DNA from: Frateuria flava
Lineage (GTDB): Bacteria > Pseudomonadota > Gammaproteobacteria > Xanthomonadales > Rhodanobacteraceae
DNA length: 64,000 bases
NCBI RefSeq assembly: GCF_017837635.1
Contig: NZ_JAGJRS010000034.1
Span: 282,972 to 346,971 of the forward strand
Direction of reading: 5' to 3'
The position numbers and the translations under genes are program-made. How positions within the stretch are numbered: position 1 is the stretch's first letter; the number at the start of each line of letters is the position of its first letter. The notes under the pieces are model-generated. The model ran no database searches and was not told the origin of the DNA. It saw only the letters and a list, made by a program, of their open reading frames with translations. Shown here one piece after another: positions 1-64,000 of this stretch.

Positions 1-12
1 TCCCGCCATCCC

Positions 13-40
13 GGTCGCGCCCAAGGGCGCTCCTACAAGG
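13..40. repeat. REP-type repeat, single arm at window edge
   Basis: The bases reading GTCGCGCCCAAGGGCGCTCC then TACAAGG match the right arm of the REP palindromes at 7093 and 29387. The left arm would lie outside the window. It sits just downstream of the sugar porter stop codon. Confidence 0.6.
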
Positions 41-46
41 TCATGG

Positions 47-1474
47 CTAGCCCGGCATGTCCTCCAGCTCCATGCCCTTGGTCTCGCGCACCGCGAACAC
101 CACGAACAGCAGCGAGATCAGCGCGAACGCGGCATACAGGCCGTAGGCGAAGCTCAACCCTACCTCCGCCAATGCCGGGAAGGTGGAGGTGATCAGGAAG
201 TTGGCCAGCCACTGCGCCGCGGCCGCCACCGCCAGCGCGACCGCGCGGATGCGGTTGGGGAACATCTCGCCCAGCAGCACCCACACCATCGGTCCCCAGC
301 TCAGCCCGAAGAACACCACGTAGGCGTTGGCCGCGACCAGCGCGACCATGTTCCACGGGGCGGGCAGGGTGAGGCTCGCGCCCGTGCCGACTGACTGCGA
401 GAAGCACCAGGCCATCAACGCAAGGGTGACGGTCATGCCGGCCGAGCCGATCGCAAGCAGCGGCTTGCGGCCGAGCTTGTCGACCAGCGCGATGGCCACC
501 AGCGTCACCAGCACGTTGACGATCGAGGTGATCACCGTGATCGAGAACGAATCGGCCTCGCTGAAACCTACCGAATGCCACAGCGCCGAGGAGTAATAGA
601 AGATCACGTTGATGCCGACGAACTGCTGGAACACCGACAGCAGGATGCCGACCCACACCACCGGCAGCAGGCCCAGCCGCGGGCCGCGCAGGTCGCGCAG
701 GCGCGGGCGGTATTCCATCTTCAGGCTGCGCTCGATCTCGCCCAGCTTGTAGTCCAGCGCGGCCTCGCTGCGCATGGCCAGCACCCTGCGCAGTACGTCG
801 CGGGCTTCGGCCAGGCGCCCGCGCGCGACCAGGTGGCGCGGCGATTCGGGCACGCCAAGCACCAGCGCGCCGTAGACCAGCGCCGGCACCACGGCGACCA
901 GAAACATCCAGCGCCAGGCTTCCAGCCCGAACCAGAGCTTCGCCGAGGCCCCGCCGGCCGTGGCGGCGAGCCACGCGTCGCTGAGCAGCGCGGCGAAGAT
1001 GCCGAGCACGATCGCCAGCTGCTGCAACGAGCCAAGCCGTCCGCGCACGTGCGCCGGGGAAACCTCGGCGATATAGGTCGGCGCGATCACCGATGCCATG
1101 CCCACGCCGACGCCACCAACGACGCGCCACAGGATCAGGTCCCACATGCCGGTGACCAGGCCCGAGCCGATCGCACTGGCGGCCAGCAGCAGTGCGGCGA
1201 CCTGCATGGTGCGCACGCGGCCCAGGCGGTCGGCCAGCGTGCCGGCGTACCAGGCGCCGGCGGCCGAGCCGAGCAGGGCGCAGGACACGGCCAGCCCGAT
1301 CCGGGCGGCATCCAGCTCGAAGCCGCCACGGATCGCTTCCACGGCGCCGTTGATGACGGCCGTGTCGAAACCGAACAGGAAGCCGCCCAGCGCCGCCGCG
1401 GCGGCGATGAGCACGATGCGGGCCGTGGCCCGTTGTTCCAGTGCCAGGTCGACTGGCGTCTCCCGCGTACTCAT
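47..1474 (-). CDS. MFS sugar porter (glucose/hexose:H+ symporter type)
   Basis: A 475-residue inner-membrane transporter of the sugar porter branch of the MFS (XylE/Glf/GlcP relatives), probably importing a monosaccharide with protons. Family signatures visible are the loop ADRLGR after helix 2, PESPRH ending the first half, QQFVGIN in helix 7, DKLGRKP between helices 8 and 9, GPMVWVLLGEMFPNRIRA in helix 10 and a closing ETKG. About 12 hydrophobic segments fit the fold. The ATG is preceded by a GGGGGA ribosome site. It diverges from the LacI-type gene at 1630, with an operator copy between them (1546-1559). Glucose released by the glucosidases of the locus is the likely substrate, but the exact sugar is inference. 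Confidence 0.9.
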   Translation of the reverse strand: MSTRETPVDLALEQRATARIVLIAAAAALGGFLFGFDTAVINGAVEAIRGGFELDAARIGLAVSCALLGSAAGAWYAGTLADRLGRVRTMQVAALLLAASAIGSGLVTGMWDLILWRVVGGVGVGMASVIAPTYIAEVSPAHVRGRLGSLQQLAIVLGIFAALLSDAWLAATAGGASAKLWFGLEAWRWMFLVAVVPALVYGALVLGVPESPRHLVARGRLAEARDVLRRVLAMRSEAALDYKLGEIERSLKMEYRPRLRDLRGPRLGLLPVVWVGILLSVFQQFVGINVIFYYSSALWHSVGFSEADSFSITVITSIVNVLVTLVAIALVDKLGRKPLLAIGSAGMTVTLALMAWCFSQSVGTGASLTLPAPWNMVALVAANAYVVFFGLSWGPMVWVLLGEMFPNRIRAVALAVAAAAQWLANFLITSTFPALAEVGLSFAYGLYAAFALISLLFVVFAVRETKGMELEDMPG

Positions 1475-1545
1475 CCGTTCTTCCCCCGAAGGTCCCAGGA
1501 ATACATCTGGTGCGAGTCTGGCTGCTGCCGTGTTCGGCGTCCGGC

Positions 1546-1559
1546 TGAATACGTATGCA
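1546..1559. promoter_or_regulatory. Predicted LacI-family operator, copy 1
   Basis: TGAATACGTATGCA, a near-palindrome centred on ACGT. The identical 14-mer, or its exact complement, recurs at 11905, 16785 and 16945, each time in front of an alpha-glucan gene. This copy lies between the divergent sugar porter and LacI-type genes and could control both, including autoregulation. LacI-family proteins bind such central-CG palindromes. The link to the product of the gene at 1630 is inference from proximity. Confidence 0.75.
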
Positions 1560-1629
1560 TGGGTGCCGGCACGCCGCGACGGGCCGATGGTAATGTTGTG
1601 CGAGCCGCCAGGACCAGAGGTTCGCCGCA

Positions 1630-2661
1630 GTGAGCAAGGCCAAAGCGACGTCGATCGACATCGCCCACCTGGCGGGGGTATCCCAGGCCACGGTATCGCG
1701 CGCCCTGCGCGGCAGTCCGCTGGTCAGCCAGGAAACCCGCGAGCGTATCCGCGCGGCGGCGGAGCAGCTCAACTACAAGGTCGACAAGAACGCCTCCAAC
1801 CTGCGCCTGCAGCATTCGGGCACGCTGGCGTTGCTGCTGTTCGAGGACCCGACGACCGACGGGTCGAACATCAACCCGTTCTTCCTCTCGATGCTCGGCT
1901 CCATCACCCGCGCCTGCGCGCAGCTGGGCTACGACCTGCTGGTGTCCTTCCAGCAGTTCTCCAACGACTGGCACGCCGACTACGCCGACAGCAAGAAGGC
2001 CGACGGCATCATCCTGCTCGGCTACGGCGATTACCTGGCCTATCGCGCGCGGCTGGAAAAGCTGGTGGAGATTGGCACGCGCTTCGTGCGCTGGGGCGCC
2101 GTGCAGCCGGACCAGCCGGGCGTTTCGGTCGGCTGCGACAACTTCAGCGGTGGCCAGGCGGTCGCACGGCACTTCATCGAACAGGGCTGCCGGCGGATTG
2201 CGTTCCTGGGTGACGCCTCCAGCCACTATCCGGAATTCTTCGAGCGCTACCGTGGCTATGCTCAGGCGCTGCAGCAGGCCGGGCTGGAGGTGGACGAAGC
2301 CTTGCAGGTGGATGCCGAAAGCACGCAGCTGTGCGGCCATACGGCGATGTCGGAACTGATCGCGCGCGAGGTGGCGTTCGACGCGGTGTTCGCGGCCAGC
2401 GACCTGATCGCCATCGGCGCGATGAGCGCGCTGGCCGAGCACGGCTACAAGGTGCCGGTCGACGTGCCGGTCGCCGGCTTCGATGACATTCCGATGGCGC
2501 GCTTCGCCAGCCCACCGCTCACCACCGTGCTGCAGGACACGCGCAGCGCGGGCGAGGTATTGGTCCAGAACCTGCTGATGATGATCCGCGGCGAACCGGC
2601 CCAGAGCGTGATGCTGCCGGTGAAGCTGATGGTGCGGCAGTCGAGCGTGCGCCCCAGTTAA
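1630..2661 (+). CDS. LacI-family transcriptional regulator of the alpha-glucan locus
   Basis: A 343-residue LacI/GalR-type regulator. The N-terminal helix-turn-helix and hinge read SIDIAHLAGVSQATVSRALR at residues 9-28, with the family signature VSxxTVSR. A periplasmic-binding-protein-like sensor domain fills the rest (for example GVSVGCDNFSGGQAVARHF and VPVAGFDDIPMARFASPPLT). The start is GTG at 1630, with an AGAGG-like ribosome site. It lies divergent to the sugar porter. Four identical palindromic sites in the neighbourhood make it the likely local repressor of starch/maltodextrin use, released by an internal sugar. The effector is not visible from sequence. Confidence 0.92.
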   Translation: MSKAKATSIDIAHLAGVSQATVSRALRGSPLVSQETRERIRAAAEQLNYKVDKNASNLRLQHSGTLALLLFEDPTTDGSNINPFFLSMLGSITRACAQLGYDLLVSFQQFSNDWHADYADSKKADGIILLGYGDYLAYRARLEKLVEIGTRFVRWGAVQPDQPGVSVGCDNFSGGQAVARHFIEQGCRRIAFLGDASSHYPEFFERYRGYAQALQQAGLEVDEALQVDAESTQLCGHTAMSELIAREVAFDAVFAASDLIAIGAMSALAEHGYKVPVDVPVAGFDDIPMARFASPPLTTVLQDTRSAGEVLVQNLLMMIRGEPAQSVMLPVKLMVRQSSVRPS

Positions 2662-2673
2662 TCCCCATCTCCC

Positions 2674-2729
2674 TGCAGGAGCGCTCGCGACCCGGACACT
2701 CCGTCGCGACCAAGGGCGCTGCTACAAGG
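2674..2729. repeat. REP-type palindrome
   Basis: Imperfect inverted repeat from TGCAGGAGCGCTCGCGACC to GTCGCGACCAAGGGCGCTGC. It lies between the convergent LacI-type gene and the esterase gene and overlaps the esterase 3' end. It may serve as a bidirectional mRNA 3' end. Confidence 0.65.
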
Positions 2730-3753
2730 AAGGCGATGGGCGCGGCGGAAAAGCCCAGCGCAGGAATGCCGGCAGCATCTTCGCCCAGGAGGCCTGCTGG
2801 TGATGCCCGCCCGGCAACAGGAACACCGTCACGTCGGCACCCGGACCGGTGGTGGCGTAGCCGAGCTGGCGCAAGCCTCCGCGCTGCACACCCTCGCCGC
2901 GGTAGCCATCGACCAGATCCTGCAGATCATCGATCACGTCGATCACGCCATCGTGGTCGCGATCGTTCGTTTCTTCGGCCGTGCCTGCCGCGAACCAGAA
3001 TTTCAGCCCCTCGCGCCGTGGACCGCGATCGACCATCGCCTGCGCCAGCCGCGTGCGCTGCACCGCCGAGGCGTCACTGCGATCGCCCGCCAGCCAGAAC
3101 GACGGCGACATGGCGCCGACCTGGCCGAACACGTCCGGATATTCCCAGCCCAGGTTGAACGCGTTGAGCGCGCCCAACGACCAGCCCATCACCGTGCGCT
3201 GCCGGGCGTTGGCGCGCGTGCGGTAGTGCGTGTCGATGTACGGCACCAGCGAAGTGGCGATCCACGAGGAGTAATCGGCCGCCCTCAGGCCGATCGCACC
3301 GATCCTCGATCCGCCGACCACGCTCTGTCCGCGCTGGCGATCGGAAAGCCCGTAGCCGCTGGCGCGGTCCCGCAGCATGTCGATGGCGACGACAATGATG
3401 GGTTCGATCGCGTGTTCTCCATAGAGCGTCGCCAGGGTCGGCTGCAGTCCGACCGCCTGCATGTCCTGGCCATCGTTGGCGTACAGCACCGGATAACGGG
3501 CGGTCGAGTCCGGATAGCCGGGCGGGAGGTAGACCGTGATGTGGATGCGCTCGGGCGCGAAGGCGGGCGCATCCAGTTCGAGCTTCCGAACCTGCGCATG
3601 CAGTGCGCAGGGAAGCAGCAGGAGCAAGGCCAGCCACCCGCGCCCGCCTGCCTTTTGCAGGAGCCCGGCTGCGGACGATGCTTTTGTGGCACGCCCACCA
3701 AGGGCATCGCCCGCAAGCGCGCTCCTGCAGGAAGTGCGGCGGCGGTCATTCAT
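2722..3753 (-). CDS. Secreted alpha/beta-hydrolase of the esterase D/enterochelin esterase type
   Basis: A 343-residue alpha/beta-hydrolase with the nucleophile elbow GWSLGA (about residue 192) and a late GGHH segment that would supply the catalytic histidine. The hydrophobic run WLALLLLLPCALHA near residues 40-53 looks like a signal peptide. The only in-frame ATG overlaps the last 8 bases of the amylase gene, so translational coupling is likely. Between that ATG and the signal peptide lie about 25 residues encoded by a REP element (3656-3730), an odd N-terminal extension; a non-ATG start inside it is possible. Related proteins act as esterases on acylated sugars or siderophores. The substrate is unknown, and the operon position suggests an alpha-glucan or acylated oligosaccharide role. 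Confidence 0.75.
   Translation of the reverse strand: MNDRRRTSCRSALAGDALGGRATKASSAAGLLQKAGGRGWLALLLLLPCALHAQVRKLELDAPAFAPERIHITVYLPPGYPDSTARYPVLYANDGQDMQAVGLQPTLATLYGEHAIEPIIVVAIDMLRDRASGYGLSDRQRGQSVVGGSRIGAIGLRAADYSSWIATSLVPYIDTHYRTRANARQRTVMGWSLGALNAFNLGWEYPDVFGQVGAMSPSFWLAGDRSDASAVQRTRLAQAMVDRGPRREGLKFWFAAGTAEETNDRDHDGVIDVIDDLQDLVDGYRGEGVQRGGLRQLGYATTGPGADVTVFLLPGGHHQQASWAKMLPAFLRWAFPPRPSPSL
3656..3730. repeat. Divergent REP-type palindrome inside a reading frame
   Basis: The outer arms TGCAGGAGC and GCGCTCCTGCA flank a degenerate centre with AAGGGCATCGCCCGC. It lies in the amylase/esterase junction and is read in frame as residues of the esterase N-terminus (CRSALAGD...AAGLLQ). The peptide resembles the one encoded by the REP at 29387 (CRSALGRD...RPRALLQ), which shows common ancestry of the repeats. 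Confidence 0.6.
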
Positions 3754-5434
3754 CCGGATGGCTCTTGTCGCGCATCAGGCGGGTCAGCTCGGCGACGAGC
3801 TCGGTGCGGGTGGCCGGCGCGTCGAGCAGGTACACCGCCACATCGTGCGGCCCCACTTTTGCGTCTAGCGCGCCGCCCGCCGCCACGTCGACCGCTGCGC
3901 CACCCAGCGCTGCCTGCCAGCGTCCCGGCTGCAGGTACCTGGTCACATGGAACCGCGCGGCCTGGTCGCCCTTGTTGAGCAAGACCAGCGCGATCTGGTG
4001 CAGGCCGTCTTTCTGGTAGACGCGATAGAACGCCGCCTGGTCGCCGCCCATGTGCTCGACCAGCATCAGCCCGCGTTGCAGTGCCGGGGTGCGTTCACGC
4101 AGGTTGGCGATGCGCTTGAGCTGGCGGTAGATCGAGCTCCTGCCGGCCGCGTCGATGCGCGCCTGGCCGTAGTAGTTGCGGTTGCCCTCGTGCTCGGCCC
4201 GGCCGCGCTCGAAGCCGGTTTCCGAACCGTAGTAGACCGCCGGAATACCGCGAGTGGTGAACAACCAGTTGTTGGCGTCGATGAAGCCATGGTCGCTGGC
4301 GTCCATGCGCGCCATGTCGTGGTTGTCGTAAAAGGTGACCAGCTCGTACGGGTTGGCGTACGGGCCGTTGGTCAGGTAGAGCTTCGACTGCAGCAGGCCG
4401 TAGTCGCTGCCGGGGCGCTCGAATACCGCCTTGATCGCGCCCTGCTGAGGGAAGTCGAGCAGGCTGATGCCGCCGTTCCTGGCCCAGGTGTACTTGCCGA
4501 TGTTGTCCGGGCTGTAGTCGAACGCCTCGCCATACATGAAGAAGCCGGGGTGCTTGGCGCGGATGCGCGCGGAGAACTGCCGCCAGAACGCGGTCGACAT
4601 GTGGCTGATGGTGTCGATGCGGAAGGCGTCCGCGCCCTGGTCGATCCATTTGAGATACGCGCCGGTGAAGTAGTCCAGCACCGCGGGGTTGGACTCGTCG
4701 TTGTTGGACAGCTGCGCCAGGTCCTCGTACGCGTGGTAGAAGCGGTGCAGCGGGTTGTGGCGCGGGTCGAGCTGCCAGGGCGGCAGGTTCTGCTCGTCGG
4801 CAATCAGCTTGCCGTGTTCGTCGAAGATCTGCCCGAACTGCGGCTGGCGCTCCGGCATCGTGAAGGCCGGCGAGCCGTGGTTGAGCACGATGTCCTGCAC
4901 GACATTCAGTCCGACCTTGTGCATGCCGGCGGTGAACTGCGCGAAGTCCAGATCCTTGCTGGGCAGGTGTTCGTCGAGCTTGTAGAAGTTGACGCCCCAG
5001 TAGCCGTGGAAGCCGGTCTTGCCGCGGTCGGAGAACTTCGAGCCCCAGCTCACCGGGTCGCCACCGGTAAAGGCCTGGTCGGGGTTGTCCACGATCGGCG
5101 TGATCCACACCGCACCGAAGCCCATGCCGCGGATGTAGCCGGCGTTGTTCAGCACGCCTTTGAAGTCGCCACCCAGGTAGCCGATGTTCGCGCTCTGCCC
5201 CTTGGGCGCACCCGGTACCGGGATGTCGAAGGTGCGGTGCGCGCCACCCTGGTCGCGATGGTCGTTGGACGGGTCGCCATCGACGAAGCGGTCGGTCATC
5301 ACGAAGTAGATGGCGTTCGCGGCGAACGGCGCGGCCGTGCCATAGAACGCGCGCTGCGACGGCGACGTGGCTGCCTGCGCCATTGCGGAAGTCAGCGCGA
5401 GCGCCAGGCCGAGGGAGAAGGGGAGGGCTTTCAT
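3746..5434 (-). CDS. Secreted alpha-amylase, GH13 family
   Basis: A 562-residue GH13 enzyme with a signal peptide ending AMAQA. Its (beta/alpha)8 motifs are complete: DIVLNH (residues 181-186), GADAFRID with nucleophile D274, GEAF with acid/base E303, and FYDNHD with D373. The start AIYFVMTDRFVDGD is typical of bacterial alpha-amylases and cyclodextrin-type enzymes with calcium-site loops. It should cut internal alpha-1,4 bonds of starch or maltodextrin in the periplasm or outside. The ATG at 5434 was chosen because it begins the signal peptide; the open frame continues upstream without meaning. It follows the MFS permease after a REP hairpin and overlaps the esterase start. Confidence 0.92.
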   Translation of the reverse strand: MKALPFSLGLALALTSAMAQAATSPSQRAFYGTAAPFAANAIYFVMTDRFVDGDPSNDHRDQGGAHRTFDIPVPGAPKGQSANIGYLGGDFKGVLNNAGYIRGMGFGAVWITPIVDNPDQAFTGGDPVSWGSKFSDRGKTGFHGYWGVNFYKLDEHLPSKDLDFAQFTAGMHKVGLNVVQDIVLNHGSPAFTMPERQPQFGQIFDEHGKLIADEQNLPPWQLDPRHNPLHRFYHAYEDLAQLSNNDESNPAVLDYFTGAYLKWIDQGADAFRIDTISHMSTAFWRQFSARIRAKHPGFFMYGEAFDYSPDNIGKYTWARNGGISLLDFPQQGAIKAVFERPGSDYGLLQSKLYLTNGPYANPYELVTFYDNHDMARMDASDHGFIDANNWLFTTRGIPAVYYGSETGFERGRAEHEGNRNYYGQARIDAAGRSSIYRQLKRIANLRERTPALQRGLMLVEHMGGDQAAFYRVYQKDGLHQIALVLLNKGDQAARFHVTRYLQPGRWQAALGGAAVDVAAGGALDAKVGPHDVAVYLLDAPATRTELVAELTRLMRDKSHPDE

Positions 5435-5496
5435 GGGCTGTGTCTCGATGTCAGATGCGCTTTCCCGCAGGGTGCCGAAGTCAGGCGGGCGCTTTT

Positions 5497-5558
5497 GCAC
5501 GAGCGCACCCTGTGCGCGACCGCCAGCGGCACGGTCGCGCACACGGTGCGCTCTTACA
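5497..5558. repeat. REP-type palindrome
   Basis: Long inverted repeat with left arm GAGCGCACCCTGTGCGCGAC and right arm GTCGCGCACACGGTGCGCTC, loop CGCCAGCGGCACG. The arms carry compensated changes (ACCC/GGT) against the commoner CCCTTGGG version, so the hairpin rather than the sequence is conserved. It overlaps the stop codon of the permease at 5554 and separates it from the amylase. Confidence 0.75.
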
Positions 5559-7065
5559 GAGGATCCGGCGCTGGCGGTACAGGAGTGGCGGTGGGTTGGG
5601 AAGCCGCTTCCGGCTCGCGCACGCGCAGCGTGCACAGGCCGGCCACGACCAGGCTGGCGCCGCCCAGGGCCAGCGCCCAGATCGGCTGGCCGTGGAAGAA
5701 GGTCTTCAGCAGCAGCCCGAGCACGCTGGCGGCCAGCAGCTGCGGGATCACGATGAAGAAATTGAAGATGCCCATATACACGCCCATCTTGGCTGCCGGC
5801 AGGTTGTCCGACAGCAGCGCATAGGGCAGCGACAGGATCGAAGCCCACGCGAAACCCACGCCGACCATGGAGGCGATGAGCCAGCGTGCATCGTGCAGCA
5901 CCACGAACGACAGCAGGCCTGCACCGCCCAGGCACAGATTGACCAGATGGCTGATGCGCAAGCCCCAACGCCGCACCATCCACGGGATCAGCAAGGCCGC
6001 CGGCACGGTCACGCCGTTGTAGACGGCAAACAGCACGCCGCCCCAGTTGGCCCCTTCGTTGTACGCCGCGCTGGTGGTGTCCGTGCTGCCGAAAAAGCTT
6101 TGCGCCACCCCCTGGGTGGTGTAGATCCACATCGCGAACAGCGCGAACCAGGAAAAGAACTGCACCCAGGCCAGCCGGCGCATCGGCGCGGGCATCCCGT
6201 ACAGATCGCTCATCACCTGCTGCGGCATGCCGCGGCTGCGGGTGAAGGCGACCCAGACGAACAGCAACCCGAACACGGCCAGCCCGCCACCGAGCAGGTA
6301 CAGCTCCTTCTCCAGCCCGAAACGGGCAATCGCCAAGAGCAGCGCGACGCCCAGCGCCAGCAATACCGCACCCGGGCGCCAGGCATCGGAGGTATCGACC
6401 GGCGCATCGGCGGGCGCCTCGTCGGCCTGTTCGCGCAATAGCTGCGGCGGATATTCCGGGCTGGTGGCGATGGTCCACAGCACCGCGCCAAGCAGCACCA
6501 CGCCGCCGGCGTAGAAGGCGTATTTGACCGTGTCCGGCACGCCCCCGGCGGAGGCGACGTTGGCCACACCGAACTTCGCCAGCAGCCAGGGCAGGGCGGA
6601 GGCGACCACTGCGCCCACGCCGATGAAGAAGCTCTGCATGGCATAGCCGAGCGGGCGCTGGCGCGCCGGCAACTGGTCGCCGACGAAGGCGCGGAAGGGT
6701 TCCATCGATACGTTGATCGAGGCATCCATGATCCACAGCAGCCCGGCGGCGATCCACAGCGAAGGCGCATTGGGCATCCACAAGAGCGCCAGCGTGGTCA
6801 GCACCGCGCCGACCAGAAAATAGGGCCGGCGCCGGCCAAGCCGGTTCCAGGTGTGGTCGGACAAATGTCCGACGATCGGCTGCACGATCAGGCCGGTCAG
6901 CGGGGCGGCCACCCACAGGATCGGGATGTCGGCCACGTCCGCGCCCAGGGTCTGGAAGATGCGGCTGACGTTGGTATTCTGCAGGGCGAAGCCGAACTGG
7001 ATGCCAAGAAAGCCGAAACACATGTTCCAGATCTGCCAGAAAGACAGGGCGGGTTTGTTGGTCAT
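5554..7065 (-). CDS. MFS maltose/oligosaccharide permease (SUT/MalY-like)
   Basis: A 503-residue secondary transporter of the glycoside-cation symporter/SUT type. It starts with SFWQIWNMCFGFLGIQFGFA, followed by QPIVGHLSDHTWNRLGRRRPY, the typical helix 2-3 loop of sucrose/maltose permeases in Xanthomonadales and Caulobacter (MalY). About 12 membrane segments are visible. Operon context indicates import of maltose or maltodextrin from periplasm to cytoplasm, where the GH13 glucosidase at 17051 would hydrolyse it. It lies between the six-hairpin protein gene and the amylase, with REP hairpins on both sides. The substrate is inferred. Confidence 0.88.
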   Translation of the reverse strand: MTNKPALSFWQIWNMCFGFLGIQFGFALQNTNVSRIFQTLGADVADIPILWVAAPLTGLIVQPIVGHLSDHTWNRLGRRRPYFLVGAVLTTLALLWMPNAPSLWIAAGLLWIMDASINVSMEPFRAFVGDQLPARQRPLGYAMQSFFIGVGAVVASALPWLLAKFGVANVASAGGVPDTVKYAFYAGGVVLLGAVLWTIATSPEYPPQLLREQADEAPADAPVDTSDAWRPGAVLLALGVALLLAIARFGLEKELYLLGGGLAVFGLLFVWVAFTRSRGMPQQVMSDLYGMPAPMRRLAWVQFFSWFALFAMWIYTTQGVAQSFFGSTDTTSAAYNEGANWGGVLFAVYNGVTVPAALLIPWMVRRWGLRISHLVNLCLGGAGLLSFVVLHDARWLIASMVGVGFAWASILSLPYALLSDNLPAAKMGVYMGIFNFFIVIPQLLAASVLGLLLKTFFHGQPIWALALGGASLVVAGLCTLRVREPEAASQPTATPVPPAPDPL

Positions 7066-7092
7066 CCGGGCGTTCCGTGGCGTGGTTGTTCC

Positions 7093-7153
7093 GCAGGAGC
7101 GCCCTTGGGCGCGACCGCGATATCCGGGTCGCGCCCAAGGGCGCTACTGCAAG
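7093..7153. repeat. REP-type palindrome, near-perfect copy
   Basis: Arms GGAGCGCCCTTGGGCGCGAC (7096-7115) and GTCGCGCCCAAGGGCGCTAC (7128-7147) around a short loop. It lies in the 97-base gap between the six-hairpin protein gene and the permease. It can form a very stable RNA hairpin with no following T-run, which suits mRNA stabilisation or processing rather than simple termination. Confidence 0.8.
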
Positions 7154-7162
7154 GTGGCGTGG

Positions 7163-9334
7163 TCAAAGCGGGGCGATCAACAAGTCACCGACATCGGCCT
7201 CGTTCAGCGGTCCGCCGTCGCCGCCCGCGCCACCGGTGTAGTGGACGTTGTGGCGCAGGTAGCTCATGTTGAAGCCGTCCTCCAGGCTGAAACGGCAGCC
7301 CGCGCCGGCCTTCGCGCTGAAGTCGGCCCAGGTGGAGTGCTGGCGGCCGTCGCTGTGCGGCATCACCAGCGGCAGGCGCTGCACGCTGCCGTCGCCGCAA
7401 TCGACCACCAGCCACTTCACCGCGGCGGTGATGCCGGTGTTGATCGGCCCGTGCGGGTTGGCGTAGTCCAGCATGGCGCGGTAGCGGCCGTTGCTCGGTG
7501 CCGTCCAGTGGCGTGGCCACGCGCCGGCGACGTGCACCCGATCGCCGGGGCAGACCTCGGGGCTGGGCAGCGATTCGATGCCGTGCGCGTCGATGTGGGT
7601 CACGCGCAGGCATTGCAGTGCGGCCGTACGCGCGAGCGTCGCGCTGCCATCGATGGCGCCATGGCGGCGCCCATTGACGTATAGCACGCCCTTGCCGGGG
7701 CTGTGCACGCGCCAGTGATCGCCCTCGGATTCGACCGTGGGCGCCGCCGGCGTGGGGGGCGCGTACAGCGGTGCATGGGTACGCAACGGTTGTTCCGGAA
7801 CCTCGATCGCCTTGAGCGTCACCACGGTGTCGCGCCCTTCCTGCCGGGTCGAGGCGGCGACCAGCAGGTTGCCCTCCAGCGTGGACGGGCGGCGCAGCGT
7901 GATGCGGCGATCCTGCACCGCCAGGTCGATGTGGTCGGCGTCGCCGAACAGCATGGGTACCAGCGACACGGGCAGCTTGGGTTCCACGCGGCCGTCATCG
8001 GTCAGGCCGAACACCCCTTCGATCGCCACGTCCAGGAAACCGGCGACCGACCACAACTGGCGCGGCGAGTTGACGACCGGACCGCTCAGCGGGCCATCAT
8101 CGACGTGGACGCCTTCGGTCAGCAGCTCGTAGTTCTCCATGTTCGACCCGGCCAATGCCGCGCCGCGGATGACCGAGCGAATCTCGTGGGCGATGCGTGC
8201 CGGATCGTCGACTGCCCTTGCCGCACGCAGGGCATACGCGCTGACGAAGGGCCAGATCGCCCGGTTGTGGTAGATCGGCTGGTCCGCGCGCTCGGGCCAG
8301 ATCACCGGGCTGCCCGAGGGCCAGGTCGGATAGTTCGTCAATGCCTGGCGCGCGCGCTCCGGGCCGGCCACTCCGCTGCTGATCGCCAGCGACAGGCCGA
8401 GCAGGTCGTAGGCCTCGACCGGCAGACCGTCGCCGCCGAGATAACTCATGTAGAGGCCGCGGTCCGCACGCCAGAAGTGCGCATTGATCGACGCCTTCAA
8501 CGCCAGGGCCTGGGCGCGATAGCCGGCGGCATGAGGATCGCCGCGCTGATCGGCCAGTCGCGCGGCCAGTTGCAGTGCCTCGACATACAGCACGTTGGTG
8601 GACAGCGCGAACGACTGCGCAATGAAACGCACGTTGTCCGCGGTCCACGCCGGGTAGGTCTGCTCGCGCCAGTCCAGGAAGGACGTCTCGCCTCGGTAGA
8701 GCCCGAACGCTGGATCGAAGGCGTATTGCCGGTCCTGCGCCAGCGTGTCGTCGAGCGCCTGACGCACCCTGGCGGCGAAGCCGGCATCGTCCAGCAGGTG
8801 CCGGGCGCCCAGGAACCACACGATGCGGTCGGTGCTGACCGGCCAGCTGCCGCCCGAACCGGTGTCCTGCATCACGTACAGGCCCTGCGGCGCGGACGGC
8901 ACGCGCACCTCGGACAGCTTGAACTGCAGGCCGTTGCGCGAGCGCGCCGGGTCGAAGCGCCACAAGCCGAGGTCGACCGCATACGACAGGTCGCGGGTCC
9001 ACACGTAGTGCCACTTCTCGCCCGTCTCGAAGCACAGGCAGGGGATGGGCTGGCCGTGGTCGAAGGCGCCATCGCGGATGGCTTCCACCGAATCGTGTCT
9101 GAGGTCGTCCTGCGCCATCGCATACAGGCCGTCGAACAGCACGCTGCCGGTCGCAGCCTCGAGCGGTGGCGCGGGAATCACGCGCTGGCCGCTCGGCCAT
9201 TGGAGCAGGTAGGCGCCGCCAGTCTGGCGCTGCATCGACACGTGCACGCCTTGCCAGTCCAGACCGCTGCGCCAAGCCGCTTCGGGAAGCTGGGGCGCGG
9301 CCGCCATCGAGGCCATCAGCAAAAGGCTCAGCAT
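7163..9334 (-). CDS. Six-hairpin glycosidase-like exported protein
   Basis: A 723-residue protein with a short hydrophobic leader (MLSLLLMASMAAA). The middle resembles (alpha/alpha)6-barrel enzymes such as amylo-alpha-1,6-glucosidase/GH63-like proteins: WHYVWTRDLSYAVDLGLWRF (about residues 108-127), SFLDWREQTYPAWT and NRAIWPFVSAYALRAA. The final 180 residues look beta-rich and may be an accessory or carbohydrate-binding part. It sits between the GH31 alpha-glucosidase and the maltose-type permease in one operon, so a debranching or exo-acting role on alpha-glucan fragments is plausible. No specific family or catalytic pair can be assigned by eye, so the function is inferred. Confidence 0.7.
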   Translation of the reverse strand: MLSLLLMASMAAAPQLPEAAWRSGLDWQGVHVSMQRQTGGAYLLQWPSGQRVIPAPPLEAATGSVLFDGLYAMAQDDLRHDSVEAIRDGAFDHGQPIPCLCFETGEKWHYVWTRDLSYAVDLGLWRFDPARSRNGLQFKLSEVRVPSAPQGLYVMQDTGSGGSWPVSTDRIVWFLGARHLLDDAGFAARVRQALDDTLAQDRQYAFDPAFGLYRGETSFLDWREQTYPAWTADNVRFIAQSFALSTNVLYVEALQLAARLADQRGDPHAAGYRAQALALKASINAHFWRADRGLYMSYLGGDGLPVEAYDLLGLSLAISSGVAGPERARQALTNYPTWPSGSPVIWPERADQPIYHNRAIWPFVSAYALRAARAVDDPARIAHEIRSVIRGAALAGSNMENYELLTEGVHVDDGPLSGPVVNSPRQLWSVAGFLDVAIEGVFGLTDDGRVEPKLPVSLVPMLFGDADHIDLAVQDRRITLRRPSTLEGNLLVAASTRQEGRDTVVTLKAIEVPEQPLRTHAPLYAPPTPAAPTVESEGDHWRVHSPGKGVLYVNGRRHGAIDGSATLARTAALQCLRVTHIDAHGIESLPSPEVCPGDRVHVAGAWPRHWTAPSNGRYRAMLDYANPHGPINTGITAAVKWLVVDCGDGSVQRLPLVMPHSDGRQHSTWADFSAKAGAGCRFSLEDGFNMSYLRHNVHYTGGAGGDGGPLNEADVGDLLIAPL

Positions 9335-9401
9335 GGGTGTTCGAGGCTCCCGGCAGGCATGGGTTTGCGTCGGCGCTCAGCGCGCAGGCGCCCCGGTGAA
9401 A

Positions 9402-9421
9402 GGGCCGTGCGAACACGGCCC
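9402..9421 (-). other. Intercistronic hairpin with UUCG loop
   Basis: A perfect 8-bp stem GGGCCGTG/CACGGCCC. On the minus-strand RNA the loop reads UUCG. No T-run follows, so it is probably an mRNA stability or processing element between the GH31 gene and the next gene rather than a terminator. Confidence 0.5.
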
Positions 9422-9438
9422 GTCCAGCGATGGGCGGC

Positions 9439-11919
9439 TTACTTCACCACGTCGAGCGTGACGGTCTGGCTCTTGCCTGCGGCCACGCGCACCCAGGTCA
9501 CCGGACCGAAGCGGTCTTCGCCGACGGCCCAGCCGTCGTCGGCCGAAGCGCGCAGGGCATCGACGCTGGCAAAGGCTTCCAGCGCACGGCCGTTGCTGCG
9601 CGCCGCCTGTGCGGGCTTGCCGTGGAACTTCAGCAGCCAGGACCTCAGGGCCGGTTGATAACTGCCCTGGGGCGCGGCGAGCGCGAAGGCCACGCTGCCC
9701 TCGTGCGCCTCCATCCGCATGGACTGCAGGAAATACTCGCCCTGCTCGTAGCCGTAGGTCGTGCCGTCGTCGTCGTAGTAATCGAATCCGGTGGCATGGT
9801 CGGCCGGGAACAGCTCCACCGCCAGCTCGGTAAGCGGCCGCTGGCCGACGAAATCCATCACCGGCGCGACCGGGATGATGGCGCCTTCGCGGATGTACAG
9901 CGGGATATCGCTCCAGCGTTCAGCGTCGGCCACGTGCTCGATGGTCTGGCCACCGGCATAGTGCTTGCCACTGAACCAGTCGATCCACTCGCCCGCGGGC
10001 AGGTAGACCGGCTTGGTCGTCTGGCCTTCGTCGACCACCGGCGAGACCAGCAGGCTGTCGCCGAACAACCAGGCATCGATGTCGTTGCGCACGTTCGCAT
10101 CGTTCGGCCAGTCGAACACCAGCGGCCGGACCAGGCCCACGCCGGTGGCGCGACGCTGGTGCTCGTAGCTGTAGATGTAGGGAATCAACGACTGGCGCAG
10201 GCGGATCGCGTCGGTCGCGGCCTTCTCGGCGAGCGGGCCATACACCCATGGCTGACGCTTCTGGTTGTGGTCGCCGTGGACGCGGAAAACCGGGGTGAAA
10301 GCGCCGAACTGGATCCAGCGTGCGTAGTTTTCCGGCGTCGGCGGGCCCTTCTTGAAGCCGCCGCCGTCCATGCCCCACTGCATGGCGCCCACGTTGATGG
10401 CGCTCAGCATGCGCTGGCGCTGGCCGGCCATGGAAGCGAAGCCGGTGAGGATGTCGCCGGACCACAGGCCGTAGGCGTAGCGCTGCGCGCCCAGGTAGAA
10501 GTTGCGGTTGAGCGACCACACGCGAAGGTCGGAAATTTCGCGCTGCCCATCGTAGAGCGCACGCTGCATGTCCATGTGCTGCAGGTCGACGGCGACGTCG
10601 TCCGCCTCGTCGTTCCACCAACCGACCATGCCGGTCTCGAACGAATGCTTGAGCGCCTTGTTGAAGAACCAGGCACGCGCGGCCGGGTCGGCGAAGTCGA
10701 TCTCCCGCACGGTCTTGCCGGAGAAGTAGTCCGGCGCCGGGTCGCTCTGGGCCAGCCAGTAGCCGTGTTCGGTCGCCTCGCGGCCCTCGACGGTATCGAC
10801 GTGGATGCGCGGCTTCATGATGCCGGTCAGGTGCACGCCCTGGGCGTCCAGCAGCGTCTTGAGCTTGCCGCTGTCGCCATCGGGAAACTTCTGCTCGTTC
10901 CAGCGGAACTCGCCGTAGCGGTCCTCGCCCCAGGCCTTCCAGTCGAAGTCGAGGGTGAAGTTGTCCAGCGGGATGTGGCGCGAACGGTAGCCCTCGACGA
11001 TGTCGAGCAGCTCCTGCTGGTCGATGCCCCACTGGCTGTTGGTGAAACCCATCGCCCACTTGGGAAACAGCGGGCTGCGGCCGCTGACCTGGGCCAGCGC
11101 GCCGAAGATCGCGTGCGGGTCGCCCAGGAAGACGTAGTAGTCCAGGCCGCCGTCGAACATGCGCGCGTCGATGCGCGTGTCGCCCAGCGCGATCTGGCCG
11201 CCGACGCCATCGATCAGCACGCCGTAGCCGGCCGTGGTCCATACGAACGGTGCACCCGCGTGGCCCTGTTCACCCGCGGTGACCGGGCGGTAGCCGTCAC
11301 GCAGCAGGCCGGCCGTGGCCGGCTCGGTGGCGTCGAAGCCGCCGATGCCGTACATCGGCTCGCCCTTGGCGTGGATCAGGCTCAGCCGGCCATGGCCCAG
11401 CGAGGTCAGGGCGAACTGGCGCAGCACCGGTGCCTGGCCCGGCACGCCGATGCGCAGCTCGCCATGCTGTTTGTCCCACACGGCCTCCAGCTGTGCGGAA
11501 TGCAACCGGGCTCCGTTCGCATCGTGGGAAACCTCGGCGTTCGGGGGGCTTGCCGCCTGCAGGGCAGGATCGATCACGATCGTCTGCGCTGCCGAGTGAC
11601 CTGCCTTGCGGAACTGCACGTGCAAGGTGTCGGGCGCGGTCAGTTCGACGCGGACCGTGTCGGCGCCCAGGGCAATGTCGAACCCCGGCGCGGTCGGCGT
11701 GAGGGAAGCAGGCCTGGCCAGCGCAGCGTGCGCCCGGGCATGGGAAAGCGATGCAGCAGCGGAAGTGGGGGACACCAGCAATACTCCGACAACAAACCAC
11801 GTGATCGGCCCCGTTGACGCACGCTTGAGCTTTGTGAAGAGCGCGTGCAGGCGGCCGGGGCCGGGCCCATAGTAGGGGCCAGTGCGCGCGTCGCAACACC
11901 CGTTTGCATACGTATTCAT
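9439..11919 (-). CDS. Alpha-glucosidase, GH31 family, exported
   Basis: An enzyme of about 826 residues hydrolysing terminal alpha-glucosidic bonds of maltodextrins (some GH31 act on isomaltose or xylosides). The GH31 TIM barrel shows NFTLDFDWKAWG (substrate site), WWNDEADD with the probable nucleophile near residue 437, and YGLWSGD with the acid/base aspartate near residue 489. An N-terminal beta-sandwich and C-terminal beta domains flank it. A hydrophobic leader (residues 40-56, after KLKR) suggests export. The start is uncertain. The ATG used here lies within the operator at 11905-11918, another in-frame ATG lies three codons upstream (11928), and no ATG, GTG or TTG occurs between it and the leader. 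It probably heads the operon running to the esterase. Confidence 0.87.
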   Translation of the reverse strand: MNTYANGCCDARTGPYYGPGPGRLHALFTKLKRASTGPITWFVVGVLLVSPTSAAASLSHARAHAALARPASLTPTAPGFDIALGADTVRVELTAPDTLHVQFRKAGHSAAQTIVIDPALQAASPPNAEVSHDANGARLHSAQLEAVWDKQHGELRIGVPGQAPVLRQFALTSLGHGRLSLIHAKGEPMYGIGGFDATEPATAGLLRDGYRPVTAGEQGHAGAPFVWTTAGYGVLIDGVGGQIALGDTRIDARMFDGGLDYYVFLGDPHAIFGALAQVSGRSPLFPKWAMGFTNSQWGIDQQELLDIVEGYRSRHIPLDNFTLDFDWKAWGEDRYGEFRWNEQKFPDGDSGKLKTLLDAQGVHLTGIMKPRIHVDTVEGREATEHGYWLAQSDPAPDYFSGKTVREIDFADPAARAWFFNKALKHSFETGMVGWWNDEADDVAVDLQHMDMQRALYDGQREISDLRVWSLNRNFYLGAQRYAYGLWSGDILTGFASMAGQRQRMLSAINVGAMQWGMDGGGFKKGPPTPENYARWIQFGAFTPVFRVHGDHNQKRQPWVYGPLAEKAATDAIRLRQSLIPYIYSYEHQRRATGVGLVRPLVFDWPNDANVRNDIDAWLFGDSLLVSPVVDEGQTTKPVYLPAGEWIDWFSGKHYAGGQTIEHVADAERWSDIPLYIREGAIIPVAPVMDFVGQRPLTELAVELFPADHATGFDYYDDDGTTYGYEQGEYFLQSMRMEAHEGSVAFALAAPQGSYQPALRSWLLKFHGKPAQAARSNGRALEAFASVDALRASADDGWAVGEDRFGPVTWVRVAAGKSQTVTLDVVK
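11905..11918. promoter_or_regulatory. Predicted LacI-family operator, copy 2
   Basis: TGCATACGTATTCA, identical to the copy at 16785 and the exact complement of those at 1546 and 16945. It overlaps the likely start codon region of the GH31 gene, a position suited to blocking transcription start or early elongation. Confidence 0.75.
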
Positions 11920-12171
11920 TCGTGACATGGCGCGGTTTTCCGATGGTGCAGCGCACGATCCGGCGATGCGTATGGAGAGGGGAAAAACGGACTCGGCCGT
12001 ACGGCTGTCGGGTGGGTTTTCACGCTCTGCGGACTTCGCTTGCTGTGAAAGCGACACCCCTGTGGCCGCCATTCCCGCGAAATGGAATCCATCGTCACCT
12101 TGCCCTTCCGAAGCAAAAGGGGGCTCCCGGTTTCGCGGGGGAGACGCCAGGCAAGTGACGGCCTCATGCAT

Positions 12172-13725
12172 TCACTCCAGGACCGCCGAAGCGTAGGCGG
12201 GCAGGTGCAGTTGGCCAGCGACGATCCGGGCGTCCGGTTGGCTGGTCAGGTGCACCTGGTTGAAGCGAGCGAGCGCGCCGGCCAGGCTCAGTGTCTGCGC
12301 CTGGTGCGAAAGGTTGTGCACGACCAGCGCGTGGTCGCCGCCATCGGAAAGCTCCCACACGGCCAGATGGGGGTTGGTCACCTCTGGCACGCTGAGGGCG
12401 CCCTTGCGCAGTACGGGCAGTTCGCGGCGCCAGTCGATCAGCATCCGGTACCAGGCGAGCAGCGAGTGCGCGTCGTCCTGCTGTGCATCCACCGAAACCT
12501 CGGCACTGTCGCCCGCGCTGAAGCGCTTCCAGCGGCTTTCGCCCGTGCCTGACCGCTTGCGGTGCCAGCGCATCGGCTCGCGCAGGTCCGGATCGGGCTT
12601 GGTGCCGCGCATGCCCAGCTCCTCGCCGTAGTAGATGAACGCCTCGCCGGGCAGGGTAAGCAGCATCGCGGCGGCCGTGCGCATGTGCTGCGCATGGCCG
12701 TCGAGCTGGCTCATCACCCGCTCCTGGTCGTGGTTGGAAAGGAAGGGCGCGTCCTGTCCAGTCGGGATGGCGGCGGCAATCCGCCCGAGCAGGGCACCGA
12801 GCGTGCCCGTACGTTCCTCGCGCGCGCTGGCGATGAGCTGACTGGCCAGCGGGAAATCGAACACCGCATCCAGCGGGCCAAACCAGGGTTCCAGCTCGCT
12901 CGGCTGCTCGCGCGTGACCTCGCCGATCAGGTAGACATCCGGATCGGCCTGCTTCATCGCCTGGTGGAAGGATGTCCACCATTGAAGATTCTTGCGCAGG
13001 ACCGCCGGGTCGTCCGTCTGCGTGGCGAAGTCGTAGTACACGTGCTGGGCCGCATCCAGGCGAAAGCCGTCGGCGCCCTGCGCGAGCCAGTAGCGGCCAA
13101 TGTCGTCGATCGCCTCGCGCACGGCGGGCGTGTCGAAGTCGAGGTCCGGCATGGCGCCGGTGAACGTGCCCAGGTAGTGCTGCTTGCCCAGCGCGTGCCA
13201 TGCCGGCCCGCCGGTGGCGCTGGTCGCCGCCAGCTGGGCGCGGGGCCCGGCCCAGGTGTACCAGGCGTGGTGCGGATCGGCCGGGTCGCGGGCGGCGAGG
13301 AACCACGGGTGCTGGTCGCTGGTGTGGTTGACCACCAGGTCCATGATCACCCGGATGCCGCGCGCGTGCGCCGCATCGGTCAACTGGCGGAAATCGGCCA
13401 GCGTGCCGTACTGCGGATGGATCTGCCGATAGTCGGTGACGTCGTAGCCGTGGTAGCTCGGCGAGGGGTTGATCGGCATCAGCCAGATCCCGTCGACGCC
13501 GAGCGACTTCAGGTAGTCGAGCTTGGCGGTGACACCGTCCAGATCGCCGATCCCGTCACCATCGGTGTCGTACCACGCACGCACGAAGATCTCGTACCAA
13601 ACGCCGCTGCGAGCGGCGGGCCGCTCCGGGGTGTCCGATGGCGCCGCGGCATGGAGGTTGCCGACGCCGCAGAGCAGGGCCACGCAAGCCGTCGCGAGGC
13701 TGAGGATGAATCGGTGCTGCTTCAT
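12172..13725 (-). CDS. Secreted GH13 alpha-amylase/alpha-glucosidase
   Basis: A 517-residue GH13 enzyme with a cleavable signal peptide (…NLHAAAPS). The catalytic core is intact: DLVVNHTSDQHPWF (129-142), GFRLDAA with nucleophile D224, LIGEVTRE with acid/base E269, and FLSNHD with D333. The opening VWYEIFVRAWYDTDGDGIGD resembles oligo-1,4-/1,6-glucosidase-like secreted amylases that trim maltooligosaccharides in the periplasm. It follows the TonB-dependent receptor with a 100-base gap holding a hairpin and T-run (13743-13774), so it is probably expressed by partial read-through or its own promoter. It precedes the separately controlled GH31 gene. Confidence 0.92.
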   Translation of the reverse strand: MKQHRFILSLATACVALLCGVGNLHAAAPSDTPERPAARSGVWYEIFVRAWYDTDGDGIGDLDGVTAKLDYLKSLGVDGIWLMPINPSPSYHGYDVTDYRQIHPQYGTLADFRQLTDAAHARGIRVIMDLVVNHTSDQHPWFLAARDPADPHHAWYTWAGPRAQLAATSATGGPAWHALGKQHYLGTFTGAMPDLDFDTPAVREAIDDIGRYWLAQGADGFRLDAAQHVYYDFATQTDDPAVLRKNLQWWTSFHQAMKQADPDVYLIGEVTREQPSELEPWFGPLDAVFDFPLASQLIASAREERTGTLGALLGRIAAAIPTGQDAPFLSNHDQERVMSQLDGHAQHMRTAAAMLLTLPGEAFIYYGEELGMRGTKPDPDLREPMRWHRKRSGTGESRWKRFSAGDSAEVSVDAQQDDAHSLLAWYRMLIDWRRELPVLRKGALSVPEVTNPHLAVWELSDGGDHALVVHNLSHQAQTLSLAGALARFNQVHLTSQPDARIVAGQLHLPAYASAVLE

Positions 13726-13742
13726 GCCGGGCTCCCGCTGGC

Positions 13743-13774
13743 AAAAAAAAGGACCCGCCAGATCGCGCGGGTCC
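13743..13774 (-). terminator. Rho-independent terminator after the TonB-dependent receptor
   Basis: On the minus strand an 8-bp GC stem GGACCCGC/GCGGGTCC is followed by eight T residues. It lies between the receptor stop (13826) and the GH13 start (13725), so it could attenuate transcription into the GH13 gene. Confidence 0.75.
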
Positions 13775-13825
13775 GGGGAGAAAGACGCGCCGGGCGGGCG
13801 GGGAGGTGCATGCCCGGCGCGAGGC

Positions 13826-16651
13826 TTACAGCGCGTAGGTGAAGCCGACCAGGTACTGCCGGCCGAACCACTGCAGCGTGCCCGTCTGCGCTTCGTTGCC
13901 GAAGTAGGTACGGGTCGGCTCGTCGGTCAGGTTGTTCACCTGGAACAGCACGCTCAGGCCGTTCTTGAACGCGTAGGAGGCCTGGTAGTCGACCACCGTC
14001 TCCGGCGCGTAGTACACGATCTGCGTATCGATGGCCATCTGGTTGGAGACGAACGCGCTGCGGTGGCGAACCGACAGGCGCGTGTCGAAGCCCTGGTTGC
14101 CGTAGAAGAGCGTGCCGTTGATCACGCGCGGCGACAGGCCGGGCAGGCCCATCGTCTGCGGCGCGCCACCGAGGGTCGAGGTCGAGGTGACCTGGCTCTG
14201 CGAGTACGAGTAGCTGCCGGTGAAGCCCAGGCCCGACCAGGCGCCCGGCAGGAAGTTGAACACGCGCGAGTACGACAGTTCGATGCCGCGCACGAAACCG
14301 CCCTTGTCGTTGTTCACCGCCGTCTGGTACTGGCCGTTCTCGTACGGCAGGCCCGTCGCCGGGTTGATCGGCACCTGGATGCCGTTGCCCGCGAAGTCGT
14401 ACGGGTTGATCGTGTAGTCCTCGATGAACGAGTCGATGTGCTTGAAGAACACCGCCGCGGCGAACGCGCCGGTCGAATCGGGCGAGTAGTGCTCGAACGA
14501 CAGGTCGTACTGCTTGGCGTAGAACGGATCGAGGAACGGGCTGGTGTTGCCCCACATGTTGTAGGTGTTGCCGTCGATCCACGAGCCGGAGCCGGTCAGC
14601 AGCTTGTTGAGCGGCGGACGCGACATCACCTTGGCGGCGGCGAAGCGCAACTGGTTGGATTCGTCGAAATGCCAGTTGAGGTTCAGCGAGGGCAGGTAAT
14701 CGGTGTAGGACTTGCCGCGACGTACGTGGATGTAGTCGGTGCTGGTCACGCCCAGCTCGTCGGTGATCGGCTCGCCCTGGCCGCTGCCGATCTGCTGCAG
14801 GCCGTTGGAGTACTGCGAGGTGTGCACCACGCGCACGCCGACGTTGCCGGTGAGGCTGTGGTTGGCGACGTTGGTGTCGATGTCGGCCATCACGTAGCCG
14901 GACGAGACGTGCTCGTCGACCTCGGCGCTCTGGATCATCGTCCAGTTGGCGTTCCAGTTCTTGGTCGGCGTCGGTGTCACGCCGTTGGCGGACAGCACCG
15001 CCAGCGTGTTGATCGACAGGAAGCAGGGGAACGAGGAAAGGTTTCCCTCGAAACAGACCTTGTGCGCGTTCGACGGATCGAGCGCGAGCGGCGGCTGCCC
15101 GGCAGGGTACTGGCCAAAGTCGTTGCCGTACTCAAACGCGCTGCGGTCGGCGTTGTAGGTGCGACGCGAGTAGCGCACGCCCATTTCCAGTGCCGACAGG
15201 AAGCCGTTGTCGACGAAGTCGTAGCGCACGTCGGTGCGGAACGCCTTGCTTTCGTCGTCGTACACGTACGGATACACACCCACCTTGCCCAGGCCCATGC
15301 GCGACAGGTCGGTGTAGTCGTGATTGAAGCCGACCGTGCCCGGCTGCATGCCGTTGAGGTGGTAGTCGACGACCTCATCGTTGGCCGCCACCGGGTTGGC
15401 CGCGCTCATGTCGTCATAGAGCAGGCCCCAGGAGACGCCGTTGTTGAAGTCGCTCTTGGCGTGCGAGTAGGAGACGTCCGAGCTGATGGTCCAGCCGCCG
15501 AGCATCCACTTGGCGTTCAGGCCGCCGGACAGCACGCTGTTCTTCAGCGAGTTGTCATCGTTGGTGGTCTGCACGACGAAGTAGGGGTCGCCATTCTGCG
15601 AGACGGTGCCGCCGGTGACCGCGCCGTTGGGCAGGATCACCGGGTTGGTGAAACTGCCGTTGGCAAGCGTCTTGACGCGGAAGCCGCGGCCACTGCTGCT
15701 GGTATCGAACTTGGAATAGAAACCGTCGGCCTTCAGCTCGAAGCTGTCGGACGGGCGCCACTGCAGCACGGCCATGTAGCCGTTGCGGCGGAGCATGCCG
15801 CCGTTCTGCTGCAACTCGAAACCTTCGCTGGTGTACTCGTTGGTGCCGTCGCCGTTGACGTCCTTGGTGCCGTTGTAGGCCAGGCCGTTGAACTGGTCGG
15901 CCACGTGCGGCTGGTAGAGCGAGGCGAAGCCGGCGGCCAGGCCCAGCGTGTCGTGCAGGAACTTGCCCTGGAACGAGGCGCTGACGCGGTAGCCGCGGGC
16001 GTTGGCGCCCTCGGTTTCGTTGGCGCGGTCGTTGTAGCTGCCGCGCACGTTGAGCAGGCCGGAATACGGTTTGGCGTTGTCCAGCGGATTGGCGGTCTGC
16101 ATTTCCACCGTGCCGGCCACGCCGCCTTCGATCAGCGAGGCCTTGGGCGACTTGTAGATCGCCGCCTGGCTGATCAGTTCCGACGGATACTGGTCGAACT
16201 GGGTCACGCGGCTGCCGCTGGTGGCAGCCTGCTCGCGGCCGTCGAGCGTGGTCTCGACGAAATCGCCGGAGAGGCCGCGGATGTTGATCGCGCTCGACTC
16301 GCCGTCGATGCGCTCGGCCGCGACGCCCGGCAGGCGGGTCAGCGCGTCGGAGATCGACACGTCGGGCAGGCCGCCGATGTCGGCGGCGGTCACGACTTCC
16401 TTGATGGTGTCGGCGTCGCGTTTGACGTCGATGGAGGTTTCCACGCTCTTGCGGAAGCCGGTGACGGTGACGCCGGTCAGCTCCGTGGCCTGGACCTTGG
16501 ACTTCTTCTGCCGGGCTGCCTGTGTATTGCTGTCGGCGGACTGCATGGCCTGGTCGCCGGTGTCCTGCACGTTGGCCGCATGGGCGGCGGTGCCGGCGCA
16601 CAGCGCGGATGCCAGCGCCAAGGCAAGCACATTGCGTTTGTCTATCACCAT
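13826..16651 (-). CDS. TonB-dependent receptor for alpha-glucan oligosaccharides
   Basis: A 941-residue outer-membrane receptor. The signal peptide MVIDKRNVLALALASALCAG…AHA is followed by a TonB-box-like segment (ELTGVTVTGFRKS) and a plug domain (VVTAADIGGLPDVSISDALT, then INIRGLSGDFVETTLDGRE). The remainder is a 22-strand barrel ending in a short hydrophobic strand (LVGFTYAL). This is the form found in Xanthomonas and Caulobacter carbohydrate-utilisation loci (MalA-like). It should move maltodextrins across the outer membrane with TonB/ExbBD energy. The start at 16651 is preceded by GGGGGAGAGA; an operator lies about 135 bases upstream. Neighbouring amylases support the substrate, which is inferred. 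Confidence 0.93.
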   Translation of the reverse strand: MVIDKRNVLALALASALCAGTAAHAANVQDTGDQAMQSADSNTQAARQKKSKVQATELTGVTVTGFRKSVETSIDVKRDADTIKEVVTAADIGGLPDVSISDALTRLPGVAAERIDGESSAINIRGLSGDFVETTLDGREQAATSGSRVTQFDQYPSELISQAAIYKSPKASLIEGGVAGTVEMQTANPLDNAKPYSGLLNVRGSYNDRANETEGANARGYRVSASFQGKFLHDTLGLAAGFASLYQPHVADQFNGLAYNGTKDVNGDGTNEYTSEGFELQQNGGMLRRNGYMAVLQWRPSDSFELKADGFYSKFDTSSSGRGFRVKTLANGSFTNPVILPNGAVTGGTVSQNGDPYFVVQTTNDDNSLKNSVLSGGLNAKWMLGGWTISSDVSYSHAKSDFNNGVSWGLLYDDMSAANPVAANDEVVDYHLNGMQPGTVGFNHDYTDLSRMGLGKVGVYPYVYDDESKAFRTDVRYDFVDNGFLSALEMGVRYSRRTYNADRSAFEYGNDFGQYPAGQPPLALDPSNAHKVCFEGNLSSFPCFLSINTLAVLSANGVTPTPTKNWNANWTMIQSAEVDEHVSSGYVMADIDTNVANHSLTGNVGVRVVHTSQYSNGLQQIGSGQGEPITDELGVTSTDYIHVRRGKSYTDYLPSLNLNWHFDESNQLRFAAAKVMSRPPLNKLLTGSGSWIDGNTYNMWGNTSPFLDPFYAKQYDLSFEHYSPDSTGAFAAAVFFKHIDSFIEDYTINPYDFAGNGIQVPINPATGLPYENGQYQTAVNNDKGGFVRGIELSYSRVFNFLPGAWSGLGFTGSYSYSQSQVTSTSTLGGAPQTMGLPGLSPRVINGTLFYGNQGFDTRLSVRHRSAFVSNQMAIDTQIVYYAPETVVDYQASYAFKNGLSVLFQVNNLTDEPTRTYFGNEAQTGTLQWFGRQYLVGFTYAL

Positions 16652-16784
16652 TCTCTCCCCCGGACTTCGAGTCGTTCTGTAGTAGGCATCTGTACCGATG
16701 CGTGTCGTTCTGTAGGCCGGTGCCTGCCTGGCGGACCGGCGCGAGGGGCATGGTAGGTCGCCCCCCGTGGAGCGCACAGCTATA

Positions 16785-16798
16785 TGCATACGTATTCA
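16785..16798. promoter_or_regulatory. Predicted LacI-family operator, copy 3 (receptor side)
   Basis: TGCATACGTATTCA, identical to copy 2. It lies about 135 bases upstream of the TonB-dependent receptor start, implying a long 5' leader if it overlaps the promoter. Confidence 0.75.
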
Positions 16799-16944
16799 TT
16801 GTTGTGCTCTGCATCGAAAACCGCGCCGGGCGTGGTGCGCGCTCGAACGCTGGCGGGGCGGCGACTTTCGTTGGGCCGCAACGGCTCGGCCCGCTTGCGA
16901 GCGCCCTGGCGGCGGTTTTGCTGCGATGCGATGAGGGACCGGCA

Positions 16945-16958
16945 TGAATACGTATGCA
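16945..16958. promoter_or_regulatory. Predicted LacI-family operator, copy 4 (glucosidase side)
   Basis: TGAATACGTATGCA, identical to copy 1. It lies about 90 bases upstream of the GH13 alpha-glucosidase start. The two sites of this divergent region are about 160 bases apart centre to centre, close enough to allow DNA looping by a tetramer. Confidence 0.75.
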
Positions 16959-17050
16959 CATTCGACGGTGGTCGCACAGGGAGCCGCTAAGCTGCCGGCC
17001 ACGCTGCGGCGCGCGCCCTTGCGCGGCGCGGAAAGGAACAGGGATCCGTA

Positions 17051-18667
17051 ATGAGTGATGCACCCTGGTGGCGCGGCGCCGTCACCTACCAGATCTATCC
17101 GCGCAGCTTCCTGGACACCAATGGCGACGGCGTAGGCGATCTGCCGGGGATCATCGAAAAGCTCGATTACGTGGCCAGCCTCGGCGTCGACGCGATCTGG
17201 ATTTCGCCGTTCTTCAAGTCGCCGATGGCCGACTACGGCTATGACATCGCCGACTACTGCGACGTCGATCCGATGTTCGGCACGCTGGAGGATTTCGATC
17301 GCCTGCTGGCCAAGGCCCACGGCCTGGGCATCCGGGTGATGATCGACCAGGTGCTGAGCCACACCTCGGTCGACCATGCGTGGTTCCAGCAGAGCCGTGC
17401 CAGCCGCGACAACCCCAAGGCCGACTGGTACGTCTGGGCCGACGCGAACGACGACGGCACGCCGCCGAACAACTGGCTGTCGATTTTCGGCGGCGGCGCC
17501 TGGCAGTGGGAGCCGCGGCGCGGGCAGTATTTCCTGCACAACTTCCTGGCCTCGCAACCGGACCTCAATTTCCACAACCCGGCGGTGCGCGCGGCGATCC
17601 TCGACTGCGTGCGCTTCTGGCTGGAGCGGGGCGTCGACGGCCTGCGCCTGGACGCGATCAACTTCTGTTTCCACGACGCGCAATTGCGCGACAACCCGCC
17701 CAAACCCAAGGACCAGCGCGTCGGTCGTGGCTTCAGCCCGGACAACCCGTACGCCTTCCAGTACCACTGGTACAACAACACGCAGCCGGAGAACCTGGAT
17801 TTCCTTGCTGAGTTGCGCGCGCTGCTCGATCGCTACCCGGGCACGGTGGCGCTGGGCGAAATCTCCTCGGAGGATTCGCTGGCGACGATGGCCGAGTACA
17901 CCGAAGCCGGCCGCCTGCACATGGGCTACAGCTTCGAGCTGCTCACCGACGATTTCAGTGCTGCGCACATCCGCGGCACGGTGCAGCAACTGGAAGCGCA
18001 GATGCGCGAGGGCTGGCCGTGCTGGGCGATCTCCAACCACGACGTCGAGCGCGTGCTCAGCCGCTGGGGCAGGGCACGGCCGACCGCCGCGCTCGCCAAT
18101 CTCTTCACGGCACTGGTCTGTTCGTTGCGCGGGTCGGTGTGCATCTACCAGGGCGAAGAACTGGGCCTGACCGAAGCGCAGGTGCCTTTCGAGTCCCTGA
18201 AGGACCCCTACGGCATCGCCTTCTGGCCGCAGTTCAAGGGACGCGACGGCTGTCGCACGCCGATCCCCTGGAACGACGACGCGCACGCCGGCTTCACCCA
18301 CGGCGAGCCGTGGCTGCCGGTACCGGAGGAGCACCGCACGCTGGCCGTGGCGCAACAGGAGGACGACCCGGCTTCCGCGCTGCAGGGTTTCCGCCGCGTC
18401 CTGCGTTGGCGGAAAGAACAGCCCACGCTGCGCTGGGGTGACATCCACTTCCTCGACACGCCCGAGCCCGTGCTCGCCTTCACCCGCAGCCACGCCGGCG
18501 AAACCGTGCTGGTGGCGTTCAACCTGGCGGCAAGCCCATCCGAAGCGGAACTGTCGCTGGACGGCCACTGGCATGCCATCGACGGCCACGGGCTTGCGGA
18601 AGGCAGTTTCGCGGCGGGGCGGCTGCGGTTGCCTGCCCATGGCGTGGTGTTCGCGCGCCAGGCCTGA
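17051..18667 (+). CDS. Cytoplasmic alpha-glucosidase, GH13 (XgtA-like)
   Basis: A 538-residue GH13 enzyme without a signal peptide, so it acts on imported maltose or maltooligosaccharides. Motifs: QVLSHTS (100-106), GLRLDAINF with nucleophile D201, LGEISSED with acid/base E270, and SNHD with D331. The spacing of these residues agrees with what I recall for the Xanthomonas alpha-glucosidase/transglucosidase XgtA, which prefers alpha-1,4 bonds and small substrates. The ATG at 17051 has a weak ribosome site. It is transcribed divergently from the receptor with operator copy 4 upstream. It completes the route from outer-membrane uptake to glucose. Confidence 0.93.
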   Translation: MSDAPWWRGAVTYQIYPRSFLDTNGDGVGDLPGIIEKLDYVASLGVDAIWISPFFKSPMADYGYDIADYCDVDPMFGTLEDFDRLLAKAHGLGIRVMIDQVLSHTSVDHAWFQQSRASRDNPKADWYVWADANDDGTPPNNWLSIFGGGAWQWEPRRGQYFLHNFLASQPDLNFHNPAVRAAILDCVRFWLERGVDGLRLDAINFCFHDAQLRDNPPKPKDQRVGRGFSPDNPYAFQYHWYNNTQPENLDFLAELRALLDRYPGTVALGEISSEDSLATMAEYTEAGRLHMGYSFELLTDDFSAAHIRGTVQQLEAQMREGWPCWAISNHDVERVLSRWGRARPTAALANLFTALVCSLRGSVCIYQGEELGLTEAQVPFESLKDPYGIAFWPQFKGRDGCRTPIPWNDDAHAGFTHGEPWLPVPEEHRTLAVAQQEDDPASALQGFRRVLRWRKEQPTLRWGDIHFLDTPEPVLAFTRSHAGETVLVAFNLAASPSEAELSLDGHWHAIDGHGLAEGSFAAGRLRLPAHGVVFARQA

Positions 18668-18756
18668 GCCTGCTGCTTCGACACGGCGGAATCACGCGAC
18701 GGTGAGCGCATGACGCGTAGTCTGGCGACTTGTTCCTTCAAAGCAGGAGCCGTCAC

Positions 18757-18930
18757 ATGCCCAATCCCAAGCCCACCGCCCAGCACCGCCACGGCACCGG
18801 CGATCGCAACGACGCCGACGTCGCCCGCATGGACCACAAGCTGCAGGAAAAACGCGATGCCAAGGAGACGCGTGACGCCAAGGAGGCCGATCGCGAGGCC
18901 AAGCGCGAGGAAGGCTTCGATCACCCATAG
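18757..18930 (+). CDS. Small highly charged hypothetical protein
   Basis: A 57-residue product starting MPNPKP and rich in Lys, Asp, Glu and Arg (KRDAKETRDAKEADREAKRE). It is predicted to be a soluble helix or coiled coil with no hydrophobic core. An AGGAG ribosome site lies 8 bases upstream of the ATG, which supports translation. It stands alone after the alpha-glucosidase. The function is unknown; such proteins are sometimes stress- or nucleic-acid-associated, but nothing here proves that. Confidence 0.6.
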   Translation: MPNPKPTAQHRHGTGDRNDADVARMDHKLQEKRDAKETRDAKEADREAKREEGFDHP

Positions 18931-19231
18931 GCCTGGGCGCGAATCACGAGGGCGCAGTTCCTGGTGTACGCGGCAAAACCGTGCAGAGGCGTGCAGAGGT
19001 TTGTCGCCGTGAGCACGCCCAGGGCTTCGGGACGCCTCGTCCGGGTATGGAGCTACCGCTCAAGGCCTGACACCACGAGCCAGGCATGTCACCGGGACGA
19101 CGCCGGGCACCGCAGGACATCAAGCAGCGATACGCCGAGAGGACCCGCGATCTGGGCCGGCTTTCGGAGATACCAGCCGAAAGCCCGATCGGTGCATAGC
19201 GAGGGCGCTGCATGCAGCAGAGCCCACAACG
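18931..19231. other. Non-coding stretch with no recognised feature
   Basis: About 300 bases between the small protein and the terminator of tRNA-Ala. A short direct repeat GTGCAGAGGC/GTGCAGAGGT occurs near 18980-19000. No frame has convincing start signals or protein character. Confidence 0.4.
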
Positions 19232-19260
19232 AAAAAGCCGCCCTTGCGAGGCGGCTTTTT
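19232..19260 (-). terminator. Terminator downstream of tRNA-Ala
   Basis: AAAAAGCCGCC, a short loop and GGCGGCTTTTT form a symmetric hairpin with T-runs on both strands. It lies 12 bases beyond the 3' end of the minus-strand tRNA gene. Confidence 0.8.
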
Positions 19261-19272
19261 CGTCGAAACAAG

Positions 19273-19348
<76 letters not shown>

Positions 19349-19439
19349 ACGCGAGCCGCGCATGTTAGCAGCGTCGCACGGCGTTCGCCAAGAGTCTCCG
19401 CGGGCCTGCGTTGCGTGCCGCCGACTTCCTTCGTATCGG

Positions 19440-20555
19440 TCAGTCAGGCAGCAAGCCGGACAGCGGTCCGTGCAGCACCTCGCGGCGCCAGCCTTCGAGG
19501 AACTCCGGCCATTCGCGCGTGACGAGGTATTCCTCCACCACCTTGCGCGGGCACAGCAGCCCGGCGGGCAGGTCGAGTTCGCCGGCCAGGCGGTCGACGG
19601 TGTCCTTCATCGCGGCCAGCGCCTTCTTGGCCGGTCCCAGCACGGGTGCGGGGATCGCGGCGGTGGCGGCTTGTTCCTCTGCATCCGGGGCGGGCTTGAT
19701 CAGCTCGAACAGCTCCGCGCGCTGCGGCGAGCGCAGTGCACGTTGGCCGCGGCTGCGCTGGTCCAGATCGGCCAGGCTGGAGGGTGGGTTCTGCGCCAGA
19801 TCGAGCGCGAGTGCATCCTCCAGCAGCCAGGAACGCGGGCGGTCCAGCGTGCGCGCGCTGCGGTCGCGCCACAGCAGGATGCGGCGCAACAAGGCCTGCT
19901 GCGCGTGCGACCAGTCGGACGCGGCACGAAAACTGCGCTGCGGCTGCGGGTCGCCTTCAAGGGTGTTGGCGCGACGCTTCAGTCGCTCGCAGTCCTCGGC
20001 GTGCCACGCGGTACGGCCACGCTCGGCCAGGCGTGCCGCAAGCTGGGCGTGGACCGGCTCCAGATAGACGACGTCGAGCGTCGCGTAGAGGCGTTGCGAC
20101 TCGGTCAGCGGACGTTGCAGCCAGTCCGAACGGGTTTCCCCTTTGTCCAGTTCCGCTCCGGCCAGCTCTGCGACCAGCGCGCGATAGCTCAGCCCCAGGC
20201 CCATGCCGACGAAGGCGGCCGCGATCTGGGTATCGAACAGCGTGCCGGGCCCTTCGGGCAGCAGCGGCGCGAGGGCTTCGAGGTCCTCGCCGGCACTGTG
20301 CATGACGGTCACCGTGGGGCCTGTGGCGAGTCGCGGGTGCAGGGCGCTGCCGATGTCGAAGGCGAGCGGGTCGACCAGGGCGTAACGGCCGTTCCATCCG
20401 AGCTGCAGCAGCGCCAGTTGCGGGTGGAACGTGTTCCGGCGCATGAACTCGGTATCGACGCCCAGCGCGGCATCGGCGGGCAGTTCAGCCAGCCACGCCT
20501 CCAGCGTGTCGCGTTGATCGATCCATGTGGCGTCGGCCGCGGTGGGCACGGACAT
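19440..20555 (-). CDS. rnd: Ribonuclease D
   Basis: A 371-residue 3'-5' exoribonuclease that trims tRNA 3' ends. The DEDDy nuclease motifs are visible: GVDTEF (residues about 32-37), HSAGEDLEAL and RLYATLDVVYL with the tyrosine/aspartate pair. A C-terminal HRDC-type helical region follows (QQALLRRILLWRD…, SRGQRALRSPQRAELFELI). The ATG at 20555 has a GAGGAAG site upstream, and length and start fit the family. It lies next to a tRNA gene and is separated from the divergent SUMF1-type gene by 114 bases. Confidence 0.93.
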   Translation of the reverse strand: MSVPTAADATWIDQRDTLEAWLAELPADAALGVDTEFMRRNTFHPQLALLQLGWNGRYALVDPLAFDIGSALHPRLATGPTVTVMHSAGEDLEALAPLLPEGPGTLFDTQIAAAFVGMGLGLSYRALVAELAGAELDKGETRSDWLQRPLTESQRLYATLDVVYLEPVHAQLAARLAERGRTAWHAEDCERLKRRANTLEGDPQPQRSFRAASDWSHAQQALLRRILLWRDRSARTLDRPRSWLLEDALALDLAQNPPSSLADLDQRSRGQRALRSPQRAELFELIKPAPDAEEQAATAAIPAPVLGPAKKALAAMKDTVDRLAGELDLPAGLLCPRKVVEEYLVTREWPEFLEGWRREVLHGPLSGLLPD

Positions 20556-20669
20556 GCGGACACTTCCTCGGTGTTGGTCGGCAGGCGCTCGGGGAAGCGC
20601 CAGGCGCATTGCCCTGTCATCGGCCCTGCCATAAGGTGAGCGGCGCACGATAACAGCCTTGGGACCTCC

Positions 20670-22610
20670 ATGCCGAGCAACGAAACCGTCCGCCTCCAGC
20701 GCACCCTCGGTGGCGCACTGGGCGTGCTCGTGCTCGGCGCGGCGCTGGTCTACCACTTCTTTCCGCGCGTGTTCCATGTCGACCCTGCCACGATGACGGC
20801 TCGCCGGCCGGCCTCGACCGGGTTCGCCGCGCCTGCCGGACAACGCGCACCCCGCACGCCGCTGGATGCGGAAGTCGATGCCGGGCCGCCACTCACCCTG
20901 GCCCCCGCGGGGGTGATCGCGTCGCGGATGAACAAGGGCAACCAGCACTTGCCCGAGCAGCTCAGTGCCGACACGCCCGAGGTGCAGGCGTTGCTCGCGC
21001 GCGCCGGGAAGGCAATGCAGGAGGGGCGGCTGGTCGGCAGCGAGGACAGCGCCGCCGCGCTCTATGCGCAGGCGTTGAAGGACAAGCCGGACAGCCGGGC
21101 CGCCGCACAGGGTCTCAATCAGGTGCGCGCACAGCTGGTGGCGCAGATCGGCCAGGACATTGCCGTCGGCGATGCCGATTCCGCGCAGGATCTGCTGGAC
21201 GGCCTGCGCGACCTGCCGAACACGGCGGGCGACGTCGCTCAGCTGGAGCAGGGCCTGAAGACGCTCGCCAAGGTTCGCCCGATGCTGGCCCAGGCCGCCT
21301 CGCTCTTGCAGCAGGGCAAGGTCGACCAGCCACAGGGCGCCAGCGCCCTGGATCTCTATCGCCAGGTGCAGGGGCTCGATCCGCAGAACGCCATGGCCGA
21401 GCAGGGTATTTTCCAGGTGCAGCGCGCCGTGCTGGACCGTGCCCTGGCGGCCGTGGCACAGAACGATTTCGCAGCCGCTGACCGGGCGCTGGCAGAAGCG
21501 GAAACCATCCGTCCCGGCGCGCAGCAACTGGTCGACGTGCGCAACCGCGTCGAAGGCATTCGTCGCCAGCGCGCCAGCGGGCTGCTCGCTCAGGCACGCT
21601 CGGCGCTGGACGCCGGCAACCTGGACCTGGCGCAGCGCCTCGCCGGGCAGGCACAGGCCCTGCAGCCGGACCTGAAGGGCATCGACGCGTTCCAGCAGCA
21701 GCTCACCAACGCCCGCCTGTACGCCAGCTACAAACCCGGGCAAGTCTTCAGCGACCGCTTCGTCGATCTTCCGGGACACACGCCGGCAATGGTGGTGATC
21801 CCCACCGGCAGCTTCCGCATGGGCGCGCCCGATGGCGAGGGGGACCGCACTGACGCGGAGACACCCGCGCACCAGGTGACGTTGAACAAGGGCTTCGCGA
21901 TGGCTCGCGCCGAGGTGACGGTGGGCCAGTTCCGTGAGTTCGTACGGGCCAGCGGCTATCAGCCCGATTCGATCCGCCGGGGGGGCGCCAGCGTGTATGA
22001 CGAGCGCAGCGGTGTCCTGCGCGACGATTCGAGCGCCACCTGGCAGGACGACTACGCGGGTCGCCCGGCGGCGGACGAGCTGCCGGTGGTCAATATTTCC
22101 TGGCGCGATGCCAAGGCCTACGCCGCCTGGCTCGGCGAGCGCACCGGCAAACGCTACCGTCTGCCGAGCGAGGCGGAGTTCGAATATGCCCTGCGTGGCG
22201 GCACCCAGACCCGCTTCTGGTGGGGCGGGCAGGCGCCCACACGCAAGGTGGAGAATCTCACCGGCAGCGGCGATCGTTCGCCCAGTGGGCGACGCTGGAG
22301 CAACGCCTTTCCCGGCTACCGGGACGGTTACTGGGGACCGGCTCCGGTAGCGAGCTTCATGGCCAACCCCTTCGGCCTGTACGACATCGACGGCAACGTC
22401 TCCGAATGGGTCGCCGACTGCTGGCACGACAACTACGTACGCGCACCGGTCAACGGCAGCGCCTGGCTCAACCCCGGCTGCAGTGTGCACGTCGTGCGCG
22501 GCGGCTCATGGGGCAGTTCGCCCGACCAAGTGCGCTCGGCGTACCGGCAGGGAGCGGATGGCGGCGTGCGCAGCGCGCGCGTGGGATTCCGCGTCGTTCG
22601 CGAACTGTAG
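20670..22610 (+). CDS. Membrane-anchored protein with helical repeats and a SUMF1/FGE-fold domain
   Basis: A 646-residue protein in three parts. Residues about 10-32 form one membrane segment (TLGGALGVLVLGAALVYHFF). Residues about 90-350 are alpha-helical repeats of TPR character (LYAQALKDKPDSRAAAQGL, DLYRQVQGLDPQNAMAEQGI). Residues about 370-646 are an FGE-sulfatase (SUMF1) domain (MVVIPTGSFRMGAPDGEGDR, VSEWVADCWHD, HVVRGGSW, RVGFRVV). The late cysteine pair used by true formylglycine-generating enzymes is not seen; serines follow GGSWG. A formylglycine-forming role is therefore unlikely. Such proteins often act in cell-envelope or signalling complexes. Divergent from rnd. Confidence 0.82.
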   Translation: MPSNETVRLQRTLGGALGVLVLGAALVYHFFPRVFHVDPATMTARRPASTGFAAPAGQRAPRTPLDAEVDAGPPLTLAPAGVIASRMNKGNQHLPEQLSADTPEVQALLARAGKAMQEGRLVGSEDSAAALYAQALKDKPDSRAAAQGLNQVRAQLVAQIGQDIAVGDADSAQDLLDGLRDLPNTAGDVAQLEQGLKTLAKVRPMLAQAASLLQQGKVDQPQGASALDLYRQVQGLDPQNAMAEQGIFQVQRAVLDRALAAVAQNDFAAADRALAEAETIRPGAQQLVDVRNRVEGIRRQRASGLLAQARSALDAGNLDLAQRLAGQAQALQPDLKGIDAFQQQLTNARLYASYKPGQVFSDRFVDLPGHTPAMVVIPTGSFRMGAPDGEGDRTDAETPAHQVTLNKGFAMARAEVTVGQFREFVRASGYQPDSIRRGGASVYDERSGVLRDDSSATWQDDYAGRPAADELPVVNISWRDAKAYAAWLGERTGKRYRLPSEAEFEYALRGGTQTRFWWGGQAPTRKVENLTGSGDRSPSGRRWSNAFPGYRDGYWGPAPVASFMANPFGLYDIDGNVSEWVADCWHDNYVRAPVNGSAWLNPGCSVHVVRGGSWGSSPDQVRSAYRQGADGGVRSARVGFRVVREL

Positions 22611-22774
22611 ACATCCGTCTGAAGAGGATGCCGCAAAGGCCGGAGCCCGGCCCGCCACGGGCGCGTAACGACCTATTCAAGCCACGCGACATCTGCAAGA
22701 CTGCATGTCCGGCCAGCGGTATGCGCACTGCTGCCGGGTTCCTGGCGGGCGGAGCCTTCCGGGGGGAGGGCGCA

Positions 22775-23017
22775 ATGAATCCGGAAACCGTACGCTTGTT
22801 CGTGCCGTTCAGCGGTGAGGCTCCCTGGATCGTGAGGGGCGAGGCTTCGCGGGTGGGGACCTACCCCACGCGCGCCGAAGCGATTTCGGCAGCCGTGAGG
22901 GTACGGGCCAAGCTGGCGCGTGCCTGGGGTCTCCAGCACCCGCCCGTGCGCGTGCAGGAGAGCGACGGCAGCTGGCGCGAACTGGCCGATCCGGACTCCA
23001 CCACCCTGGTGCAATAG
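22775..23017 (+). CDS. Small DUF2188-like protein
   Basis: An 80-residue soluble protein, MNPETVRLFVP…TTLVQ. The segment WIVRGEASRVGTYPTRAEAI followed by a helix and then VRVQESDGSW resembles the short beta-alpha-beta DUF2188 type. A GGGGGGAGGG ribosome site precedes the ATG. Only 8 bases separate it from the receiver-domain gene, so both are probably co-transcribed. No function is known. Confidence 0.7.
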   Translation: MNPETVRLFVPFSGEAPWIVRGEASRVGTYPTRAEAISAAVRVRAKLARAWGLQHPPVRVQESDGSWRELADPDSTTLVQ

Positions 23018-23025
23018 GTAGCCCA

Positions 23026-23400
23026 ATGGAAAAGACGTCCGGCCCTTGGCGGATCCTGCTGGTCGAAGACGAGATGCTTGTCGCCATGCTGCTGGAAGAC
23101 ATGCTTTCGGAGGCCGGCCACACCATCATCGGACCGATGGCACGGATCGATCAGGCGGTGGAAGCCGCCCGCACGGAAACCGTCGATCTGGCGATCCTCG
23201 ACGTCAACGTGGCCGGCGAAGAGGTCTATCCGGTCGCCGAGGCGCTGGCGGCCCGCGAAATCCCGTTTGCCTTCGCTACCGGATACGGCGCCCACGGGCT
23301 GCGTGAACCCTGGCAGGATCGCCCGACGCTGCAGAAGCCTTTCCACCGTGCCGATCTGTTCCGGATGGTGGCCGAGCTGGCATCGTCGTACTCGTGCTGA
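23026..23400 (+). CDS. Stand-alone response regulator receiver domain
   Basis: A 124-residue CheY-like receiver without an output domain. The acidic pocket is E14/D15, the phospho-acceptor is D59 (LAILDVN), the switch threonine is T85 and the invariant lysine is K104 (LQKPF), so it should be phosphorylatable. The divergent loop GHTIIGPMARIDQAVE is typical of alphaproteobacterial and xanthomonad single-domain regulators. It follows the small gene at 22775. A partner kinase is not obvious; the degenerate kinase-like gene just downstream has its own gap. Confidence 0.9.
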   Translation: MEKTSGPWRILLVEDEMLVAMLLEDMLSEAGHTIIGPMARIDQAVEAARTETVDLAILDVNVAGEEVYPVAEALAAREIPFAFATGYGAHGLREPWQDRPTLQKPFHRADLFRMVAELASSYSC

Positions 23401-23621
23401 CAACGTGCGGCGTCCACGACGGTCGAAGCGCCAGCCGACCGAAATGAGAGGTCGGGCACGACACCGGCTGCCGATCCAGGCGATGCTGGCGCAGCTGCGC
23501 TAAGCTAGCCCCCAGGCCGTTGGTTTCACTGCGCTTTCACGGAAAGATGGGTTGATTATCGGGCTAAGCTGCCGATACATCTCAAACGGCGTATTTCGGG
23601 ATGGAAAACCAGGGGAAGGGG

Positions 23622-25214
23622 ATGCCAAGGGGGTTGTGGTCAAACATCTGGTGCCGGCACGGCGCAGTGGTCTTCGCGTATGCGCTGTCCTACGCGTTGC
23701 TGCGAGAAGTCACCTTTTCCCACTGGACACCTCTGGCGGGGTTGCGCTTCGCGGTCCTGTTGTTTGTTCCTTACCGGTATTGGCCGGCCTTGGTGCTGGG
23801 TGAGTTCCTGCCGCTTGCCTACAGGGGCATTGACTGCGCTTCCACGTACGGCTGGCTGTGGGCATCCACGTTCATGGTGCCGCCTATCGCGCTCGTCATG
23901 CCGGTCATCCGCTGGTTCCGCGAGCGCCGCCGGCTGTTCCCCTGCACCGGCCAAACCAGCATCAATATGTTCCTGTTTGGCACGTTGACCGTATCCCTCA
24001 TCTGTGCGGCCGTAAATATCGCGACGTTCTCGTTGATGCGCGGCCCCCTTGCCGATGCCTATCCGTACAAGGTTCAGACGGTCGCCGGCTGGTATTTCCT
24101 GGGCAACTACATAGGAATTCTCACGATCGTCCCGTTGGTGCTTCTCGTTCGTGAGGAATGGCACCGCTTTGGCCGGAGCAGACTGTGGGCGCGGTTGTCT
24201 GGAAGCCCCCTGGTTCTGGATGCCGTTTGTCTGCTGCTCCCCGCGCTTGCGCTGCTCGTGTGGCTAGCATCGGGCCTGGCGAGCCAGGCGAGCCAGGAAG
24301 CACGTATCGCCATGTTCCTGCCAGTCGCATGGCTTGCGCTGCGACACGGCTGGCGCGGCGCAGCCGTGGGTGGCACCGCCGCCAGCATTGCCGTAATGCT
24401 GACAATGCCGGCGGTCCACGATAGTGACACCTTGCATGCATTGGTCTTTGTTGCGTTCACCGTTACCACGATGATGATGCTCGGTGGCCGTATCGCATTC
24501 CTGCATGACAGGGACGAGCGGGGACGCGCGGAGGCTCGACTGGCTTTCGCCCTGGCGCAGAGAAATGTTCATCTTGGCGAAATCCAGTTGCAACAGATAT
24601 CCAACGCGCTGGAGCAAATGAGCGGTTCGATACAGGCTTCGTATACGCAAATGTTTGCCCGCCTCAGGACGCTGTTGCCCGGGACCGACGAGCGTACTTA
24701 TCACCGCCAGGCAGCCCTCACGCAACATCAGATGTATAGGCTTGCTGATTCGTTGTATCCCACAGCGCTGCGTGAGCGCGGGTTGTCGGCCGCCTTGCGC
24801 GAAGGCTCGATGCCGCGGGCGCTTGACGAGGCTGGAATGGCCTATTGGTGCGACATTCGCACAGATGCGCTCGATAAGTTGTCCAGCAGTGTGCAGACAA
24901 CCTTGTATCGCCTTTCCTCCGAGGCAGTGTCCGTGGTCTGCGCCCAACGGAACGTCAGCAGAATACACATCCGGGTCCGCGTCGGCGTGTTGGCTGGTCG
25001 CCGCTGCGTGGCGCTCCAGGTAGACGGCTACGCCGATTTCGATCGATTGAGCAGAATTCGCTGGGGCAATCTGGAGACGCTCATTGCCAGCAGTGGAATG
25101 GGTATCGCCGCAATTAAGGATCGGGCAGGGGTATTTGGCGGCAAAGCTCGACTGAAGATCCTTTCGGGACGAAGCCGGGTCAGCATCATGTTGTTTGATC
25201 CGGATATTTTCTGA
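23622..25214 (+). CDS. MASE1-type membrane sensor with degenerate histidine-kinase-like C-terminus
   Basis: A product of about 530 residues. The first 300 residues contain about eight hydrophobic segments of MASE1 character (sensory input domain of kinases and c-di-GMP enzymes). The C-terminus resembles the NarX/HisKA_3 group: LADSLYPTALRERGLSAAL and GMGIAAIKDRAGVFGGKARL (G-box-like). However, I see neither the usual phospho-acceptor histidine block nor the N-box asparagine, where the sequence reads LYRLSSEAVSVVCAQR. It may be a pseudokinase. The ATG at 23622 follows GGGGAAGGGG and is preferred to the in-frame ATG at 23601. It uses more AT-rich codons than its neighbours, hinting at transfer or relaxed constraint. 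Confidence 0.75.
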   Translation: MPRGLWSNIWCRHGAVVFAYALSYALLREVTFSHWTPLAGLRFAVLLFVPYRYWPALVLGEFLPLAYRGIDCASTYGWLWASTFMVPPIALVMPVIRWFRERRRLFPCTGQTSINMFLFGTLTVSLICAAVNIATFSLMRGPLADAYPYKVQTVAGWYFLGNYIGILTIVPLVLLVREEWHRFGRSRLWARLSGSPLVLDAVCLLLPALALLVWLASGLASQASQEARIAMFLPVAWLALRHGWRGAAVGGTAASIAVMLTMPAVHDSDTLHALVFVAFTVTTMMMLGGRIAFLHDRDERGRAEARLAFALAQRNVHLGEIQLQQISNALEQMSGSIQASYTQMFARLRTLLPGTDERTYHRQAALTQHQMYRLADSLYPTALRERGLSAALREGSMPRALDEAGMAYWCDIRTDALDKLSSSVQTTLYRLSSEAVSVVCAQRNVSRIHIRVRVGVLAGRRCVALQVDGYADFDRLSRIRWGNLETLIASSGMGIAAIKDRAGVFGGKARLKILSGRSRVSIMLFDPDIF

Positions 25215-25274
25215 GGTCAGGCTTCGGCTCGCCCCTGGCGACAACTGGTTTCGCCTTTGTTAGTTGTTTAGAGT

Positions 25275-25307
25275 CAAAAAAGCCGCCCATTTGGGCGGCT
25301 TTTTTTT
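25275..25307. terminator. Bidirectional terminator between convergent genes
   Basis: AAAAAAGCCGCCCA, a short loop and TGGGCGGCTTTTTTTT form a symmetric hairpin with T-runs on both strands. It serves the MASE1 gene (plus) and touches the stop codon of the minus-strand gene at 25307. Confidence 0.88.
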
Positions 25308-25798
25308 CAATTGAGATGCGTATTGCATTCCGCGGGATCGGTATCGCAACCCGGTGCGACCATCATTGTCGGCTGGGTGGCCTTGAACATCGTCGACCCG
25401 TCGCTCATCGGCACTGCGTTGAGCTGAACCTCGCCGTCGCGATAGACCGTCTCGCTGTAAGACGGCAGCGGCACCGCCGTTGCCGATACAGACGCATCCT
25501 GTTGCGGCGTGGATATCTGTTGGGCGTTACGACCCATCGGTAGCACCAGGAACTGGCCATTGGCGGCAGCAAAGGCCACGCGCACGTTGCCGTTGAGGTC
25601 GTTGACCTGAACATATCGCACGCCATTGTTGTCGAAGGTATAAACGTGCCAATGCGTGCTTGCACTCATGTCCTGCGCATTCGGCCAACTTTGCCCCAGG
25701 CCTGTACCTGATTGCGATGCAAAGGCGGGGGCCGAAAGACCCATCACAACCAGGCTGGCCCAAAGCGCGCGGTGCCGCAGTAATTTCATCATAGTCAT
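25307..25798 (-). CDS. Secreted hypothetical protein
   Basis: A 163-residue protein with a clear signal peptide (KLLRHRALWASLVVMGLS…AFA). The mature part is small and beta-rich (HWHVYTFDNNGVRYVQVNDL, RVAFAAANGQFLVLPMG), with two late cysteines (GCDTDPAEC) that may form a disulphide. AAGGGGA precedes the first ATG, and ATGs two and three codons later are also possible. It stands alone, ending at a shared terminator. It resembles uncharacterised xanthomonad periplasmic proteins; no function is assigned. Confidence 0.72.
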   Translation of the reverse strand: MTMMKLLRHRALWASLVVMGLSAPAFASQSGTGLGQSWPNAQDMSASTHWHVYTFDNNGVRYVQVNDLNGNVRVAFAAANGQFLVLPMGRNAQQISTPQQDASVSATAVPLPSYSETVYRDGEVQLNAVPMSDGSTMFKATQPTMMVAPGCDTDPAECNTHLN

Positions 25799-25953
25799 GT
25801 CCCCTTGTTGGACTGCTCACTAATTGAGCAATGCCACTCTAACAGCAGCAAAAGTGATCTTTTTGCGAAACATTACTAGGTTATTTCGGCCCACGTTCGT
25901 GTGCGATCACCTGGTGATATCGCTTCTATGGCGCCGTCATTGAAATGCGCAAC

Positions 25954-25980
25954 AAAAAAAGCCCGCTTGTCGCGGGCTTT
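25954..25980 (-). terminator. Terminator downstream of tRNA-Leu
   Basis: On the minus strand GCCCGC, loop, GCGGGC is followed by seven T residues. It lies about 27 bases past the tRNA-Leu 3' end. Confidence 0.82.
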
Positions 25981-26006
25981 CGACGGGCGGCGTGCCGCCT
26001 TTCCTG

Positions 26007-26092
26007 TGGTACCGGTGATAGGACTCGAACCTACACTCTGTCGCCAGAAGCGGATTTTGAGTCCGCCGCGTCTACCATTCCGCCACACCGGC
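26007..26092 (-). tRNA. tRNA-Leu (anticodon CAA)
   Basis: An 86-base type II tRNA. The acceptor stem is GCCGGTG/CACCGGT with an encoded CCA, the anticodon stem GCGGA/TCCGC surrounds loop CTCAAAA giving CAA (reads UUG), a long variable arm follows, and the T-arm has GTTCGAGTC. It lies at the end of the thiol dioxygenase/metX/ccm gene series and is followed by its own terminator. Confidence 0.95.
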
Positions 26093-26116
26093 ACAAGAAA
26101 CCGAATTATGCCCGGC

Positions 26117-26698
26117 TCAGTGCACCGGGTCGAGCCCCAGTTGGCGCTCGCAGCGTTCGTAGCCGTGTTCTTCGGGCAACGGCTGGAAGATCGCGCAGCG
26201 GGTCATGTTGCCCGAGTAGATGTGCAGGCTGACAGCGATGGCGTCTTCGCTGGGGTTGCGGATGGTGTGGTACTCGTGGGGCGGGATCAGGCTGCCGGCC
26301 GAGCCTGGACCGGCCTGGATCGAGCCGACCGGCTGGAAGCGGCAGTGGCCGTCCTCATCGGCGAGGCGCTCGTACTGCACCACTTCGAGCGCACCGCTCC
26401 ATACGCCCTCCACGCACCACATGCCGCAGTGGTCGTGGATCGGCGTGCCCTGGCCAGGTCCCCAGGTCATCGCCACCACGCAGTAGCCGTACTTCTCGCT
26501 GCGGTAGAGCTCGCGCCGGGCGTAGCGGCCTTCGGCGGTCTCGAACACGCAATCGGGCAGCTTGACCACACCACTGCGCATCAGTTTGCACAGACCGTTG
26601 CGCAGGGTGTCGGTGACGGCGAAGGTGGTTTGCATGCCGACGGCATGATCGATCGCTTCGATCAGGTCGCGGCAGCCTGGAAATTCCGTGGTGAGCAT
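26117..26698 (-). CDS. Thiol dioxygenase of the cysteine dioxygenase family
   Basis: A 193-residue cupin enzyme that would oxidise a small thiol (cysteine to cysteine sulfinate, or 3-mercaptopropionate). The iron-binding facial triad is visible as HDH in GTPIHDHCGMWCVEGVW (about residues 88-90) and the later histidine in IPPHEYHTIRN. The substrate cannot be fixed by eye; both CDO and MDO share this pattern. It follows metX by 76 bases at the end of the cytochrome c maturation operon, an arrangement linking sulfur amino acid synthesis and breakdown. tRNA-Leu lies immediately downstream. Confidence 0.85.
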   Translation of the reverse strand: MLTTEFPGCRDLIEAIDHAVGMQTTFAVTDTLRNGLCKLMRSGVVKLPDCVFETAEGRYARRELYRSEKYGYCVVAMTWGPGQGTPIHDHCGMWCVEGVWSGALEVVQYERLADEDGHCRFQPVGSIQAGPGSAGSLIPPHEYHTIRNPSEDAIAVSLHIYSGNMTRCAIFQPLPEEHGYERCERQLGLDPVH

Positions 26699-26774
26699 GG
26701 GGATTCTCGCGGTACGACTTCACGCCGAGTTTAGCGCACGGCTGTTAGCCGGCCGAGACGAACTCGTCAGCAAT

Positions 26775-27920
26775 TCACAGGCGGGCAAGGAAGCCGCCGA
26801 TGGCGCGGCTGTAGTTGGGAATATCCACCAGGAACGCATCGTGACCTTGCGGCGAGTCCAGCGCCACGAACTCCACTTCGGCGCCGGCGGCCGACAGCCC
26901 GGTGGCGATCTGTTCCTGCTGCTCGAGCGGGAACAGGATGTCGGTACTGACGCCGATCACCAGCGCTCGTGCGATCCGGATGCGCTTCAGCCCCTCCATG
27001 ATGTCTCCGCCGCCGTACTCGCCGATGTCGAACCAGTCGCTGGCGCGCGACAGATAGAGGTAGCAATTGGGATCGAAGCTGCGCACAAAGCGCTGGGCGT
27101 GTCCCTGCAAGTAGGACTCCACCTGGAATTCGAAACCGAACGGTTCGTCCTCGCGCTTTTCCGGATCGAGCCGGATGCGGGCGAAGCGGCCGTTCCACTC
27201 CATCGCGGAGCGGTAGGTAATCACGCCGAGCTTGCGCGCGATGCTCATGCCCATCTCCGGATAGCGGTCGCTGTCACCGCCGCGGTCGCTCACCAGATGG
27301 ATGTCGTAGTCGCCGCCGTTCCATTGCGGGTCGAGGCGGATCGCTTCGCGCTGCAACGAACGGATGGCGATCGCGAAGGGCTGCGCCTGTGGCGCGGTAT
27401 CCACGCTAATGTGCGCGCGGACGCTGTCCGGGTGCAGCACCATGTAGGCCAGTGCGCTCATGCCGCCCATCGAGCAGCCGATGAGGCAGGCCAGCCGGTC
27501 GATGCCCAGGCCGTGGCGCACCAGCTCGAAGGCGGCGTTGGCGACATCTTCCAGGGCGAGCTCGGGGAACGCCAGGCGGTAAGGCTCGCCAGTGGCAGGA
27601 TCGATCGAGGCGGGGCAGGTCGAGCCCTTGTCGCTGCCCAGCGAGTTGACGCAGATGACGAACCAGCGGTCGGTGTCGATGGCCTTGCCTGGGCCAAGCA
27701 TCTCCTCCCACCAGCCGGGGCTCGGGTCCTGCGCGTTGGAGGCCGCATGGGCGCTGGGCGACAGACCGGTGAGGATCAGCACGGCATTGCCGCGGACCGC
27801 ATCGAGCTGCCCCCAGGTTTCGTACGCCACCCGCGCCCCATGCAACTGTCCACCGCGCTTCATCGCGAACGGCGAGGGCAGGGCGTGATAGCGGCGGGCG
27901 TCGGGAGCCGGCGTGGTCAT
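26775..27920 (-). CDS. metX: MetX-family acyltransferase, probably serine O-succinyltransferase
   Basis: A 381-residue alpha/beta-hydrolase-fold acyltransferase. The catalytic triad is S150 in GCSMGGMSA, D327 in VSTDILFP and H360 in GHDAF. The segments LTGLSPSAHAASN and NSLGSDKGST are of the kind seen in Xanthomonadales MetX proteins, which have been reassigned as serine O-succinyltransferases feeding cysteine synthesis; classical members acetylate homoserine for methionine. Acyl specificity is therefore inference from lineage. The start codon overlaps the ccmI stop (ATGA), so it is translated as the distal part of the ccm operon. Confidence 0.88.
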   Translation of the reverse strand: MTTPAPDARRYHALPSPFAMKRGGQLHGARVAYETWGQLDAVRGNAVLILTGLSPSAHAASNAQDPSPGWWEEMLGPGKAIDTDRWFVICVNSLGSDKGSTCPASIDPATGEPYRLAFPELALEDVANAAFELVRHGLGIDRLACLIGCSMGGMSALAYMVLHPDSVRAHISVDTAPQAQPFAIAIRSLQREAIRLDPQWNGGDYDIHLVSDRGGDSDRYPEMGMSIARKLGVITYRSAMEWNGRFARIRLDPEKREDEPFGFEFQVESYLQGHAQRFVRSFDPNCYLYLSRASDWFDIGEYGGGDIMEGLKRIRIARALVIGVSTDILFPLEQQEQIATGLSAAGAEVEFVALDSPQGHDAFLVDIPNYSRAIGGFLARL

Positions 27921-28951
27921 GGGTGGACCTTGTCGATGACGATCCGCACCGGGTCGGCCTGGTCCACCGGCACCACGCCGGCATCACCCTCCAGGTCGCC
28001 GCTCTGGGCGACGGCCTGACCGCTCGTGCTGACCCGCGCGCCGACGAACACCTTATCCGCCGAGGAGAGCTTCAACTGCGGGGCCATTGCCATGGCGTCG
28101 GTCAAGGTGACAGTGGCCGGCAGCTGCGAGGCATCCAACCGCGCCACGGCCAGCGGCATCGGTGGCCCCTGTTCCGCGCGTGCGTAGACAAACAGGGCAG
28201 CACCGGGCTTGAGCCGGTCTCGCAACGCGGGAGCAAGCCGGACCTGCACCACGAGATGCGGGCCTTCGGCGCTGGCGGCGGAGCCCGGCTTGCCACCGGC
28301 ACGCGCCTCGGCTACGGCGATCTGTTCGGTGACCGCCTTGGCCACGTTGGAACCGGGCTCAAGCAGCGGTTGCAGACGGCGCCAGGTGGCGGCCGACGCG
28401 GCGTAGTCCCCGTGCTGGAACTGGCTGATGCCGAGCAACCACAGGCCGCGCTGGTTGGCCGGATCCGCCTGTACGGCTTGCTTGAGCAGGTCGAGGGCGC
28501 GGCCTTCGATCCTGTGGTCGTCGCGAACCATGGAGTCGGCCTCGGCCCAGCCCACCATCGCCGTCCCGTTCTTCGGGTCGAGCCGGAGCGCTTGGTCGTA
28601 GGCATCGCGCGCCTGCCCGTTCTGGTGGAGCGCAGCCTCGGTCTGCGCCAGCAACATCCAGCCCTGCAGGTCGTCCGGCTGCTGCCTGAGGTGATCGCGC
28701 AGCTCGGCGACGGCCTGGTCGATGTCCATCGATGGCTGTGCCGCCACACCCTCCAGCGCCACCGGCGTGCCGACCAGCAGGTACAACCCGCCAGCTGCCA
28801 GCGGCACCACGAAGGCCATGGCCAGCACGAGTGCAAAAAGGCTGCCCGGTCGACCCTGGCGGCGGTCGTGCCGCACCAGTGGCCAGAGCAGCAGCGCGAG
28901 CGCCGCCGCGATCATCACGGCAGCGATCAGGTAGAACGCGAGCTTCACCAA
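27917..28951 (-). CDS. ccmI: Cytochrome c biogenesis protein CcmI
   Basis: A 344-residue inner-membrane protein that chaperones apocytochrome c to the CcmF/CcmH ligation complex. Two N-terminal membrane helices (ALALLLWPLV and AMAFVVPLAAGGLYLLVG) are followed by TPR-like repeats (DLQGWMLLAQTEAALHQNGQ, RDAYDQALRLDPKNGTAMVG, PANQRGLWLLGISQFQHGDY). A C-terminal periplasmic domain ends in KVHP. It overlaps ccmH by 7 bases upstream and metX by 4 downstream. Confidence 0.92.
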   Translation of the reverse strand: MVKLAFYLIAAVMIAAALALLLWPLVRHDRRQGRPGSLFALVLAMAFVVPLAAGGLYLLVGTPVALEGVAAQPSMDIDQAVAELRDHLRQQPDDLQGWMLLAQTEAALHQNGQARDAYDQALRLDPKNGTAMVGWAEADSMVRDDHRIEGRALDLLKQAVQADPANQRGLWLLGISQFQHGDYAASAATWRRLQPLLEPGSNVAKAVTEQIAVAEARAGGKPGSAASAEGPHLVVQVRLAPALRDRLKPGAALFVYARAEQGPPMPLAVARLDASQLPATVTLTDAMAMAPQLKLSSADKVFVGARVSTSGQAVAQSGDLEGDAGVVPVDQADPVRIVIDKVHP

Positions 28952-29466
28952 TCGTCCCCTTGTTCGATCGTGGCGTTGTCGACCAGCCGGCTGTCGATGC
29001 GCGCCGCGCGACTACGCTTGCGGATGGTCGCCAGCACCAGAGCGGCGCCCATCAGCAGGAACAGCGCCGGGCCGAACCACAGCAGCCAGGTTGCGGGCTT
29101 GACCGGCGGGTCGTACAGCACGAAGTCGGAATAGCGGTCCACCAGGTACTGCTTGATCTGGTCGTCCGTCTTGCCCTGCTGCATCAACCCGAACACTTCG
29201 TGGCGCAGGTCGCGCGCCAGATCGGCGTTGGAATCGGCCAGGTTCTCGTTCTGGCACACCAGGCAACGCAACTGGCGGGTCAGGTTCTGGAAACGGACTT
29301 CCTGGGCGTGGTCCTTGAACGGCAGCGGGTCGATGGCCTGGGCGTTGGCCGCGCCTGAGAAGGCCAGGAACAACGCGAAGAGCATCTGCAGGAGCGCCCT
29401 TGGGCGCGACCCGGATGCCGCATGGTCGCGCCCAAGGGCGCTCCTGCAGGGGACGCCGTGGTTCAT
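28945..29466 (-). CDS. ccmH: Cytochrome c maturation thiol reductase CcmH
   Basis: The CcmH/CcmL subunit of the heme ligation complex, which reduces apocytochrome c disulphides. The signature LRCLVCQNENLADSNADLA carries the redox cysteines at C68/C71, and a single membrane helix (ATWLLWFGPALFLLMGAALV) lies near the C-terminus. The ATG at 29466 overlaps the ccmG stop (ATGA), but residues 7-27 are encoded by a REP element. The signal peptide proper starts at the internal Met28 (29385, MLFALFLAFSGAANAQA), which lacks a ribosome site and positive N-region. Either start is possible; without the REP part the length fits the family. Confidence 0.9.
   Translation of the reverse strand: MNHGVPCRSALGRDHAASGSRPRALLQMLFALFLAFSGAANAQAIDPLPFKDHAQEVRFQNLTRQLRCLVCQNENLADSNADLARDLRHEVFGLMQQGKTDDQIKQYLVDRYSDFVLYDPPVKPATWLLWFGPALFLLMGAALVLATIRKRSRAARIDSRLVDNATIEQGDDW
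29387..29450. repeat. REP-type palindrome inside the ccmH reading frame
   Basis: Perfect arms GGAGCGCCCTTGGGCGCGAC (29391-29410) and GTCGCGCCCAAGGGCGCTCC (29425-29444) with outer TGCA/TGCA. It lies between the ccmG-overlapping ATG and the ccmH signal peptide and keeps the frame open. Confidence 0.85.
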
Positions 29467-30005
29467 GGCGCCTCCTGCTTGAGCTGCGCGATCAGCGGCT
29501 TGAGCTCGCGCTCAATCACTTCGGGCGTGAATGGCCCGATGTGCTTGTAGCGGATCGTGCCTTTGGCATCGATCAGGAAGCTTTCCGGGGCGCCGTAGAC
29601 GCCGAAGTCGATCGCCGTCCGGCCCGGCTGGTCGGCAATCACCATGTCGTAGGGATTCCCATGTCGAGCTAGCCAGGCCTTGGCATCCTCGGGGGCGTCC
29701 TTGTAGTCGTAGCCGACCAGCGGAACGCCGAGCGTACGCCCCTCGGCCATCAGCACCGGGTGCTCCTCGCCACAGGCGATGCACCAGCTGGCGAATACGT
29801 TGACAAGATAGGGCTTGCCCAGCATCGAGGTCTTGCTGACCGTCTTGCCGGGATCGTCCAGCAGCGGCAGCGAGAACTCCGGCGCGGGCTTGCCGATCAG
29901 CGGCGAGGGCACTTCGCGCGGGTCGTGCCGGGTGTTCCACCAGATGCCGAAGCCGAACAGGCCCACCAGCAGGAGGAAGCCGATCAATGGCAGCGAACGG
30001 CTCAT
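29463..30005 (-). CDS. ccmG: Thiol:disulfide interchange protein CcmG/DsbE
   Basis: A 180-residue membrane-anchored periplasmic thioredoxin that keeps CcmH or apocytochrome reduced. The N-terminal anchor is PLIGFLLLVGLFGFGIWW, and the redox motif WCIAC has cysteines at 75 and 78. The acidic/GAPE region (YGAPESFLIDAKG) is typical of CcmG. The start overlaps the ccmF stop by 4 bases. Confidence 0.94.
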   Translation of the reverse strand: MSRSLPLIGFLLLVGLFGFGIWWNTRHDPREVPSPLIGKPAPEFSLPLLDDPGKTVSKTSMLGKPYLVNVFASWCIACGEEHPVLMAEGRTLGVPLVGYDYKDAPEDAKAWLARHGNPYDMVIADQPGRTAIDFGVYGAPESFLIDAKGTIRYKHIGPFTPEVIERELKPLIAQLKQEAP

Positions 30006-31978
30006 GCGCGCGATTCCTTCGCGGGTAACACCGGCTCGGCCGCGACCTTGGCGGCCGCTCGCCTGGCCCGGAAGCGTTTGTCCGCACCGGCCACGAAACC
30101 GCCCAGCATCATGAACAGGCCGCCGGCCCAGATCCAGCGCACAAACGGCTTGGCGTAGAGGCGCAGCGCCCAGGCGCCTTCGAGCTTGTTCGGATCCATC
30201 GGCTCGCCCAGCGCGACGTAGAGATCACGGGTGACGCCGGGATCGATCGCCGATTCGGTCTGCACCTGGCCGCGCGGGTAGGTGCGCTTCTGCGGGTGCA
30301 TCACGTCGATCGTCTTGCCGTCCCGCAGCACGGTCACCGTGCCCTGTTCGGCATGCCAGTTAGGCCCGCGGGTGGCGTGCACGCCGTCGAAACGGAAGGT
30401 GTAGGCGCCCACGGTCTGCGTGTCGCCCGGTGCCATGCGCACGTCGCGCGTGACGCTCAGCGACTCGGACAGCAGCACGCCTACCAGGAACACACCGACG
30501 CCGAAGTGCGCCAGCAACATGCCGGCCATTTCGGCTGGGTAGCGCCGCCCACGCGGCATCTCGCGCCAGCGCTTGTAGACGTACAGCAGTGTGCCGACGC
30601 CGCACCAAACCGCGGCCGCCACGCCGGCGATCGCTTTGGCCTGGCCGTCCACGAAGAACGCGGCGACGATGGCGCAGGCCACCGCGGCAATAGTCACCCG
30701 CAACAACACGCTCTTGAGTGGAGCGGCCTCGCTCTTGCCCCAGCGCAGAAACGGCCCGAACGGCAGCAGCAGGACCACCGGCAGCATCAGCAGCGGAAAC
30801 AGGAAGCCGAAATAGGGTGGGCCGACCGAGATCTTGCCAAGGTGCAACGCGTCGCCGATCAGCGGAAACAGCGTGCCCAGAAGCACCATGGCCGCGGCCA
30901 CCGTGAACATCAGGTTGGCGATGACGATCACCGTCTCGCGCGAAAGCGGTGCGAACGCCTTGCCGCCGGCCACCTTGGGCGCCCGCAGCGCGTACAACAG
31001 CAGCGAACCACCGATCACGATCGCCAGGAAGGCCAGGATGTACAGGCCGCGGCGCGGATCGGAGGCGAACGCATGCACGCTGGTCAACACGCCCGAGCGC
31101 ACCAGGAACGTGCCCAGCAACGAGAGCGAGAAGGCGAAGATCGAGAGCAGGATGGTCCAGGCGCGCAACGAACCGCGCTTCTCCGTGACCGCCTGCGCGT
31201 GGATCAGCGCCACGCCCACCAGCCATGGCATGAAGCTGGCGTTCTCCACCGGATCCCAGAACCACCAGCCGCCCCAGCCCAGCTCCGCGTAGGCCCACCA
31301 GCTGCCCGCGACGATGCCACAGGTGAGGAAGCCCCAGGCGGCATTGGTCCACGGCCGCGCCCAGCGCACCCAGCCCTGTTCCAGCGCGCCACCGAGCAGC
31401 GCGGCGATGGAGAACGCAAAGGCGACCGAGAAGCCCACGTAGCCCATGTAGAGCACCGGTGGGTGGAAGGTCATGCCCGGATCCTGCAGCACCGGGTTCA
31501 GGTCGCCGCCGTCCGGCGGCATTGGCAACAGGCGCGCGAACGGATTGGAGGTGAAAACGATGAATGCCAGGAAGCCGACCGCCACGATGCCCAGCACGCC
31601 CAGCACGCGGGCAAGGAATTCTTCGGGAAGTTGGCGGCTGAAGGCGGCCAGCGCCACCGTCCAGACGTTGAGGATCATCACCCACAGCAGCATGGAGCCC
31701 TCGTGCGCGCCCCACACGGCGGCGATGCGGTAGTACCAGGGCAGCGCGAGGTTCGAGTTGTCGGCGACGTACTGCACCGAGAAGTCGAAGGTCAGGAAGG
31801 CCCACACCAGCAGGCCGAATGCCAACGCCACAAACACGGCCTGGCCGGCGGCGGCGGGACGCGCTACAGCCATCAGCGCGCGGTTGCCGCGCCAGGCGCC
31901 GATCAACGGCAGCACGCCCTGCGCCAGGGCGAGCAGCATGGCGAGGATGAGGGCGAGCTGGCCGAGTTCGGGCGTCAT
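30002..31978 (-). CDS. ccmF: Heme lyase subunit CcmF
   Basis: A 658-residue polytopic protein that attaches heme from CcmE to apocytochrome c. The tryptophan-rich heme-handling motif [20 protein letters not shown] is present near residue 230, with many membrane helices and a large late periplasmic domain ([19 protein letters not shown]). Length matches the family. It overlaps ccmE and ccmG by 4 bases each. Confidence 0.95.
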
Positions 31979-32433
31979 TGGGGGGCCTCGTTGGCGGCCA
32001 CGGCCTTGCCGTGGTGCGCCTTTTCCATGGCGTCCTTCAGTTCCTTCGGCATGTAGGTTTCGTCGTGCTTGGCGAGCACTTCGGTCGCGACGAAATGATC
32101 GCCAGCCATGTGTCCCGTGGCGATCACCGACTGGTTGTCGCGGAAGAGGTCGGGAAGAATGCCGGTGTACTCCACCGGCAAGGCGCCATCGGCGTCGACG
32201 ACGGTGAAACCGACCTTCAGCGAATCGCCGGAGCGCTCGATCGAGCCGCCCTTGACCATGCCTCCCAGACGGAAGGTCTTGTACGCCTCGGCCTGGCCGG
32301 CGCGCACCTGGCTCGGGGTGAACAGGTAGTTCATGTTCTGCTGCAGGGCGAACACGGTCAGGCCCACCGCCACCACCGCGGCGGCGAGCACGAGGAGGAC
32401 GATGATCATGCGGCGTTTGCGGGTCGGGTTCAT
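31975..32433 (-). CDS. ccmE: Heme chaperone CcmE
   Basis: A 152-residue periplasmic heme chaperone with an N-terminal anchor ([20 protein letters not shown]). The covalent heme ligand motif HDETY puts the heme-binding histidine at residue 123. The beta-barrel OB fold lies between. The start overlaps the ccmD stop by 4 bases. Confidence 0.95.
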
Positions 32434-32624
32434 GGATTCACGGCAGGCGAGGCGGTGCGTTGCTGGCGCGCCGTTTGACGTGCCAGCCGCGCGCGAAGTT
32501 CACGCAGGTTGCGGCGGCGGCGCAGCATCGGGGAAATGAAATCGGCGAGCAGCACGAGGAAGAAGACGGCATAGGCCGGCCATACATAGGCGGCATAACC
32601 GCCCATGGCGAGGAACTGGCTCAT
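32430..32624 (-). CDS. ccmD: Heme exporter accessory protein CcmD
   Basis: A 64-residue single-span protein: [20 protein letters not shown], then the helix [10 protein letters not shown] and a basic coil ([16 protein letters not shown]). The GGYAxYVWxAY pattern is characteristic of CcmD, which releases holo-CcmE from the CcmABC complex. It overlaps both ccmC and ccmE by 4 bases. Confidence 0.92.
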
Positions 32625-33391
32625 GCCTGTTCTCCCGTGGCCTGCTCGCCGGTGGCGATCCTGCGCACCCAGTCCTTGCCACCTTCCAGCTCCAGCAGGT
32701 CGGCGCGCACGCGGCCGAACAGGCTGGCGACGTAGTACAGCTTGGTCGCAACCATCATCGTCAGCAGCGGCCACAGCATGTCCATGCTGATCTTGGAGGG
32801 ACCCAGGATGCGCACGGTCGAACCCTGGTGCAGCGTGTTCCACCAGTTCACCGAGAAGTGCACGATCGGCACGTTGATGATGCCGATGATGGCAAGGAAG
32901 GCTGCCGCGCGGGCGCCCTGGCGGCGATCCTCGAAGGCGTGGTACAGCCCGATCACGCCCAGGTACAGGAACAACAGCACCAACTCGGAGGTCAGCCGGG
33001 CGTCCCAGGTCCACCAGGTGCCCCACATCGGCTTGCCCCAGAGCGAGCCGGTCACCAGGGTGATGAAGGTGAAGGCCGCGCCGATCGGTGCCGATTCCAT
33101 CGCCACCGCCTCGGCCAGCTTGATGCGCCACACCAGGGCGATGAATGAGGCCACCGCCATCACGCCATAGATGAACAGCCCCATCCAGGCACTGGGGACA
33201 TGGATGAAGATGATCCGGTAGGCGTCGCCCTGCTGGTAGTCGGCCGGGGCCAGTACCAGCCCGCCGTACAGGCCAATCGCGCCTGCAATCAGCGCCAGGG
33301 CGAGGAACCACGGCCGCAACGTGCCGGCGAAGCGGTAGAAGATCGGCGGCGAGCCGAGCTTGTGCAGCCAGAGGGGAATCCACTTGGACAT
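32621..33391 (-). CDS. ccmC: Heme transporter/handling protein CcmC
   Basis: A 256-residue six-helix protein that loads heme onto CcmE. It carries the tryptophan-rich motif GTWWTWDARLTSEL, with histidines in periplasmic loops. The ATG at 33391 (MSKWIPLWLHKLGSPP) was chosen because it matches the family start; the open frame extends upstream without family character. Four bases separate it from ccmB. Confidence 0.94.
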   Translation of the reverse strand: MSKWIPLWLHKLGSPPIFYRFAGTLRPWFLALALIAGAIGLYGGLVLAPADYQQGDAYRIIFIHVPSAWMGLFIYGVMAVASFIALVWRIKLAEAVAMESAPIGAAFTFITLVTGSLWGKPMWGTWWTWDARLTSELVLLFLYLGVIGLYHAFEDRRQGARAAAFLAIIGIINVPIVHFSVNWWNTLHQGSTVRILGPSKISMDMLWPLLTMMVATKLYYVASLFGRVRADLLELEGGKDWVRRIATGEQATGEQA

Positions 33392-33395
33392 GGTC

Positions 33396-34082
33396 TTATG
33401 CGTCCAAAGCAATGCGAAGGGCGGCGGCGCAGGCGAGCGGTGCAAGCACCAGGGCCAGGACGAGCGCCGCGCCGAGCCAGGCGATCGGGGCGACCCACGG
33501 TAACCCCTGTTGGGCGGCCGCGACCGCACCTGCGGCAAAGATGACCACCGGCACGCAAAGCGGCAGCAGCATCAGAGCGAGCAGCATACCAGAGCGCCGC
33601 GTCCCGGCCGTCAGCGCGACCAGCACGGCGCCCAGCAGGCTGAGCATCGGCGTGGCCAGCAGCAAGGCCAGCATGAGCACGCCCATCACCTGCACGGGCA
33701 GATGCAGCATGCCGGCCAGCAGGGGGGCGATCACGATCAGCGGCAAAGCGGTGGTGAACCAGTGCGCGAGGATCTTCATGCCCAGCATCAGCGCCAGCGG
33801 CTGCGGAGCGAGCACCAGCTGTTCCAGCGAACCGTCCTCGATATCGCTTCGAAACATGGCATCGAGCGCCAGCAGCATGGCCAGCAATACCGTGACCAAT
33901 ACGACGCCGCCGGCGATGCGTTGCAGCAACGCGTCCTCCGGCCCCAGCGCGAATGGGAACAGCGTGGCGACGATCAACGCATAAAGCACCGGCATGGCGA
34001 TGTCGCCTCGGCGACGCCAGGCAAGCGTGAGGTCGCGCCGCAGTACGGCCGCGCAGGCCCGGGAGACCGATGCCTGACTCAT
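33396..34082 (-). CDS. ccmB: Heme exporter permease CcmB
   Basis: A 228-residue permease of the CcmABCD ABC complex with about six membrane helices. The early segment AVLRRDLTLAWRRRGDIAMP and LFPFALGPEDALL are family-like. It lies between ccmA (108 bases upstream) and ccmC. Confidence 0.94.
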   Translation of the reverse strand: MSQASVSRACAAVLRRDLTLAWRRRGDIAMPVLYALIVATLFPFALGPEDALLQRIAGGVVLVTVLLAMLLALDAMFRSDIEDGSLEQLVLAPQPLALMLGMKILAHWFTTALPLIVIAPLLAGMLHLPVQVMGVLMLALLLATPMLSLLGAVLVALTAGTRRSGMLLALMLLPLCVPVVIFAAGAVAAAQQGLPWVAPIAWLGAALVLALVLAPLACAAALRIALDA

Positions 34083-34190
34083 GCCGCGAGCTCCGAAGCG
34101 CCCTCTGCCCCGGCGCAGCCTGGGGGGAGGGTCGGGGAAAGGGGGATGCCTTTGCTCTCGAGCCCCCGGCTGGAACAGTGGCGGATGAAC

Positions 34191-34823
34191 TCAATCATGC
34201 ATGCGGATCCGCTTCGGCTCGCCACCGTGGAAGCTGACCGCCCCATGGCTGGTAACAAGTGCCGCGCCGCGGCCGGCAACATGCGCCTCGAGCAGTCGAT
34301 TGACCAGCGCAATGCCCGCACGGTCAAGGTTCGCGTACGGTTCGTCCAGCAGCCACAGCACCGCTGGCAGCAGCAGCAATCGCGCCAGCGCGGCGCGCTT
34401 TTTCTGGCCTGCGGACAGGCGGCGCACCGGTTCGTCCTCATACCCGGCCAGGCCGACCTCGGCCAGCACGGAGGCCGCGTCGCGTCCGTCACGGGCGCCA
34501 TGCAGGCCGGCAGCGATGTGCAGGTTCTCGCGCGGACTCATGTCCATCTTCAGGCCAAGCTGGTGGCCAAGGAACAGCACCTCGCCCGCACAGGCATCGC
34601 GATTCCAGGGTTGGCCACGCCATTGCAGCTCGCCCTCGTCGACATGCAGCAGACCGGCCAGCTGGCGGAGCAGGGTGGTCTTGCCGCTGCCGTTGTCGCC
34701 TTCGACCAGCGCCAATTCGCCCGGGTGCAGGGTGAAGTCCAGCGGCCCGAATACCGGCTCGTCGGCTCGCAGGAAGGATAGGCCCCGTGCTTGCAGCAGC
34801 GGGATGGCGTGGGCGGAAGTCAT
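34191..34823 (-). CDS. ccmA: Heme exporter ATP-binding protein CcmA
   Basis: A 210-residue ABC ATPase. Walker A is GDNGSGKTT, the signature is [10 protein letters not shown] and Walker B is [13 protein letters not shown]. It powers heme release from CcmC onto CcmE. ATG 34823 is preferred over a TTG at 34841. It is the first gene of the ccm operon; the promoter should lie in the 173 bases upstream, where I see no clear consensus. Confidence 0.94.
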
Positions 34824-34996
34824 CCGGGGAATTGTCCGCAATGCGTGCGCGGCTTGTCCATGCGACCTGGGAACGCACCTTGGTGGCCTTGCTCAGGGCT
34901 CCCATGCGACTCCCGGGCACCTTCCCGGTGGGACAGGCGCGTGCGGGGAAGGGGTGCCGACAGGCGGACGGGGGAGGTCTTGCGAAGCACCCGCCT

Positions 34997-35401
34997 TCAG
35001 CGCAACCGCAATTCCGCCATTCCCGCGCCATGTCCGGACAGCCAGGCGTTCTGCCCGTAGCGGTCACCAAGCCGCTCCAGCGCGTCAGGGGTGATGCCGA
35101 CGATCCAGAAACTTGGCTCGCGCCAGCCGTCAGTTCCCTTGCCCAGTGCAGGATGGACATCGAGTGACGCGTCGGCCCGCAAATCGGCGAGCAACCGCCG
35201 CTGGGCTTCACGGTTGATCGCAGGCGGCTGTGGCCTGGAATGCGGGTTCCAGGCGGTGAAAAAGCCCCAGTCGCGGTTGCCAGCCAGCGGCCGCAGCGCA
35301 ACCGGCAACGGCTCATGTACGCGAATGATGGCGGCGCCGCCGGACCCCAGCCGCACGCGGTAGGCGCTGCGGCAGTAGGCCTTCAGCAGCTCCTCATCCA
35401 T
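34997..35401 (-). CDS. DUF3293 domain protein
   Basis: A 134-residue protein starting MDEELLKAYCRSAYRV and containing FFTAWNPHSRPQP, typical of DUF3293, with WIVGITPDALERLGDRYGQ near the end. The start overlaps the kmo stop by 8 bases, so translation is coupled. No known function. Confidence 0.82.
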   Translation of the reverse strand: MDEELLKAYCRSAYRVRLGSGGAAIIRVHEPLPVALRPLAGNRDWGFFTAWNPHSRPQPPAINREAQRRLLADLRADASLDVHPALGKGTDGWREPSFWIVGITPDALERLGDRYGQNAWLSGHGAGMAELRLR

Positions 35402-36794
35402 GGCGCAGCGGCGGCAGGGGCGGCAGCGTGGCCTTGAGGGTGGCGATGGCCGCGTCCAGATCGACCGAGGCCGCATCAGGGGAATCGCGCAGCAACTGCT
35501 CCAGAAGTACGTCCTGTGCCCGCCCGCGCTCGAGCGCGTAGGCGTAGGGCAGGTGAGTAAAGGTGACCATGCGGTAGCGCGCCATGAAGTGATCCGGGAC
35601 CGCCCCGGCCAGGCGCGCGCCAAGCTCGCGTTTGGCCAGGTAGCGCGGGTCTGCGACCGAGTCGCGCATCTCCACGTAGTTTTCCAGCGCCATCCTGGCA
35701 ATCGCATTGGCGTTGGGCTGCCGGATGCGCTGGAACTCGGCGAAGGCCTCGGCCGGATCGTTGCCATCCAGCAATCCGGCCAGCACCACGGTGTCCTCGA
35801 ATCCGCAGTTCATGCCCTGGCCGTGGAAGGGCACGATGGCATGGGCGGCATCGCCGACCAGCAACGCGCGGCCGCCGAGGTGCCAGCGCTCCAGGTAAAG
35901 CGTGGCCAGCGTGCCGACCGGGTGGGCGTCGTAGTCCCCGGCGAACCCGGGCAACAGCGGCAGCAGGTCGGCGAAGTCGTCCTTGAAGAACGTCTCGGCT
36001 GTGCGCGCATCCGGCAGCGTGGCGAAGCTCGGGTACGGCCCCTGCGCGGGCAGGAACAGGGTCACGGTGAAACTGCCCTCGGTGTTGGGCAGCGCGATGC
36101 ACATATAGCCGCCGCGAGGCCAGATGTGCAGCGCGTTGGGCTCGATCGCGAACTGGTCGCGACCGCCGCCGTCGCGCAGCAACGCGGGCGGCAGGCGCGC
36201 GGCGGGCGGGATTTCCAGTTCCTTGTAGCCGTGTCCCAGCCATTCGGTGCGCTCGCCGAGCGGACGGTGGGCGTTCATCGCCGCGCGCAGGGCCGAGCCT
36301 GCGCCATCGGCGCCGATGATGACCGGTGCATCGAGCTCGCGTTCGATGCCGTCGAGATCGGCCACGCGCATGCGGCCCGCGTCGAAATCGACACCCACCA
36401 GGCCCTGGCCGAAATGGAAGCGCACGCCAGCGGCTTCGGCCGCATCCAGCAGCAGCATGTTGAGGCCGCCGCGGGAAACCGACCAGATCACCTCGCTGTC
36501 ATCCACGCCGTAGCGCTGCAGCCCGCTTCGCCCGTCGGTGGTGTGCACCATGCGGCCGCGCATCATCACGGCGTGCCGCAGCACGTCCTCGGCCAGGCCC
36601 GCGCTGCGCAAGGCCTGGAGGCCGCGCTCGGCCAGCGCCAGGTTGATCGACCGACCGCCGGCAAAGCCGGCTGTGCGCGGATCCGGACGCTTCTCGAACA
36701 CGTCCACGGCAAAGCCACGCCGTGCCAGTTGCTGGGCGAGCAGCGCGCCGACCAGGCCGCCGCCGATCAGGGTGAGGGAAGGTTTGCTGCTCAT
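35394..36794 (-). CDS. kmo: Kynurenine 3-monooxygenase
   Basis: A 466-residue FAD-dependent aromatic hydroxylase converting L-kynurenine to 3-hydroxykynurenine (tryptophan breakdown toward quinolinate/NAD). The FAD site GGGLVG (12-17), RSINLALAERGLQALR, GADGAGSALR and GDAAHAIVPFHGQGMNCGFE all match KMO rather than a general hydroxylase. A C-terminal helix region (RYRMVTFTHLPYAYALERG) fits the family. The other kynurenine genes are not in the window. Confidence 0.93.
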   Translation of the reverse strand: MSSKPSLTLIGGGLVGALLAQQLARRGFAVDVFEKRPDPRTAGFAGGRSINLALAERGLQALRSAGLAEDVLRHAVMMRGRMVHTTDGRSGLQRYGVDDSEVIWSVSRGGLNMLLLDAAEAAGVRFHFGQGLVGVDFDAGRMRVADLDGIERELDAPVIIGADGAGSALRAAMNAHRPLGERTEWLGHGYKELEIPPAARLPPALLRDGGGRDQFAIEPNALHIWPRGGYMCIALPNTEGSFTVTLFLPAQGPYPSFATLPDARTAETFFKDDFADLLPLLPGFAGDYDAHPVGTLATLYLERWHLGGRALLVGDAAHAIVPFHGQGMNCGFEDTVVLAGLLDGNDPAEAFAEFQRIRQPNANAIARMALENYVEMRDSVADPRYLAKRELGARLAGAVPDHFMARYRMVTFTHLPYAYALERGRAQDVLLEQLLRDSPDAASVDLDAAIATLKATLPPLPPLRHG

Positions 36795-36912
36795 GGGCGA
36801 TCCGTTGCGGGCATCGCCGAACTGTTCCGCAAGCGGGGCGGGGTTGCAATGCTTGCGGCCTTTTCCCTCCGGGGACGGGGGGCTGGCTCCCTATTCCCTC
36901 GGGCAGATGGCT

Positions 36913-37008
36913 GGGGTGAGGGGCCGTTCTTGCGGAGGAGTGGTCGGAACGAAGTTGTCGGTCGGGCAGCTATGGGGCGGCTCCCCGCGAGCCCCGGCCC
37001 CTCATCCC
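36913..37008. repeat. Inverted-repeat element in the kmo-phaR gap
   Basis: GGGGTGAGGGGCC (36913-36925) is repeated inverted as GGCCCCTCATCCC (36996-37008) with one mismatch. The right side continues into a second hairpin (CTTCTCCCCGGAAGGGAGAG). It looks like a small non-autonomous intergenic repeat of xanthomonad type. Confidence 0.5.
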
Positions 37009-37078
37009 AACCTTCTCCCCGGAAGGGAGAGGGGGCGAAGGTCGTCCTGACGGACGAGCGTCGTTTGATAAGAGCTGA

Positions 37079-37555
37079 TCAGCCCTTACGGGTCTTGTTC
37101 GGCGGCGTCTGCGCGGCGGCGTCAAGAAAACCGCGCTGCATGGTTTTCCACGCATCCAGGTTGCGCTCGGTCAACTCGTTGAGCATCGACCAAGGCGTCT
37201 GCCCCATCAGGCTGTTGAGCTGGGCGCGGAATTGCTGCTGCTGGTCGAGGAACACCTGCAGGCTGCGCTCGAGGTAAGGCCCCATGAAGCCCTGCAGCGA
37301 GTCGCCATAGAAGCGGATGATCTGGCTGAGCAGTTGGGGCGAGAGCATGGGCTGCCCCTTTTCCTCGTGCTCGGAGATGATCTGCAACAGCACCGAGCGG
37401 GTCAGGTCCTCGCCGCTCTTGGCATCGCGGACCTCGAAGGTTTCGCCGTCCAGTACCAGCTGACGGACTTCTTCCAGCGTGATGTAGCTGGAGATCTCCG
37501 TGTCGTAGAGCCGGCGGTTCGGATACTTCTTGATGATGCGCAGTTTTTGTGCCAT
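37079..37555 (-). CDS. phaR: Polyhydroxyalkanoate synthesis repressor PhaR
   Basis: A 158-residue DNA-binding regulator of PHA granule genes. The N-terminus IIKKYPNRRLYDTEISSYIT is the diagnostic PHB/PHA-accumulation DNA-binding domain, followed by the regulator domain LLQIISEHEEKGQPMLS. The ATG at 37555 gives the usual MAQKLRII start. The C-terminus is a glutamine-rich helix. No PHA synthase lies in the window. Confidence 0.92.
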   Translation of the reverse strand: MAQKLRIIKKYPNRRLYDTEISSYITLEEVRQLVLDGETFEVRDAKSGEDLTRSVLLQIISEHEEKGQPMLSPQLLSQIIRFYGDSLQGFMGPYLERSLQVFLDQQQQFRAQLNSLMGQTPWSMLNELTERNLDAWKTMQRGFLDAAAQTPPNKTRKG

Positions 37556-37643
37556 GCGGCACACGCTAGCAGAACGTATTGCGCTGCACCAGACATCCAT
37601 GCTGCACCCGCCGGTGCAGCAAAGAAACCCATGCCGCTACGCG

Positions 37644-39197
37644 TCAATGGCCTACCGCGCCGCCCGCGCTGCCGAACGGCGGCCGGGCAAACCAGAGGAT
37701 CGGGATCAGCAGCACGAACAGCACCGCGCAGGCGAGGAACACGTCGTTCACGGCCAGTGTCAGCGACTCGCGGGTGACCAGCTGGTTGAGCAGGCCCAGG
37801 CCCTGCGTGTGCGACAGGCCCATGTGCGACGTCTGCTGCAGGAAGCCGGTGGCCGCCTGGTGCGTCGCGTCGATGTTCTCGGTCAACGTGGCGTGGTGCG
37901 TCTCGCCCCGGTGCTGCCAGAGGGTCACCGTCACCGCGGTGGACATGCTCGACCCCATCGTGCGGCAGAAGTTGGACAGGCCGGTGGCGCTGGCGATCTG
38001 ATCCTGCGGCAACCCGGACAGGTAGATCTGGTTGAGCGGGATGAAGAAGCAGGGGATGGCGATGCCCATCACGAAGCGCGGCCACACCAGCGACGAGAAC
38101 GACGCCAGGCTGTTGAACGTCGAAAACCAGTAGGAGGTGATGGCGAACACGATGAAGGAGAACGTCACTACCCCGCGCAGCTCGAGCCGGTGCAGGTTGC
38201 GACCCAGGATCGGCGCCATCAGGAAAGCCAGCACGCCCACCGGCGCGGTGGCCAGGCCGGCCCAGGTGGCGGTGTAATCGAGCGTTACCTGCAGCCACAG
38301 CGGGAACACCACATTGATGCCGAAGAACGCGAACATGCCGAGCGTCAGGGCGATGACGCCCACGGTGAAGTTGCGTTCCTTGAACAGCGACAGCTCCACC
38401 ACCGGATGCTTCGCGTGCAGTTCCCAAACGATCAGGAAGGTAAGGCAGACCAAAGCCACGATACCCAGCGTGGTGATCATGGGCGAGGCGAACCAGTCGT
38501 TGTCGTTGCCGTTGTCGAGCATGAACTGCAGCGCGCCCACGCCGACCACCAGCAAGCCCAGGCCGACTGCATCGATCGGTGTCTTGGCCGTTTTGGTCTC
38601 GCGCTTGCGCAGCAGGCCCCAGGTGATCACCGCCGCGGCCAGGCCCACCGGGAGGTTGATGTAGAAGATCCACGGCCAGGAGAAATTGTCGGTCAGCCAG
38701 CCACCCAGGATCGGACCGAAGATCGGTGCCACCACCACGGTCATCGCCCACAGCGCCAGCGCGATGCCCTGTTTCGCCTTCGGGTAGCTCGACAGCAGCA
38801 GCGTGAGCGAGAGCGCCACCATCGGGCCGGAACCGGCGCCCTGCAGCAGGCGGGCGATCACCAGCAGCGGCATCGAGGTCGCCAGCCCGCACACCATCGA
38901 GAAGGTAACGAACAGCAGCACCGACACGACGAAGCTGCGCACCTCGCCGAAACGCCGCGCGATCCAGCCGGTCAGCGGCTGCATGATCGCGCTGGCCAAT
39001 GCGTAGGAACTGATCGTCCAGGTACCTTCGCTCGGACTCACGCCCAGGCTGCCGGCGATATGCGGCACCGCCACGTTGACGATGGTCATGTCCAGCACTT
39101 CCATGAACGTGCTGAACGCGACGGCGATGGTGAGCAGCACCAGCGCCGCGCCATGCAGGGGCGGCAGCGGCTGGGTGTCGTTGGGCGTGGCGGCCAT
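37644..39197 (-). CDS. emrB: DHA2-family multidrug efflux permease (EmrB-like)
   Basis: A 517-residue MFS drug:H+ antiporter with about 14 helices. Motifs: FMEVLDMTIVNVAVPHIAGS in helix 1, GWIARRFGEVRSF after helix 2, and GPILGGWLTDNFSWPWIFYI in helix 5. It works with the membrane-fusion protein encoded just upstream (17 bases away) and the outer-membrane channel, exporting toxic compounds to the outside. Last gene of the marR-oprM-emrA-emrB operon. Confidence 0.93.
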   Translation of the reverse strand: MAATPNDTQPLPPLHGAALVLLTIAVAFSTFMEVLDMTIVNVAVPHIAGSLGVSPSEGTWTISSYALASAIMQPLTGWIARRFGEVRSFVVSVLLFVTFSMVCGLATSMPLLVIARLLQGAGSGPMVALSLTLLLSSYPKAKQGIALALWAMTVVVAPIFGPILGGWLTDNFSWPWIFYINLPVGLAAAVITWGLLRKRETKTAKTPIDAVGLGLLVVGVGALQFMLDNGNDNDWFASPMITTLGIVALVCLTFLIVWELHAKHPVVELSLFKERNFTVGVIALTLGMFAFFGINVVFPLWLQVTLDYTATWAGLATAPVGVLAFLMAPILGRNLHRLELRGVVTFSFIVFAITSYWFSTFNSLASFSSLVWPRFVMGIAIPCFFIPLNQIYLSGLPQDQIASATGLSNFCRTMGSSMSTAVTVTLWQHRGETHHATLTENIDATHQAATGFLQQTSHMGLSHTQGLGLLNQLVTRESLTLAVNDVFLACAVLFVLLIPILWFARPPFGSAGGAVGH

Positions 39198-39214
39198 GGG
39201 GAGGGGCCTTCAGG

Positions 39215-40408
39215 TTATCTGGCGCGGGGCAGGTTGGCCTGGATGATGCGCTGGGCCTCGTCCTCGGCCTTGCCCATCAGGCGGTCGTACACGCTCGTCT
39301 GGGCGACCGGCTGCTGGGCCGGCGCCTGTGCCAGCACCGGGCCGCGATCGTCCGTGATGTCCACGGTCACGTCGGTCGACAGGCCCACGCGCAGCGGGTG
39401 CTTGTCCAGTTCCCGGTTGTCCAGCGCGATGCGTACCGGCACGCGCTGCACCACCTTGATCCAGTTGCCGGTGGCGTTCTGCGCCGGCAGCAGCGAGAAA
39501 GCACTGCCGGTGCCGGCGCCCAGGCCGACCACCTTGCCGTGATACTCGACGTCGCCGCCGTAGATGTCCGCCTCCACGGTGGCCGGCTGGCCGATGCGGA
39601 TGTGCTGGAGCTGGCCTTCCTTGAAGTTGGCGTCGATCCACAGGTCATGCAGCGGCACTACGGTCATCAACTGCTGGCCGGGCGCGATGCTGTTGCCCAG
39701 CTGCACGCTGCGCTGGGCCACGTATCCGGAAACCGGCGCCAAGATGGCGTTGCGCTGTGCGGCGATCCACGCGGCGCGGAAGTTGGCGCGGGCCTGCAGC
39801 ACTGAGGGGTTCTCGGCCACGTCGGTGCCTTCGACCGCGGCGTGCGCGGCGGCGGCCTGCGCCTTCGCCGCTTCCAGGCCGGCGCGCGCCTGCGCCACGC
39901 CATCGCGCAGGTGCTGCACGATCTCGGGCGATTCGGCATGTGCGGCCAGCAGCGGAAGGTGGCGCTTCAGGTCGGCTTCGAGCTTGTCCAGCTCCAGCCT
40001 GCGCGCGGTGACCTGTGCGTCGGCGCCGGTGGCCGAACTGGTCTGCTGGCGCACACCGCGCACCGCTTGCGCCAGCGCGCTGCGTGCCTGCGCCAGGCGC
40101 ACCTGCGCGTCGGTCGGGTCGAGCTTGACCAGCACCTGGCCGGCCTCCACGCGCTGGGTATCGTCGGCCATGATCGCCACCACGGTGCCGGGCACCTGCG
40201 AGGAGATCGTCACCTGGTTCCCGCCGACGTAGGCGTTGTCGGTCTTTTCGCGGTGGGAGAACACGAACAGCCACAACAGCAGCCAGATCAGCGCAGCCAG
40301 GATGAACACCGCGGCCACGATCAGCAGTGCGCGGCGGCGCTTGGCCGGATTCTTGGCGGCCAGGCCGCTGTCGTTGTCGGCGGACTTGTCGGCTTCAGTG
40401 GCGCTCAT
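39215..40408 (-). CDS. emrA: Membrane fusion protein of the efflux pump (EmrA-like, HlyD family)
   Basis: A 397-residue periplasmic adaptor with one membrane anchor (ALLIVAAVFILAALIWLLLW), a lipoyl half (NQVTISSQVPGTVVAI… and ILAPVSGYVAQRSVQLGNSI) and a long alpha-helical hairpin between. It bridges the EmrB-like permease and the outer-membrane factor. ATG 40408 was chosen because the N-terminus before it is not family-like; it overlaps the end of the channel gene by 14 bases. Confidence 0.92.
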   Translation of the reverse strand: MSATEADKSADNDSGLAAKNPAKRRRALLIVAAVFILAALIWLLLWLFVFSHREKTDNAYVGGNQVTISSQVPGTVVAIMADDTQRVEAGQVLVKLDPTDAQVRLAQARSALAQAVRGVRQQTSSATGADAQVTARRLELDKLEADLKRHLPLLAAHAESPEIVQHLRDGVAQARAGLEAAKAQAAAAHAAVEGTDVAENPSVLQARANFRAAWIAAQRNAILAPVSGYVAQRSVQLGNSIAPGQQLMTVVPLHDLWIDANFKEGQLQHIRIGQPATVEADIYGGDVEYHGKVVGLGAGTGSAFSLLPAQNATGNWIKVVQRVPVRIALDNRELDKHPLRVGLSTDVTVDITDDRGPVLAQAPAQQPVAQTSVYDRLMGKAEDEAQRIIQANLPRAR

Positions 40409-41870
40409 GATCGGCTCCAGGGGAAGGGGCGTTGGATGCGGTTTCGGAGGGGATGTCGCTGCGGTAGCCGCCGCCGAGCGCCTTGACCAGCGCCAGATCG
40501 GTGGCCAAGGCCTGCGCGTGGAGCTGGGTGGCCGCGTCACGCTGCTGCAGCAGCGTCAATTCGGCGGCGAGGGTTTCCCGGCCATCGCGCACGCCCTGGC
40601 GCAGACGCGCCTGGGCATTGGCGAGCAGCCGCTCGTCCGCGGCCAGCTGAGTCTGCTGCTGCTCGCGCTGCGCAGCGACTTGCTCGGCCCCCAGCGCCTG
40701 CGTGGCGACATCGCGGGCGGCCGCCAGCACCGTGCTGCGGTACTGCGCCACCGCGCTGTCGATCTGCGCGCGGCTGAGGCCGTAGTTCGCCTCGAGTGCG
40801 CCACCTTCGAAAATCGGCAGGTGCAGTGCCGGCGTAACCGCAAAAACACGGCTGCCGGTGGTCAGAAGCTTTCCCATGTCGATGCTGGACAAGCCGGCCA
40901 ATGCGGTGAGGCTCAGGTCAGGGAAGAATTGTGCGCGGGCCACGTCGGCCTGCTTGAGGGCCGCCTCGACCTGCCAGCGACTGGCGGCGATGTCCGGACG
41001 TCGGGCGATCAGGTCCAGGCTCGCCTGTTCGGGCAGGCCCGGGGCGACGGTGGGCAGCGGGCGGGCCTTGAGGTCCGCCAGTTCCGACGGCGATACGCCG
41101 AGCAGCGAGGCGAGCACCACGCGGTTGATCCTGGCCGAGCCCTCAATGGCGGTGCGCATCTGACGAAGTTGCGCCAACTGCGCCTGCGCCTGCTCGGCGG
41201 TATCCGCCAGGTCGACGCCTTGATGCACGCGAAGCTGGGCGATATGCAACAACTGTCCGCCGGCGGCGAGCGACTGGTCGGCGAGCGCCAGCCGTGCCTG
41301 GTCGGCCTGCCAGCCGAAATAGGTATTGGCGACCGCGTACTGCAGCGCCAGCGCCGCCGCGCTGCGCTGGGCCCCGGCGGCATGCGCCTGGTCCAGTGCC
41401 GCTTCGACCGTCGCCCGCTTTTTGCCCCACCAGTCGAAGTCGTACTTCAACTGCACGCCAAGATCGGCCTGGCTGTACCAGGTGAAACCGAGAAACCGGG
41501 CCGGTATCAGGCCGTGCTCGCTCATGCGCTGTCGCGCATACTGGGCGTTACCGTTGACCGTCAATCCCATCTGCGCAGCAGCCAGGCGAGCGGACTGCTC
41601 GGCGCTCTGCACGCGGCTTTGCGCCAGTGCAAGATCGGGCGCCTGGCGCAGCGCGCGTTCCATCAGCCCGTCGAGCTGTGGATCGCCGTAGGCGTGCCAC
41701 CAGCGTGCGTCCGGCCAGCCTGCGCGCGTGGCGGTTTCCAGGCCGGCGAGCGGAACGTCATCGCGCAGCTGCGGTGCAGACAGCTTCGCCGGTGGCGTGG
41801 CACAGGCAGCCAGCGACAAAGCCGTTGCCGCGGCCAGCGCGGTGCGAAGGCGGAGCATGGCAGGTTTCAT
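40395..41870 (-). CDS. Outer-membrane efflux channel, NodT/OprM family
   Basis: A 491-residue TolC-type lipoprotein channel. The signal ends in LSLAACATPP, a lipobox with lipidated Cys. Two OEP repeats are visible (GLMERALRQAPDLALAQSRV and SLDLIARRPDIAASRWQVEA). It overlaps emrA downstream, and its ATG overlaps the marR stop (4 bases). Confidence 0.92.
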   Translation of the reverse strand: MKPAMLRLRTALAAATALSLAACATPPAKLSAPQLRDDVPLAGLETATRAGWPDARWWHAYGDPQLDGLMERALRQAPDLALAQSRVQSAEQSARLAAAQMGLTVNGNAQYARQRMSEHGLIPARFLGFTWYSQADLGVQLKYDFDWWGKKRATVEAALDQAHAAGAQRSAAALALQYAVANTYFGWQADQARLALADQSLAAGGQLLHIAQLRVHQGVDLADTAEQAQAQLAQLRQMRTAIEGSARINRVVLASLLGVSPSELADLKARPLPTVAPGLPEQASLDLIARRPDIAASRWQVEAALKQADVARAQFFPDLSLTALAGLSSIDMGKLLTTGSRVFAVTPALHLPIFEGGALEANYGLSRAQIDSAVAQYRSTVLAAARDVATQALGAEQVAAQREQQQTQLAADERLLANAQARLRQGVRDGRETLAAELTLLQQRDAATQLHAQALATDLALVKALGGGYRSDIPSETASNAPSPGADHERH

Positions 41871-42403
41871 GGAGCGTCCTTCGGGAAAGTGGACTCGTCC
41901 AGCTGGTCCAGGTTGTCGGCGAGCTTGCGCAGCAGGCGGCTGAAACTACGCTTGTCGGCATCGTTGAAGCCAGCGAATGCCGCGCTCACGCGGGGGAACA
42001 ACGGCGGCAGCAACTTCTGGACGAAACGCCGACCGGCGGGAGTGATGCGGATCACCACCCGGCGACGATCTTCCTCGCTGGCACCACGGGTGATCAGCCC
42101 GCGCTTGACCAGCGCGTTGGCGATGCGGGTCATGTTGGTGGCGCCCTGCGAGGTGTACTCGCAAAGCTCACCCGGCGTGGAACTACCGTCCGGGCGGCTG
42201 TACAGGATCATCAGTGTGAGGAAGTCGCTGTGGTTGACCTTGTGCGGCTTGAGCGCCTCTTCCACTGCGTCGTCGAAGGCGTGACCGACCATCAGCAGCA
42301 GGCGGGTGAGACGGGCTTCGACGGCAGGCATGTCGGGGATGACCTGGCTCACCCGCCCGATCCCCTCGTCCATCATCACGATGCAATCGCCCAGCCGAGC
42401 CAT
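41867..42403 (-). CDS. MarR-family repressor of the efflux operon
   Basis: A 178-residue winged-helix regulator. The DNA-binding part STPGELCEYTSQGATNMTRI, ANALVKRGLITR and the wing SEEDRRRVVIRITPAGRRF are classic MarR. It heads the operon for the tripartite pump, so it likely represses it until a toxic ligand binds. A palindromic site (42419-42430) and repeated TTTCACC elements just upstream of the start fit autoregulation. An internal ATG is also possible, since the upstream ribosome site is weak. Confidence 0.9.
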   Translation of the reverse strand: MARLGDCIVMMDEGIGRVSQVIPDMPAVEARLTRLLLMVGHAFDDAVEEALKPHKVNHSDFLTLMILYSRPDGSSTPGELCEYTSQGATNMTRIANALVKRGLITRGASEEDRRRVVIRITPAGRRFVQKLLPPLFPRVSAAFAGFNDADKRSFSRLLRKLADNLDQLDESTFPKDAP

Positions 42404-42418
42404 TTCACCAACTCATAT

Positions 42419-42430
42419 TTCACCAGTGAA
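42419..42430. promoter_or_regulatory. Candidate MarR operator
   Basis: TTCACCAGTGAA has arms TTCAC/GTGAA. A second TTTCACCA lies 15 bases away at 42403-42410, overlapping the start codon. The region is AT-rich in a GC-rich setting, as expected for a promoter. Confidence 0.5.
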
Positions 42431-42481
42431 CAAAAATAGCGCGGGAGAAGAACCCAGGCAAGTGCCGGTGGAAGCAAACGT

Positions 42482-42533
42482 GCGCGACGGGCGCCCCGCC
42501 GTGTCGCGGGTCGCGTACCGGGTGCGTTCCTAC
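42482..42533. repeat. Possible degenerate REP element
   Basis: Only one end, GGTGCGTTCCTACAG, clearly resembles the REP arms elsewhere (GGCGCTCCTACA). The other arm (GCGCGACGGGCGCC) is diverged. It overlaps the tatD stop codon. Confidence 0.35.
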
Positions 42534-43372
42534 AGAGAAGCTGGAGGAGCGAGGCCGAACAGTCGACAGGCGTTCGCCGTGGTGGCGGCAGCGATAGCTT
42601 CGGCGGACCCGCCGCGCAGTTCGGCGATGGTCTGCAACGTGTCCAGCATACGGACCGGTTCGTTGCGTGCACCCTGATGGCCGGCATTCGGCTGGTCGGG
42701 CGCGTCCGTCTCCAGCAGCAGATGGTCGATCGGCATGTTCGCGACCAGTCCGCGCAGCCGTTTGGCGCGTGGGTAGGTGACCGGTCCGCCGATGCCAAGC
42801 ATGAATCCCATTTCGTAGAGCCGCTCGGCCTGTTGTGCGCTCCCGGCGAAGCTGTGCACGACGCCACGCAGGCCAGCGAAGCGGCGAAGGGCGAGCACGA
42901 CTTCTTCCACCGCGCGGCGGGCGTGCACGATCACCGGCAGATCGAATTCCTGCGCCAGTGCCAGTTGTTGCTCGAAGTAGTACTGCTGCAGCTCGCGGTC
43001 GAGTTCCTGCACATAGAAGTCCAGCCCGATCTCGCCCAATGCGACGGCGTTGCCGCTGCCGAGGCGCTCGCGCAGCACATCCAGGTGCTCGGGCCGGTGC
43101 TGCGCGAGGAACAGAGGATGCAGGCCGTATGCCGGGTAGAGACCCTGGTGCCGCTGGCACAATGCGTCGATGCGTGGCCAACTTGCCGCGTCGATACCCG
43201 GCACTACCATCGAGCGCACGCCAGCCTCGGCGGCGCAGGCCAGCACCTGCGCACGGTCGGCGTCGAAGCTCGCATCGTCGATGTGCACGTGGCTGTCGAC
43301 CAGCCAGGGGGCGGGCAGGGAGACAGGCGGATGTGAGTGGTTCGTCACGCGTTCGTCACTTCGGTTGCGCAT
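42530..43372 (-). CDS. tatD: TatD-family metal-dependent hydrolase
   Basis: A 280-residue TIM-barrel hydrolase/DNase. Metal ligands are visible in DSHVHIDD, GEIGLDFY, VIVHARRA, VVHSFAG and LLLETDAP. The GTG codon at residue 9 (VTNHSHPP) is an alternative start. TatD proteins act as 3'-5' exonucleases in DNA repair or as other phosphodiesterases. It lies upstream of marR on the same strand, separated by a degenerate REP. Confidence 0.9.
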   Translation of the reverse strand: MRNRSDERVTNHSHPPVSLPAPWLVDSHVHIDDASFDADRAQVLACAAEAGVRSMVVPGIDAASWPRIDALCQRHQGLYPAYGLHPLFLAQHRPEHLDVLRERLGSGNAVALGEIGLDFYVQELDRELQQYYFEQQLALAQEFDLPVIVHARRAVEEVVLALRRFAGLRGVVHSFAGSAQQAERLYEMGFMLGIGGPVTYPRAKRLRGLVANMPIDHLLLETDAPDQPNAGHQGARNEPVRMLDTLQTIAELRGGSAEAIAAATTANACRLFGLAPPASL

Positions 43373-43490
43373 AGGGAAAAATGTCTAGGCCAGATTCAGT
43401 ATGGCGAAGGTTCAATGGTCCCGCAGGTGAATGGTGGACGCATGGCGCTTCCGCTACGCCGCGATGAATGAAACGAAGGAGAGGCAAGTC

Positions 43491-44075
43491 ATGAACAGGT
43501 TGATGGTCAATGCGCTTCAGGTGGGGATCGCGACGGCGCTCGCGATGGGCATTTCGGCTTGCAACCGCGACGCCAGCGCCGATGCCGGCCTGGCCAATGC
43601 CGCGTCCACCGCCTCGGGCGCGGACAGTGGCGCCAAGTACGCGCGCGTGGTCAGCGTCGACCCGATCCGCAAGACGGTGAACAACCCGCGCCAGGTGTGC
43701 CACGACGAGGTGGTGACACATAACGAGCCGCCGAAGGACCAGCACCAGATCGCCGGCACGGCGATCGGCGCGGTCGCTGGCGGCCTGCTGGGCCACCAGG
43801 TTGGCGGCGGCAAGGGCAAGACCCTGGCCACCGTGGCGGGCGCAGTCGCGGGCGGCTACGCCGGCAAGAAGATCCAGGAGAACCGCCAGGAGGCCAAGGT
43901 CACGTCCACGACTGAGCGCAAGTGCGAGACGGTCAACGACTCCAGCACCAAGGTGGTCGGCTACAACGTGCGTTACGAATACAACGGTGTCACCCGCACG
44001 ACGCGGATGGACCATGACCCGGGCGACCGCGTCCAGGTGCAAGAGGGTGTCGTGTCGGTTTCCGACGCGCAATAA
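43491..44075 (+). CDS. Glycine-zipper outer-membrane lipoprotein
   Basis: A 194-residue protein with a signal peptide and lipobox MGISAC. The glycine-zipper 2TM segment is GTAIGAVAGGLLGHQVGGGK followed by VAGAVAGGYAGKKIQEN, then a beta-rich end (RYEYNGVTRTTRMDHDPGDR). AAGGAGAGG precedes ATG 43491. It belongs to the 17-kDa surface antigen/SlyB-like group, which stabilises the envelope. A second, related gene follows at 44154. Confidence 0.85.
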   Translation: MNRLMVNALQVGIATALAMGISACNRDASADAGLANAASTASGADSGAKYARVVSVDPIRKTVNNPRQVCHDEVVTHNEPPKDQHQIAGTAIGAVAGGLLGHQVGGGKGKTLATVAGAVAGGYAGKKIQENRQEAKVTSTTERKCETVNDSSTKVVGYNVRYEYNGVTRTTRMDHDPGDRVQVQEGVVSVSDAQ

Positions 44076-44153
44076 CGGGCTGACACAATCTATGCGGTCC
44101 ATGGACGGACCGCACGCGATCATCGACCCCATCCCACATCGAGGAGTCGCGCC

Positions 44154-44639
44154 ATGTTCAACCGATCACGCAATGTCGCGCTGGCCGCCGCTTTGGCGGG
44201 TAGCCTCGCCCTCGGCGGTTGCGCCACGGGTCCGTACAACAACAATGGCGGTTACAACAACGGTGGTTACCAGAACTCCAGCTATGGCAGCACGCGCTGC
44301 CAGAACTGCGGTGTGGTGCAGGACATCCAGCAGGTCTACGTGCAGGACAACGGTCACGGCACCCTGGGTGCGGTGATCGGCGCGGTCGCCGGCGGCGTGC
44401 TGGGCAACCAGGTCGGCAAGGGCGATGGGCGGAAGGCGGCGACGGTCGCCGGCGCAGTCGCCGGTGGCGTGGTCGGCAACCAGGTGGGCAAGCGGGCGGG
44501 CAACGGCGACACGCCAGCCTGGCGCATCACGGTGCGGCTGGACAATGGCCAGTACGCCACGGTGACGCAGAAGGAGGACCCGGGCCTTCGCGTGGGTGAC
44601 TACGCGCAGGTTCGCGGCGACCACGTCTACGCTATGTAG
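44154..44639 (+). CDS. Second glycine-zipper lipoprotein
   Basis: A 161-residue lipoprotein with lipobox LALGGC. An Asn/Gly/Tyr-rich linker (NNNGGYNNGGYQN) follows. The glycine zipper appears twice (GAVIGAVAGGVLGNQVGKGD and VAGAVAGGVVGNQVGKRAG), then a C-terminal beta part (WRITVRLDNGQYATVTQKED). Same architecture as the gene at 43491, probably an old tandem duplication. Followed by a strong terminator. Confidence 0.87.
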   Translation: MFNRSRNVALAAALAGSLALGGCATGPYNNNGGYNNGGYQNSSYGSTRCQNCGVVQDIQQVYVQDNGHGTLGAVIGAVAGGVLGNQVGKGDGRKAATVAGAVAGGVVGNQVGKRAGNGDTPAWRITVRLDNGQYATVTQKEDPGLRVGDYAQVRGDHVYAM

Positions 44640-44667
44640 CGTCCAGACGTATAGACGTCCAAAAAGA

Positions 44668-44692
44668 AAGGCCCTCTCGCGAGGGCCTTTTT
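44668..44692 (+). terminator. Rho-independent terminator
   Basis: AAAGGCCCTC TCGC GAGGGCCTTTTT, a 9-bp stem with T-run, 28 bases after the lipoprotein stop. Partly symmetric, so it may also serve the convergent cell-wall hydrolase gene. Confidence 0.9.
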
Positions 44693-44709
44693 GCTGCCGG
44701 AAACTTCGG

Positions 44710-45144
44710 TCAATTGACGGCGTAGAAACGGTGTTCGCCGATGGTGGTGCTGGTGTGGTTGAGCGACCACGCCGGCGCGATCGCGACGGTGGCGAAGTGA
44801 TCCGCGTGAGGGACGAGTAGCTGGCGCTGGGCCAGCGGCAGGGCCCAGTTCTCCATCGAGTAGCCGGCGATCTTCCAGGCCTTGGTGAAAGCCTTGAAAT
44901 TGGCGATGTCGTAAGAACCGGGAGTGGCCGTGATGGCGAACTGATGAGGCGCCGCCACCACTTTGCAGACGGTGTCGCCCCAGCGGCCGCGTTCGCGACG
45001 ACGCAAAGCGACTTCCGCGACAGCGAGCTGACCAATGGTCGACTCGCTGCGAGCCTCCAGATACACGGTCGTCGCCAGGCAGGCCTGGTCGGCGATCGGC
45101 TGGGGCAGTACGGACGTCAGCCACAACAGCATGGAAAGTTTCAT
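44710..45144 (-). CDS. Cell-wall hydrolase, SleB/CwlJ-like
   Basis: A 144-residue exported protein of the hydrolase_2 type. CLATTVYLEARSESTIGQLA and VALRRRERGRWGDTVCKVV contain the conserved catalytic glutamate region and the usual V-C-V-V segment. It would cleave peptidoglycan glycan or amide bonds. The N-terminus MKLSMLLWLTSVLPQPIA is a short leader. It is smaller than spore SleB, as usual for proteobacterial relatives. Confidence 0.8.
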   Translation of the reverse strand: MKLSMLLWLTSVLPQPIADQACLATTVYLEARSESTIGQLAVAEVALRRRERGRWGDTVCKVVAAPHQFAITATPGSYDIANFKAFTKAWKIAGYSMENWALPLAQRQLLVPHADHFATVAIAPAWSLNHTSTTIGEHRFYAVN

Positions 45145-45845
45145 TGTCTGCCTCCAGCGTGCTGTACGCGCGGGATGAAACTTCCATCTCGTGCGCCGTT
45201 GCGGTGGACGGGCGGGCAGGCCGTTACCACCTGGATGAATCGTCGCGACCGAAACAAGAGTCGTGACGCTTTGCCACGGGAGTGTGGCGTTGGGCTGGCT
45301 GATGATTAGCCGGCGTGATCGTTGGCGCGCGCACTGTGGATCGCGACCGTCTGCGGTCTGCGGAAATGGCGGCTGCTGCCTGGATTGTCACCGCGTGGAG
45401 CGGTTGTTCCATCCGGCGATGTTGCTGCCGGGTCGCGCCGATCCGGACCCCTCCGGTTCGTCGCGTGCAGATGCCCGTGAGCGATGGGCATCAATCTGAA
45501 GTCGGCGGGAGGGTAGTGGCGGTGACGCCGGCTGGCAAGTGCCGGATAGGAGCAGTTTAAATTCGGCTCACCTTCATCCAGTGGGCGTGCCTGGCAGATG
45601 AAGAGCGCCGGTCGCGTGGCTGACAGGGATGAGTGTCGAGGCAAGACCACAGAGGTTCGTGCGAGAAAATCATTGTGAATACCGATCGCGTGAACGAGGT
45701 GTGCACGACCACCCATCGCGCAACAACGCTTCCGCGTAGGCGGGTGAAGCGCGGGTGCCTGCCAGTCTTTCTCGGCACACCCATCATTCGCCGCCATTGA
45801 ATCGCTCCCTGTTGTGCTTCGACACCTTTCTCGCAGGACAAGTTC
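45145..45845. other. 700-base region without a supportable gene
   Basis: Short open frames exist on both strands, but none has family-like sequence, a ribosome site and sensible composition together. Part near 45540-45700 is less GC-rich. Given the damaged SDR gene that follows, this may be decayed coding DNA. Confidence 0.4.
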
Positions 45846-46716
45846 ATGGCCGCCCGATTCAAGCCGCTCGACCAGCAGGTCATGGTCATCACGGGTGCCT
45901 CCAGCGGCATCGGGTTGTGTACGGCGCTGCTCGCCGCCGAGAAGGGCGCAGGCGTTGTGCTTGCCGCACGCAGCGGCGACACGCTGGAGGCTGTCGTGAA
46001 GCAGCTCACCGAGGCCGGCCACGAAGCGATCGCGGTGCCTACCGACGTCGGTGACCGGGAGCAACTGCAGAACCTCGCGGCAGCCGCGATCCAGCGCTTC
46101 GGCCGCATCGACACCTGGGTGAACGATGCCGGCCCTTCCAGGGCATGTATTCGGCATCGAAACACGCAGTGAAAGGCTTCACCGACGCCTTGCGCGTGGA
46201 GGTGGAGCAACTGGACGAGGCGCCGGTGTCGATCACCCTGATCCAGCCGACGGCGGTCAATACGCCTTATCCGCAACACGCACGCAATTACATGGCACAG
46301 GAACCGAAGCTTCCCTCGCCGATGATCGATCCGCATCGCGTCGCCGAGGCGATTCTCGAAGCGGCGACGGAGGGCGGCCGTGATGTCACCGTCGGCGCAA
46401 TGGCCAAGCTGGACACCACAGTATCCAAGCTGTTGCCATCCCTGGGCGACAAGTCGCCGAGGCGATTCTCGAAGCGGCGGCGGAGGGCGGCCGTGATGTC
46501 ACCGTCGGCGCAATGGCCAAGCTGGACACCACAGTATCCAAGCTGTTGCCATCCCTGGGCGACAAGATGTCGGCCATGCAGGCCAATCGCCAGCAGCGCG
46601 ACATGCCGCCCAGAGCGCCGGAAGGAACCCTGTTCCACGCCGGGCGCGGGGCAGGTATACGGAAGCGCGCCGCACTAGCCAAGGTCGAGCCTACGCGGCA
46701 GCGTCGTGGAAGATGA
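45846..46716 (+). pseudogene. Broken short-chain dehydrogenase/reductase (SDR) gene
   Basis: The N-terminus keeps the NAD(P) site (MVITGASSGIGL) up to GRIDTWVNDAG at about 46133, then the frame breaks. In the next frame the protein resumes at FQGMYSASKHAVKGFTDALR, which holds the catalytic YxxxK. About 55-60 residues normally between these points, including the catalytic serine, are missing. Further on, a 113-bp tandem duplication (46340-46565) breaks the frame again before the tail LLPSLGDKMSAMQANRQQRD. Two independent lesions make function very unlikely. The 3' end overlaps the convergent oxygenase gene. Confidence 0.88.
46340..46565 (+). repeat. 113-bp tandem duplication inside the SDR pseudogene
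   Basis: Copy 1 (46340-46452) and copy 2 (46453-46565) both run from GTCGCCGAGGCGATTCTCGA to CTGGGCGACAA and differ at one base that I can see (GCGACGG versus GCGGCGG). The period is not a multiple of three. Confidence 0.93.
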
Positions 46717-47410
46717 TGCCGAGCGTGTAGCGCGACCCGCTGCGCAGCCGGCTCACGCCATGGCGCAGGTTCACCCGGTAGCAGCCGCGCGTTCCCTGCA
46801 CGGGGCGATGGTGGACCGCGAAGATGACGGCATCCCCTTGCGCAAGCGGCACCACCTCGGCGCGCGACTGCATGCGTGGCCGCTGCTCGGTAAGCACGAA
46901 CTCGCCACCGGCAAAGTCGACGCCGGGTGCGGACAGCAACACGGCCAGCTGCAGCGGGAAAACGTGCTCGCCGTACAGGTCCTGGTGCAGGCAGTTGTAG
47001 TCGCCCGCCTCGTAGCGCAACAGCAGCGGCGTGGGCCGCGACTGGCCGGCCTCGCGACAACGTGCGAGAAAATCCGCGTGCGTCGATGGATATCGCACGT
47101 CGATTCCCATCGCTTCGTTCCATTGGTTGGCCAGTGGTACCAGCCGCGGATAGAGGCCCGTGCGCAACGCGCCGATCGGCGCGGGCAGCGGGTAGCCGAA
47201 GTACTGGTATTCGCCCTGGCCGAAGCCATGGCGGCCCATCACCACCCGGCTGCGGAAGTAGCCGCGACGGGGATAGAGCGCAACCAGCTCACCACAGGCC
47301 TGTGTGGATAGCAGGCGAGGCAACACGGCGTAGCCGTGTGCATCGAGCGTGGCATGGATGGCTGGCCAATCGATGGCTTGCAGCGCGTCGGCAGGCGTGT
47401 GATCGGTCAT
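46691..47410 (-). CDS. 2-oxoglutarate/Fe(II)-dependent oxygenase
   Basis: A 239-residue double-stranded beta-helix oxygenase. Iron ligands appear as HQD (in NCLHQDLYGEHVFPLQ) and the later histidine (VIFAVHHRPVQ), with an arginine for 2-oxoglutarate (YRVNLRHGVSRL). It resembles the prolyl-hydroxylase/AlkB-type group of bacterial 2OG oxygenases, but the substrate is unknown. Start MTDHTPADALQ at 47410. It follows the FNT transporter gene by 4 bases in an operon. Confidence 0.83.
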   Translation of the reverse strand: MTDHTPADALQAIDWPAIHATLDAHGYAVLPRLLSTQACGELVALYPRRGYFRSRVVMGRHGFGQGEYQYFGYPLPAPIGALRTGLYPRLVPLANQWNEAMGIDVRYPSTHADFLARCREAGQSRPTPLLLRYEAGDYNCLHQDLYGEHVFPLQLAVLLSAPGVDFAGGEFVLTEQRPRMQSRAEVVPLAQGDAVIFAVHHRPVQGTRGCYRVNLRHGVSRLRSGSRYTLGIIFHDAAA

Positions 47411-47414
47411 GCCG

Positions 47415-48344
47415 TCAGGATCGGTCGCGGTGCGCGCCAGCGCCCTCCGAATCTTGCGCCTCGTCCTCCTCGGCCTGGTCGCCACGCACCTGCGCATGGC
47501 TGATGAGCGCGAAGATGCAGCTCCCGCCGACGATGTTGCCGGCCAGCGTTGGCAGTGCAAAGGCCGTGACGAACCCACCGAAGGAAAGGCTTCCGGCGAA
47601 CACCAGGTAGAAGGTCTCCACCGACCCCACGATGATGTGCGTGAAGCCGCCCAGCGCGATCAGGTAAGTCGTCAGCACGATCACGGCGATCTTGGCGTGC
47701 TCGGCCGCCGGCACCAGCCACACCATGGTCGCGATCAGCCAGCCGGCCACGATGCCCTTGGTGAACATCTGCAGCGGCGTGTTGCCCATGACTTCGGTGC
47801 CGATGCCCAGCAGCGCCGTCCGTGTGGGTTCGTCGAACAGCTGCATGTGCAGGATGCCGTAGGCGAACAGCGCGGTGCCGACCAGGTTGCCGGCGAACAC
47901 CACCGACCAGAGCCGCAGCAGCGAGCCGAGCTTGCGCAGGTTCGGGTGCGTCATCAGCGGCAGCACCGCGGTCATCGTGTTCTCGGTGAACAACTGCTGG
48001 CGGGCAAGGATGACCACCAGGAAGCCGAACGGATAGCCCAGGCTCTCGATGAGGAAGGCACCCGGTACGCCCTCCAGATGCCGGTGCAACAGGCCCCGAG
48101 CCAGCATCGAGAATCCCATTGACAGTCCGGCGGCGAGCGCCGAGAGACTCAGCGCGAGCAGGCCACGACCGAGCTCCTCCTCGCCTTCGAGGCGAATGGT
48201 CTCGTGCAGCACGGCTACCCGCGGCGGGCGCTTCTGTTCGACCTCGCCCCGTTCCTGGCGCGACAGCGAAAAGCCGTCGCGGGCATCGGCTTCGTTCGGA
48301 TTCTCGGCGCCGCCAAGGCGCTGGCGTCCGGTTGGCTGGGGCAT
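47415..48344 (-). CDS. Formate/nitrite transporter family protein
   Basis: A 309-residue pentameric FNT channel (YfdC-like group). Six helices are visible with LSALAAGLSMGFSMLARGLL, FGFLVVILARQQLFTENTMT and VGSVETFYLVFAGSLSFGGF. The long cytoplasmic N-terminus (about 65 charged residues) is unusual against FocA/NirC. Transported anions may be formate, nitrite or others. It lies between pirin and the 2OG oxygenase. Confidence 0.88.
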   Translation of the reverse strand: MPQPTGRQRLGGAENPNEADARDGFSLSRQERGEVEQKRPPRVAVLHETIRLEGEEELGRGLLALSLSALAAGLSMGFSMLARGLLHRHLEGVPGAFLIESLGYPFGFLVVILARQQLFTENTMTAVLPLMTHPNLRKLGSLLRLWSVVFAGNLVGTALFAYGILHMQLFDEPTRTALLGIGTEVMGNTPLQMFTKGIVAGWLIATMVWLVPAAEHAKIAVIVLTTYLIALGGFTHIIVGSVETFYLVFAGSLSFGGFVTAFALPTLAGNIVGGSCIFALISHAQVRGDQAEEDEAQDSEGAGAHRDRS

Positions 48345-48404
48345 GCGGGGGTCCTCCGGCGGGCCCCGGCACGCTACGACGCACCGCGTATGCGGAGCGT
48401 CGCC

Positions 48405-49106
48405 TCAGGCAGGGACGTCGACCAGCACTAGTTCGGCGTCCTCGAGCGCGGTGACCCGGAGCGCGGGCTCGTCGCGGATGGCCGCACCGTCGCGCGCATC
48501 GATGCGCACGCCATTGACCTCGAGGGCACCTTTGGCCGGGACCAGGTAGGCATAGCGACCGGCGCCCAGCGGATAGTCCGCCTGCTCGCCAGCACGCAGC
48601 GTGGCGCCCAGGACGCGCGCCTGCGCGCGCAGCGGCAGGGCCTCGGGGTCGCCCGGAAGGCCGCTCGCCAGCGCAACGAAACGCCCGGCCCGCTCGCCGG
48701 CGGGGAAGGGGCGGGCTCCCCAGGAGGGCGCGCCCCCCGGCCGGTCGGGAATGATCCAGATCTGGAAGATGCAGGTGGTGTCGGGCTCCAGGTTGTATTC
48801 GGCGTGCGTGATGCCGCTGCCCGCGCTCATCACCTGCACGTCGCCCGCGACGGTGCGCCCCTCGTTGCCCAGGTTGTCGCGGTGGCTGATCGCACCCTCG
48901 CGCACGTAGGTGATGATCTCCATGTCCGCATGCGGGTGCGGCGGGAAGCCGCTGCGCGGGGCGATGGTGTCGTCGTTCCACACCCGCAGCGCACCCCAGC
49001 CCATGCGGGCGGGATCGTGGTAGCTGGCAAAGGAGAAGTGGTGTTTGGCGTCGAGCCAGCCGTGGTTGGCTCCGCCCAAGGTGTCAAAAGCCCTGCGTTC
49101 GATCAT
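48405..49106 (-). CDS. Pirin-family protein
   Basis: A 233-residue bicupin with metal ligands in FPPHPHADMEIITYVREGAI and GSGITHAEYN. Bacterial pirins can have quercetinase activity or act as metabolic regulators. Start MIERRAFDTLGGANHGWLD at 49106 fits the family. First gene of the pirin/FNT/oxygenase operon. Confidence 0.92.
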   Translation of the reverse strand: MIERRAFDTLGGANHGWLDAKHHFSFASYHDPARMGWGALRVWNDDTIAPRSGFPPHPHADMEIITYVREGAISHRDNLGNEGRTVAGDVQVMSAGSGITHAEYNLEPDTTCIFQIWIIPDRPGGAPSWGARPFPAGERAGRFVALASGLPGDPEALPLRAQARVLGATLRAGEQADYPLGAGRYAYLVPAKGALEVNGVRIDARDGAAIRDEPALRVTALEDAELVLVDVPA

Positions 49107-49274
49107 CGTGCCCTCCTGCCAGGCGTGGTTGCCGGCCAGACAAGCAAAGTAAGGGTGCACCCCGCATCGGCAAATGGGCGTGGATTGAACGGATCGTTCG
49201 CCGGCAGGCACCCATTGACGGGGGCGCGGAGGCATAGGTTAGGCTAGCGCCGGGGACATTCAGGAGTGCGCGTG

Positions 49275-49919
49275 ATGCGCAGGCGACTGTGGTTGGCTTG
49301 GCTGCTGGCCGGCTGCGCGGGCCCGCTGTGGGCCGGCCAATTGGTGGTGCGGATCAGCGACAGCGACGGTCATGCCGTGGGCGACGCGGTAGTGACCGTG
49401 ACCCCGGCCAGCCCGTCGGCCCAGCCGGTGCCCGCGCCGGTAACCCGCTACGTCGACCAGCGCGACGAGACTTTCATCCCCTACGTACAGGTGGTCCGAC
49501 CGGGCGACCGCGTGGTCTTCCGCAACAGCGACGGCACGCGCCACCACGTCTATTCCTTTTCCGAGGCCAAGGCGTTCGAGTTTCTCCTGCGCCCGGGCGA
49601 GAGCTCGCCCCCAACGACGCTCGACAAGCCCGGGCTGGTCGCGGTCGGCTGCAACATTCACGACCACATGATCGCCTACCTGCTGATCACGTCCGAGCAG
49701 GCCAGGGTGACGCCCTCGCAGGGGCAGGTGGTGTTCGACCAGCTGCCGCCGGGGAGCTACACCGTGACCGTGTGGCATCCGCAACTGCGGCCTGGCCAGG
49801 CGCAGCCCAGCGCGGTAGCGGCGGTGGGCGAGGGGACCGAGGCGCAACATGCCGACTTCACCCTGTCGCTGATCCCCGATCCGCGCGGGTTCAGCGATCG
49901 CGAGCACCTGGACTACTGA
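49275..49919 (+). CDS. Periplasmic cupredoxin-like protein
   Basis: A 214-residue protein with a signal peptide (LWLAWLLAGCAGPLWA). The plastocyanin-like fold is shown by VVRPGDRVVFRNSDGTRHHV and GLVAVGCNIHDHMIAYLLIT, which supply the His, Cys, His and Met of a type I copper site. It is of the kind annotated as methylamine-utilisation-like. ATG 49275 follows AGGAG. It is 4 bases from the EAL gene. Copper or electron-transfer role is inferred. Confidence 0.83.
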   Translation: MRRRLWLAWLLAGCAGPLWAGQLVVRISDSDGHAVGDAVVTVTPASPSAQPVPAPVTRYVDQRDETFIPYVQVVRPGDRVVFRNSDGTRHHVYSFSEAKAFEFLLRPGESSPPTTLDKPGLVAVGCNIHDHMIAYLLITSEQARVTPSQGQVVFDQLPPGSYTVTVWHPQLRPGQAQPSAVAAVGEGTEAQHADFTLSLIPDPRGFSDREHLDY

Positions 49920-49923
49920 GCCC

Positions 49924-52257
49924 ATGCGCGCCGTCGTCGGCTTCCGCCTCCGCCTAGCGCTGTTCTTCGTCGCCACGCTGGTGACGGTCCAGCTGTTGAC
50001 GGCTGCGCTGGTCTACGGCGTGACCCGCCGCGCAATGGTCAACGAGGGCGAGCGCCAACTGGCGGTCAACGCGCAGGCCTTCGTGACGCAGATGGATGAC
50101 CTCTCCGCGCGCGTGGCGGGCAATGTGGAGGTGATGGCGCTGGACTACGCGCTGCGCTCGGCCATTGCCGAGCGCGACCACGGCACGGTGTTCTCTGTGC
50201 TGCGCAACCACGGGCGCCGGGTCGGCGCCTCGCGCATGCAACTGGTGGGGCTGGACGGCGTGGTCGAGGTGGACACCGCCGACACCCACGCCAACGGCAA
50301 GCGCTTCGCCTTTCCCGACCTGGTCGAGCATGCCTTCGACCGGCGCGTCGCCGCAGTGGTGGCACTCCAGGCAAAGGCCTATTGGGTCGTGGTGGTACCG
50401 ATCTACGCGCCGCAGCCGGTCGGCCTGGTGGTCGTCTACGTGCCGCTGGACGATGCGTTGCTGGCGCACCTGCGCGAACTGTCCGCGTTGCCGGGCGACA
50501 TCGAACTGGCGGTGCGGCCGGATGCTTCGGGGTGGGTCGCGGCCGCGCAGGGACTGCGGCATACCGGCCTCGTCGCCAGCCTGGCCGGACAGGAACTGCC
50601 GACCCACCCGGCGGTGCGGCGCATCCAGGGACACGAGTACCTGGTGCTGGCGCAGCCGCTGAGCCAGGCGCGCAGCAGCGCCCCCGTGGTGGCCGTGCTG
50701 GGTTACTCGCTGGGCGATGCCTTGCGGCCGTTCCGCGCGGTGGTGATCGCCTGGGGCTTCCTGCTCGGTCTGGGCCTGGTGGTCGGCCTGATCGGTGCGT
50801 GGCTGACCGCGCGCAGCGTGTCGCGTCCGGTGGAGTCGCTGGCTGGTGCGGCGCGCAGGATCGAAGCGGGCGACTACCGCGCGCTGCCCAGTCTCAACCG
50901 CCGCGACGAGCTCGGCCAATTGGCGGCCGCCTTCGGCACCATGGCTGAAGCGGTGCGCCAGCGCGAGGAGCGCATCCGCCAGCAGGCCCTGCACGACCAG
51001 GTCACCGACTTGCCCAATCGGGTGGCCGCCGAAGCCGCGATCGACCGCGCGCGCGACAGCGGCACGAGCCACGGCGCGTTGCTGATGGTTGGCCTCACGC
51101 GCGTGCCCGACATCATCAAGACGATGGGCCACGGCCTGTACGACCGGCTGATGCGCGAAGTCGGCGCCCGCCTGGGCCGGGTCGCCGCCAAGGCGTACCT
51201 GGCGCGCGCGACCGACACCCAGTTCGTCGCCTGGCTACCCGGCGCGGACCGCACCGAGGCGGTCGCCGCGGCGCTGCGCATCCTCGAGGCCCTGAACGCG
51301 CCCTATGTAGAGGCGGACGTCAGCGTCGATACCTTGCCGGCGATCGGCATCGCCATGTATCCGGAAGACGGCGCGCTCGCCTCGGTGCTGCTGCGCCATG
51401 GCGAGGTCGCCCAGTTCGCTGCCACCGGCTCGACCCGTCCGCTGGCGTTCTACGACCTGGCGACCGACCCGCACCGGACCGAGCGCCTGTCGCTGATGGG
51501 CGAGCTGCGCGAAGCGCTCGACCACGACCACCTGTTGCTCCATTACCAACCCAAACTCGCACTCGATACGCGTCGCGTGGACGGCGTCGAGGCGCTGGTG
51601 CGCTGGCACCACCCGCGCCGCGGGATCGTTCCGCCGCAGGATTTCATCGGCATGGCCGAGGACACCGGCAATATCCAGCGACTGACCCGCTGGGCGCTGG
51701 CCGCCGGCATCGCCCAGGCCAGCCGCTGGCATGCGCGCGGGCTTTTTCTGAACGTTGCGGTGAACCTCTCGGCGCGCGACCTGGAAGAACCCGAGCTGCC
51801 GATGCGTATCGCGCGCTTGCTCTCGATCCACGGACTGCCGCCGGACAAGCTCACCGTCGAAATCACCGAGCGTGCCGTGATCGGCGAGCCGGAAACCGCG
51901 ATCCGTGTGCTGAGAGGCCTGGCCGACCTCGGCATCGGCATCGCAGTGGACGACTTCGGCGTGGGTCAATCCGCCTTCGCCTACCTGCGCCACCTGCCGG
52001 TGAGCGAGCTGAAGATCGACCAGACCTTTGTCCACCATCTGGCCCGCGACGCGACCGACCAGACCATCGTGCGTTCGATCGTCGAACTCGGCCATCGGCT
52101 GGGATTCCACGTCACCGCCGAGGGCGTCGAGGACCAAGCCGCGCTGGAACGGCTCGCGGCGATCGGCTGCGACCATGCTCAGGGCTTCTTCATCGCCCGT
52201 CCGCTGCCGGCCACCGAGCTGGCGGGCTTTGCCTTCGAACGGGCAGGGGTGGCATGA
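49924..52257 (+). CDS. Membrane c-di-GMP phosphodiesterase (EAL) with degenerate GGDEF
   Basis: A 777-residue inner-membrane protein. Two membrane helices (about 8-34 and 275-300) flank a periplasmic sensor. HAMP follows (SVSRPVESLAGAARRIEAGD). The GGDEF domain has lost its signature (ATDTQFVAWLP where GGDEFA would be), so it should not make c-di-GMP. The EAL domain looks active: EALVRW, NLSARD, EITER, DDFGVG, LKIDQ, TAEGVED and AQGF. It overlaps the porin-like gene by 4 bases, so the cupredoxin, this enzyme and the porin form one unit. Confidence 0.92.
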   Translation: MRAVVGFRLRLALFFVATLVTVQLLTAALVYGVTRRAMVNEGERQLAVNAQAFVTQMDDLSARVAGNVEVMALDYALRSAIAERDHGTVFSVLRNHGRRVGASRMQLVGLDGVVEVDTADTHANGKRFAFPDLVEHAFDRRVAAVVALQAKAYWVVVVPIYAPQPVGLVVVYVPLDDALLAHLRELSALPGDIELAVRPDASGWVAAAQGLRHTGLVASLAGQELPTHPAVRRIQGHEYLVLAQPLSQARSSAPVVAVLGYSLGDALRPFRAVVIAWGFLLGLGLVVGLIGAWLTARSVSRPVESLAGAARRIEAGDYRALPSLNRRDELGQLAAAFGTMAEAVRQREERIRQQALHDQVTDLPNRVAAEAAIDRARDSGTSHGALLMVGLTRVPDIIKTMGHGLYDRLMREVGARLGRVAAKAYLARATDTQFVAWLPGADRTEAVAAALRILEALNAPYVEADVSVDTLPAIGIAMYPEDGALASVLLRHGEVAQFAATGSTRPLAFYDLATDPHRTERLSLMGELREALDHDHLLLHYQPKLALDTRRVDGVEALVRWHHPRRGIVPPQDFIGMAEDTGNIQRLTRWALAAGIAQASRWHARGLFLNVAVNLSARDLEEPELPMRIARLLSIHGLPPDKLTVEITERAVIGEPETAIRVLRGLADLGIGIAVDDFGVGQSAFAYLRHLPVSELKIDQTFVHHLARDATDQTIVRSIVELGHRLGFHVTAEGVEDQAALERLAAIGCDHAQGFFIARPLPATELAGFAFERAGVA

Positions 52258-53483
52258 GGCTCCGCCTGCGCCGTCTCGCTTTGGCCTGTCTGGTGGCGTC
52301 GCCGCTGGCCGGCCACGCCCAGGACGTCAGCCTGCACGGCTATGTGGATGGCCGCCTGGTCGCCGCGCCGGGCGAGCGTGGCTGGGTCGAGGGCGGGCTC
52401 GGCAAGACGCGTTACGGCGGCGGCAAGGTCGAGGCGCGTTTTGGCGGAGCCGCACTGGTCGGCACCGCGCAGCTCACGCCCTCGCTGCTCGCCTTCGCGG
52501 GCGTGCAACTGCAGGACGGCGACCGCACCGGCGTCGACGTGCTGGAGGCCTACCTGCGCTGGCGGCCGGTTTCGACGACGCGCTGGCGCGGGTCGGTGCA
52601 GGCAGGCGCATTCTTTCCGCCGGTCTCGCTGGAGAACGACGCGGTCGGCTGGACCAGCCCCTGGACCATCACGCCCTCGGCGCTCAACAGCTGGGTCGGC
52701 GAGGAATTGCGCGCGATAGGCGCCGAGGCACGCATCGAACGGCGCGGCGAGAACGCCACCTGGGAACTGCGTGGCGCGCTGTTCCAGCGCAACGATCCGG
52801 CGGGCAACCTGCTGGCGGTGCGCGGCTGGTCGCTCAGCGACCTGACCTACGGCATCGGCAGCCGCCTGCGCGAACCGGACGCCTACGTGCGCGATGACGG
52901 CGAGCAGCCGCCGATGCGCTACGACCCGTTCCGTCGCATCGGCCACCAGTGGGGCAACTACGCCCAGCTCACCTGGCGTGCGCGCGGCCGGGGCCGGCTC
53001 AGCCTGATGCACTACGACAACCACGCCGATCCGCAGGCCTGGCAACCCAATGAAGGCGGCGAGCGCCTGTACGCCTGGCGCACCCGCTTCTGGAGCCTGG
53101 GCGCCAGCACCGACACCGGCTCGATCACCTGGCTGGCGCAGGCGATGGACGGCGATACGGTGATCGAGCCGGTCCCCAATCGGGTGTTCACCACCCGCTA
53201 CCGCGCCGCCTACCTGCTGGCCGGATGGAACCGCGGCGCATGGCGGCCGGCGCTGCGGCTGGATCACTTCAGCACGCGCGAACTGCCCGGCACGCCGGGC
53301 CTGCACGCGGGCGAGCACGGCAACGCCATTACCGCCGCGCTCAACTGGCGTCCGCACGACTGGCTGCGGCTGACCTTCGAGGTGCTGCAGATCGACAGCA
53401 CGCGCACTGCCCGCGCCGACTACGGCCTGCGGCCGCACACCCGCGCTACCCAGGCGCAACTGAGCGCGCGCCTCTTCTACTGA
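52254..53483 (+). CDS. Porin-like outer-membrane beta-barrel protein
   Basis: A 409-residue protein with a signal peptide ending AGHAQD. Alternating strands ending in …LSARLFY with a terminal aromatic residue mark an outer-membrane barrel. The start SLHGYVDGRLVAAPGERGW resembles phosphate-selective or alginate-type porins, but no family is certain. Translationally coupled to the EAL gene. Confidence 0.78.
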   Translation: MRLRLRRLALACLVASPLAGHAQDVSLHGYVDGRLVAAPGERGWVEGGLGKTRYGGGKVEARFGGAALVGTAQLTPSLLAFAGVQLQDGDRTGVDVLEAYLRWRPVSTTRWRGSVQAGAFFPPVSLENDAVGWTSPWTITPSALNSWVGEELRAIGAEARIERRGENATWELRGALFQRNDPAGNLLAVRGWSLSDLTYGIGSRLREPDAYVRDDGEQPPMRYDPFRRIGHQWGNYAQLTWRARGRGRLSLMHYDNHADPQAWQPNEGGERLYAWRTRFWSLGASTDTGSITWLAQAMDGDTVIEPVPNRVFTTRYRAAYLLAGWNRGAWRPALRLDHFSTRELPGTPGLHAGEHGNAITAALNWRPHDWLRLTFEVLQIDSTRTARADYGLRPHTRATQAQLSARLFY

Positions 53484-53599
53484 CGAGGTTTCCGAAGCAC
53501 GCGGCGCCGGCTGCGTATCCGGCTGCCGCGGTGCTTTGCTATCCTTCGCCGTTCTCGCCAGCGCCCGCGCGGGCGCCACAACCACGGCCATACGTTTTC

Positions 53600-54725
53600 A
53601 TGATCGAGACCAATCCGATCCATGCGCAGATCGCGGACCTGACGGGCCGCGTCGAGTCGCTTAGGGGGTATCTTTGACTACGCCACCAAGCGTGAGCGTC
53701 TCGAAGAAGTAAGCCGCGAGCTGGAAAGTCCCACGGTCTGGGACGATCCGCCGCGTGCGCAGGAGCTGGGCCGCGAACGCGCCCGCCTGGACACCGTCGT
53801 CACCGGCATCGACGAGCTCACCGCGGGTCTTTCGGACGCGAAGGAGCTGCTCGACATGGCCGCGGCCGACGGCGACGAGGACACCGTCCGCTCGGTCGCC
53901 GATGACGTCGAAAAACTCGAGGCCCGCGTGGGCAAGCTCGAGTTCCAGCGCATGTTCTCCGGCAAGATGGACGCGAACAACGCCTTCGTGGACATCCAGG
54001 CCGGCGCCGGCGGCACCGAGGCGCAGGACTGGGCCGAAATGTTGCTGCGCATGTACCTGCGCTGGGCCGAATCGCGCGGCTGGAAGGTCGAGCTGATGGA
54101 AGTCTCAGGCGGCGAAGTGGCGGGCATCAAGTCCGCCACCTTCCGCGTCGAGGGCGACTACGCCTACGGCTGGCTGAAGACCGAAATCGGCGTGCACCGC
54201 CTGGTGCGCAAGAGCCCGTTCGACTCGGACAACCGCCGCCATACCAGCTTCACCTCGGTGTTCGTCTCGCCCGAGGTCGACGACGACATCGACATCGAGA
54301 TCAACCCGGCGGACCTGAAGACCGACGTCTACCGTTCCTCCGGCGCCGGTGGCCAGCACGTCAACAAGACCGAATCGGCCGTGCGCATTACCCACGTGCC
54401 CAGCGGCGTCGTGGTGGCCTGCCAGACCGAGCGATCCCAGCACGCCAACCGCGACCGCGCCATGAAGATGCTGGCGGCCAAGCTGTACGAACTGGAAGTG
54501 CAGAAGCGCAACGCCGAGAAGGACGCGCTGGAAGCGAGCAAGTCCGACATCGGCTGGGGCAGCCAGATCCGCAACTACGTGCTCGACCAGAGCCGCATCA
54601 AGGACCTGCGCACGGGCGTTGAGCGCTCGGACACGCAGAAAGTGCTCGACGGCGACCTGGACGAGTTCATCGAGGCGAGCCTCAAGTCCGGCCTGGATGC
54701 CGGCGCCAAGCGCATCGACGCCTGA
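53600..54725 (+). CDS. prfB: Peptide chain release factor 2, with programmed +1 frameshift
   Basis: The 25-codon first frame [20 protein letters not shown]…RGYL ends at an in-frame TGA (53675-53677). The main product continues after skipping one base at 53675, giving about 374 residues. Stop-codon recognition motif SPF (RKSPFDSDN) and the GGQ motif ([10 protein letters not shown]) are intact. RF2 itself controls the shift by competing for the TGA. Upstream of lysS, as in many gammaproteobacteria. Confidence 0.97.
53663..53678 (+). promoter_or_regulatory. RF2 programmed frameshift signal
   Basis: AGGGGGTATCTTTGAC holds the internal Shine-Dalgarno AGGGGG, the slippery CTT and the TGA stop followed by C, matching the canonical bacterial arrangement. 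Confidence 0.95.
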
Positions 54726-54749
54726 CCCGATTCCTCAGGAGGTGACTGC

Positions 54750-55061
54750 ATGAACGGCAAGACGATCGGCATGTTCCTGTTTGCCTGCGCTGCACTGGCC
54801 CCGTTCGGCGTGGCCGCGCAGGACAGCGGCGCCGGCCAGTCCATCAAGCAGGACGCGAAGGCTGTCGGTCATGGGGTGGCCGATGGCGCGCGCGACATCG
54901 GCCACGCCACCCGCGATGTCGCCAAAAAGGTCGGTCACGGTGCAAAGGAAGCCGGTCTTGGCATCGGCCACGGCGCAAAGAAAGCCGGCATCGCCGTCGG
55001 CCATGGCGCGCGCGATGGCTGGAACGCAACCAGGCATGCGGTCAAGCAGGTGTTCGACTAA
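54750..55061 (+). CDS. Small secreted protein with 11-residue repeats
   Basis: A 103-residue protein with a signal peptide (TIGMFLFACAALAPFGVAAQ). The mature part has GH dipeptides at residues 40, 51, 62, 73 and 84, then RH at 95: exact 11-residue units such as GHGAKEAGLGI and GHGAKKAGIAV. This gives an amphipathic helix like LEA or apolipoprotein repeats. AGGAGGTGA precedes the ATG. It lies between prfB and lysS. Stress or envelope protection is plausible but unproven. Confidence 0.78.
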   Translation: MNGKTIGMFLFACAALAPFGVAAQDSGAGQSIKQDAKAVGHGVADGARDIGHATRDVAKKVGHGAKEAGLGIGHGAKKAGIAVGHGARDGWNATRHAVKQVFD

Positions 55062-55135
55062 GCCAACACGGTTGATCGAACATCACCATCACGAGACACC
55101 CGCTGCCGGTAGCACCGGCGGCCACGGAACCATCC

Positions 55136-56644
<1,509 letters not shown>

Positions 56645-56673
56645 GGCGGAACGCCCCCATCCGCCTGTCGGCA

Positions 56674-56805
56674 CCTTCCTCCGCGTTCGCGGTGGAAGGC
56701 TCGGCACACACGGTGCCGCAAGACACTTCCTTCCCCGTTCGACCGGGAAGGCTCGGGACACAGCGCGCTGCACGACGCTTCCTTCCCCCGTTCGACGGGG
56801 GAAGG
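56674..56805. repeat. Three tandem hairpins sharing CCTTCC…GTTCG…GGAAGG
   Basis: Hairpins at 56674-56699, 56729-56751 and 56781-56805 have stems CCTTCC/GGAAGG extended inwards, all with a GTTCG-type loop. The third is a perfect 11-bp stem. They fill the 197-base gap between convergent lysS and the YidC-like gene and may act as a bidirectional mRNA end. Confidence 0.72.
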
Positions 56806-56841
56806 TGCCCGAAGGGCGGAAGGGGGCGCCCTTGCGCGGAA

Positions 56842-57486
56842 CTACACCGCGCCCACAAACCGGGACCGCACGCGCCGCCGCAGCATCGCCATCTGCACCA
56901 GGTTCACTGCGCTCGACCCGGCCCAGTACAGCCCCAGTCCGGCCGCCAGGTGCCACACCACCAGCAGCGAAATCACTACCGGCAACCACTGCAGCAAGGT
57001 GCGCGTCTGCTCGGACATCGCCGGGTTGAGCAGCAATGCCGCGAAGCTCAGCAGGCCCACCACCAGCGCCAGCCACATATCCGGCCGCGCCAGCTTGGGT
57101 ATCCACAGGAACGAGCCGGCACCGGCCACGCCCTGGCGGATCGCCGCGTAGATACCCGCACCCAACGGCGCCTGCACCAGCGCTACCAGCAGACCGCTAC
57201 CGAGGCCACCGGTCAGGCCATGCTCTCGATACAGCGCCTGCATCGCCTGGGCCTGCGCGGCCGGATCACCGGCATGGCGTTCCTTCAGTCGTGCCAGCTT
57301 CGGCTTGAGGGCGAGCAGCTGCTGCTGCCGCCACCAGCCCTGTTCGGCGTTCTTCAGCGTCATCGGCAGCATCGCCAGGCGCACCAGCACTGCCAGCGCG
57401 ATCACGGCCGCGCCGTAGCTGCCGTCCAGCCAGGTGGCCAGCTGCACCAGTACCGAAGACAGTCCATCCACGAACGTCGACCACAT
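56842..57486 (-). CDS. Short YidC/Oxa1-type membrane insertase
   Basis: A protein of about 214 residues with five hydrophobic segments. The Oxa1 core is seen in AVLVRLAMLPMTLKNAEQGW (conserved arginine in the groove helix), LALKPKLARLKERHAGDPAA, LYREHGLTGG and YWAGSSAVNLVQMAML. It lacks the large periplasmic domain of canonical gammaproteobacterial YidC, so it is probably a second paralogue. ATG 57486 follows GGGAGCGGGGG; upstream ATGs at 57507 and 57549 are less likely. Next gene upstream is the AI-2E-type permease. Confidence 0.82.
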   Translation of the reverse strand: MWSTFVDGLSSVLVQLATWLDGSYGAAVIALAVLVRLAMLPMTLKNAEQGWWRQQQLLALKPKLARLKERHAGDPAAQAQAMQALYREHGLTGGLGSGLLVALVQAPLGAGIYAAIRQGVAGAGSFLWIPKLARPDMWLALVVGLLSFAALLLNPAMSEQTRTLLQWLPVVISLLVVWHLAAGLGLYWAGSSAVNLVQMAMLRRRVRSRFVGAV

Positions 57487-57589
57487 ACCCCCGCTCCCTG
57501 CTTCCATGGCGTGAGCGCAAGAGGTGTGCACGGTCGTCCGCTGTTTCAAGCGTCCCTGTGCGTGACTGATGGCAGGGCAGGGCTCGGCC

Positions 57590-58696
57590 TTATCCGTCCC
57601 GATGCGGGGGCAGGGGATCGTTCCACGACTTGGCCACCGCCCAGGCCACGCCGGTCAGCGGCACCGCCAGCAGCGTGCCGACGATGCCGCCCAGAATCGT
57701 GCCGGCAGTGAGCGCCAGCAACACCACCAGCGAGTGCAGTTGCAGCGAGCGGCCCAGTACCACGGGCGAGAGCAAGTTGCCCTCCAGCTGGTTGACCACG
57801 ATCACCACGACCGATACCCAGATGGCCGCGCTCAGGCCCACAGTGACCAACGCCACCAGCGCCGCGATAACGCCGGTGGCGGTCGCGCCGACGATCGGCA
57901 CGAACGCGGCCAGGAACACCAGGATCGACAACGGCACCGCCAGCGGCACATCCAGGATCCACACCGCGCCACCGATGAACACGGTGTCGACCAGTGCCAC
58001 CAGCGCGGTCCCACGCAGGTAGCCGCCCAGTACGTCGATCGCGCAATCGCCGGCATGCGCCGCGCGTGCTTGCCACGCTGGCCGCAGTGGCCGGAGCAGG
58101 AAGCGCCAGATGGACGGCCCGTCCTTGAGGAAGAAAAACAGGATGAACAGCACGAGCACCAAGCCGGTTGCCAACTCCATCGTGGTGAACACCCCCGCCA
58201 TGGCATGCTGCCCGAACTCGCTGCTGGTGATGAAGTCGACCACGGCCTGCCGGGTATGCTCGATCTGCTGTTCGCTGATCGACAGCGGCCCGCGGTGCAG
58301 ATAGTGCAGGGCCTGGCCGAAGCCCTCGATGGCCGACGACTGCAGCATCGGCCACTGCGCCGCCACCCGCGCCACGGCCAGCGCGATCACGCCGCCGACA
58401 CCCACGCCACCGAGCAGCAGGGTGAGCAACGCCGCCACCGCATGTGGCATGTGCAGCCGGCGCAGGAAGGCGATCAACGGAAACAGTGCCGCGCTCACGA
58501 TCAGCGCCAGCAACAGGGGGATCACCAGCAGTTTGAGCCGGATGGCCGCCTGCACCACGGCCATCGCCACCAGCAGCACCAGGACCACCTGCGCCGCGCG
58601 GATGGCCAGGCGCCCGAACGGGTCGGTCCATAGCGCGCGCAGCGACGGGCGGCCGGCGGAGCAGGGCGTGGATCGTTCGTTCGGGGTTTCTCCCAT
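57590..58696 (-). CDS. AI-2E family (PerM/TqsA-like) membrane protein
   Basis: A 368-residue protein with about eight helices. The central hydrophilic domain and the ending VVIVVNQLEGNLLSPVVLGR, then LVVLLALTAGTILGGIVGTL are diagnostic of the AI-2E transporter family. Members include TqsA, PerM and Na+/H+ antiporters, so the substrate is open. ATG 58696 follows GGAGAG. Confidence 0.9.
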   Translation of the reverse strand: MGETPNERSTPCSAGRPSLRALWTDPFGRLAIRAAQVVLVLLVAMAVVQAAIRLKLLVIPLLLALIVSAALFPLIAFLRRLHMPHAVAALLTLLLGGVGVGGVIALAVARVAAQWPMLQSSAIEGFGQALHYLHRGPLSISEQQIEHTRQAVVDFITSSEFGQHAMAGVFTTMELATGLVLVLFILFFFLKDGPSIWRFLLRPLRPAWQARAAHAGDCAIDVLGGYLRGTALVALVDTVFIGGAVWILDVPLAVPLSILVFLAAFVPIVGATATGVIAALVALVTVGLSAAIWVSVVVIVVNQLEGNLLSPVVLGRSLQLHSLVVLLALTAGTILGGIVGTLLAVPLTGVAWAVAKSWNDPLPPHRDG

Positions 58697-58893
58697 GCGT
58701 CGCTCTCCTGTCGATGAGTGTCGCGCGGGGCAGTCCGCCGCGATCACCGTCGCGTCGCGCCCGGCAACCGGACAGGCCGACCGTACCGGGGCGGAGCACA
58801 CCGCAACGTGTAGGCCCGCAGCGGGACCGCGCGGCTGTGAGCGGCGTCCGGGTGGGCTAAACTTGTCCGTTTCCCCGGTTGGAGCATCACGCC

Positions 58894-59193
58894 ATGTGGT
58901 TTGCCATCGTCGGCACCGACGTCCCCGAGTCGCTGGACAAGCGCAAGAGCGCGCGGCCGGAGCATCTGGCGCGCCTTGAAAAGCTGCAGGCCGAAGGCCG
59001 CCTGCTGCTGGCCGGCCCGTTCCCGGCGATCGAGTCCGAAGACCCGGGTCCGGCGGGCTTCACCGGCAGCCTGATCATCGCCGAGTTCCCCTCGCAGGCC
59101 GACGCCCAGCGCTGGGCGGATGCCGATCCGTACGTCGCCGCCGGCGTCTACGCGGGCGTCGAGGTCAAGCCGTTCCGCAAGACCCTGCCGTGA
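58894..59193 (+). CDS. YciI-like protein
   Basis: A 99-residue dimeric alpha/beta-barrel fold protein. It starts [13 protein letters not shown], then [20 protein letters not shown] and [20 protein letters not shown], the YciI pattern with the conserved His and Asp. ATG 58894 is preferred over a TTG 15 bases upstream. It overlaps the BolA-type gene by 4 bases. Confidence 0.9.
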
Positions 59194-59444
59194 GCGCCAT
59201 GGTCGAGCAGATCCGCCAGCGCCTCACCGACGCGCTGGCGCCGGTGGCGCTGGAGGTGCTCGACGAGGGCCACAAGCACGCTGGTCACGCCAACGCCGGC
59301 AAGGGCCATTTCCACGTGCGCATCGTGAGCTCCGCCTTTGCCGGCGTGCTGCCGATCAAGCGGCACCGCATGGTGTACGCCGCGCTGGAAGGACTGATGG
59401 ACCAGGGCATCCACGCGTTGTCGATCGATGCCAAAGCGCCTTGA
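59190..59444 (+). CDS. BolA-family protein
   Basis: An 84-residue stress-linked regulator/iron-sulfur partner of monothiol glutaredoxins. The motif [20 protein letters not shown] then HRMVYAAL is the BolA core. The GTG at 59190 overlaps the YciI stop (GTGA); an ATG at 59199 is an alternative. YciI-BolA pairing is common in this lineage. Confidence 0.9.
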
Positions 59445-59468
59445 TCCTAAAATTCAGTAAGTTATAGA
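59441..59468 (+). promoter_or_regulatory. Candidate promoter for smc
   Basis: TTGATC and TATAGA are separated by 16 bases in an AT-rich island (59441-59490) that stands out from the surrounding GC-rich DNA, about 110 bases ahead of smc. The match to sigma-70 elements is moderate. Confidence 0.4.
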
Positions 59469-59580
59469 TTCTACTTCCAGTTATTTGTCACGCCGGATTC
59501 GCATTGCGACCACGCCCGGCGTTTGGCACAGTGACCTGTCGCCCGAACCATCGCGGGCCTGCACCTACTGTTGAGCCCGC

Positions 59581-62500
59581 ATGCGCCTTACCACGATCAA
59601 ACTCGCCGGCTTCAAGTCCTTCGTCGACCCCACCACGCTGCACCTGCCGACCAACATGACCGGCGTGGTCGGGCCGAACGGCTGCGGCAAGTCCAACATC
59701 ATCGACGCGATCCGCTGGGTGATGGGCGAGAGCGCGGCCAGCCGTCTGCGCGGCGATTCGCTGACCGACGTGATCTTTTCCGGCTCCAACGCGCGCAAGC
59801 CGGTGGGGCAGGCGACCGTCGAGCTGATCTTCGACAATGCCGACGGCACCATCCAGGGCGAGTACGCGCAGTACGCCGAGATCTCGGTCAAGCGCCAGGT
59901 GACCCGCGACGGACAGTCGTCCTACTTCCTCAATGGCGCGCGCTGCCGCCGTCGCGACATCACCGACCTGTTCCTCGGCACCGGCCTGGGCCCGCGCAGC
60001 TACTCGATCATCGAGCAGGGCATGATCAGCCAGATCATCGAGGCGCACCCGGAAGAGCTGCGTACCCACCTGGAAGAGGCGGCCGGCATCTCCAAGTACA
60101 AGGAGCGCCGCAAGGAGACCGAGAGCCGCATCAAGTCCACCCGCGAGAACCTCGACCGCGTCAAGGACGTGCGCGACGAGGTCGACAAGCAGCTGGACCA
60201 CCTGAACCGCCAGGCCCGCGCGGCCGAGCGCTGGAAGGCGCTCAAGGAAGAGCAGACCCGCAAGGAAGCCGAGCTGCGCGCGCTGGAATACCGCGCGCTC
60301 AAGGGCCAGCACGAGGGCGAGGGGCAGGGCCTGTCCGCCGCCGAGATCGAGATCGAAAAGCAGTTGGCGGGCCAGCGCCAGATCGAGGCGCAACTGGAAT
60401 CGGTACGCGAGCGCCACGTCGGCGCCACCGAGCACCTCAACGAAGTGCAGGCCGAGGTGTACAAGGTCGGCGCCGAGATCGCCCGCGTCGAGCAGCAGGT
60501 GCGTTTCAACAAGGAGACCGCCGAGCGCCTGCAGCGCGCCCAGGGCGAAGCCGAGCGCGAGCACGCAGAACTTTCCGCGCACATCGCCAACGACCGTGAG
60601 CAGGTCGAAACGCTGCGCATGGCGCTGGCCGAAGGCGAGCCCAAACTCGAAGCCCTGCAGCAGATGCAGGACGACACGGCCGACGCCGCACGTGCGACCG
60701 AATCGAAGCTCGCCGACTGGCAGCAGCGCTGGGACGCCTACACGCGCACCGCCGGCGAATCAAGCCGTGCCGCCGAGGTCGAACGCACCAAGCTCAACTA
60801 CCTCGACCGCCAGGCGATCGACCTGTCCAAGCGCCGCGAGGCGCTCGAAGCCGAACAGAAGGCCACCGACGTGGCCGCGCTCGACGCCGCTGCCGAACAA
60901 CTGAACGTCGAGCACGACACCCAGCGCGAACGGGTCGAGTCGCTTGGCGGCCTGCTCGACCAGCACAAGCTCACTCACGAAAAGGTGCTCGACGAGGAAC
61001 GCCAGGTGCAGTCCTCGCTGAACGAGGCGCGCCAGCAACTGCAGAGCGCCCGTGGCCGCCTGGCCTCGCTGGAGGCGCTGCAGCACGCCGCGCTGGGCCA
61101 GGAGGAAAGCGCCGCCAGTGGCTGGCTCGCGAGCCTCGGCCTGGACAAGGCGCGCCGCCTCGGCGAAGCCGTGCAGGTCGACGCCGGCTGGGAATCGGCC
61201 GCCGAAACCGTGCTGGCCGGCCTGCTCGACGGCGTGCTGGTCGACAACCCGCTGAACCTCGCCGGCGACTTCGGCACGCTGGGCGAAGCCGACCTCGCGC
61301 TGCTGGCCTCCGCGGAAGGCGGGCAGGGTGCCGAAGGCACGCTTGCCGCCAAGGTGCGCGGTCCCACCGCGGCCATGCAGCTGCTCGCGCAGGTGCGCAC
61401 GGCTGAAACCCTTGATGAGGCGCGCAACCGTGTCGGCTCGCTGGCCCAAGGCGAGTCCATCATCACCCGCAGTGGCGAATGGCTGGCCCCGCAGTGGGCG
61501 CGCATCCGCCGCGCTCAGGGCAACCAGGTCGGCGTGCTGGCACGCGAGCGCGACATCCGCCTGCTGACCGAACAGATCGACACGCTCGAAGCGCAATTGG
61601 AAGAATCCACCGCCCGCCTGGACGAATTGCGCACCGCCAAGTTCGAAGCCGAGCGTGCCCGCGACGACGCCCAGCGCGAGCTCTACAACGCGCACCGTCG
61701 CCAGTCCGAACTGGCCGGCCAGCTGCAGAGCCACCGCGGCAAGGTGGAAACCGCCCGCGCCCGCGCCGAGAAGGTCGCCGGCGAACTGTCGACGCTGATC
61801 GAACAGTTGGACGAATTGCAGGTGCAGACCCGCGAGGCGCGCGCGCGCCTGGACGAATCGGTCAACCACATGGGCGACCTGGAAGACCAGCGCCGCGAGC
61901 TGGAAAACGAGCGCCGTGCGCTGCTCGAAGCGCGCGAGGAAGCCCGCATGAACGCCCGCGAGGCCGCCGACCAGGCGCACGCGCTGGCGCTGTCGATGGA
62001 ATCGAAGCGCTCGTCGCTGGCCTCGCTGGAACAGGCGCTGGCTCGCCTCGACACGCAGTTGCGCCAGGTCGAAGCCCGCCGCAGCGAAGTCGCCGAACAA
62101 CTGGCCGCCGGTTCCGATCCGATCGCGGAGCTGGAAGCCGAGCGCCAGACCTATCTCGACCAGCGCCTGCTGGTGGACAAGCAGCTCGTCGAAGCGCGCC
62201 GTGCGCTGGAAGACTGCGACATCGAATTCCGCAAGCTGGAACAACAGCGCCACCTGGCCGAGCAGACCCTGGCCAGGCTGCGCGAAAGCCTGTCGGAAAA
62301 GCGCCTGGCCGCCCAGGCCCTGCAGATGCGCGCCGATCAGCTCGCCGAAGCCATCGCCGCCTCCGGCCTGGAACTCGAACCGCTGCTCGCCGAACTCCCG
62401 GAGCAGGCCGACGCCAACCAGTGGCGCACCCAGCTCGGCGACTTGGCGCAGAAGATCGTGCGCCTGGAACCGGTCAACCTGGCCGCGATCCAGGAACACG

Positions 62501-63081
62501 CCGAGCAGAGCGAGCGCAAGACCTACCTGGACAACCAGATCGCCGACCTGACCAGTGCCATGGAAACGCTCGAGGGCGCGATCAAGAAGATCGACCGCGA
62601 AACCCGCCAGCGCTTCAAGGAAACCTTCGACAAGGTCAACGCCGGCGTGCAGGAGCTCTTTCCGCGCCTGTTCGGTGGCGGCCACGCCTACCTTGAGCTG
62701 ACCGGCGATGACCTGCTCAACACCGGCGTGTCGATCATGGCGCGACCGCCGGGCAAGCGCCCGTCCAACATCTCGCTGCTGTCCGGCGGCGAGAAGGCGC
62801 TGACCGCGGTGTCGCTGGTGTTCGCCATCTTCAACTTGAACCCGGCCCCGTTCTGCCTGCTCGACGAGGTGGATGCACCGCTGGACGAGGCCAACGTCGG
62901 CCGCTTCTCCAACATGGTCCGCGAGATGAGCGAGAAGGTGCAGTTCATCTTCGTCAGCCACAACAAGGCCACCATGGAAGCCGCCAGCCAACTCTGCGGC
63001 GTGACCATGCGCGAGCCGGGCGTTTCGCGCCTGGTGCAGGTGGACCTGGCCGAAGCGGCTAAACTGGCCGGAGCTGCGTGA
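59581..63081 (+). CDS. smc: Chromosome segregation ATPase SMC
   Basis: A 1166-residue condensin. The N-terminal head has Walker A GPNGCGKSN (from residue 31). Long coiled coils flank a hinge (about residues 510-640, ASGWLASLGLDKARRLGEAV). The C-terminal head has signature LLSGGEKALTAVSLVF and Walker B FCLLDEVDAPLDEAN. The ATG at 59581 starts the typical MRLTTIKLAGFKSF. zipA follows by 10 bases, as in many gammaproteobacteria. Confidence 0.97.
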   Translation: MRLTTIKLAGFKSFVDPTTLHLPTNMTGVVGPNGCGKSNIIDAIRWVMGESAASRLRGDSLTDVIFSGSNARKPVGQATVELIFDNADGTIQGEYAQYAEISVKRQVTRDGQSSYFLNGARCRRRDITDLFLGTGLGPRSYSIIEQGMISQIIEAHPEELRTHLEEAAGISKYKERRKETESRIKSTRENLDRVKDVRDEVDKQLDHLNRQARAAERWKALKEEQTRKEAELRALEYRALKGQHEGEGQGLSAAEIEIEKQLAGQRQIEAQLESVRERHVGATEHLNEVQAEVYKVGAEIARVEQQVRFNKETAERLQRAQGEAEREHAELSAHIANDREQVETLRMALAEGEPKLEALQQMQDDTADAARATESKLADWQQRWDAYTRTAGESSRAAEVERTKLNYLDRQAIDLSKRREALEAEQKATDVAALDAAAEQLNVEHDTQRERVESLGGLLDQHKLTHEKVLDEERQVQSSLNEARQQLQSARGRLASLEALQHAALGQEESAASGWLASLGLDKARRLGEAVQVDAGWESAAETVLAGLLDGVLVDNPLNLAGDFGTLGEADLALLASAEGGQGAEGTLAAKVRGPTAAMQLLAQVRTAETLDEARNRVGSLAQGESIITRSGEWLAPQWARIRRAQGNQVGVLARERDIRLLTEQIDTLEAQLEESTARLDELRTAKFEAERARDDAQRELYNAHRRQSELAGQLQSHRGKVETARARAEKVAGELSTLIEQLDELQVQTREARARLDESVNHMGDLEDQRRELENERRALLEAREEARMNAREAADQAHALALSMESKRSSLASLEQALARLDTQLRQVEARRSEVAEQLAAGSDPIAELEAERQTYLDQRLLVDKQLVEARRALEDCDIEFRKLEQQRHLAEQTLARLRESLSEKRLAAQALQMRADQLAEAIAASGLELEPLLAELPEQADANQWRTQLGDLAQKIVRLEPVNLAAIQEHAEQSERKTYLDNQIADLTSAMETLEGAIKKIDRETRQRFKETFDKVNAGVQELFPRLFGGGHAYLELTGDDLLNTGVSIMARPPGKRPSNISLLSGGEKALTAVSLVFAIFNLNPAPFCLLDEVDAPLDEANVGRFSNMVREMSEKVQFIFVSHNKATMEAASQLCGVTMREPGVSRLVQVDLAEAAKLAGAA

Positions 63082-63091
63082 GGATCCATCG

Positions 63092-64000
63092 ATGACCGTG
63101 CTTGCCTTTGCCTGGAACCCTGCCGTCGGCGTGCCGCTGGCGATCGCCGGCGCCATCGTGCTGGCGCTGCTGTGGCTGTTCGGCCAGCCGAAGAAGGAGC
63201 AGGGCAAACGCCGCGTGCCGGTCACCGGGCAGGGCAGTGGCGAACGTCGCGAGCCCACCCTGGGCGACGGCGACGCGGGCGACGTGCTGCTCGACCACGA
63301 ACCGCACGCGCGCCTCGGTGGCGAAGAACCCTTGCCGCAGCAGGGCGAACTCGAGATCGGCCTGCGCCAGGAACTGGAAAAGCTCGGCGCCACCCTGGCC
63401 GGTGAACGCGCCGCCCCGACCAAACCGTCCGGCCGGGCAGCCTCGATCATCGACGCGCTGCGCGCGCCCTCCGGCGCGCCCGAAACGCTCGCGCCCGCAC
63501 CCGTGGTTGCATCGGCGCCCGTTCCAGCCCCTGCGCCCGCACCCAAGGCGCCGCCGGCGTCGGACCTCGGCCGCCGTCCCTCGCAGCTGCCGATGGAACG
63601 CATCGTCACGCTGTTCGTCATGGCCCGCGACGGCGGCGTGTTCAACGGTGCCGACCTGATCGTCGCGGCCGAAAAGGCTGGGCTGGAATACGGTCACCTG
63701 GGCATCTATCACCGCCTGGTCGACGGCAAGCGCGAACAAGGCCCGATCTTCAGCGTGGCCAACATGCTCAAGCCCGGCAACTTCGACCTGACCCGCCTCG
63801 ATGCGTTGCGCACCCCGGGCCTGAGCTTCTTCATGACGCTCCCGGGCCCGCTGCCCGCACTGGATGCCTGGGACGCCATGCTGCCGACCGCCCAACGGCT
63901 CGCCGAACTGCTCGACGGCCAGGTCCTGGACGAGGAACGCAACGCGCTCGGCCGCCAGCGCATCGCTCACATCCGCGACGAACTGCGCGGCTGGGATCGC
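63092..64000 (+). CDS. zipA: Cell division protein ZipA (partial, runs off the window)
   Basis: The first 303 residues of a bitopic divisome protein. The N-terminal helix (AIAGAIVLALLWLF) is followed by a charged then Pro/Ala-rich linker (APAPVPAPAPAPKAPPA) and the start of the FtsZ-binding domain (IVTLFVMARDGGVFNGADLI). The stop lies beyond 64000. Its place after smc (commonly followed by ligA) supports the call. Confidence 0.9.
   Translation, partial: MTVLAFAWNPAVGVPLAIAGAIVLALLWLFGQPKKEQGKRRVPVTGQGSGERREPTLGDGDAGDVLLDHEPHARLGGEEPLPQQGELEIGLRQELEKLGATLAGERAAPTKPSGRAASIIDALRAPSGAPETLAPAPVVASAPVPAPAPAPKAPPASDLGRRPSQLPMERIVTLFVMARDGGVFNGADLIVAAEKAGLEYGHLGIYHRLVDGKREQGPIFSVANMLKPGNFDLTRLDALRTPGLSFFMTLPGPLPALDAWDAMLPTAQRLAELLDGQVLDEERNALGRQRIAHIRDELRGWDR

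What the first reader, a model, noticed from the sequence alone, without database searches (positions are those of the whole stretch)
1546..16958. Four identical 14-bp palindromic operators define a LacI-controlled alpha-glucan regulon
TGAATACGTATGCA (or its exact complement) occurs at 1546, 11905, 16785 and 16945, each in the control region of a locus gene (sugar porter/LacI, GH31, TonB-dependent receptor, cytoplasmic glucosidase). Four exact 14-mers in 17 kb, all upstream of related genes, cannot be chance. The LacI-type gene at 1630 is the likely binder.
Basis: partly seen in the sequence, partly recalled or inferred. Interest (0 to 1): 0.72.

Follow-up and report, generated by a model that had tools for sequence, protein, structure and literature searches.

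The report
LacI-type starch switch, probably an activator
Four identical 14-base DNA sites mark the promoters of a starch- and maltodextrin-use gene cluster; the same site recurs in many related bacteria, mostly at one fixed distance from the predicted promoter core, which suggests that its sugar-sensing regulator switches these genes on rather than only blocking them.

Summary
TGAATACGTATGCA occurs exactly four times in the window and nowhere else exactly in the 3.68-Mb genome. It looks like a LacI-type operator with a central CG, but it is an imperfect palindrome. In 61 related genomes the site tracks the locus LacI gene: both 32, site only 1, LacI only 5, neither 23.

New here: in five gene classes, 60 of 62 sites have a TANNNT (-10-like) element 27-31 bases downstream, with no -35 better than shuffled sequence. 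With that window fixed beforehand, 68 of 85 sites from 32 further genomes have it; other 5-base windows hold 0-2. The asymmetric site faces one way in these promoters. Transporter promoters carry it reversed, beside a recognisable -35. Against: CGTase-like genes fit in 2 of 13 and 7 of 10, and a reversed glucosidase class in 0 of 13.

This geometry fits a maltodextrin-responsive LacI-family activator better than a plain repressor. For a similar Xanthomonas locus, the passages I saw only suggest repression. Binding, effector, transcript starts and sign of control are all untested.

The parts
1546..1559 (+). 14-bp site (copy 1), between the divergent sugar porter and LacI genes; faces LacI, reversed with respect to the porter
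   Evidence: exact match; 70 bases from the LacI start and 71 from the porter start
1591..1596 (+). predicted -10 (TAATGT) for LacI, 31 bases after the site
   Evidence: sequence; TANNNT at 30-32 in 5 of 5 Frateuria-group LacI promoters, 4 of 5 within 27-31
1538..1543 (-). predicted -35 (CGGACG) of the porter promoter, 2 bases after the reversed site
   Evidence: sequence; the porter class has a -35 match of 3.68 of 6 on average against 2.09 shuffled
1515..1520 (-). predicted -10 (CAGACT) of the porter promoter
   Evidence: sequence; [CA]AGA[AC]T at 24-26 bases after the site in 22 of 23 porter promoters
47..1474 (-). MFS sugar porter, 475 aa
   Evidence: PF00083 E 7.9e-104; TIGR00879
1630..2661 (+). 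LacI-family regulator, 343 aa, GTG start; proposed binder of the site
   Evidence: PF00356 E 8e-17 and PF13377 E 2.6e-33; co-occurrence with the site
2722..3753 (-). putative esterase, last gene of the minus-strand cluster
   Evidence: PF00756 E 8.5e-25
3746..7138 (-). large CGTase-like GH13 protein, 1130 aa
   Evidence: PF00128 at residues 612-978; best PDB match 6wni, cyclomaltodextrin glucanotransferase, E 9.9e-56
7163..9334 (-). GH63/GH78-like hydrolase of unknown specificity, 723 aa
   Evidence: Pfam hits below the curated cut-offs only; no PDB relative at E up to 1; 18 of 42 upstream regions carry the exact site
9439..11826 (-). GH31 alpha-glucosidase-like protein; start codon uncertain
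   Evidence: PF01055 E 8.3e-68
11869..11874 (-). predicted -10 (TACTAT) for GH31, 30 bases after the site
   Evidence: sequence
11905..11918 (-). 14-bp site (copy 2), upstream of GH31, facing it
   Evidence: exact match
12172..13725 (-). SusG-like GH13 alpha-amylase, follows the TBDR gene
   Evidence: PF00128 E 5.5e-90, PF23915
13826..16651 (-). TonB-dependent receptor; likely start at the Met of MVIDKRN
   Evidence: TIGR01782 E 1.9e-169; translation
16750..16755 (-). predicted -10 (TACCAT) for the TBDR, 29 bases after the site
   Evidence: sequence; TANNNT at 27-31 in 23 of 24 TBDR promoters and 27 of 28 in the held-out set
16785..16798 (-). 14-bp site (copy 3), upstream of the TBDR, facing it
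   Evidence: exact match
16945..16958 (+). 14-bp site (copy 4), upstream of the GH13 glucosidase, facing it
   Evidence: exact match
16988..16993 (+). predicted -10 (TAAGCT) for the GH13 glucosidase, 29 bases after the site
   Evidence: sequence; 11 of 11 and 17 of 17 held-out
17051..18667 (+). GH13 alpha-glucosidase / alpha-glucosyltransferase, 538 aa
   Evidence: best PDB match 6aav, alpha-glucosyltransferase, E 4.2e-273

Best explanation
The 14-mer is the operator of the LacI-family regulator encoded at 1630-2661, which controls one alpha-glucan (starch/maltodextrin) uptake and breakdown regulon: outer-membrane receptor, inner-membrane porter and several glucosidases. In most of the promoters the operator sits a fixed 27-31 bases upstream of a TANNNT -10 element, with no recognisable -35. 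If the -10 is at its usual place, the operator centre lies near position -47, just upstream of where a -35 would be. I infer that the sugar-bound regulator binds there and recruits RNA polymerase, so that receptor and enzymes are activator-dependent, while the porter promoter, which has its own -35 and carries the site reversed, keeps some basal activity so that inducer can enter. Shown: the sites, their conservation, orientation and spacing, and the co-occurrence with the LacI gene. Inferred: binding, the sugar effector, the transcript starts, and activation.
For: Site tracks the LacI ortholog: 32 both, 1 site only, 5 LacI only, 23 neither, of 61 genomes; the five LacI-only genomes hold palindromes 1-3 mismatches away near that gene. 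Even near-palindrome with a central CG, as reported for most LacI-family motifs (PMC4052901, section 9). Recognition helix SQ[ASP]TVSR is kept in the orthologs listed. Upstream of close homologs the best match is bimodal: 0-2 mismatches or mostly background-like values; e.g. porter 23 of 25 exact, GH13 glucosidase 25 of 31 exact (shuffled controls never below 3). Spacing: TANNNT at 27-31 in 60 of 62 sites of five classes against 0.0018 per position elsewhere; the four window sites all fit and 0 of 20,000 shuffles do as well. Held out: 68 of 85, other 5-base windows 0-2 of 85. Orientation: the same element in the reverse direction in 1 of 101 and 2 of 85. No -35: mean best match to TTGACA 2.25 of 6 against 2.16 shuffled, while the porter class scores 3.68 against 2.09. 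Across all 101 contexts no column from -60 to +89, outside the 14-mer and the base before it, exceeded 0.35 bits, so no second shared activator site shows.
Against: No binding, expression or transcript-start data. CGTase-like genes fit in only 2 of 13 discovery sites and 7 of 10 held-out; reversed GH13 glucosidase sites (mostly Pseudoxanthomonas) 0 of 13; porter sites 0 of 22, by a different layout. One held-out TBDR of 28 misses. One genome (G055) has a site and no LacI ortholog. The authors of the X. citri study suggest that its LacI-family regulator represses. The porter-promoter control is a set of closely related promoters. Whether -35 elements are weak in these bacteria in general was not tested.
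Confidence: 0.65

Rival explanations
1. Ordinary LacI-type repressor: it occupies the site without sugar and blocks RNA polymerase; maltodextrin releases it. The fixed spacing reflects a preferred blocking position, and some other factor makes the weak promoters work.
For: Commonest mode in the family (recalled); the starch genes of X. citri are up on starch and its LacI-family regulator is suggested to repress (PMC10714752, passages); the neighbouring sux regulator is a tested repressor of its own locus in Xcc (PMC1790865, passages); the porter-type layout, site next to a -35, would suit repression.
Against: Spacing to the -10 within 27-31 across five or more unrelated gene classes and many genera, with one orientation and no -35, is not needed for blocking; no other shared activator site was seen.
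Confidence: 0.25
2. Another transcription factor, not this LacI protein, binds the 14-mer.
For: No binding data; G055 has one (symmetric) site without the ortholog; a second LacI paralog (about 33% identity) lies beside the site in some genomes.
Against: Co-occurrence (Fisher p 5.5e-11); LacI-type motif shape; no other regulator family was systematically tested, so this stays open.
Confidence: 0.08
3. The 14-mer, preceded by A, is the start of a leader peptide (ATGAATACGTATGCA = MNTYA) and control is at translation.
For: The base before the site is A in 75 of 101 contexts.
Against: Porter-type sites mostly lack that A (1 of 20); the predicted start of transcription lies downstream of the site, so the site would not be in the message; exact invariance at silent codon positions is unexplained.
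Confidence: 0.01

Closest known systems
Maltodextrin/starch TonB-receptor loci of Xanthomonas (XCC2469 locus of X. campestris; XAC2595-XAC2602 of X. citri 306)
   Same: As described in the passages seen: TBDR, MFS porter, LacI-family regulator, CGTase-like protein, XgtA-like glucosidase, an unassigned protein of about 780 aa; induced by maltose or starch.
   Different: The X. citri cluster has a GH97, here there is a GH31; no operator, spacing or activation is described in those passages; the Xanthomonas sequences themselves were not compared here.
LacI-family regulons of RegPrecise (PMC4052901)
   Same: Even palindrome with central CG, sites 30-140 bp before the start codon, local sugar regulon (section 9).
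   Different: Almost invariant asymmetric core, one orientation and fixed spacing to a -10 without -35. 'Xanthomonad' does not occur in that paper's main text.
E. coli Cra (FruR), a LacI-family activator/repressor (recalled, no call)
   Same: LacI-family protein recalled to bind an asymmetric site and to activate when the site lies upstream of the promoter.
   Different: Cra is a global regulator answering fructose phosphates; here a local alpha-glucan regulon with dedicated -35-less promoters. No sequence comparison beyond a weak family hit (NF008452, E 2.2e-19).

Membership tests
LacI-family transcription factor | N-terminal LacI helix-turn-helix plus periplasmic-binding-protein-like sensor domain | tested here: met
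   PF00356 and PF13377 above cut-off; residues 8-338 align to a full-length LacI-family structure, 5ysz
[quoted passage not shown]
   14 bases with central CG, two symmetry-breaking positions; 70, 71 and 92 bases to LacI, porter and glucosidase starts, about 133 to the TBDR Met; GH31 start uncertain
LacI-family operator | bound by the regulator | not testable with these tools
   only co-occurrence
Repressor | removal of the regulator derepresses the targets | not testable with these tools
   no expression data
Activator of -35-less promoters | site at fixed distance upstream of a -10, no -35 | tested here: met
   60 of 62 in five classes and 68 of 85 held-out sites; -35 match as in shuffles; not met by CGTase-like (2 of 13), reversed glucosidase (0 of 13) and porter (0 of 22) classes
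Activator of -35-less promoters | targets need the regulator for expression | not testable with these tools
   no expression data
Xanthomonas-type maltodextrin/starch utilisation locus with TBDR | TBDR, MFS porter, LacI regulator and alpha-glucan hydrolases together | tested here: met
Xanthomonas-type maltodextrin/starch utilisation locus with TBDR | one-to-one orthology with XCC2469 / XAC2595-2602 | not tested
   X. campestris and X. citri sequences were not fetched

The most novel reading that the evidence does not exclude
One invariant asymmetric LacI-type operator is read by orientation: facing the gene, 27-31 bases before a -10 without -35, it makes promoters that depend on the sugar-bound LacI-family protein as activator; reversed, beside a -35, it makes a basally active, differently regulated (perhaps repressed) transporter promoter. 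Orientation of one site would encode the sign or mode of control across a regulon conserved through much of an order of bacteria.
Probability: 0.35. Interest if true: 0.65.

Novelty: new variant of a known kind. Interest (0 to 1): 0.5.

Why it matters
LacI-family proteins are usually taken as repressors when genomes are annotated, and the X. citri starch study did the same for its regulator. If this one is a dedicated activator of -35-less promoters, the sign of regulation would have to be reversed for starch loci in many soil- and plant-associated bacteria. It also gives a simple signature (14-mer, 27-31 bases, TANNNT) for finding members of the regulon, and a natural series of promoters for asking why a presumably dimeric regulator keeps an asymmetric, oriented site.

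Tried and rejected
Leader-peptide reading of ATGAATACGTATGCA: rejected (see rivals). Repeat or mobile-element reading: rejected, since the flanks share nothing beyond the core and the base before it and no further exact copies exist in the genome. DNA looping between paired sites: ten outward pairs with spacings from 66 to 614 bases showed no helical phasing (resultant length 0.32 at 10.5 bp, n = 10), too few to exclude it. Two-mismatch places in the own genome (three) were not counted as sites; the reversed control pattern gave 1 match. My first gene calls by longest open frame were misled by antisense frames and a frame error in the TBDR query, and were replaced by tblastn with window proteins.

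Limits of counts: the neighbour search used window proteins only, so it could find only relatives of this locus; 97 of 101 sites had one within 700 bases, three of the other four (L009, L026, L027) have GH13 proteins beside them and one (L134, 11528) was left unidentified; in the held-out set 9 of 85 had none. The LacI ortholog cut (E at most 1e-100; 37 of 61 genomes) was chosen, at the gap between 1e-103 and 1e-62. The 27-31 window was chosen on the discovery set and fixed. Held-out sites come from 60 stretches of 32 of the 44 genomes beyond the first 61 that had the 14-mer; 12 were not fetched; 2 contexts already in the discovery set were dropped; some held-out genomes look to be of species already present among the named loci. 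Discovery contexts are related by descent and are not independent. The 17 held-out misses are 9 porter sites, 3 sites shared by CGTase-like and reversed glucosidase genes, 1 TBDR, 1 with only a LacI gene on the reverse side, and 3 unidentified. For the five LacI-only genomes, the looser pattern also hits unrelated places, so the 2-3-mismatch variants in L151-L153 are weak.

Papers: PMC4052901 abstract/outline, passages and section 9; PMC1790865 passages; PMC10714752 passages; all others as search listings only. Searches for the operator core with LacI (top 20 of 31 listed), for LacI-family activators (none) and for a LacI/Xanthomonas/maltose activator (none) found no description of this operator; the library holds open-licence papers only.

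Full report
Check of the observation. The 14-mer TGAATACGTATGCA is present exactly at 1546 (+), 11905 (-), 16785 (-) and 16945 (+); at up to 2 mismatches one search finds only these four places, each read on both strands, against 0.11 expected. In the own genome (3.68 Mb) there is no fifth exact copy; one place has 1 mismatch and three have 2. It is an imperfect palindrome: positions 3 and 12 break the symmetry.

Setting. The LacI protein at 1630-2661 is 92% identical to that of Frateuria terrea (which may leave out the genome itself), so the window comes from Frateuria or a close relative. The cluster holds an MFS sugar porter, the LacI regulator, a putative esterase, a CGTase-like protein, a GH63/GH78-like hydrolase of unknown specificity, a GH31, a SusG-like amylase, a TonB-dependent receptor and a GH13 glucosidase whose best PDB match is an alpha-glucosyltransferase.

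Who binds. In 61 related genomes, 33 hold TGMATACGTATKCA and 37 hold a LacI ortholog at E up to 1e-100 (cut chosen at a wide gap). Both: 32; site only: 1 (G055, one symmetric site); LacI only: 5; neither: 23; Fisher p = 5.5e-11. In the five LacI-only genomes, palindromes 1-3 mismatches away lie near the ortholog, for example TGAATACGTTTGCA before the TBDR and the glucosidase of G039; the 2-3-mismatch cases are weak. The motif has the shape reported for LacI-family operators: even length, central CG, 30-140 bp before the start codon (PMC4052901 section 9).

How conserved. Of 109 distinct contexts matching TGNATACGTATNCA, 103 are the asymmetric form; in the 110 loci fetched through the LacI protein, 70 of 70 are, with 5 further contexts at one mismatch. 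Upstream of close homologs the best match is exact or nearly so, or else mostly background-like: exact in 23 of 25 porter, 25 of 31 GH13 glucosidase, 18 of 42 GH63-like, 11 of 47 CGTase-like, 4 of 21 GH31, 4 of 5 TBDR, 5 of 103 LacI, 0 of 7 esterase and 0 of 2 amylase upstream regions. Absence in some classes is expected inside operons, but I did not test that. The LacI gene carries the site only in the window's genus, so autoregulation is not a general feature.

Promoter geometry. Looking downstream in the direction TGAATACGTATGCA, five classes (LacI, GH13 glucosidase, TBDR, GH31, GH63-like) have TANNNT at 27-31 bases in 60 of 62 sites (4 of 5, 11 of 11, 23 of 24, 4 of 4, 18 of 18); the CGTase-like class has it in 2 of 13; the reversed porter class 0 of 22 and the reversed GH13 glucosidase class 0 of 13. 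The background is 0.0018 per position. The four window sites fit at 29, 29, 30 and 31 bases, and none of 20,000 mononucleotide shuffles does as well. With the window fixed, 85 further sites from 32 further genomes were taken: 68 fit, at 27, 28, 29 or 30 bases, and other 5-base windows hold 0-2. By class: TBDR 27 of 28, glucosidase 17 of 17, GH63-like 9 of 9, amylase 1 of 1, CGTase-like 7 of 10, no forward gene identified 7 of 20. In the reverse direction the element occurs in 1 of 101 discovery and 2 of 85 held-out sites.

No -35, except in the porter class. Best agreement with TTGACA at a 16-18 base spacer is 2.25 of 6 on average in 60 forward promoters against 2.16 in shuffles; in 22 porter promoters it is 3.68 against 2.09, with [CA]AGA[AC]T 24-26 bases after the reversed site. 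So two layouts exist: site facing the gene, no -35, -10 at 27-31; and site reversed, abutting a -35. Across all 101 contexts no other column within -60 to +89 exceeded 0.35 bits except the base before the site.

Mechanism. Taking the -10 first base as -12 (convention), the forward site is centred near -47. A site fixed there, in one orientation, in front of promoters without -35, is what an activator that touches RNA polymerase needs, and is not needed for a blocking repressor. I therefore favour a LacI-family activator working with a maltodextrin signal (0.65), with a plain repressor as the main rival (0.25). Both would be induced by starch or maltose, as seen for the similar Xanthomonas loci (passages only). 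The authors of the X. citri paper suggest repression; the passages seen report no test of it. Whether the X. citri regulator is the ortholog of this one was not tested by sequence.

A fifth site, in zwf. A one-mismatch copy, TGAAAACGTATGCA, lies upstream of zwf (glucose-6-phosphate dehydrogenase), facing it, with TACCAT 40 bases on. It is present in 5 of 6 genomes of the genus and in 0 of 55 others. It may tie glucose catabolism to the regulon in this genus; the later spacing is about one helical turn more.

What is not shown. No binding, effector, transcript start or expression was measured. The contexts are related by descent. Several classes do not fit the spacing, as listed. The held-out set covers 32 of 44 available genomes, some perhaps of species already among the named loci.

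Noticed in passing
own genome contig C14:161927-161940 (L005:1501-1514): One-mismatch copy TGAAAACGTATGCA facing zwf, divergent from a GntR-family-like regulator gene; present in 5 of 6 genomes of the genus and 0 of 55 others, with TACCAT 40 bases downstream.
   Followed up: partly
7163-9334: 723-aa hydrolase-like protein with Pfam hits below the cut-offs only and no PDB relative at E up to 1, yet often preceded by the site in relatives; perhaps the counterpart of the unassigned XAC2598.
   Followed up: partly
3746-7138: CGTase-like protein of 1130 aa whose first roughly 600 residues have no Pfam match at E up to 0.001.
   Followed up: no
9439-11930: The GH31 gene has no clear start codon between the predicted transcript start and the conserved region; in-frame ATGs lie at or upstream of the site.
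   Followed up: no
L090, L108, L187, L191, L199: A second LacI-family gene (about 33% identical where measured) lies divergent to the GH63-like or CGTase-like gene, next to the same site.
   Followed up: no
L120, L121, L124, L129, L131 and others: In Pseudoxanthomonas and some relatives the GH13 glucosidase carries the site reversed, with a conserved TGGAATAGTGG further downstream: a third promoter layout.
   Followed up: partly
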